25,150 nt of DNA. Source: a virus. Within the stretch, counting starts at the first letter, position 1. Every line of letters begins with the position of its first letter. Under the pieces are notes generated by a model that was not told where the DNA came from, ran no database searches, and saw only the letters and a program-made list of their open reading frames with translations. This document shows positions 1 to 25,150 of this stretch, in pieces. The stretch spans positions 1-25,150 of the IMG/VR virus record IMGVR_UViG_3300020182_000174. One strand, given 5' to 3'. The translations under genes and the position numbers were made by a program.

Positions 1-2920
1 CTAAAAGATCAGCATCTAAACCGGAGCTTGCGCCATCAACAGTTTTTATCGCTGTCAGTATCTCAGCGGCTGTTTGATCGTCGGTATAACCATTGGGGTT
101 GCTTGCAAGGTAATACCCAGCACTCGCGTGATTACCCCAGCCGTAAGCGGTGTTCCAGTTGGTGGAGTTGTCTGTGAAAGGCAATACGTAGTTATTAGCG
201 TTCGCTGCTATGCCGTCAAGTTTAGTATGGTCTGCGTCAGTAAAGGCGTTTGTGTTCGCATTAGACTCGTAGGCAGATTTAATCTCACTAGCGGTTTGAT
301 CCGCAGTAGCGTTAGATTCTATACCATCAAGCTTGCTATGATCCGCATTTGTAAAAACATTAGAGTCGGCAGCTGCTTCTACTAATGCTCTAATCTCAGC
401 AGCCGTTTGATCAGCAGTTGCATTAGTTTCAATGCCGTCTAGCTTAGCGCCATCAACGGAAACATTACGGCCATCAAAGGTGCTCGTAGTTGTAACAGCT
501 CCAGTCAATGCACCACCAGCAAGAGGCAGGGCAACATTAGTAACGCTAGTATCAAAGTCAGCAGATACTGCTTGATTTGAACCATTACCTAGAAAGAAAT
601 TACCAGAATCAAGGTTGGGGGTTGCGTTAGCTCGACCAGCACCAGCAATGAACAAAGCTCCAGTAGATGCGTGAACCCTCTCAACCTTGCCTAGGTTTTG
701 TATAAGCGAGGTCTCACCAGCAGGGGCCGTAGCAGTTAGCTCTCCAGAAGTAGTGCTAACATAGAGTTGATCACCAAGGGAAAAAGGTGTTGTATCTATG
801 TTATGTAATTGGCCATAAGTTACGCAATTAACATTTGCATTAGCACTAACTGTAGTTTGAGATACTCCAAAGGATGGCATCTTAGTAAAGTCACTAGCGT
901 TTGCCTTCATAACTATAGGCGTATTTCCGCTTATTCCTGAAATATAAAGTGCATCACCTTTAGTTATTGCCTCCCCAGCCTTAGCAGGAAACACCTGTGC
1001 ACCGCTGAGATCACCCTCAAACAACGGTGCTTCAATGGTACCTGTTACGATACCACCAGTTGATAGTAAGTAGTCTTCAGCATCTGCTGTTGCAATGGTG
1101 CCTAAATCTAAGTTAGTCCTAGCTGCACTTACATCTGTTAAGTCACTTAAGTTGTTTGTGGCAAGTAACACACCAGAGAGAGAAGCATAAGCACTCACCC
1201 ACTGGGCACCCTCATACACTTTCATAGTGTCAGTGGTGGTGTTGAAGTACAAAGTACCAGCTACTAAAGGATCACCATCATTATCTGTGGTGGGGTCATC
1301 AGTTTTCTGTCCCAAGTATCTGTCATCAAAGCTATCAAAAGCTGCTAGTGCTGCATCCCTAGCTGCTTCTGAAGCAGCCTGAGCTGTTAAAGAAGTAGCT
1401 GCACTACCAGCAGAGTTAGTTGCTGAAGTAGCAGAAGCTGTAGCACTTGCAGCAGAAGCTGTAGCACTGTTAGCTGCATCAGTGGCTGACCCAGATGCTG
1501 CTAACTCTGAAGAACTGGCGTTAGTTTCTGAGACAGCAGCAGCACTAGCACTAGTAGATGCAGAAACTGCACTAGCAGCAGCAGCGTCCTTAGACACTAG
1601 TGCGCTTGCCTCAGATATATCAGCATTAGTTTCACTATCAAATGAAGCTGCTTCTGAAAGGCTAGCTTCAAGAGCACTGGAAGCTGCATTAGCCTCACTC
1701 ACATTAGCAGCGTCAGCGCTAAGTTGAGCATCTGATGCACTTGATGCTGCACTCACAGCACTCGATGCAGCAGCAGCTTCACTGTTTATTGCATTAACTT
1801 CACTAAGACCTGCATTAGTTTCACTAGTCGAAGCAGCAAGTGCAGCAGCAGAAGCTGTAACAGTATTAGCAGCTACAGAAGTCTCACTAGCTTGAGCATT
1901 TTGTGCAGCAGTTAAAGCTTGGTTCTTATAGTCAAGTGCTTGAGTAGCAGAGCTTCCAGCTTGAGTCGCACTGGCAGCCGAGGCAACAGCGCTTGTCTCA
2001 GAAGCATTGGCACTAAGAGATGCCTCAGTTGCAGATGCAGTAGCGTTAGTTTCACTAGCTGAGGCAGCTTGAGCTTCACTAACAGCAGTTGCGCTTGCTT
2101 GGCTAGAAACTGTAGCTGATGCGGCAGCATCTTGAGCATACTTATAAGCGCCATAGAAAGCTGTACTGTCCACTAAAGAGACTGAAGTAGCCCATTGCAT
2201 CGCAAGGTCTTCGGAATCTGAAGCAGCAGTAGAACTTGCAGCAGCGTTAGCTTCGCTCAAAGCAGCGTTGTCTTCTGAAGTTTCGGCAAGATCTGCTGAG
2301 GCTAAAGAGGCAGCTGCACTACTTGCTGACGCAGCAGCACTGTTTACCGAAGTGAGAGAGTACTGTTGAGCAGCAATAGAAGCTGTGGTAGCACTTATGT
2401 CAGATGACTCAGCACTAGCTTCACTTGCGGCAGCGGCAGCAGCACTGGCAGCAGCACCACTGGCACTGTTACTAGCTGCGAGAGCTTCATTCTCTGCATC
2501 AACAACGTGTTGCGCTGCTAATAGATTAGAAGTTTCAGCGTTGACTGCACTTGTCTCTGAGCTAATAGCACTTGCAGCACTCTGAGAAGCACTCGCAGCA
2601 CTGGCATCAGCACTCGAAGCAGCGTCAGTTTCACTAGTGAGTGCAGAAGATGCGCTGGCAGCAGCAGCAAGCTCTGAGGCATAAGCAGCTGCCTGAGACA
2701 CTTTCGCTTCATTAGCAGCAGAAACAGCTGTGTCGTTAGCTGTGATTGCCTCAGGCGAACCGTTTTCCCCAAAAGAGCCGCCAAGTGATGAATCATCAGT
2801 TACTATTAGATTAGTAGTTGGTTCTGGGCCTACAGTGTTTGTGGGTATGACTTGGACTTGATCATCCCCGGAACCTCCAAAAGATCCACCAAGAGCGATA
2901 TCATCTGTTATATCTGACAT
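1..2920 (-). CDS. Tail fibre protein with Ala/Ser-rich shaft, C-terminus beyond window
   Basis: This frame stays open from an ATG at 2918-2920 to the left edge (973 codons visible), so the gene is partial at its C-terminus. The start is set by a stop-RBS-start run, TAAGGAGGCAACATG, shared with the upstream gene. Residues 1-60 hold two copies of a TDD-x2-LGGSFG motif exactly 36 residues apart. Residues about 62-525 are an Ala/Ser/Thr/Glu-rich low-complexity shaft of SA-x2-A and SET-NA units, probably a trimeric coiled coil, broken near residue 240 by a short Trp/Tyr-containing segment. Next comes a segment of the DNDGDPLVAGTLYFNTTT type seen in many phage fibres. The visible end has three KLDGI repeats with a 37-residue period (111 bp), two followed by NATADQTA, then a WNTAYGWGNH segment. 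The likely role is host adhesion at the virion tail. Function is inferred from composition and motifs; the receptor-binding tip is not in the window. Confidence 0.88.
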   Translation of the reverse strand, partial: MSDITDDIALGGSFGGSGDDQVQVIPTNTVGPEPTTNLIVTDDSSLGGSFGENGSPEAITANDTAVSAANEAKVSQAAAYASELAAAASASSALTSETDAASSADASAASASQSAASAISSETSAVNAETSNLLAAQHVVDAENEALAASNSASGAAASAAAAAASEASAESSDISATTASIAAQQYSLTSVNSAAASASSAAASLASADLAETSEDNAALSEANAAASSTAASDSEDLAMQWATSVSLVDSTAFYGAYKYAQDAAASATVSSQASATAVSEAQAASASETNATASATEASLSANASETSAVASAASATQAGSSATQALDYKNQALTAAQNAQASETSVAANTVTASAAALAASTSETNAGLSEVNAINSEAAAASSAVSAASSASDAQLSADAANVSEANAASSALEASLSEAASFDSETNADISEASALVSKDAAAASAVSASTSASAAAVSETNASSSELAASGSATDAANSATASAASATASATSATNSAGSAATSLTAQAASEAARDAALAAFDSFDDRYLGQKTDDPTTDNDGDPLVAGTLYFNTTTDTMKVYEGAQWVSAYASLSGVLLATNNLSDLTDVSAARTNLDLGTIATADAEDYLLSTGGIVTGTIEAPLFEGDLSGAQVFPAKAGEAITKGDALYISGISGNTPIVMKANASDFTKMPSFGVSQTTVSANANVNCVTYGQLHNIDTTPFSLGDQLYVSTTSGELTATAPAGETSLIQNLGKVERVHASTGALFIAGAGRANATPNLDSGNFFLGNGSNQAVSADFDTSVTNVALPLAGGALTGAVTTTSTFDGRNVSVDGAKLDGIETNATADQTAAEIRALVEAAADSNVFTNADHSKLDGIESNATADQTASEIKSAYESNANTNAFTDADHTKLDGIAANANNYVLPFTDNSTNWNTAYGWGNHASAGYYLASNPNGYTDDQTAAEILTAIKTVDGASSGLDADLL

Positions 2921-2929
2921 GTTGCCTCC

Positions 2930-3943
2930 TTAGATTAATCCCCTTGCATCAAAGCTAACATGAGCTTGACCAGCGGAGAGTTTACGTTTCTTCTCTTCGT
3001 TGTTTAACTCTTGTACGGCTTCTGCAAAGCGAGCTTTATATTTCTCTGATTGTTGATCTTCTTGTAAGTAGTCAAAGCAACGATGCAAAGCACCGAACAG
3101 TAGTACACGCTCATTTTGATCTTTCAACCAATTACCAATCTCTGCGACATACCTGACATACTCACCTTCAATCTCTTGATAAGTTCTTTTCTCCAGCACT
3201 GTAAGTGCTTCATACTCAACCGCAGTCTTTACCTCATAGGTATCACTGTCAGCTTGAGCCTCAGCAAGTGTAACCGTAGCAGGTATGGTCTTACGTGCAT
3301 CTAGGGCAGCGAGTCTACGGTAGTAGAACAACTCTACAACATCACCCTCAGCTACTAGCTGACCCGCAATCAGGATGTTCCCACCCTTACGGGTAAAGTA
3401 ACCACTGTTGTGAGTGCTATCGTTGTAGTCGTAGAAGGTCTTAGTGTCTACTGTTTCATTGTACACAGTGTCTTGATATGCACTATGAGTGTTTACACTG
3501 GGCGTATCTGAAGCTAAGATGATTGCATAGTTCTTCTGGTTAACATCAGTAACCTCAACACCATTAACAGTAGCTCCTATCTCAGGGCGTTTGGTCGTGC
3601 CCATAGATCTCAAGACAATAAAAGAGACTGTATCATGGGGCACTGCAAAGGTAGCATTAGCTACGTCTGGGTTAGTGTCGTTAGTGTTAAACTGTGCATC
3701 TTTAATGTTATTACTTACAGCTACTGCATAGACACCTTCTGATGTCTTTGTACAATAGGTGATGGGTGTGTCTTTACGAATGACGTAGTACTTAGAGAAC
3801 TCCAAAGGTGGAATCTCTAAATGTCGGTACGCTTCATCTGCGGCATACCTTAAGCTTGATTGTATAATAGAGTCAGAAAGAACCGCTTGCTCACGGTTAG
3901 CCCAATCTCGTACCATCTTTACTAATTCTGTATATGTAGCCAT
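2930..3943 (-). CDS. Putative head-tail adaptor (connector) protein
   Basis: The protein has 337 residues starting at MATYTELV. The ATG at 3941-3943 is preferred over a longer open frame because GAAGGAG lies just upstream. The N-terminus (TELVKMVRDWANR) and the C-terminal helix-rich part (NERVLLFGALHRCFDYLQED, then a KYKARF-x-EAVQELN segment) resemble the SU10-type phage adaptor family, whose members dock under the portal ring and join it to the tail. The central part is beta-rich with YYRRLAAL, also typical of that family. It is the last gene before the tail fibre and follows a run of small genes after the capsid, which fits a neck component. No other tail tube or nozzle gene is visible, so the exact position in the neck is inferred. 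Confidence 0.6.
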   Translation of the reverse strand: MATYTELVKMVRDWANREQAVLSDSIIQSSLRYAADEAYRHLEIPPLEFSKYYVIRKDTPITYCTKTSEGVYAVAVSNNIKDAQFNTNDTNPDVANATFAVPHDTVSFIVLRSMGTTKRPEIGATVNGVEVTDVNQKNYAIILASDTPSVNTHSAYQDTVYNETVDTKTFYDYNDSTHNSGYFTRKGGNILIAGQLVAEGDVVELFYYRRLAALDARKTIPATVTLAEAQADSDTYEVKTAVEYEALTVLEKRTYQEIEGEYVRYVAEIGNWLKDQNERVLLFGALHRCFDYLQEDQQSEKYKARFAEAVQELNNEEKKRKLSAGQAHVSFDARGLI

Positions 3944-3956
3944 TGGGCCTCTCCTT

Positions 3957-4226
3957 CTACCATTTAACTTTGTTAGCCCAATAAGCTGCACTCATTGGCC
4001 CTTTGCTAATGTTCTTTTGATGACGGGCCTTAAAGCTTTTACGCTTAGCCTTCATCTTTGCTGACTCACCTGCTTTAGGCTTTCCTGCGGTTGAGGCACC
4101 TTGCTCTCCAAACCGTATGATCTTCTCTACACCATTGGAACATGCTTTTACAACATGGCTCTTTGTTGGGTGGTTAGGAGTACGCTGGGGTTGGTTACAC
4201 TTCATTTTACTTTTATCAATTGCCAT
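3957..4226 (-). CDS. Small basic protein of unknown function
   Basis: This 89-residue, Lys/Arg-rich protein starts at MAIDKSKMKC. GGAGG followed by GAAAAAG precedes that ATG, so the longer frame beginning MMSRQA is not used. It contains an IRFGEQGAS segment followed by KSFKARHQKNI and a C-terminal MSAAYWANKVKW. I recognise this pattern as a recurrent hypothetical protein of aquatic phages, with no known function. It overlaps the upstream gene by 11 bp, and its stop lies 13 bp before the adaptor gene, so it is translated as part of the structural operon. The strong positive charge suggests nucleic-acid or capsid contact; that is inference only. Confidence 0.75.
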   Translation of the reverse strand: MAIDKSKMKCNQPQRTPNHPTKSHVVKACSNGVEKIIRFGEQGASTAGKPKAGESAKMKAKRKSFKARHQKNISKGPMSAAYWANKVKW

Positions 4227-4467
4227 CTTTTTCCCTCCGCTTGCCGCTTGCCGTGACATCATGTTTAATCCTTTTAGAGCTAGTCTTTTTACGCTTGCTC
4301 CTTTCTTTCTCTGCCTTGGTCATCTTAGCTGCGACAGCCTTAGGTCGGCAGGAAGGGTAGGGTCGCTTGCTGTCTTTTGCAGACTTACGACCACACGCTT
4401 CACCTGTCTTAAGGTCAACCCATTCCTCGTGGAACCACTTACTTAAACCGCCTTTGTACTTAGCCAT
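4216..4467 (-). CDS. Small basic DUF5872-like protein
   Basis: The protein has 83 residues. The N-terminal KYKGGLSKWFHEEWVDL, followed by ACGRKSAKDSKRPYPSCRP and AAKMTKAE, matches my memory of the DUF5872 family, found in phages and some large eukaryotic viruses. Two cysteines in ACGR and PSCRP could bind a metal but no full site is seen. The C-terminal half is Lys/Arg-rich. GGGAGG lies upstream of the ATG. The start shares one base with the TAA of the preceding gene (TAATG) and the end overlaps the following gene by 11 bp, so the three small basic genes are translationally coupled. Function is unknown; family assignment is from memory. Confidence 0.72.
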   Translation of the reverse strand: MAKYKGGLSKWFHEEWVDLKTGEACGRKSAKDSKRPYPSCRPKAVAAKMTKAEKERSKRKKTSSKRIKHDVTASGKRREKDGN

Positions 4468-4631
4468 TATCGGTAGCCTCCCCCACGTTTCTTATATTCT
4501 TTTACTAGCCAACCGTTAGCATAAGCAGAAGGATACACATCAAACTTACGCTTAGCTTCTGCCTTAACTCGGGAGTATAAAGCCTTGTTAGTTGGAACAG
4601 GCTTGCTTAAGGGGCCTTTCTTATTAGCCAT
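4467..4631 (-). CDS. Small basic protein, VYPSAYANGW type
   Basis: This 54-residue ORF reads MANKKGPLSKPVPTNKAL, then a KAEAKRKFDVYPSAYANGW segment and a C-terminal KEYKKRGGGYR. The VYPSAYANGW and Gly-rich basic end recur in small aquatic-phage and large-virus proteins of unknown function. AGGGGGCAGTG precedes the ATG. Its TAA overlaps the next start codon as TAATG. It forms a trio with the two following basic proteins, between capsid and neck genes. It may bind nucleic acid or act as a minor capsid component, but nothing in the sequence proves either. Confidence 0.75.
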   Translation of the reverse strand: MANKKGPLSKPVPTNKALYSRVKAEAKRKFDVYPSAYANGWLVKEYKKRGGGYR

Positions 4632-4640
4632 CACTGCCCC

Positions 4641-4958
4641 CTAGTAAGACATTAATGCTGGATACTCTGACTTCATGATTGCAATAACCTTACGAACTGC
4701 TGTGGGGTCGTGCATGAAGTTTGCATCGTGTACATCAATCTTGTATTTAGTTAAAATATCTAAAGCTACGATATCAGGAATAGTACATGCCTTTTTGTAC
4801 CCAATGTCTTTACGCCCTATACGGGTTCCTTCTCTATCAGCTTTAGCTTGCGCTATAAAAGGTGCAGCGTCTTGATGAATCTGGAAATCACCTGTGTCTA
4901 TATCAATACCACCTGTCATTCCACCTGCGGTATTAATAGTATAGTGTTTAGAATCCAT
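4641..4958 (-). CDS. Conserved phage protein of unknown function near capsid
   Basis: The protein has 105 residues starting at MDSKHYTIN. The ATG is preferred over an in-frame GTG three codons earlier because GAGGTG would then serve as the RBS. Visible features are a Gly-rich N-terminus (AGGMTGGIDIDTGDF), an RIGRKDIGYKKACTIPDIVAL core and a C-terminal KIDVHDANFMHD followed by an Ile-rich helix. This pattern, GYKK-TIPDIVA-LH/DDPNFMHD, recurs in T7-like marine phages next to head genes. Its function is not known; a small virion or capsid-associated protein is possible. Confidence 0.7.
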   Translation of the reverse strand: MDSKHYTINTAGGMTGGIDIDTGDFQIHQDAAPFIAQAKADREGTRIGRKDIGYKKACTIPDIVALDILTKYKIDVHDANFMHDPTAVRKVIAIMKSEYPALMSY

Positions 4959-4977
4959 TAGTCCCACCTCTTATATC

Positions 4978-5205
4978 TTAATTAGTTATCGCTACAAAGC
5001 GACCAGTCTTTCCAATAACACCAAGGACTGGGCCAACAATGGCGAAGTCAATAGTGCCTTTAATAAATCGAGCTGATGACAGCTCATAACCACCACCTGT
5101 TGCGTCTGCGGTTACCCACACGCAGTCCTCAGCAGGGAGGTTGTATTGTGTTCCAGCTGTGAAGCCATTAGCTGTTGTTCCGATTGTACCTTTAATTACC
5201 ATCAT
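4978..5205 (-). CDS. Small hypothetical protein downstream of capsid
   Basis: The 75-residue product is Gly/Thr/Val-rich with alternating hydrophobic residues, which predicts a small beta protein. It has one Cys-Val-Trp and ends in RFVAITN. AGGAGA lies upstream; two adjacent ATGs (M1 and M2) could both start. It is the first gene after the terminator that follows the capsid gene, so it is expressed only from read-through transcripts. A head-decoration or fibre-like role would fit its size and place, but no family is recognised. Confidence 0.62.
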   Translation of the reverse strand: MMVIKGTIGTTANGFTAGTQYNLPAEDCVWVTADATGGGYELSSARFIKGTIDFAIVGPVLGVIGKTGRFVAITN

Positions 5206-5231
5206 AATTACTTATCTCCTAAAGCAATAAT

Positions 5232-5266
5232 AAAAAAAGGGGGAGAAGCCCTAAAGCAACTCCCCC
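5232..5266 (-). terminator. Rho-independent terminator after the capsid gene
   Basis: On the minus strand a perfect 7-bp GGGGGAG/CTCCCCC stem (5266-5260 with 5245-5239) with a 14-nt loop is followed directly by seven T residues (5238-5232). It sits 21 bp past the capsid stop codon. It would lower expression of the downstream neck and fibre genes relative to capsid, a common arrangement in phages. Confidence 0.88.
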
Positions 5267-5286
5267 ATAGATGTTACCCTAAAGTC

Positions 5287-6354
5287 TTACTTAAGACCGT
5301 AGATAGCACCACAACCCAATGGGTTCTTAACTTCAAACGTGTTCTCTTCTACCAGCATACCGACAGTAGAGTCACCTTTCTGACCTACATCTACTTCGGC
5401 CAAAGGACGCAGAGATGCAAGTGCAAACCACTGAGGATCATATACAAGTGCACATGAATCAGAGTAGTCGTTCGCAGTACCAGCAGTGCCAGTCTGGAGA
5501 CCCATGATGTAGTTTGGAACTACCATCAGATCACCAAAGTCAGACATGTAGATATCAACAGACTGACGTAGCTTGCCATCTGCATCAATGTTACGCTGAA
5601 CACCAGTGTCACCAACCATCAGGTCAGAGAAGTCACGGCGAAGCTTAGGAGACAACATGATCTTAGTTGCCTTACCGCCTTGCTCGTAGATCTTCTGCAT
5701 GGTGCCATCGATGTCAGTCAGGCTCAGTGCTGAACGAGAAGCATCAGCAAGCAAGGTAGGAACGTGAGTACCCTTACCAGCGTTAGCGCCAACAGCAGTA
5801 CCAGAAGCAAAAGTACAAGTCTTCTCGTCATTTACGTATGACTGGAAGCCACCCATGGTACGAGTACCTGAGCCGTTAGCAACCTGATAGCCATTTACCA
5901 GATCGTGCTCGATGTCACGGCGAAGCTCAGTACCACGCTTCTTCAACTGGTATGCGTACTCATCAGCAACGCCAGCCTGATCTACTGCACGGCGGGTGCC
6001 GGATACAGCGATAGTCTTACCGTTGATCTGAGTGTAGTTACCCAAGCGAGTGCGTGATGGGCCAACAGGGTTAAATGCAGCACCGCCTTCAGAACCGCCA
6101 GCACCGGGCTGTACGTAGTCAGCACCGTCAACCAGCTTAGAGTTGCCGGGTGCAGCTAGCTCGTCAGTCTGCCACTCGTGGTAGATTGCAGTAGCTTTGC
6201 TCTTGCCGATAGACGACAGGAAAGGAGTCTCATCACGAGTGATAAGGGAGATGAAGTTAGCAAGATCTTCACGTTGTGAAACATTGCTGTTACTAGTTCC
6301 AGAGGCAACGCCTCCAGCTGGGCCTGTGGTAGCTCGACCGCCAATTGTAGCCAT
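5287..6354 (-). CDS. Major capsid protein, DUF5309/SU10 type
   Basis: The protein has 355 residues. A Gly/Ala/Thr-rich N-terminus is followed by SQREDLANFISLITRDETPF and then GKSKATAIYHEWQTDELAA, the hallmark segment of the DUF5309 (phage SU10 major head protein) group of HK97-fold capsids. A QINGKTIAVSGT stretch and an ELRRDIEHDLVNG helix follow, as expected for that family. AAGGAATACTATT precedes the ATG. It lies directly after the scaffold gene and before a strong terminator, which is the usual position for the most abundant head protein. A procapsid protease was not found, so maturation may rely on scaffold release without cleavage. Confidence 0.9.
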   Translation of the reverse strand: MATIGGRATTGPAGGVASGTSNSNVSQREDLANFISLITRDETPFLSSIGKSKATAIYHEWQTDELAAPGNSKLVDGADYVQPGAGGSEGGAAFNPVGPSRTRLGNYTQINGKTIAVSGTRRAVDQAGVADEYAYQLKKRGTELRRDIEHDLVNGYQVANGSGTRTMGGFQSYVNDEKTCTFASGTAVGANAGKGTHVPTLLADASRSALSLTDIDGTMQKIYEQGGKATKIMLSPKLRRDFSDLMVGDTGVQRNIDADGKLRQSVDIYMSDFGDLMVVPNYIMGLQTGTAGTANDYSDSCALVYDPQWFALASLRPLAEVDVGQKGDSTVGMLVEENTFEVKNPLGCGAIYGLK

Positions 6355-6375
6355 AATAGTATTCCTTATATTTAA

Positions 6376-7476
6376 TTAGAGTTTCAGAGAGTTTGCTGCA
6401 TAATCCCGCAGAAAAGCCATCTGGTCATCAGAGGAAGCATCTTCACGGAAGGCTCTTGCCTTCGTCATCTTGGATGCGTCCTGCTTCTGACGATTGGGTG
6501 ACTTCGCCTTTTTGGTAGGCACTGCTTTCTTTGAAGGAGCAGCCTTACGTTTGGCTTGGCCTTTAGTGACACCTTGCTTTAACACACGGTAGTCATTCAA
6601 TAGCCGAACAATGTTAGGATCAACAATAGAATCTACAAGCTCTTCAGATACACCCTCACCTATGGCAAAGTTACGTATCTCAGCAGCTATCTCAGCATTA
6701 AACCCGGGCAACTGTGCTTCAATGTTATCATTAAAGTAAGTCAGCTGTTCTTCCCAGAGTTGTTCCTGAATAGATTGTTGTTGTACTTTTAATTGTTCTT
6801 GTAAGCCTTCACGCTGCTTGCGAGCATTCCAGTATCTTTTCTGGACTTGTTCACGTTGATCCTTCAGTTCGCTTACCTCGTAAGTGTCACCATCAGCACG
6901 AGCCTTATCAATCTTAGCCTCGATGTCATGGTATTCCTTAGCAAGGTTTTGTTCAGTTCCTACTAGAATTGCAGCAGAAGCGTTACCAAGTTCTTGCACT
7001 TCAGCGAGGGCTCGTGCCCGTTCGTCTTCAAGTGCTTTCTTAGCTTCGCCTAGTTCACGACCCTTTTTACTAAGTGAGCTGTCAGTCTGATAGCCTTTCA
7101 GGAGATCCGCAAAGGATACATCCAGTTCTTCACCATCAATCTTAACACGGACTTTAGCGTCCAGATCTAAATCGTCAGCAGTGAATACATCAGTCTCTTG
7201 GGTAGAATCCTCTTCGGAATCATCCTCATCTTCTGTTTCTTCTGCGTCTTCTTCATCTCCCTCTTCAGTAACGGTTTCATCAGATTCTTCAGGGTCTTCT
7301 ACTTCGTCTGATTCCACCGGGTCAACCTCTGGAACTTCCTCATTAGGTAGCGGTGCTTCATTCTCCAGAAAGTCTGAATTACTTAGCACGGCATCTAGGA
7401 GGCTCTGTTCGGTCTGACCGTTATCGGACATCTGCACATTGTCATCCATAGCGGGTAGAGTAGTGTTGTCTGTCAT
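6376..7476 (-). CDS. Putative capsid scaffolding protein
   Basis: The protein has 366 residues. Residues about 40-95 are almost wholly Asp/Glu/Ser/Thr (a strongly acidic segment). A small VRVKIDGEELDVSFADLLKG motif follows near residues 108-127, then a long charged helical region (about 135-235, probably coiled coil) and a basic Lys-rich tail near 300-340. This acidic-helix-basic layout, encoded just upstream of the capsid gene and after the portal, is that of phage scaffolding proteins in SU10-like and T7-like phages. The basic tail would contact the capsid protein. GAGGAATTAAAT precedes the ATG. Assignment rests on position and composition, not on a strict motif. Confidence 0.75.
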   Translation of the reverse strand: MTDNTTLPAMDDNVQMSDNGQTEQSLLDAVLSNSDFLENEAPLPNEEVPEVDPVESDEVEDPEESDETVTEEGDEEDAEETEDEDDSEEDSTQETDVFTADDLDLDAKVRVKIDGEELDVSFADLLKGYQTDSSLSKKGRELGEAKKALEDERARALAEVQELGNASAAILVGTEQNLAKEYHDIEAKIDKARADGDTYEVSELKDQREQVQKRYWNARKQREGLQEQLKVQQQSIQEQLWEEQLTYFNDNIEAQLPGFNAEIAAEIRNFAIGEGVSEELVDSIVDPNIVRLLNDYRVLKQGVTKGQAKRKAAPSKKAVPTKKAKSPNRQKQDASKMTKARAFREDASSDDQMAFLRDYAANSLKL

Positions 7477-7490
7477 ATTTAATTCCTCTT

Positions 7491-7712
7491 CTATTTAGCA
7501 ACAGCTTTCTTAGCTGCTACCTTTTGCGTAGTTGGTTCAGTTGCTGGTACTAGGTTAGCTTCATAACGATCCTTGAGAGCATATAGGCTCACCAAGTTGT
7601 TTGAGTTTAACTTACATTTACCTGCACTACGCATTGAATCATATTCTAATAATCCAATCATCCCCACTACATTCTCTAGTAGGGTTTCATAATTAATTGT
7701 TCTACTGTCCAT
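7491..7712 (-). CDS. Small hypothetical protein in head operon
   Basis: This 73-residue protein begins MDSRTINYETLLENVV and ends with an Ala/Lys-rich tail (QKVAAKKAVAK). It is mostly helical and lacks a known motif. Its start overlaps the end of the preceding gene by 11 bp, with GAGGACG as RBS, and it lies 14 bp before the scaffold gene. The Ala/Lys tail resembles the basic tail of the neighbouring scaffold protein, but no homology is claimed. Unknown function. Confidence 0.6.
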   Translation of the reverse strand: MDSRTINYETLLENVVGMIGLLEYDSMRSAGKCKLNSNNLVSLYALKDRYEANLVPATEPTTQKVAAKKAVAK

Positions 7713-8016
7713 CGTCCTCGACCTCTCTTTCTAAGTGTGGTATGTTCTTTCCGTACATCTCGTATTGTGCTAGCTTGGACTTAACGTCCCCCAAGGATAA
7801 GACACAGGAGTAAATAAACTCTCTGGTCTTATTCTCATGGGGTTCCGTATTGAGGAACTGAAGGTAGTAATCTACCATCAACTCCCCATAAGCCCCTGTG
7901 AAAAACTCTTCACGCTCTCTTGAAGCGAACTGGGCATTCACTAGGGCTTGTTTAGCTAGGACATCTGGATGTACATTCTTCAACCGCTTCTCGGCTGTCT
8001 GCTTGTACTTATTCAT
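7702..8016 (-). CDS. Small hypothetical protein downstream of portal
   Basis: The product has 104 residues, helical and charged. It contains NVHPDVLAKQALVNAQFASRE near residues 14-34, then EFFTGAYGELMVDYYLQFL, and ends in acidic VEDDGQ. GAGGAATAGG precedes the ATG. It follows the portal gene by 13 bp and overlaps the next gene by 11 bp. No family was recognised. Its position between portal and scaffold suggests a head-assembly role, by context only. Confidence 0.62.
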   Translation of the reverse strand: MNKYKQTAEKRLKNVHPDVLAKQALVNAQFASREREEFFTGAYGELMVDYYLQFLNTEPHENKTREFIYSCVLSLGDVKSKLAQYEMYGKNIPHLEREVEDDGQ

Positions 8017-8029
8017 CCTATTCCTCTTA

Positions 8030-10252
8030 TTAGATTGGTAATTGACCTTGCATCATAGCCATCATATCTTGTTCAGACATCTGGCCTTGTGGGGCTTGTT
8101 CCTGTGGCATAGGCTCTTCCATTGGTTGTTCAACCTTACCACCCATGACCTCAGAGACCATTGCTAGTATCTGATCATACGTTGGGTGCTCAGGGATAAC
8201 AGCACCTTCCTTCTGTGCTTTGATCGTTAGATCAGCCCACTCTTGGTAGTGCTTATCAATGGCTACTGCCATTTGCTTAGAATTGTCTTGTACAGTGTTA
8301 GCACTCTGTGCATCAGTGTAACGAACATTAGCTTCTGATAGATCAACATCAGCCGCAGCCTTTCTGTTCTGAAGCTCCTGTGTCTTCTGGGCATTCTCAG
8401 TTTGTGATTGGACTGCCTTAGCTGCATTCTCTTTAAACTCATCAGTAGTGTAGTCTTCTAGGAAGTCATCACTGGATAGTCCCATAGCTTCTAACAACTT
8501 AGTTGCAAGTATTGCAGGTGACTCTGGCTTAATGATACTGCCAGCTCCAGCTGAGTTCAAGCTAGGTAAGATCTGTTGACCTACTGTTGTTAGCTTATTG
8601 ATCAGGTTAGCATTGCTGTTCTCACCGATGTCCAAGATGACATCACATTCCATACGGTCTGGTAGGTTTCCACAATCCACAACCTCTGTAATGCCACCAA
8701 CACAGACATTCATCTGGTTGATCTGCTTACGGATAGTTGAGTATACACCCTCACATAGACGCTTGAGACCTGTCTCAGCGAACCTACGGGCAATGTGTTG
8801 GATGCGTTTCTGGGAAGCAGACTGCACAGCAGCCATCTTACCTTCACTGTTACCAGAGACATACAGTGTATCGTTAAGGCCTTGAGCAGCCTTAGACATA
8901 CCTGTCGCTTGTTCTTTAATAATCTGTAGGTGTTGCAGTAACGGCACAGTACCAGTCGAGATAGTCTCAGGAGGTAGGGCAGCAACAGCACCTTGTGGTG
9001 ATCCGTTAGTAGGGATGATCTGCTTAGGCTTCATGTTCTGCAATGCAGAGAAATCTACCACGTTTGGATCAGCTAACTTAGGACTGTAGTTAGTAAGGTA
9101 CGTGTTCTCCACGAAGCCCCTTAGGATAGCCGTAGCAGCCAAAGTAGACGAACGGGTAAGGTCAGCTATGGATAGACCATAGAACTCGTGAGGGATGTCT
9201 ATAGGGGACAATGCGGCCACCTGAATAAGATCACAGTCTTCTTCATGGAATACCTTGCCACCAATCATAATGAATCGCTTAAGCTCAGCAATACCATCAC
9301 CATCACGGTCAACATTCATCCAGCACTCTGTCACAGACAGCTCTCGATTGGCTTCTACAGGCATTGAGTCACTAGCACCCTGCCAGTAAGACATACCAAC
9401 TACTTCCTTACGTGCAGCAACGTCTTGGCTGTAACGGGTATTACCCGACCATGCCATACCACCTAGCTCATCCCACTCATCATCGTTGATGTTATCAGCA
9501 ATATCAGGCCAATACTTACGGATTTCACTACGTGTCATGTCTGTTTGGATACCAACAAAGTTAGCGTCTTCAATACAGGTAGCATCACGGGAAATACGGA
9601 AGTTCTCCGGGGGGATGTTCTCTAATCGTACCTTAGAACGGTCTATGGTGCGCTTAATGCGTACGTTTACGTAGACAAGTTCAGCATCACCTGTAGCATC
9701 TACCTCATTCTCAAACTCAAGATCACCTACGATCTCTACAGATTCATCAGACAGCAGCTCATCGAGCTTCGCCTGAGAGATCACTTCGTACTCTTCAAAG
9801 GTTGTGTAGTAATCCTCTACATAATCCCATCGAATGATACCATTCTTCCAAAGGAGGGAAGACTTTATCCATGTTTGGATTATCTCCCATCCATTATTCT
9901 GTTTAAACAAGCAGTAATTGGTTACCATAGAGGCATCGTGTGCTTGTTTGTGTGCACCGGGAGAGGCTGCATAGGGGGTGAATTTAGCCAGCTTACCATT
10001 GTTTAGGAACAGGTCACATAAGACAGCTGTGTACGCTTCAACTGTTTCAGTTGTAGACGTATCAACAATGGTGCTTACGCCTTGTGGCTTCAAGTGCCCT
10101 TGGGCTAGACCAGCATACTCATAGGTGCTCTTCTCACGCTCTCTTGAGAGGTCTGAGGAGTTCAACCAATCACCTACACTGTTAGCAATACCCTGTTCAA
10201 CTAGGTTAGCTAGCTGTTCATCCGTTACTTTCTCTTTATATCCGTGACTCAT
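8030..10252 (-). CDS. Portal protein
   Basis: The protein has 740 residues and would form the dodecameric DNA channel at one capsid vertex. MSHGYKEK is chosen as the start because TTGGAGGCACTA precedes it; a TTG four codons earlier overlaps that RBS. Portal signatures include an early segment on DNA-packaging competent virions (STYEYAGLAQGHLKPQG), a clear LENIPPENFRISRDA motif near residue 212, ECWMNVDRDGDGIAELKRF in the middle, and a long helical stem followed by a Gln/Met/Pro-rich C-terminus. Length is at the large end of the P22/SU10-like portals. It lies between terminase and scaffold genes, the usual order. Its ATG overlaps the stop of the upstream small gene (TAATG). Confidence 0.88.
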   Translation of the reverse strand: MSHGYKEKVTDEQLANLVEQGIANSVGDWLNSSDLSREREKSTYEYAGLAQGHLKPQGVSTIVDTSTTETVEAYTAVLCDLFLNNGKLAKFTPYAASPGAHKQAHDASMVTNYCLFKQNNGWEIIQTWIKSSLLWKNGIIRWDYVEDYYTTFEEYEVISQAKLDELLSDESVEIVGDLEFENEVDATGDAELVYVNVRIKRTIDRSKVRLENIPPENFRISRDATCIEDANFVGIQTDMTRSEIRKYWPDIADNINDDEWDELGGMAWSGNTRYSQDVAARKEVVGMSYWQGASDSMPVEANRELSVTECWMNVDRDGDGIAELKRFIMIGGKVFHEEDCDLIQVAALSPIDIPHEFYGLSIADLTRSSTLAATAILRGFVENTYLTNYSPKLADPNVVDFSALQNMKPKQIIPTNGSPQGAVAALPPETISTGTVPLLQHLQIIKEQATGMSKAAQGLNDTLYVSGNSEGKMAAVQSASQKRIQHIARRFAETGLKRLCEGVYSTIRKQINQMNVCVGGITEVVDCGNLPDRMECDVILDIGENSNANLINKLTTVGQQILPSLNSAGAGSIIKPESPAILATKLLEAMGLSSDDFLEDYTTDEFKENAAKAVQSQTENAQKTQELQNRKAAADVDLSEANVRYTDAQSANTVQDNSKQMAVAIDKHYQEWADLTIKAQKEGAVIPEHPTYDQILAMVSEVMGGKVEQPMEEPMPQEQAPQGQMSEQDMMAMMQGQLPI

Positions 10253-10389
10253 TAGTGCCTCCAAGGGGTTGATTTAGACTTCTCTAGTTCTTTACTAGAG
10301 TAACTACCAGCCTTAGGCAACTCTCTGGGTTTCTTACTAGCCTCTTTCTTAGCAGTCTTTTGCTTAGGTGCTTCTTCGTTAAATCGCAT
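10252..10389 (-). CDS. Small basic protein between terminase and portal
   Basis: This 45-residue ORF (MRFNEEAPKQKTAKKEA at the start, TPWRH at the end) is Lys/Ser/Pro-rich and probably disordered. TTGGAGGGAACT precedes the ATG, a strong RBS. Its TAA shares bases with the portal start (TAATG), so the two are translationally coupled. It is too small for a family call. It could be a small packaging or portal-associated factor, but only its position suggests this. Confidence 0.62.
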   Translation of the reverse strand: MRFNEEAPKQKTAKKEASKKPRELPKAGSYSSKELEKSKSTPWRH

Positions 10390-10412
10390 AGTTCCCTCCA
10401 AGGGTCAATCTA

Positions 10413-10592
10413 TCAATCGTTATAATGAAGACTATTGCTACATGTCCTGCCACTATACGTGTGGCCTTTGCAGGTACGGTCTTCGTTAATAAAAAGGTAT
10501 CGTTTTATTCCCCCAGCGATACCAGACTGGGTGAGGACTAATGGAATCCAGTTGGGGCTTTTAACCCCGTATTCATAACCATTGAGTTTCAT
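10413..10592 (-). CDS. Possible small ORF overlapping end of large terminase
   Basis: A 59-residue frame starts inside the last codons of the terminase gene (20-bp overlap) and ends shortly before the next RBS. It reads MKLNGYEYGVKSPNWIPLVL and ends with a Cys/Ser/Thr/His-rich segment (RTCKGHTYSGRTC). The two cysteines of TCKGH and RTCSN could bind metal. The RBS is poor (GAGG directly touching the ATG). It fills a gap that would otherwise be empty in a compact operon, which favours it, but it may be non-coding. Confidence 0.4.
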   Translation of the reverse strand: MKLNGYEYGVKSPNWIPLVLTQSGIAGGIKRYLFINEDRTCKGHTYSGRTCSNSLHYND

Positions 10593-12225
10593 CCTCGATC
10601 TGCATAGAAACTCTGGTTGACCAAGGGACATTGTTACTCTGAAGCTTATCCCAGTGGGTACGTAAGACTTCACAGGCTATGGCCAATGCCATTACCGTGT
10701 CATCATTACAGCCAGCTGCTGCTTCAGTCTTCCCTGTGTCCGTTGATACATAGTCTTTTAGTTCTTGAATCATAATGTTAGAAGGGATGTTAACCTCTTC
10801 GTTCTCTATGAGAGACTTCAAGTTACCTATGATAGCTGGCTTAGAAGCTGAGGTAGTCCTGAAGCCTACACGAGCAGCAGACTCATGGTTGACATTAGCC
10901 TTCTTAGCCTGTTTATAGAGGTTGACATAGTTCATTGATTCAAGCTTTTGTATTGTTGCAATACCCATCGAGTTAGACTCTGGGCATAGGAGTGAGTTGT
11001 TGTAATAGCGACCTAGGTAGAACAGTAGTTCCCCGAAGAGACTAGGGTCTATCCTATTGTCCCTATACAATGCCATCACTCTATAATCTTTGTTTAAGAC
11101 AACAGCAGTGGAGTAATCCTGACCAACACCTAGTGCCACATCAGCAGCAATAACATAGTTGTCTTCCCACTTAGGGTAGCTAAAGATCTGTAGCTTACCC
11201 TCCCGGTTATCCTCAAACTGCTTACTGTTAGCATCCCACGACCTGTGGCTCTCTGGAGTCTCTGGTACCAGCTGTTCCAGCTTCTCTATGTCAAAGACAT
11301 TAGATCCTGAGACTAGAAATGCTTCCTCAGCTGTAGTGGGGTATTCCTGTCGGAACTTATGTTCACCCCCTTCAGCTATCTTCAGCCTTCTCCAGTAGAG
11401 CTGGTCATTGTCTAGGTCAAACCTTTCAACAAGCTTCTCTTCCTCTACTGATAATTCCATACCTTCCGGGTGTGGTCTACGGTATTCATCCGTAAGGAAC
11501 CATGGGAGGAAGATAGGCAGGTATTCATTCTCCCCAGCAACAGCTCCCTTCCACAATCTATAGAACTCTCCTTGAGCACCATTAGCGGTGGACTCTAGGA
11601 TTACCTCGGTACCATCGGTCTGTGGGATACCTTGGAACAAACCTGCAAGTATCTTCTCATCGTGGTTCCAGAAGGCAACCTCGGATAGGTGTGCGATTGT
11701 TGGAGTAGTACCTCGGCCAGCTTCAGGTGCCCCAGCAGTATAAAGACGGTAACTAGCCTTAGCAGACTTGTCTTTGAAGTACGGTGAGGTAATGATGACT
11801 TCCTTGGCATTACTACGTTCCTCCTTAGGGGACAGTGCTTCAGGCATATTCCTGATTAAGTTCTTAGACATACTGAACAGAGCATCTGAAGTAGCACTAT
11901 CATGTGCCATTACAACTGACCTCGAATGAGGAGAGAAGTATGACTTCCAATACACCCTACCTACACAGTACGTAGAGATACCCTGCTGTCTTGCCTTAAG
12001 GATGATGGCCCTAACACGACCAGTCTCTTCCAACTGCTTTGTTAATTGTTCTGTTATAAGGATCTGTGCTTGGTTTAACTTGAAGGGTACAAAGCCCTTA
12101 CTAGAGTCCTTAGTCACAATCCGTATCTGCTCCTGTGCGAAGCGTGTGAAGTCTTGTGAGTACTCTTCGAGAAGATTACGCTTCTCTTTCTCCTTCACAA
12201 GCTTAAGTAATTCTGTCTTATCCAT
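10573..12225 (-). CDS. terL: Terminase large subunit (packaging ATPase and nuclease)
   Basis: The protein has 550 residues and drives DNA into the procapsid at the portal, then cuts it. The ATPase domain shows a Walker A variant KARQQGIST (77-85), Walker B with catalytic Glu in AHLSEVAFW (E182 at 178-186), and the coupling motif STANG (212-216). The RNase H-like nuclease domain starts at AADVALGVGQDYS with D362, and the last acidic residue is within NDDTVMALAIACE. Length is normal for TerL. GAGGACTAACGCA precedes the ATG. It is the first gene of the leftward (late, structural) operon, beside the divergent control region. The presumed small subunit is far away on the other strand. Confidence 0.93.
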   Translation of the reverse strand: MDKTELLKLVKEKEKRNLLEEYSQDFTRFAQEQIRIVTKDSSKGFVPFKLNQAQILITEQLTKQLEETGRVRAIILKARQQGISTYCVGRVYWKSYFSPHSRSVVMAHDSATSDALFSMSKNLIRNMPEALSPKEERSNAKEVIITSPYFKDKSAKASYRLYTAGAPEAGRGTTPTIAHLSEVAFWNHDEKILAGLFQGIPQTDGTEVILESTANGAQGEFYRLWKGAVAGENEYLPIFLPWFLTDEYRRPHPEGMELSVEEEKLVERFDLDNDQLYWRRLKIAEGGEHKFRQEYPTTAEEAFLVSGSNVFDIEKLEQLVPETPESHRSWDANSKQFEDNREGKLQIFSYPKWEDNYVIAADVALGVGQDYSTAVVLNKDYRVMALYRDNRIDPSLFGELLFYLGRYYNNSLLCPESNSMGIATIQKLESMNYVNLYKQAKKANVNHESAARVGFRTTSASKPAIIGNLKSLIENEEVNIPSNIMIQELKDYVSTDTGKTEAAAGCNDDTVMALAIACEVLRTHWDKLQSNNVPWSTRVSMQIEDETQWL

Positions 12226-12290
12226 TGCGTTAGTCCTCGGTGACTGGGCAGTATAAGGTCTCTCATAAACATATTTGTGGTATTCTGGGA

Positions 12291-12311
12291 GATCTGTGGG
12301 GATCTGTGGGA
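12291..12311 (+). repeat. G-rich repeat, copies 1-2 (tandem GATCTGTGGG)
   Basis: GATCTGTGGG occurs twice head to tail at 12291-12310. The 17-mer TGTGGGGATCTGTGGGA at 12295-12311 has a 16/17 match at 12578-12594. Clustered G3-G4 runs on one strand are sometimes seen at phage origins or regulator sites; no role is shown here. Confidence 0.75.
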
Positions 12312-12481
12312 GGTTTGGGTACCCCCCTACTTATGAGTGCAACCAATTGTGAGACTTAGCTTCAGAGCGTGTGTCTATAAGTCAGGGGTATTGAGGTACC
12401 CTTAATACTTTCGGTACCCCCCTTGTTTCCCCATAGTGATTCCTGCCACTGTAGTGCTCTGTAAGAGCTTCTAGGGGGTGT

Positions 12482-12508
12482 ACTATAGTAATCCCCTAGG
12501 TATTCCCT
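12482..12508 (+). repeat. 27-bp intergenic repeat, copy 1
   Basis: ACTATAGTAATCCCCTAGG followed by TATTCCCT matches 24533-24559 at 24 of 27 bases. It starts with the palindrome ACTATAGT and includes a TAGT-CCC-TAGG core. Its CCCCTAG half pairs with CTAGGGG at 12471-12477. Candidate regulator or polymerase recognition site. Confidence 0.7.
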
Positions 12509-12516
12509 TATATCCT

Positions 12517-12534
12517 CCTATAGGGACTAACGAG
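12517..12534 (-). promoter_or_regulatory. Inverted CTCGNTAGTCCCTATAGG element
   Basis: On the minus strand this reads CTCGTTAGTCCCTATAGG, matching plus-strand copies at 13640-13657 and 17305-17322 in all but one or two positions. Read on the plus strand it is CCTATAGGGACTAACGAG, with a T7-promoter-like CTATAGGGA core. The direction of function is undecided. Confidence 0.55.
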
Positions 12535-12577
12535 AGCCCTGTTAGCAGTGGAGTTTACGGGAGTTACAGTGGGGTAT

Positions 12578-12594
12578 TGTGGGGATCTATGGGA
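12578..12594 (+). repeat. G-rich repeat, copy 3
   Basis: TGTGGGGATCTATGGGA differs by one base from 12295-12311. Both lie in the divergent control region, about 283 bp apart. Confidence 0.7.
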
Positions 12595-12634
12595 ACCTGA
12601 GGGTGAAGACATGGTACTCTGTAGTAGACATCGT

Positions 12635-12658
12635 GAGCCACACTTTGTGTGTCTCTTT
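12635..12658 (+). repeat. GAGCCACAC hairpin element, copy 1
   Basis: GAGCCACAC-TTT-GTGTGTCTC-TTT: a 3-bp plus 5-bp stem with one C/T mismatch and a 3-nt loop. Four copies in the window have identical arms. This copy precedes the UUCG terminator and the first rightward gene. Confidence 0.75.
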
Positions 12659-12729
12659 GGTAGACTAATGGCAATGGAGCCACGTAACATGATCACTGAG
12701 CCTAGCTCAAGCAGTACCGTTCCCCCTTT

Positions 12730-12757
12730 GGTGGTGCCTTCGGGCATCATCCTTTTT
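12730..12757 (+). terminator. UUCG-loop rho-independent terminator
   Basis: GGTGGTGCC pairs with GGCATCATC (nine pairs, two G-U) around a TTCG tetraloop at 12739-12742, followed one base later by five T residues (12753-12757). It lies upstream of the first rightward gene (start 12778), so it would end a short non-coding leader transcript or act as an attenuator for the early arm. Confidence 0.85.
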
Positions 12758-12777
12758 AATTCAATAGGAGTATCCTC

Positions 12778-12939
12778 ATGGATTCTATTACTTTATTAGC
12801 ACTATCGTTCACCACTGTTGCCATCCTAGTAACCTTAGGGTTCACTGCATCTCTAGTAGCAGATGGCTTGCACAACTGGCACAAAGAACGACAGTACCGT
12901 AACCGTCCTCGTGGTGCCACACGTAGGACATTCAAGTAA
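12778..12939 (+). CDS. Small single-pass membrane protein
   Basis: This 53-residue ORF starts at MDSITLLALS with AGGAG seven bases upstream. Residues about 4-28 are a continuous hydrophobic helix (LLALSFTTVAILVTLGFTA), followed by a charged, Arg-rich tail (KERQYRNRPRGATRRTFK). This predicts an inner-membrane peptide with its basic tail in the cytoplasm. It is the first gene rightward of the control region and lies just after a terminator, so expression probably needs read-through or an internal promoter. Roles in lysis, superinfection exclusion or host takeover are possible but not shown. Confidence 0.75.
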   Translation: MDSITLLALSFTTVAILVTLGFTASLVADGLHNWHKERQYRNRPRGATRRTFK

Positions 12940-12947
12940 CACCTTGG

Positions 12948-12971
12948 GAGCCACACTGCGTGTGTCTCTTT
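12948..12971 (+). repeat. GAGCCACAC hairpin element, copy 2
   Basis: GAGCCACAC-TGC-GTGTGTCTC-TTT, with a fourth T at 12972. It lies 9 bp after the membrane-protein stop and 60 bp before the SSB start. Only the loop differs from the other copies. Confidence 0.75.
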
Positions 12972-13030
12972 TGTAGATAGGTACAATCCTGTATCATCTA
13001 ATCTCTTAATTTAACATAAGGTTAAACATT

Positions 13031-13540
13031 ATGACTGCTATCATTGAAGCTCCACGTAACTACATCATCCGTAACGCTCAGCTTAACTGGGCACGTTTGG
13101 ATAAGCCAGTGTCTCCCTTCGGCACTGAGCAGTACGAGTTACAGATTGCCACGGACAGCAAGGATGTAGCTAAAGAATGGACTGCTAACTTCCTCAATGT
13201 CAAAGAGAAGGATGGCATGTTCTCAGTAGGTCTCAAGCGTAAAGCCCGTAAGGCTAACGGTGAGGACAACGGTAAGCCTAAGGTTGTTACAGCTGATCTC
13301 CAGCCTCTTCCAGAGGGCATCATGATCGGTAACGGCTCCGTAGGTAACGTGAAGGTCTATCAGTATCCGTACGATGTAGCTGGTCGCAAGGGCACTGGAT
13401 GCTCACTCACAGCTGTACAGATCACTAACCTGATCGAATACGCAGGTGGTTCATCTGATGACTTCGTAGCTATCGAGTCAGAAACACCAGCAGCTTCACC
13501 AGTGGCATCGGACTCTGTAACATCCGGTGACCTCTTCTAA
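13031..13540 (+). CDS. Single-stranded DNA-binding protein (gp2.5-like)
   Basis: The protein has 169 residues. A beta-rich core includes YELQIATDSKDVAKEW, FSVGLKRKARK, and an IGNGSVGNVKVYQYPYDVAGRKG segment. This pattern resembles T7-like and marine podovirus SSBs, in which a LQ/NVxVYxYxYDxAGRKG strand is common. The C-terminus is Ser/Asp-rich and ends in SGDLF: an acidic tail with a terminal Phe, as in gp2.5, which docks with DNA polymerase and primase-helicase. An AAGG ten bases upstream is a modest RBS. It is encoded ahead of the replication genes. Its assignment rests on the fold pattern and tail; no direct DNA-binding residues can be named. Confidence 0.75.
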   Translation: MTAIIEAPRNYIIRNAQLNWARLDKPVSPFGTEQYELQIATDSKDVAKEWTANFLNVKEKDGMFSVGLKRKARKANGEDNGKPKVVTADLQPLPEGIMIGNGSVGNVKVYQYPYDVAGRKGTGCSLTAVQITNLIEYAGGSSDDFVAIESETPAASPVASDSVTSGDLF

Positions 13541-13556
13541 GTACTAAAGAAACACT

Positions 13557-13589
13557 CGGGGCACTCAGGCATCACGCTTGGGTGCTCCG
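13557..13589 (+). promoter_or_regulatory. 14-bp hairpin after SSB gene, family with 17183
   Basis: C13557-C13570 pairs with G13576-G13589 (fourteen pairs including three G-U) around an ATCAC loop. There is no T-run behind it. The hairpin at 17183-17210 shares the CACTCAG arm, GGGTG arm and TCAC loop, and two outer pairs differ by compensatory change. This supports a conserved RNA structure. Confidence 0.7.
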
Positions 13590-13639
13590 TAGCTTCTTGG
13601 TCAACCGACAAGGCTCATCCTGCATTCCTAGCGAGAGAT

Positions 13640-13657
13640 CTCGGTAGTCCCTTTAGG
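13640..13657 (+). promoter_or_regulatory. CTCGNTAGTCCCTNTAGG element
   Basis: CTCGGTAGTCCCTTTAGG matches 17305-17322 at 16/18 and, inverted, 12517-12534 at 16/18. It lies 41 bp before the next start codon, in the same order after a CACTCAG hairpin and an AACCGACA motif (13603-13610) as in the 17151-17385 intergenic region. Confidence 0.6.
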
Positions 13658-13698
13658 GGGAACCCCGGTACTCCCTATCTATTAAGAGAGGTAGTTGT

Positions 13699-14010
13699 AT
13701 GTATGTATATTATAGAGCTATGGCTCTTAAAGAGTTCCAAAGTGTCTTCATAAGAGAAGAGGACTACACTGGTTCTCAAGGTAGTACCTACTGGGCTGAT
13801 AGTGCATCAGTAGCTAGTCGCTATATGAGTCCTAACAGAGTACTTGTAGAACTAACACTAGACAGACCTATCAACCCTGACTATAAGGGAGTAGCTGTTG
13901 GTGTTGATCTCCAAGGGTACTCTAACAATCATATAGAGTACTGTATGCCTAAGGTGTACTTCCAATCCAATGTTCTTCCTAACCTATTAGAGGTCACTTA
14001 CTATGCCTAA
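13699..14010 (+). CDS. Unknown protein with ADP-ribosyltransferase-like pattern
   Basis: The protein has 103 residues, with GAGAGG seven bases before the ATG. It begins MYVYYRAMALKEFQ, then has TYWADSASVASRYM (about 31-44), a VLVELTLD strand, and near the end HIEYCMPKVYF. An Arg in the first strand, a Ser/Thr-Tyr-Trp segment before a helix with an A-x2-Y, and a late Glu followed by a -Pro- strand are the order seen in R-S-E class ADP-ribosyltransferase folds (phage and toxin proteins). The similarity is from motif order only and is weak. No other family was recognised. It could also be a purely structural unknown. Confidence 0.7.
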   Translation: MYVYYRAMALKEFQSVFIREEDYTGSQGSTYWADSASVASRYMSPNRVLVELTLDRPINPDYKGVAVGVDLQGYSNNHIEYCMPKVYFQSNVLPNLLEVTYYA

Positions 14011-14347
14011 GCCATTACAGGTAGCAACAACCATCCAGTCACAGATAGAGTCTGGTAGAGACAGTAAGGGTACGTCCGGTAGACACATGATGATGTGTTG
14101 GGCCTATGAGTCTCCATCAGTCGTAGAGGCTTACAACGACTACTGGGGTGGTCTACAGTTCCATGTCTCTGGTTTCAAACACAAGGGTACAGTAAGGGTC
14201 ATGCTACATTACAATGACACATACACTGTATCCTTCTTAGATAAGCAAGGTAATGAAGTACACTCCGTAGACTACATCCACTTCCCTGAGTTAGCTGAGA
14301 CTATAGATAGCTTCGTAGAGACTGGAGAGGTACTAGAAGATGCCTAA
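14003..14347 (+). CDS. Hypothetical protein
   Basis: The product has 114 residues; GAGGT lies eight bases before the ATG, which overlaps the end of the upstream gene by 8 bp. The first 35 residues are polar (TIQSQIESGRDSKGTSGR). A beta-rich region follows with HMMMCWAYESP, QFHVSGFKHKGTVRVMLHYNDTYTV (about 52-76) and SVDYIHFPELAETIDSFVE, a helix at the C-terminus. The alternating strands and final helix suggest a small compact domain. No family is recognised. It is part of a chain of overlapping early genes. Confidence 0.68.
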   Translation: MPKPLQVATTIQSQIESGRDSKGTSGRHMMMCWAYESPSVVEAYNDYWGGLQFHVSGFKHKGTVRVMLHYNDTYTVSFLDKQGNEVHSVDYIHFPELAETIDSFVETGEVLEDA

Positions 14348-14495
14348 TGATGATTACTTCACGTTATTAGCTATGGAACAATTGCAACAGGACATTGATG
14401 ATGGTGATTGGTCTGCTATCTATGAGCTACTACAACAGCTTCCAGACAACACCCTGATGCAGTACGTAACCTTCGAGGAGCCTTCTTATGATTGA
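14340..14495 (+). CDS. Small acidic protein
   Basis: This 51-residue ORF (MPNDDYFTLLAMEQLQQDID at the start, TFEEPSYD at the end) overlaps its neighbours by 8 bp on each side. GAGAGG precedes the ATG. It is acidic and helical, with an LQQDIDDGDWSAIYELLQQLP core like small phage proteins containing a GD-[WL]-x-A-[IL]-x-ELL repeat-like helix pair. Function is unknown. The tight coupling and good RBS support translation. Confidence 0.68.
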   Translation: MPNDDYFTLLAMEQLQQDIDDGDWSAIYELLQQLPDNTLMQYVTFEEPSYD

Positions 14496-14655
14496 GTCAG
14501 ACTACACCTGTTATAAGTGTGGCCCTGTACATGGGGATGATGTCAACTCATTAGAGGTTGTTGATCATGTCCCTTATGGGGATCAGTCAGTCCCTATGTA
14601 CACCTATGAATACAGTTGCAACTACTGTAATAGTGAGGTGGAGTACGATGGGTGA
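14488..14655 (+). CDS. Small zinc-ribbon protein
   Basis: This 55-residue ORF has two Cys pairs, CYKC (C8, C11) and CNYC (C44, C47), spaced 32 residues apart, the arrangement of a zinc ribbon. GAGGAG precedes the ATG by seven bases. It overlaps the genes on both sides by 8 bp. The region between the pairs is acidic and contains His26 (DHVPYGD). Small zinc ribbons in phages can bind nucleic acid or host RNA polymerase; the role here is not known. Confidence 0.68.
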   Translation: MIESDYTCYKCGPVHGDDVNSLEVVDHVPYGDQSVPMYTYEYSCNYCNSEVEYDG

Positions 14656-14719
14656 CATGACTATCCTCTTAATATCATCCATAGCAATCTGTCTGTATAT
14701 TAGCCTAACTAAGGATTAA
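14648..14719 (+). CDS. Membrane microprotein (23 residues)
   Basis: MGDMTILLISSIAICLYISL plus TKD is almost entirely one hydrophobic helix. It overlaps the zinc-ribbon gene by 8 bp, has GGAG four bases upstream of the ATG, and its stop sits 2 bp before the next start. Operon position and RBS argue for translation, but length makes this uncertain. Confidence 0.5.
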   Translation: MGDMTILLISSIAICLYISLTKD

Positions 14720-14721
14720 CC

Positions 14722-15444
14722 ATGAAACTATTAGATAGAAGTGGTGGTAACACCAAACTCAACAAGACCAATAAGAAAGAGATTGATCTACACTTTGCAG
14801 GTCTATCAATGCACCCTGATGATGCTATATGTGCTGGTGCTAAGGCTGCTGGTTGTATGGATGATTGTCTTAAAGAGGCTGGTCTCGGTGGTGTCTACCC
14901 CAGTGTCAACCAAGCTCGTCAAGCTAAGACAGACTTCTATCTATCAGATCAAGAAGGTTTCTTGGTACAGTTACGTAGGGAACTAACCAACTACGTTAAG
15001 TGGTGTGCTAAGAAAGGACTGCATGGTGTCGTACGCTTAAACGTACTGTCAGACATCCCTTGGGAAACCCATAACATCCCACAGGACTTCCCCGAGCTTA
15101 GCTTCTATGACTATTCTAAGGTCGCTAAGAGGTTCCACAAGGGTATGCCTAGTAACTATCGGTTGATGTTCAGCTACAGTGGTAAGCCTAGCTATAAGAA
15201 ACAAGTACTAAGTTTCCTAGACTCAGGTAGTGACTCCGCTGTTGCTGTTGTATTCAACCGTAGGCCATTCCCAGCTACATTCTTAGGTCGTAATGTTATA
15301 GACGGAGATGCCAGTGATTGGGTCAATGTCAACACCAAGGGTGTAGTTGTAGGTCTGACAGCTAAAGGGCCAGCTAAGCATAACGATAATGGGTTTGTTG
15401 TTGATGTATCAGAAATACCAGTGTTCGCTGTTGGAGGTATGTAA
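14722..15444 (+). CDS. Gp88-like conserved phage protein (DUF7227-like)
   Basis: The protein has 240 residues. It contains FAGLSMHPDD (about 26-34) and a CAGAKAAGCMDDC cluster (C37, C45, C49), then VRLNVLSDIPWE, a LSFYDYSKV motif, and late GVVVGLTAKGPAKH and DNGFVVDV segments. This succession matches the mycobacteriophage gene product 88 family and its relatives in marine phages. The clustered cysteines in the N-terminal part may hold metal. Activity is unknown in the family; the presence of the IPWE and FYDYTK-like motifs is diagnostic. AAGGATTAACC precedes the ATG. It starts the middle of the rightward accessory operon. Confidence 0.75.
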   Translation: MKLLDRSGGNTKLNKTNKKEIDLHFAGLSMHPDDAICAGAKAAGCMDDCLKEAGLGGVYPSVNQARQAKTDFYLSDQEGFLVQLRRELTNYVKWCAKKGLHGVVRLNVLSDIPWETHNIPQDFPELSFYDYSKVAKRFHKGMPSNYRLMFSYSGKPSYKKQVLSFLDSGSDSAVAVVFNRRPFPATFLGRNVIDGDASDWVNVNTKGVVVGLTAKGPAKHNDNGFVVDVSEIPVFAVGGM

Positions 15445-15677
15445 TGAATGGTAAGGGTGACAAAGCAAGACCTTTCAAAGTGTCCCGTGAGGTCTATGAG
15501 GATAGATATGATGCTATCTTTGGTAAGAAGAAGGAAACTGTTGTAGTACAGAATGATCTCTATGAGAACTCTCCATTCCATAAGTGGATGCAAGAGTGCC
15601 CAGTAGAGTATTCAGAAAACTTCACAGATAATCATGGTACTCGTGCAGAGTACACCTTTTGGATAGAAGAAGTTTAA
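15444..15677 (+). CDS. MNGKGDKxRP-type small phage protein
   Basis: The product has 77 residues. Its N-terminus, MNGKGDKARPFKVSREVY, followed by RYDAIFGKKKE, is a recurrent motif of small proteins in many phages, with no known function. The C-terminal half has acidic residues and an EYTFWIEEV end. Its start overlaps the TAA of the gp88-like gene (TAATG). The conserved Gly-Lys-rich start could bind phosphate or nucleic acid; this is inference. Confidence 0.75.
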   Translation: MNGKGDKARPFKVSREVYEDRYDAIFGKKKETVVVQNDLYENSPFHKWMQECPVEYSENFTDNHGTRAEYTFWIEEV

Positions 15678-15703
15678 CCTTAATGTAATTATTGGAGTAG
15701 TAT

Positions 15704-15931
15704 ATGTTTAAAGCAACCAGATTGTTCTCATTCCGTATCTCAAAGAAGTCCAACGGTCGTATCCGATTCACTGCCCTAGGCTTCTCAGGTTTCATTGCTT
15801 TACGTAAGATCAAGTCTCGTGGTTATGGCGTACAACGTCAGTCAACCTTCACCCAGCTGCACCTTGGACGTATCTCTATCGCTCTTGAGCACAACCGTCC
15901 AGCTAAGCAAGTGTGGAACTTCGCAGGGTAA
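15704..15931 (+). CDS. Small basic hypothetical protein
   Basis: This 75-residue protein is Arg/Lys-rich (FSFRISKKSNGRIRFTALGF) with alternating hydrophobic residues, which suggests a small beta-alpha fold. GGAG lies six bases before the ATG. It follows a 26-bp gap and precedes the next gene by 4 bp. A nucleic-acid-binding role would suit the charge. No family recognised. Confidence 0.65.
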   Translation: MFKATRLFSFRISKKSNGRIRFTALGFSGFIALRKIKSRGYGVQRQSTFTQLHLGRISIALEHNRPAKQVWNFAG

Positions 15932-15935
15932 TACT

Positions 15936-16298
15936 ATGAAGGTCTTCGTGTATTATAACTTGCGTAAGAAGTGTTTCAGCGTGAAGGCATTAGAGGGTAC
16001 TAACAAAGGGCGTGTGGTCAAACATGCGTCCTCTGTTATCCTCACTAATGTAACCTTCAAGGTATCAGAAGCAGGTAGACAAAGAGTTCTCAGAGACAAG
16101 CAGAAGAATGTACATGCAGGTGCCCAAGGCACACTATGCTCAACTGACATTCCATTTGCTTGGGTAACATCAAGACCTCGATCAGCCACATACAATCCTT
16201 ATAGTAACAAGACCTTTGTTGATATTGACAGTGGACAACCTGTTGTAAGTTCTGACATGGTTGAATTAACTAATCGTAAGGTTCTTTATAAGGGTTAA
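15936..16298 (+). CDS. Conserved phage hypothetical protein
   Basis: The protein has 120 residues from MKVFVYYNLRKKCFSVKALE; the longer open frame beginning at 15795 overlaps a real gene and lacks support, while AGGG eight bases upstream of this ATG fits. It contains KGRVVKHASSVILTNVTFKV and VSEAGRQRVLRDKQKNVHAG (about 47-66), a motif I recognise from small proteins of diverse phages. It ends with a Thr/Val-rich strand region. Function is unknown. The AGRQRV-RDKQKNVHA helix is basic and may bind nucleic acid. Confidence 0.72.
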   Translation: MKVFVYYNLRKKCFSVKALEGTNKGRVVKHASSVILTNVTFKVSEAGRQRVLRDKQKNVHAGAQGTLCSTDIPFAWVTSRPRSATYNPYSNKTFVDIDSGQPVVSSDMVELTNRKVLYKG

Positions 16299-16299
16299 C

Positions 16300-16383
16300 A
16301 TGGTAATCATATCTACAATTATGTACTTCATGATATCAATAGCGTTAGTCAATGCGTTACTAGAATCAATTTCAGAAGGATAA
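16300..16383 (+). CDS. Membrane microprotein (27 residues)
   Basis: MVIISTIMYFMISIALVNAL plus LESISEG is one hydrophobic helix with an acidic end. AAGGG lies five bases upstream of the ATG, which is 1 bp past the previous stop. The stop is 4 bp before the next start. Likely translated; function unknown. Confidence 0.55.
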   Translation: MVIISTIMYFMISIALVNALLESISEG

Positions 16384-16387
16384 GGTA

Positions 16388-16606
16388 ATGGATAGTTTAG
16401 ATGATAGAGTTATAGATCGTATGATAGAGATAGGAAACATCTCGGATCTACGTAATGATAGGATGGATACAAATGATGAGTACTATGCCAGTATGCTGAT
16501 GGTAATGGTGAGGGATGCAGAGGCTTATGTGTCAACCATCAGGAGCCATGAAGACTACAATGATATGTCAATAGACATCAATGAAGCACTCGGAGGTATA
16601 TCGTGA
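16388..16606 (+). CDS. Small acidic hypothetical protein
   Basis: This 72-residue protein is acidic and helical (DSLDDRVIDRMIEIGNISDL at the start; two short Met-rich helices). AAGG is close to the ATG and GAAGGAT a little farther upstream. It overlaps the next gene in a GTGA arrangement. No family recognised. Confidence 0.62.
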   Translation: MDSLDDRVIDRMIEIGNISDLRNDRMDTNDEYYASMLMVMVRDAEAYVSTIRSHEDYNDMSIDINEALGGIS

Positions 16607-16773
16607 AGTACTTAAAGTTATCAATAAAGTTCCTAGTGCTAATACCAATAGCCTTCACTGTAGATGTAGTTACAACAACACTCAAAGGTATAGCAGTGTT
16701 CTTAGAGCTTACAGAGAAATACTCATCCAGACTATTCGATAAAGCACTAGCGTGGTGTAACGATGTCAACTGA
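16603..16773 (+). CDS. Small membrane protein with GTG start
   Basis: This 56-residue ORF starts with GTG overlapping the upstream TGA (GTGA). GGAGG six bases earlier is the strongest RBS in the neighbourhood. The N-terminal half (YLKLSIKFLVLIPIAFTVDV) is a membrane helix, and the rest is amphipathic (GIAVFLELTEKYSSRLFDKA). It overlaps the next gene by 11 bp. Small membrane proteins of this type often block superinfection or support lysis in phages; no specific role is shown. Confidence 0.65.
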   Translation: MKYLKLSIKFLVLIPIAFTVDVVTTTLKGIAVFLELTEKYSSRLFDKALAWCNDVN

Positions 16774-17023
16774 TCTAATGTACGACATAGAAGCTAGGCT
16801 CGATCAGTTGTACTTAGATGCAAACAGAGAGGCAAGAGAGCTAGCCAGCCAGTACAACGAGGCACTAGCAGCTAACCTTCTGGATGCTTACATAGCAGCT
16901 GGTAATGAGATAGCAGCAGAGATACTGAAGATAGAACCTGATGCAGATGTTGCAGCAGTGTTCAACTCAGTAAAAACTAACCTCAAGTTAGAAATTGATG
17001 AGGGGATACGTTATAGTGTTTAG
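16763..17023 (+). CDS. Small helical acidic protein
   Basis: This 86-residue, Ala/Glu-rich protein is helical throughout (IEARLDQLYLDANREARELA, then NEALAANLLDAYIAAGNEIA). It lacks cysteines and is probably coiled coil. GGTG upstream is a weak RBS; translation may be coupled to the overlapping upstream gene. Unknown function. Confidence 0.62.
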   Translation: MSTDLMYDIEARLDQLYLDANREARELASQYNEALAANLLDAYIAAGNEIAAEILKIEPDADVAAVFNSVKTNLKLEIDEGIRYSV

Positions 17024-17150
17024 CTTTCTCTTTGTATTATGTTTGATATTCTTCTGCTTCTTCGTTGGAACTGGTAAAGATTGGGCCATCTTAGGGTGGG
17101 CACTTACAGGTCTAGCTTTAGTATCAGGTACACTCCTAAGTAACTTATAG
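17016..17150 (+). CDS. Membrane microprotein (44 residues, GTG start)
   Basis: The product has two hydrophobic segments (FSFLFVLCLIFFCFF and WALTGLALVSGTL) joined by a short GTGKD turn, so a hairpin in the membrane is predicted. GTG starts inside the previous gene (8-bp overlap), with GAGGGG ten bases upstream. It closes the block of small overlapping genes before a non-coding region. A holin-like or membrane-modifying role is possible but no holin family is recognised. Confidence 0.5.
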   Translation: MFSFLFVLCLIFFCFFVGTGKDWAILGWALTGLALVSGTLLSNL

Positions 17151-17155
17151 GCTAT

Positions 17156-17172
17156 ATTACCCGTACCTAATT
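17156..17172 (+). repeat. 17-mer ATTACCCGTACCTAATT, copy 1
   Basis: An exact match to 19033-19049. Both copies follow the last stop codon of a gene block within 15 bp and lie ahead of a new gene block. Function unknown; candidate regulator site. Confidence 0.75.
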
Positions 17173-17182
17173 GGAACTATAG

Positions 17183-17210
17183 GGTACACTCAGCTCACGC
17201 TGGGTGTGCC
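17183..17210 (+). promoter_or_regulatory. 12-bp hairpin, family with 13557
   Basis: GGTACACTCAGC pairs with GCTGGGTGTGCC (twelve pairs including two G-U) around TCAC. A-U and U-G pairs here replace G-C and G-U pairs of the 13557 hairpin. A T5 run at 17218-17222 follows after seven bases, so weak termination is possible. Confidence 0.72.
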
Positions 17211-17304
17211 TTGTACATTTTTAGTAACCGACATAGCTCACAGTCGTTCCGTTGGCCCCTTTTTTACGTAACCGACAACACGCAACAGGCATCTCGTGGG
17301 CAAT

Positions 17305-17322
17305 CTCGCTAGTCCCTATAGG
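17305..17322 (+). promoter_or_regulatory. CTCGNTAGTCCCTNTAGG element
   Basis: CTCGCTAGTCCCTATAGG has one mismatch to the inverted copy at 12517-12534 and two to 13640-13657. It lies 13 bp before a GAGCCACAC hairpin and 63 bp before the next start codon. Confidence 0.6.
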
Positions 17323-17334
17323 ACAACTTTAGTT

Positions 17335-17358
17335 GAGCCACACTACGTGTGTCTCTTT
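17335..17358 (+). repeat. GAGCCACAC hairpin element, copy 3
   Basis: GAGCCACAC-TAC-GTGTGTCTC-TTT, identical over more than 24 bases to the copy at 24912 including the flanking TTGAG and TTTATA. It ends 27 bp before the putative small terminase start. Confidence 0.78.
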
Positions 17359-17385
17359 ATAAGAATAAGCAACATAGGAGGTAAC

Positions 17386-17793
17386 ATGACAATCAAAAAG
17401 ATTAAACAACATCCAAACAGTTTAGCTAACCTAGCACCAAGGTTCACACCAGAGAATGCTAAAGAAGCTCAGCTAGCATCAGCAGCTTCCCGTAAGTTAA
17501 ACAGAGAGGCCCGAGAGAGGCTCTCGCTGACAGCATCAGAGCTTAAGATGGATGCGGATCAACTGATGGCAGTGAACAACTTAACTGCGTTAGACGTAAT
17601 GAGACTGTCAATGGTTAAGGCTCTGGCTAATGGTGATACAGATCAAGCAGTTGATATTGCAAAGGCACTAGCAGAGTTTGAGACACCTAAGTTAGGCAGG
17701 GTAGAGCAGACAATCAAAGAGATCAAAGCAGAAGATATGACTGATGATGAGCTAGATGCAAAACTACAATTACTTATAGGTGGTAAAGCTTAA
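17386..17793 (+). CDS. Putative terminase small subunit
   Basis: The protein has 135 residues from MTIKKIKQHPN; AGGAGG directly upstream of GTAACATG fixes the start and rejects the longer frame from 17296. The N-terminus has NSLANLAPRFTPENAKEAQL, typical of small phage proteins that precede a DNA-binding helix. A middle LTALDVMRLSMVKALANGD is followed by DIAKALAEFETPKLGRVEQT and an acidic DMTDDELDAKL end. The ordering FT-E-A, LTALD, A-YxTPKLxRVEQT and TDDEL resembles TerS proteins of T7-like marine phages. It would bind DNA and recruit TerL. It is unusual that it lies on the opposite strand and about 5 kb from terL. Confidence is moderate because no catalytic residues exist to check. Confidence 0.5.
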   Translation: MTIKKIKQHPNSLANLAPRFTPENAKEAQLASAASRKLNREARERLSLTASELKMDADQLMAVNNLTALDVMRLSMVKALANGDTDQAVDIAKALAEFETPKLGRVEQTIKEIKAEDMTDDELDAKLQLLIGGKA

Positions 17794-18032
17794 TGCTATA
17801 CAAGGTATACGGACAGAACAACTGTATGTACTGCACACTAGCAGTAGAACTACTGGAGATGCTCAGCAAGGACTACATATACATGATCATTGATGAGGAC
17901 ATCTCCAAAGCAGACTTCAGGGCCATCTTCCCGGAAGCCAAGACAGTGCCCCAGATAATGTCAGTGGATAACACCAACAAGAAAAGAATTGGTGGGTACA
18001 CAGAACTTAGACAACTACTAACAGGAATGTGA
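17793..18032 (+). CDS. Glutaredoxin
   Basis: The protein has 79 residues. It has the CMYC active site (C11-C14) after a YKVYGQNN strand, the cis-proline TVP at 51-53, and a final IGGYTEL (G67-G68) glutathione-contact motif. Length is normal for a class I/NrdH-like glutaredoxin. Its start overlaps the upstream stop (TAATG). It probably re-reduces the phage class II ribonucleotide reductase, whose C-terminal cysteine pair is present downstream. NrdH redoxin-like usage is an alternative. Confidence 0.92.
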   Translation: MLYKVYGQNNCMYCTLAVELLEMLSKDYIYMIIDEDISKADFRAIFPEAKTVPQIMSVDNTNKKRIGGYTELRQLLTGM

Positions 18033-18033
18033 A

Positions 18034-18513
18034 ATGAGTATTGATAACGCAACACCAGCAGAGTGGGATAGAGTAGCCAGTAACAACACCACAGTGGTTG
18101 AAGAGAGAGATCGTATAAGAAAGAAATGGTCACGATGGTTAATTACAGAGGATGATATTGATGGGATGATGGAAGAAGCCCACGTAATTGTACGAGAAGA
18201 AGCAGACACAGCACCATTGCCCAAGGATGCCCAAGAACGTAAGCGTATACCAGTGTACACAGGCTTTATCAACTACTTCCCAAGGGCAATAGCAGCAGTG
18301 GCTAAGCTGTCCCTTATTGGTGGCATCCAACACGGACAAACAGCAGAGACACTCCACTGGGATAGATCAAAGTCTGGTGACGAACTAGATGCCATGATGA
18401 GGCATGTCCTCGATGGAGATTGGGAACAAGTAGCATGGAGAGCTATGGCTAACTTGGAAAAGAAACTGGAGAAAGGTGATGCCGGTAAAAGCAAGAACAT
18501 CAAAAAAGACTAG
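18034..18513 (+). CDS. DUF5664-type dATP/dGTP diphosphohydrolase-like protein
   Basis: The protein has 159 residues. The characteristic region is KRIPVYTGFINYFPRAIAAV (about 70-89), AKLSLIGGIQHG, ETLHWDRSKS, then GDELDAMMRHVLDGDWEQVA. This string of P-x-GF-x-YFPRA, a Leu-Gly-Gly turn, and ALxRHL-x-GD matches the DUF5664 family, which is annotated as the N-terminal domain of dATP/dGTP diphosphohydrolases. Members of this helical fold hydrolyse nucleotides to shift the pool. Catalytic residues are not proven here; the Asp/Glu and His of DELDAMMRH are candidates. AGGA precedes the ATG. It sits beside glutaredoxin and upstream of replication genes. No PurZ is present in the window, so a 2-aminoadenine pathway is not supported. 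Confidence 0.68.
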   Translation: MSIDNATPAEWDRVASNNTTVVEERDRIRKKWSRWLITEDDIDGMMEEAHVIVREEADTAPLPKDAQERKRIPVYTGFINYFPRAIAAVAKLSLIGGIQHGQTAETLHWDRSKSGDELDAMMRHVLDGDWEQVAWRAMANLEKKLEKGDAGKSKNIKKD

Positions 18514-18799
18514 AGAATACGAAAGGGACTTCAGAAAGAAACGATGGAAGATGATATTTGAGTTCTATGGAGGAAGAATGTGCACAGACTGCAAGGTAAA
18601 GTCAGACTATCCCATCTATGATCTACACCACAGGGTACCAGAGAAGAAAGACTTCTCAATAGGCAAGTCAATTAAAACTAAATGGGAGAAGATAGAGAAA
18701 GAACTAGCTAAGTGTGACCTATTATGCTCTAACTGTCACAGAATCAGACACGATGTAGAGAGAAAACAACAAAGAGAGGGGATAAATGGAAGTAATTAA
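18479..18799 (+). CDS. HNH endonuclease
   Basis: The protein has 106 residues from MPVKARTSKK; an in-frame GTG one codon earlier is less favoured given GGAG seven bases before this ATG. Two Cys pairs, CTDC (C35, C38) and CSNC (C83, C86), bind structural zinc, and YDLHHRVPEKKDF supplies the first His (H50/H51) while CHRIRH supplies H87/H91, a complete ββα-metal layout. It overlaps the upstream gene by 35 bp and the next by 14 bp. HNH proteins act as homing nucleases or assist terminase cutting; nothing here separates these roles. It is not inside another gene, which argues slightly against a recent homing insertion. Confidence 0.88.
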   Translation: MPVKARTSKKTREYERDFRKKRWKMIFEFYGGRMCTDCKVKSDYPIYDLHHRVPEKKDFSIGKSIKTKWEKIEKELAKCDLLCSNCHRIRHDVERKQQREGINGSN

Positions 18800-19022
18800 G
18801 GGTGATTTCGGTAAAACAACACAAGAAGAACCAAAGAAACTACTTGACTTACTACATGAAGCACTAATAAGTGCTGATGTTGATGAAAATACAGTAGGTA
18901 AGTTCATATTAATAGCAGAGGTTGAAGGTGATGATGATGATTTTAAGATAATGACTGCTTATGACACAATGGAAACCAATTACATCCTTGATGTAAGCAA
19001 GTTAACCTTCTTAGGTTACTAA
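18786..19022 (+). CDS. Small acidic hypothetical protein
   Basis: The product has 78 residues with an acidic, helical first half (EEPKKLLDLLHEALISADVD) and a beta-rich second half (GKFILIAEVEGDDDDFKIMT, TNYILDVSKLTFLGY). GAGGGG is four bases upstream of the ATG. It ends the gene block before the polymerase and overlaps the HNH gene by 14 bp. No family recognised. Confidence 0.65.
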   Translation: MEVIKGDFGKTTQEEPKKLLDLLHEALISADVDENTVGKFILIAEVEGDDDDFKIMTAYDTMETNYILDVSKLTFLGY

Positions 19023-19032
19023 CCTCCCTTAC

Positions 19033-19049
19033 ATTACCCGTACCTAATT
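19033..19049 (+). repeat. 17-mer ATTACCCGTACCTAATT, copy 2
   Basis: An exact copy of 17156-17172, lying 10 bp past the previous stop and 45 bp before the polymerase start. Its flanks are not conserved apart from TA-A upstream and GA downstream. Confidence 0.75.
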
Positions 19050-19093
19050 AGACTAAGCCTAACCCAATACCGGGTGGCACTCAAGGAATTAAC

Positions 19094-20929
19094 ATGAAGC
19101 TAGTATTTGATATAGAAAGTAACGGTTTACTGGAAGAAATCTCTACCATTTGGTGTATCGTATGCCAGAATGTGGACACTAAAGAGATCATTTCCTTCTC
19201 AGATCACGATGATACACTGCAAAACATCCAAGCTGGCCTTGATTACCTTCAAGCAGCTGATGTTCTCATAGGCCACAACATAATTGGCTATGATATACCT
19301 GCAATAAAGATAGTAACAGGCATTGACTTACTAGATAAGAAGTGCTACGACACCTTAATTATGTCCCAGATGCTACGATATAAACGTAATCACAGGCATG
19401 GGTTGAAGGGTTGGGGTGAGAAACTAGGTGATAGTAAGCTAGATTACAACGATTGGACTCAATACACACCAGAGATGTTAACTTATTGCATACAAGATGT
19501 GGAGTTGAATACTAAGGTGTACGAAGAGTTAGTGAAAGAATTTAAACAGTTTCATGCAAAGTTCCCATTGATTGCTAAAGGTCTTGAGGTAGAACACGAT
19601 GTGTTCAAGTTCAACACTATGGTTAGAGAACAGGGTTGGAACTTCGATGCCAAGAAGGGTAAGGCAAGCTTAGCACTTATGAATGCTAAGGCTAAAGAGA
19701 TACAAGATGCTATCGAGCCACACCTTGGCACACACACAGTGTTTATTGATAAGGAACCTAAGACTGCTAAGTTCAAGAAGAACGGAGAGTACACCGCAGT
19801 TACTGTACGTCTACTGTCTGACTACTTTGGTCGAGAGGTACTGCCAACGGACACACATCTGATGGCTGCTGGGGCAAGCTTCCAACGTACTAAGGTTGTA
19901 CAGACTAAGCTAGGTCAGATAGATATGGTTAAGGAGTGGTTGTTAGAAAGCAAAGGTTGGAAACCGGATGAGTATACCCGCAAGAAGACTGCCCGTGGTT
20001 GGATCAACGTGGCCCCTAAGTTCACAGAGACTTCTCTAAGTAAACTAGGAGAGGTCGGTGAGATGTTAGGCCAGTACTACACACTGCGTAATCGTATCAG
20101 TGTTATGGAGAGTTGGTTTGAGCAACTCAAGGATGGTCGTATCCACGGTAACATGTGGACTATTGGTACCCCTTCCTTCCGAGCAAGACACGAGGTGATT
20201 GTCAACCTGCCGGGTGTCCATGCTGCATGGGGTCGTGAGTTACGTGAGTGCTTTGCTGCTGATGAGGGTGACCTTATTGTGGGTGCTGACTCTAGTGGTA
20301 ACCAACTACGTGGCCTGTGCCACTACGTAGGTAACGAAGAGTTCACTCGAGAAGTTATCTTTGGTGATCAACACCAACGTAATGCAGATGCACTGGGTTG
20401 TTCACGATCAGTAGCTAAGTCATTCCTGTATGCCTACTTGTTTGGTGCAGGAGACTCTAAGTTGGGTCAAGTACTGACTGGTAAGGGTAACCCCAAGGTC
20501 GGTAAGGAAGCCCGTGCTAACTTTGCTAGTGCTATTCAAGGTCTGGATCAGATCAAGAAGCAAGTAGAGGGTGAGTGGAACCGTAAGCAGAACACCCAAG
20601 GTAATGGCTGGGTTCATGGGTTAGATGGTAGACCTGTGTTCATTAACTCTGAGCATCAGTGTCTCAACTACTTACTGCAATCAGCAGAAGGTATCACTTG
20701 TAAAGCAGCTGTGTCATACCAAATGCAGAAGATCAAAGAAGAAGGGTTACGTGCTAAGCCTCGTATCTTCTACCATGATGAGTCTGCTTGGAGTGTACAC
20801 CCCGATGATGCTGAGCGTGTGGGTCAGATACTTAAAGAGAGTTTCAAAGAAGCACCTAAGTGGTTCGGTGTAGAGTGTATGGATGGTGGTGATGCAATGA
20901 TTGGTACCTCCTATGCAGATGTTCACTAG
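19094..20929 (+). CDS. Family A DNA polymerase with 3'-5' exonuclease (T7-like)
   Basis: The protein has 611 residues; T7 gp5 has 704. Exo I is FDIES (D6, E8), Exo II is IGHNIIGYD (N62, D67), Exo III is YCIQD (Y131, D135), so proofreading should be active. The palm domain has motif A ADSSGNQLRG (D399) and motif C YHDE (H561, D562, E563). The O-helix is AKSFLYAYLFG with K442 and Y446, equivalent to T7 Tyr526 and so a Tyr762-type polymerase. At the DYSQIELR glutamate this protein has Gln404, and the residue equivalent to E. coli Tyr766 is Phe450. The thumb/fingers region between 200 and 330 is less conserved. AAGGAATTAAC precedes the ATG. It replicates phage DNA, presumably with host thioredoxin-like or phage processivity help not visible here. 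Confidence 0.93.
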   Translation: MKLVFDIESNGLLEEISTIWCIVCQNVDTKEIISFSDHDDTLQNIQAGLDYLQAADVLIGHNIIGYDIPAIKIVTGIDLLDKKCYDTLIMSQMLRYKRNHRHGLKGWGEKLGDSKLDYNDWTQYTPEMLTYCIQDVELNTKVYEELVKEFKQFHAKFPLIAKGLEVEHDVFKFNTMVREQGWNFDAKKGKASLALMNAKAKEIQDAIEPHLGTHTVFIDKEPKTAKFKKNGEYTAVTVRLLSDYFGREVLPTDTHLMAAGASFQRTKVVQTKLGQIDMVKEWLLESKGWKPDEYTRKKTARGWINVAPKFTETSLSKLGEVGEMLGQYYTLRNRISVMESWFEQLKDGRIHGNMWTIGTPSFRARHEVIVNLPGVHAAWGRELRECFAADEGDLIVGADSSGNQLRGLCHYVGNEEFTREVIFGDQHQRNADALGCSRSVAKSFLYAYLFGAGDSKLGQVLTGKGNPKVGKEARANFASAIQGLDQIKKQVEGEWNRKQNTQGNGWVHGLDGRPVFINSEHQCLNYLLQSAEGITCKAAVSYQMQKIKEEGLRAKPRIFYHDESAWSVHPDDAERVGQILKESFKEAPKWFGVECMDGGDAMIGTSYADVH

Positions 20930-20941
20930 AGGATTAATGGT

Positions 20942-21871
20942 ATGACAGATAAAAGAATGCAGGTGTTGATTGACGCTGACTCAATCTACTTTAGGATAGC
21001 TATGGCTACCCAGAGGGAGAAGGATATGCGAGTAAACTTACGTAAAACCCTCATGGATATAGAAGATAAGTGCTCAGTCATTGAACCAGTGGACATGAGG
21101 ATAGCCGTTAAAGGCAAGGGGAACTTCCGTACGGGAGTTTCTCCTGACTACAAGGGTAACCGTAAGCGTGAGCTAGAACCCGGTGAGAAGAAAGCTCTGG
21201 CCTATGGACATCAACACTTAATTGATAAGTATGATGCAGTAATGGCTCATGACATGGAGGCTGATGATCTAGTCTCCATCTGGGCATGGGAGTGCATTAG
21301 TAATGATCTACCCTACGTCATTGTCCACATTGATAAAGACTTAAACATGATCCCGGGCAACCACTACAACTTTGTAAAGAAAGAAGAATACTTTGTTGAC
21401 TATGAGAAAGGTCACTACAACTTCATGATGCAGATGTTGATAGGTGATGCCACAGATAACATCCCCGGGGTTAAAGGAATAGGCCCAAAGAGAGCTGAGA
21501 AGCTGCTGCTTAACTGCCCCTTCGATAGGCGTTGGCAAACTGTAAGGAACTGCTGGTCAGATAAGAAGCAAATGCTTATCTCCGCTAGGTTACTATGGAT
21601 GGCGACAAGCTTTGAGGAAGCTGAGAGTGGTAATGAGATGTTACTAGAGTACATCCATGCACAATCAGTGGAAGACTTTTGGGCCATGAACCCTATACCA
21701 CTGGAGGATAAGGATGAAGAACAAACACATGGTGAAACCCCTGAGTGCGAACAAGATGTTTGCGAAGAAGGGGAGGACAACATTCAAGACAGCGGATTAC
21801 AAGAGGTATCAGGAGGAGATCCGGGACGAGATGATGGCAGCAGTGTGGCCCTTCGGGACGAATCAAGTTGA
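20942..21871 (+). CDS. 5'-3' exonuclease (FEN family, T7 gp6-like)
   Basis: The protein has 309 residues. An N-terminal VLIDADSIYFR supplies D11/D13, MEADDLVS and HIDKDL provide further metal ligands, and GDATDNIPGVKGIGPKRAEK forms the helix-3-turn-helix DNA-binding part. It removes RNA primers and degrades host DNA 5'-3' in T7-like phages. The last 50 residues are acidic (EEQTHGETPECEQDVC and beyond) and lie out of frame over the start of the resolvase gene. GAGGAT upstream of the ATG is the RBS. It follows the polymerase by 12 bp. Confidence 0.88.
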   Translation: MTDKRMQVLIDADSIYFRIAMATQREKDMRVNLRKTLMDIEDKCSVIEPVDMRIAVKGKGNFRTGVSPDYKGNRKRELEPGEKKALAYGHQHLIDKYDAVMAHDMEADDLVSIWAWECISNDLPYVIVHIDKDLNMIPGNHYNFVKKEEYFVDYEKGHYNFMMQMLIGDATDNIPGVKGIGPKRAEKLLLNCPFDRRWQTVRNCWSDKKQMLISARLLWMATSFEEAESGNEMLLEYIHAQSVEDFWAMNPIPLEDKDEEQTHGETPECEQDVCEEGEDNIQDSGLQEVSGGDPGRDDGSSVALRDESS

Positions 21872-22070
21872 GTTCACCATCGAGGGAGGCATGTCTAACA
21901 GGGGTGCCGACCTTGACAACATAATAAAACCCATCTTAGATACCTACCAAGGTATCTTTGAGGAGTTCAATGACAACAAGGTGTACCATATAGAACTCAC
22001 TAAGAAGATCGTTAAGAAAGGTGAGGAGTACATCAGCGTACATATCAAAGAACTAGAGAGTGTTACATGA
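21714..22070 (+). CDS. RusA-like Holliday junction resolvase
   Basis: The protein has 118 residues. The motif GADLDNIIKPILD places acidic D66 and D68 and K72; D87 lies 21 residues after D66. E. coli RusA uses D70, D72, K76 and D91, the same spacing, so a complete active site is present. It resolves branched replication intermediates, probably ahead of packaging. GGAGGATAAGG lies directly before the ATG. The first 158 bp overlap the exonuclease gene in another frame, and its stop overlaps the next start (ATGA). Confidence 0.88.
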   Translation: MKNKHMVKPLSANKMFAKKGRTTFKTADYKRYQEEIRDEMMAAVWPFGTNQVEFTIEGGMSNRGADLDNIIKPILDTYQGIFEEFNDNKVYHIELTKKIVKKGEEYISVHIKELESVT

Positions 22071-22231
22071 AAAGAATAAAGCTTAAGGGTGGTGATGAGT
22101 ATGATGTCCACACTAGTTGGAGGAAGCTCATCAGACCATCCAAGGGCATGATCAAACGTGCAAAGAGAACCTATAACAAACGGTTCCGCAAGGAATGTAA
22201 TGATCAAACCATTAAGGGTTTGGAGGAATGA
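22067..22231 (+). CDS. Small basic hypothetical protein
   Basis: This 54-residue ORF starts MKRIKLKGGDEYD and has a strongly basic middle (IKRAKRTYNKRFRKE). Small phage proteins beginning MKRIKLKGGDEYD are familiar to me as hypotheticals, often near replication genes. The start overlaps the resolvase stop as ATGA. It is probably a nucleic-acid-binding or accessory protein; no activity is known. Confidence 0.72.
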   Translation: MKRIKLKGGDEYDVHTSWRKLIRPSKGMIKRAKRTYNKRFRKECNDQTIKGLEE

Positions 22232-22236
22232 TCGAT

Positions 22237-22416
22237 ATGAGAGTTAAAATGTATAAACTAGTACAAGAGATAGTCGAATCGGGTATTGAGTCTGGGTACA
22301 ATCGGGCACATAAGCACACCGACAGCCCTTGTGATGAAACAATTAAACAGTGCATTGAACAATACATAATGAATGGCTTTGATGAAGCATTTGAATTTAA
22401 TAAAGAGGATATATAA
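22237..22416 (+). CDS. Small hypothetical protein
   Basis: The product has 59 residues starting MRVKMYKLVQEIVESGIESG. An earlier ATG at 22228 overlaps the previous stop but has its GGAGG only one base away, so the second ATG, nine to ten bases from GGAGG, is preferred. It is helical, acidic at the C-terminus, and lacks known motifs. It lies 2 bp before the reductase gene and may be translated with it. Confidence 0.62.
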   Translation: MRVKMYKLVQEIVESGIESGYNRAHKHTDSPCDETIKQCIEQYIMNGFDEAFEFNKEDI

Positions 22417-22418
22417 TA

Positions 22419-24305
22419 ATGGATCAGTATCAACAGTTTATACACAAGAGCCGCTATGCACGTTGGATGCCAGAGTTAGGCCGTAGAGAAACATGGGCAG
22501 AAACAGTTAACCGTTACGTTGGTTTCTGGGAAGGACGGGGGCAAATAGATAAGGAGACAGCGGCTCAAATGTTTGATGCTATCCATGACCTAAAGGTTAT
22601 GCCATCTATGCGGTGCATGATGACAGCAGGTACTGCCTTAGCTAAGGATAACGTAGCTGGATTTAATTGTAGTTACTTACACATTGATTCACCACGTAGC
22701 TTTGATGAGTTGATGTACGTGTTGATGTGCGGTACAGGTGTAGGGTTCAGTGTCGAGCGTAACTTCATCAACAAACTACCAATAGTATCAGAAGAGTTCC
22801 ACCCTACAGACACTGTGATTGTTGTTGCTGACAGTAAGATTGGTTGGGCCTCAGCATTCCGTGAGCTTATTGCTATGCTCTATGCTGGTAAGATACCTAA
22901 GTGGGATGTGAGTAAGGTACGAAGTGCTGGCGAACGCCTTAAGACATTTGGTGGTCGTGCCTCTGGGCCTGAGCCTCTAGTAGATCTCTTTAACTTCTGT
23001 GTGCAACTCTTCCAGAAAGCTAAGGGCCGTAAGCTATCAAGCCTAGAGTGCCATGATGTGTGCTGTAAGGTTGCTGACATCGTAGTTGTAGGTGGTGTCC
23101 GTAGGTCTGCACTGATCAGCCTCTCTAATCTATCAGATCAACGTATGGCTAAGGCTAAGTCAGGACAGTGGTGGTTGAATGAAGGTCAACGTAGACTCGC
23201 TAACAACAGCGTGGCGTACACTGAGAAACCAGACTTTGAAGCCTTCCTTAATGAGATGAAGAACATGTACGAGTCTAAAGCTGGTGAGCGTGGTATCTTC
23301 AGCCGTGTTGCAGCCCAGAAGATCGCTGCTCGTAACGGACGGAGAGATGCTACGTATGAGTTCGGAACTAACCCGTGCTCTGAAATCATCCTACGTAGTA
23401 ACCAGTTCTGTAACCTCTCCGAGGTAGTGGTACGTGCAGAGGATACCCTTGAAGATCTCAAAGAGAAGATCGAGATGGCAGCTATCATCGGTACCCTACA
23501 GGCTACACTAACTGACTTCCGTTACCTACGTAAGTCTTGGAAAACTAATACAGAAGAGGAAGCGTTACTTGGTGTGAGCCTTACAGGTATCATGGATCAC
23601 CCAGTGCTGAATGCAAGGGGTGGTGTTAATGGTGAACTACAAGACTGGCTTGAGACAATGCGAGATGCTGCTGTTAAGGTTAATGAGAAGTGGGCTAAGA
23701 AGCTTGGCATTAATCAGGCTGCTGCTATTACAGCTGTCAAGCCAAGTGGTACTGTATCTCAGCTTGTCGATTCTGCTTCTGGCATTCATCCTCGCTTCTC
23801 TAAGCATTACATTCGTAGTGTACGTTCAGACAAGAAAGACCCACTGGCAATCTTCATGCAAGAAAAAGGATTCCCAGTAGAGCAAGACGTTCATAGTGAA
23901 TCTTCACTGGTGTTCAGCTTCCCTGTCAAGGCACCTGAAGCCAGTGTGACTGTCAAGGAGGTGGGTGCAATGGCTCAGCTTGAGCAATGGAAAGCCTATC
24001 AGAACTTCTATTGTGAACACAAGCCAAGCATCACCGTCTACTACACTGATGATGAGTTCTTAGAAGTATGCCAATGGATCTGGGACAACTTCGATATGTG
24101 CTCAGGGATCTCTCTGCTGCCCGTTAGCGATCATGTATACCAACAGGCACCCTATCAGGATATAACCCCTGAGAAGTACGCTGAGTTGCTTGAGGCTATG
24201 CCTACGGGTATTGACTGGGCTGACTTAGGTGACTTTGAAATGGAAGATAACACTACAGGTTCTCAAGAGCTAGCCTGTGTTGGTGGTGCGTGTGAGATCG
24301 TCTAG
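22419..24305 (+). CDS. nrdJ: Class II (adenosylcobalamin-dependent) ribonucleotide reductase, monomeric type
   Basis: The protein has 628 residues and makes deoxynucleotides for phage DNA synthesis without oxygen dependence. Residues that correspond to L. leichmannii RTPR are C84 (C119), C320 in NPCSEI (C408, with E322), and C331 in NQFCNLS (C419); the 11-residue spacing is preserved. The redox C-terminal pair is C620/C625 in CVGGAC. No separate small (beta) subunit gene is present, which fits a B12 enzyme, and the product is shorter than the 739-residue Lactobacillus enzyme with no ATP-cone visible. Electrons probably come from the phage glutaredoxin or host thioredoxin. GAGGAT lies upstream. 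Cobalamin supply must come from the host or surroundings. Confidence 0.93.
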   Translation: MDQYQQFIHKSRYARWMPELGRRETWAETVNRYVGFWEGRGQIDKETAAQMFDAIHDLKVMPSMRCMMTAGTALAKDNVAGFNCSYLHIDSPRSFDELMYVLMCGTGVGFSVERNFINKLPIVSEEFHPTDTVIVVADSKIGWASAFRELIAMLYAGKIPKWDVSKVRSAGERLKTFGGRASGPEPLVDLFNFCVQLFQKAKGRKLSSLECHDVCCKVADIVVVGGVRRSALISLSNLSDQRMAKAKSGQWWLNEGQRRLANNSVAYTEKPDFEAFLNEMKNMYESKAGERGIFSRVAAQKIAARNGRRDATYEFGTNPCSEIILRSNQFCNLSEVVVRAEDTLEDLKEKIEMAAIIGTLQATLTDFRYLRKSWKTNTEEEALLGVSLTGIMDHPVLNARGGVNGELQDWLETMRDAAVKVNEKWAKKLGINQAAAITAVKPSGTVSQLVDSASGIHPRFSKHYIRSVRSDKKDPLAIFMQEKGFPVEQDVHSESSLVFSFPVKAPEASVTVKEVGAMAQLEQWKAYQNFYCEHKPSITVYYTDDEFLEVCQWIWDNFDMCSGISLLPVSDHVYQQAPYQDITPEKYAELLEAMPTGIDWADLGDFEMEDNTTGSQELACVGGACEIV

Positions 24306-24306
24306 T

Positions 24307-24465
24307 ATGGTTGATGATATGAGGGACATTGTCCACGGCCCCGTAATGAAAGCAATGACTGACGTTGTTGAGGGTAGGCTAGCACTATCCCAAGCCTGTC
24401 AGAAGCACAGAGTAACTAAAGAAGAGATACTAGAGTTGGTCTCTAGGTTCTTACACGAAGAGTAA
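24307..24465 (+). CDS. Small helix-turn-helix-like protein
   Basis: This 52-residue ORF from MVDDMRDIVHGPVMKAMTDV starts 1 bp after the reductase stop; there is no clear RBS, so translation is probably coupled. The C-terminal half, ALSQACQKHRVTKEEILELV, has the length and spacing of a short psq-type DNA-binding helix-turn-helix. A regulatory role is possible, but this is inferred from one short pattern. The longer frame from 24277 is rejected because it overlaps the reductase. Confidence 0.6.
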   Translation: MVDDMRDIVHGPVMKAMTDVVEGRLALSQACQKHRVTKEEILELVSRFLHEE

Positions 24466-24532
24466 ACCAACGTAGTAGTTTAAGAAAAGCCTGATATAAG
24501 GCGTATAGGTACCCAAACAACCGTTTAAGTAA

Positions 24533-24569
24533 ACTATAGTGACCCCATAGGTATTCCCTGTGGGGTTAC
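24533..24569 (+). promoter_or_regulatory. 27-bp repeat copy 2 with 13-bp hairpin before mazG
   Basis: ACTATAGTGACCCCATAGG plus TATTCCCT (24533-24559) matches 12482-12508 at 24/27. Here the sequence also folds: 24539-24551 pairs with 24557-24569 over thirteen pairs (two G-U) around TATTC. No T-run follows, so termination is not typical. The hairpin's second arm is absent from copy 1. Confidence 0.7.
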
Positions 24570-24588
24570 AACATTTAAGGAATTGATT

Positions 24589-24906
24589 ATGACAACAGTA
24601 GTTAACTGTACACTTGATGAACTAGAACATAAAGTACTCCTCTGGGGTTACGAGAAGGGTATCCTCCCTAATGGACAAGCATCTAAGCAGTTCAGTAAGA
24701 CACTAGAAGAAGTCTCTGAGTTATGCTCAGCCATCGAGAGTTTAGATGATGAAGAAGTTATAGATGCTATTGGTGATATCGTAGTGACACTTATAATGCA
24801 AGCAAACATCTGGGGTGTAGACCTTAAGGCTTGCTTAGGTTCAGCGTACGATGTGATAGCTAAGCGTACAGGTACAATGGTTAACGGTGTATTCGTTAAG
24901 GACTGA
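24589..24906 (+). CDS. MazG-like nucleotide pyrophosphohydrolase
   Basis: The protein has 105 residues. KTLEEVSELCSAIE gives the E-x2-E metal site (E41, E44) and EEVIDAIGDIVV gives E-x2-D with D59 and D63, the all-alpha NTP pyrophosphatase arrangement. A C-terminal CLGSAYDVIAKRTGTMVNG is conserved among phage MazG-like proteins. MTTVVNC is chosen over an upstream in-frame TTG because AAGGAA lies six bases before this ATG. Phage versions are thought to adjust nucleotide pools or (p)ppGpp; neither is shown here. It lies between the reductase and primase genes. Confidence 0.85.
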   Translation: MTTVVNCTLDELEHKVLLWGYEKGILPNGQASKQFSKTLEEVSELCSAIESLDDEEVIDAIGDIVVTLIMQANIWGVDLKACLGSAYDVIAKRTGTMVNGVFVKD

Positions 24907-24911
24907 GGGTT

Positions 24912-24935
24912 GAGCCACACTACGTGTGTCTCTTT
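24912..24935 (+). repeat. GAGCCACAC hairpin element, copy 4
   Basis: GAGCCACAC-TAC-GTGTGTCTC-TTT, 6 bp past the mazG stop and 13 bp before the next start. With its flanks (TTGAG before, TTTATA after) it equals the copy at 17335. Confidence 0.78.
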
Positions 24936-24948
24936 ATAGGATAATGTT

Positions 24949-25086
24949 ATGAAAGGTACTAAAGATATTGTTGAAGAGCCTACAATCACTAAGTCAGATG
25001 CTAAGGCTATACGACTAGCTAAAAGTGATAAGCGTAGGAAGAAGCGTGTATCTAAAGAAGAACTCTACGAAAAGAAGTGGAAATAG
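24949..25086 (+). CDS. Small basic hypothetical protein before primase
   Basis: This 45-residue ORF begins MKGTKDIVEEPTITKSDA and is Lys/Arg-rich in its second half (KRRKKRVSKEELYEKKWK). AGGA lies seven bases before the ATG. It is 2 bp upstream of the primase start. Function is unknown; a charge-based interaction with DNA is plausible. Confidence 0.65.
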   Translation: MKGTKDIVEEPTITKSDAKAIRLAKSDKRRKKRVSKEELYEKKWK

Positions 25087-25088
25087 AA

Positions 25089-25150
25089 ATGAAGAAACAA
25101 TACGAACCCTCTGATTTAATTACTAAGCACCTACCTTGTGACAAGTGTGG
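25089..25150 (+). CDS. Start of T7 gp4-type primase-helicase, truncated by window
   Basis: The visible N-terminus is MKKQYEPSDLITKHLPCDKC, then Gly. HLPCDKCG is very close to the HIPCDNCG zinc-site start of T7 gp4 primase-helicase (the first Cys pair of its zinc-binding domain), and the location after SSB, PolA and exonuclease fits a replicative primase-helicase. Only 20 codons are visible, so helicase motifs cannot be checked. RBS is weak. Confidence 0.7.
   Translation, partial: MKKQYEPSDLITKHLPCDKC

Follow-up and report, generated by a model that had tools for sequence, protein, structure and literature searches.

Repeated intergenic hairpins in a marine phage clade as putative DNA promoters for a compact second RNA polymerase

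Arrangement of the hairpins in the window

By what is a 21-base hairpin recognised that a phage repeats between its genes, each time with the same mismatch in the stem, and is it read as RNA or as DNA? The question was raised by a stretch of DNA, here called the window, a 25,150-base piece of the genome of a tailed marine phage. Its left part carries leftward genes for tail fibre, capsid, scaffold, portal and TerL, and its right part rightward genes for a single-stranded DNA (ssDNA)-binding protein (ssb), GP88, glutaredoxin, DNA polymerase A, an exonuclease, RusA, ribonucleotide reductase and MazG. The closest isolate is Roseobacter phage CRP-7 (TerL 61%, capsid 56%).

An exact search of the whole window for GAGCCACAC-N3-GTGTGTCTC yielded exactly four exact copies, all on the + strand; from the shuffled window 0.01 matches were expected, with up to three mismatches allowed. 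This confirmed the positions, the rightward orientation and the loops TTT, TGC, TAC and TAC, which had been listed earlier from the letters alone (the sequence-only reading), as well as the location of all copies upstream of rightward genes, where plausible start codons follow at 16 to about 120 nt. Copy A, GAGCCACAC-TTT-GTGTGTCTC, is found at 12635–12655. Copy B (12948–12968, loop TGC) lies 63 nt upstream of ssb (13031–13540, + strand), whose gp2.5-like product matches phrog_112 with an E value of 2e-20. Copy C (17335–17355, loop TAC) stands 14 nt past a T7-like promoter motif and precedes the gene for a putative terminase small subunit (TerS; 17386–17793, + strand), an assignment suggested by its position; a homologue adjoins TerL in CRP-7. 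Copy D (24912–24932, loop TAC) is flanked by mazG on one side and by a 45-aa ORF (24949–25086, + strand) on the other. Directly 3′ of each of the four hairpins is TTT. The stem comprises 9 bp with one mismatch, i.e., five pairs with the triloop, then a G-A, then three outer pairs.

The window contains also an intergenic direct repeat, ACTATAGTRAYCCCHTAGGTATTCCCT, at 12482–12508 and 24533–24559 (89% identical, + strand), and two terminator-like hairpins with T runs, one at 12730–12751 between copy A and the next ORF, the other at 17178–17215 just 5′ of the promoter motif at 17306. An ORF for an HNH-like endonuclease (18476–18799) has small early genes on one side and the DNA polymerase on the other; many relatives, though not all, possess such an ORF.

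Covariation in relatives and the strand that folds

Related phages were searched for the pattern, as the sequence-only reading had proposed. A scan of IMG/VR gave exact matches in 14 further contigs, 13 of which belong to the clade of the window phage; the remaining one, L014, lacks the TTT flank and looks like a chance match. When any base was allowed at either mismatch position (GAGN...NCTC), the same 14 contigs only were recovered, every copy having C/T or T/C. The copies occupy four homologous loci, namely the start of the rightward region (A; occupied also in G002, G004, G006 and G016), the region 5′ of ssb (B), that 5′ of the TerS-like gene (C) and that 3′ of mazG (D). At these loci relatives carry hairpins of other sequence and the same architecture: GTGTCACAC-TTC-GTGTGCCAC (G019, G020), CGCCACG-CAAG-CGTGTCG (G015, G016), GCTC-NNNN-CAAG-NNNN-TCGC, in which the paired inner stem takes several forms (G017, L113), AGGCCGCAG-ACAAG-CTGCGTCCT and its variants (L134 type), TTG-C-CCGC-ATCC-GCGG-T-CAA (L131), CGC-C-CGCTC-TTGC-GAGCG-T-GCG (L117) and the fully paired AATCCGACC-ACAGG-GGTCGGATT (L163). 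Two more types were seen by eye in L143 and L114 (coding loop TTC; tandem TC/TC mismatches). Genome G016 (55.4 kb), which was counted as effectively complete because its ends overlap, contains exactly four copies, all rightward and all 5′ of a gene for a T7-like RNA polymerase (RNAP). No matching hairpin set was found in CRP-7 and Kolga, no match in Rfam at gathering or relaxed thresholds, and no description of these hairpins in a literature search. A broad whole-genome hairpin scan was too noisy and was set aside.

Counting of pairs showed many two-sided changes, compensatory within and between genomes, and almost no broken pairs, a result which is partly due to construction, because most instances came from a scan requiring pairing. 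Independent controls were provided by window-type variants, obtained by a mismatch search in which pairing was not required, and by the strand bias: the architecture was matched 39 times rightward and 3 times leftward in 14 contigs, against order-1 Markov expectations of 1.3 and 2.1, respectively. In L134, L163, G017 and L113 the arms are wholly different between copies of one genome and pairing is retained. The identity of the arms, as claimed from the sequence alone, holds within the window phage, but not in the relatives, where the arms change in a compensatory way. The further claim of a recognised element in which the kept mismatch matters was borne out: the coding-strand mismatch was C·T in 24 and T·C in 3 of the 27 distinct mismatch-bearing hairpins and never C·C or T·T, which the scan would have allowed. 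Distances from hairpin to start codon of 12–149 nt were also recorded, and a purine is present at +7 of the 3′ flank in all distinct contexts (62/62). G011 has an additional hairpin (L104, 2669–2689, − strand), followed by a gene of its own, in the interval between loci A and B, which suggests that hairpin-gene cassettes move together.

Seen from the template strand, every mismatch becomes G·A or A·G, with tandem GA/GA in the G017 (CAAG) type. The template loops of the window, AAA in copy A, GCA in copy B and GTA in copies C and D, belong to a triloop class "RNA" (R, purine; N; A), each closed by C-G; the 3′ A and the C-G closing pair are present in 4/4 copies, the 5′ G in 3/4, with A in copy A. 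Two other hairpin types have the loops GCAA and GGAT/GAAT. The CTTG-, CTTGT- and CCYGT-loop types fall outside the GNA class, and the CCYGT type has no mismatch. GNA and GNNA loops are known to confer extra stability on DNA hairpins (PMC4686876). Folding with DNA parameters gave −5.8 kcal/mol for the template strand and −3.4 kcal/mol for the coding strand, i.e., about 2.4 kcal/mol in favour of the template; a similar gap was obtained with two other types. Four features favour a DNA hairpin promoter over an RNA hairpin, namely the class of the mismatch, the loops on the template strand, the energies of DNA folding and the presence of a linked N4-like RNAP (see below). A reading at the RNA level had served as an earlier working model and was dropped once the second RNAP had been found and the absence of C·C and T·T had been noticed.

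A second RNA polymerase and comparison with phage N4

The final gene of the leftward virion operon in G016 encodes a product of 1,128 aa, which matches an RNA-polymerase PHROG. Homologues of this second RNAP co-occur with the hairpins in 11/11 long hairpin-bearing genomes tested and were found at 69 loci overall; 62 ORFs have lengths of 1,116–1,342 aa, with about 1,150 aa being typical. Invariant motifs are DGKTNG (A), NKxTTMTFGYG (B) and YDAFKMD (C); the known catalytic positions of the N4 virion RNAP are occupied by DGVTNG, K-x7-YG and FDG. Only 5 cysteines were counted in 71,676 aa (none in 57 of the 62 ORFs, one in each of the other 5), as compared to about 1% in the genomes. The gene of the window phage itself (L219) encodes 1,147 aa and is situated outside the window, on contig IMGVR_UViG_3300020169_000077, which continues it with 100% identity over 2,577 bp. 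By Foldseek, an AlphaFold2 model of L219 (pLDDT 79.6) was matched to T7 RNAP (3e3j, E 3e-15) and to the N4 mini-vRNAP-promoter complex (3c46, E 2e-13); virion RNAPs predicted for other phages were likewise among the matches. TM-scores were moderate, at about 0.4. When the PDB was searched with the second RNAP, by single sequence and by profile, no sequence-level match appeared; the profile against N4 mini-vRNAP by sequence alone was below significance overall, though motif A aligned. In its catalytic motifs and its fold the protein belongs with the T7/N4 single-subunit RNAPs.

Between G016 and relatives the second RNAP is 31–38% identical, while the values are 65–80% for the T7-like RNAP and 82–85% for TerL; its faster evolution is as expected for a protein that tracks changing hairpins. 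The position in the operon suggests that it is packaged in the virion. No sequence homologue was found in CRP-7 and Kolga. CRP-7 is no clean negative, since its gp33 (L081, 17859–21566), a cysteine-free protein of 1,235 aa in the position of the second RNAP and without detectable sequence similarity to it, may represent a virion RNAP that has diverged. In L093 (4054–13708) cysteine counts are 0, 0 and 1 for the second RNAP and its neighbours of 1,319 and 764 aa, a trio which resembles the N4 ejection-protein cassette gp50–gp52.

To our knowledge, the reading of folded ssDNA promoters by a virion RNAP is known only from coliphage N4 and its family. The early promoters P1–P3 and the virion RNAP gp50 of N4 represent the system of the Schitoviridae, which is present also in LUZ7 and LIT1; promoters of this type are further characterised by mapped start sites and by dependence on gyrase and SSB. 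In the N4 mechanism, supercoiling drives the extrusion of a template-strand hairpin with a sheared G:A in the loop and free stem bases, and the promoter needs a loop-closing C:G, a 5′ G and a 3′ A of the loop (PMC4496689). The early hairpins, as read from the N4 genome, are GTTGC-TTC-GCAAC, AAGAAGC-TCC-GCTTCTT and AAGCTGC-TCC-GCAGCTT, with the 3′ flanks TTATGGA, TTGGA and TTGGT, respectively. Their coding loops TTC, TCC and TCC are TNY closed by C-G, and TTT, TGC and TAC of the window are of the same class. As in N4, the elements are short inverted repeats 5′ of early rightward genes, with 5–7 bp around a 3-base loop; the stem bases are free while pairing is kept, as seen here from compensatory changes, and a purine start would be located a few bases downstream, which is a prediction here. 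Both polymerases are single-subunit enzymes whose genes close the leftward virion operon, gp50 being devoid of cysteine and the new RNAP nearly so; cysteine-free polymerases have been reported for LUZ7 and LIT1 as well (PMC3715699). A further phage RNAP is encoded downstream in both systems.

There are also clear differences. The polymerase described here has 1,116–1,342 aa, in contrast to about 3,500 aa in N4; N4-type virion RNAPs measure 2,842–3,820 aa, and the reference study discarded virion-RNAP-like proteins of < 2,500 aa (PMC10654107). In a recent preprint, Schitoviridae are considered the only phages with the large virion RNAP (PMC12633501). The hairpin is longer, with an extra G-A pair and three outer pairs; loops vary between clades; the further RNAP is one chain of 694 aa with T7-like promoters. 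The N4 base contacts −11 A/G and −8 G are not reproduced, since the loop centre is A, C or T and template −8 is A; therefore, the hairpin was filed as working like an N4 promoter, not as one. In tblastn searches of G016, G005 and G002, N4 capsid, portal, TerL and tail genes gave no meaningful match (E up to 1).

Proposed promoter function and rival explanations

Judged from comparative evidence, the four hairpins are quite probably N4-type early DNA-hairpin promoters for a compact virion RNAP. Negative supercoiling would extrude the inverted repeat, and the template strand would fold into a compact RNA triloop (GNA-like; R, purine) with a G-A pair in the stem. The single-subunit RNAP of about 1,150 residues would enter with the virion and recognise the folded strand; we infer this recognition, as well as a start at the conserved purine 7–8 nt past the hairpin, which is predicted at about 12662 (AGA), 12975, 17362 and 24939 (GGA) for copies A to D, respectively. 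Transcription by the virion RNAP would then cover the rightward early genes, including that for the T7-like RNAP, which in turn would use separate TAGTCCCTATAGG promoters. Since the stem would be free as long as it is paired, and the loop and mismatch would follow the polymerase, each phage lineage would have its own hairpin sequence. The notion that the hairpin defines transcription units, as put forward in the sequence-only reading, is probably right.

In relatives the gene for the T7-like RNAP (PF00940) lies 3′ of copy D; for the window phage it was found on contig G014, an extension of the window (100% identity over 2,577 bp), about 1.8 kb past copy D. The promoter motif TCGNTAGTCCCTATAGG is present on both strands. 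A copy, TCGCTAGTCCCTATAGG, at 17306–17322 (+ strand) is located directly 5′ of copy C and is conserved in G002, G005 and G016; another at 12517–12533 (− strand) faces the terminase and structural operon, and a third, with one mismatch, is found 3′ of ssb (13641–13657, + strand). Because copy C stands 14 nt past such a promoter, its unit would have an early and a later start; in several clades the distance is 10–20 nt.

The latter arrangement would also place copy C at the 5′ end of an RNA, which could favour processing or 5′-stabilising hairpins that work like the RNase III sites of T7 and cut the rightward transcript into units or protect its ends. Intergenic location, fixed orientation, variable distance 5′ of ribosome sites, covarying stems and a few variants which pair as G-U on the coding strand only (e.g., copy B of G011) could be taken in the same sense, and the T7 sites R0.3–R1.3 likewise divide an early rightward region by several intergenic hairpins. 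The element here has only 21 bp and would probably lie outside the initiating transcript, whereas T7 R1.1 folds over 60 nt and contains a 4/5 internal loop, and dsRNA of still greater length is preferred by an RNase III from an alphaproteobacterium (PMC6121014). A stem of 9 bp with a mismatch (−7.2 kcal/mol) is too short for RNase III, no gene for which was found in six of these phages (0/6), and neither the restriction to C-T and T-C, nor the DNA-stable loop classes, nor the linked fast-evolving RNAP would be explained. RNase III processing, the function favoured in the sequence-only reading, is thus considered unlikely. Still less probable is an RNA operator by which a phage regulator would coordinate the four units, comparable to translational operators or to boxB, the RNA hairpin whose loop is bound by lambda N (PMC3526286). 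Genome-specific hairpins are indeed reused at several leaders, but no candidate RNA-binding protein was found among the small ORFs scanned, distances of 12–149 nt to start codons speak against direct occlusion of ribosomes, and the class of the mismatch is better explained by DNA.

Double-stranded DNA could be the target of a dimeric protein, for which a near-perfect palindrome with invariant arms inside the window phage would be suitable; this idea, already disfavoured, is very improbable, as a single genome may carry copies with entirely different, yet still paired, arms (L134, L163, G017, L113) and the orientation is fixed. A weak intrinsic terminator or attenuator appears similarly far-fetched. 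It would account for the TTT after the hairpin and was flagged by a consensus scan, but three T are followed by mixed bases instead of a run of at least five, longer terminator-like hairpins with T runs occur elsewhere in the phage (12730, 17178), and several copies stand directly 5′ of ribosome sites; a simple terminator had been doubted already from the sequence alone, and rightly so. Some resemblance exists to the start-associated and extended start-associated sequences (SAS/ESAS) of cluster K mycobacteriophages, which are repeated, mostly one-way inverted repeats 5′ of non-structural genes with subcluster-specific consensus (PMC3203893). ESAS differ by arms of 17 bp, spacers of 4–13 bp and a 13-bp ribosome-site motif beside them, and a linked virion RNAP is not described for cluster K.

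Returning to DNA-hairpin promoters, it seems reasonably likely that a large marine clade outside the Schitoviridae infects in the manner of N4, using a reduced virion RNAP (about 1,150 aa) that coevolves with its hairpin promoters, beside a T7-like RNAP with duplex promoters. As part of the same claim, the RNA triloop, GCAA, GRAT, CTTG, CTTGT and CCYGT loops, with single or tandem G-A, would form a series of specificities. If this is true, the reading of folded ssDNA promoters would be a wider strategy, of which many unclassified marine phages would possess a compact version; the polymerase function would be separable from the large accessory domains of N4, and dozens of matched polymerase-promoter pairs would become available for studies of DNA-hairpin recognition. 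Short cysteine-free polymerases and portable 21-base promoters could perhaps serve for transcription of ssDNA.

Two minor observations concern the T7-like promoters of relatives. A candidate on the + strand beside L163-type hairpins was dropped as uncertain, because the sequence overlaps the ribosome site of TerS on the other strand. In L134 (8700–8775), hairpin C has a ATATACCCCTTATAG promoter on either side; the two converge and together make up a long inverted repeat, with TerS on one side and the early genes on the other.
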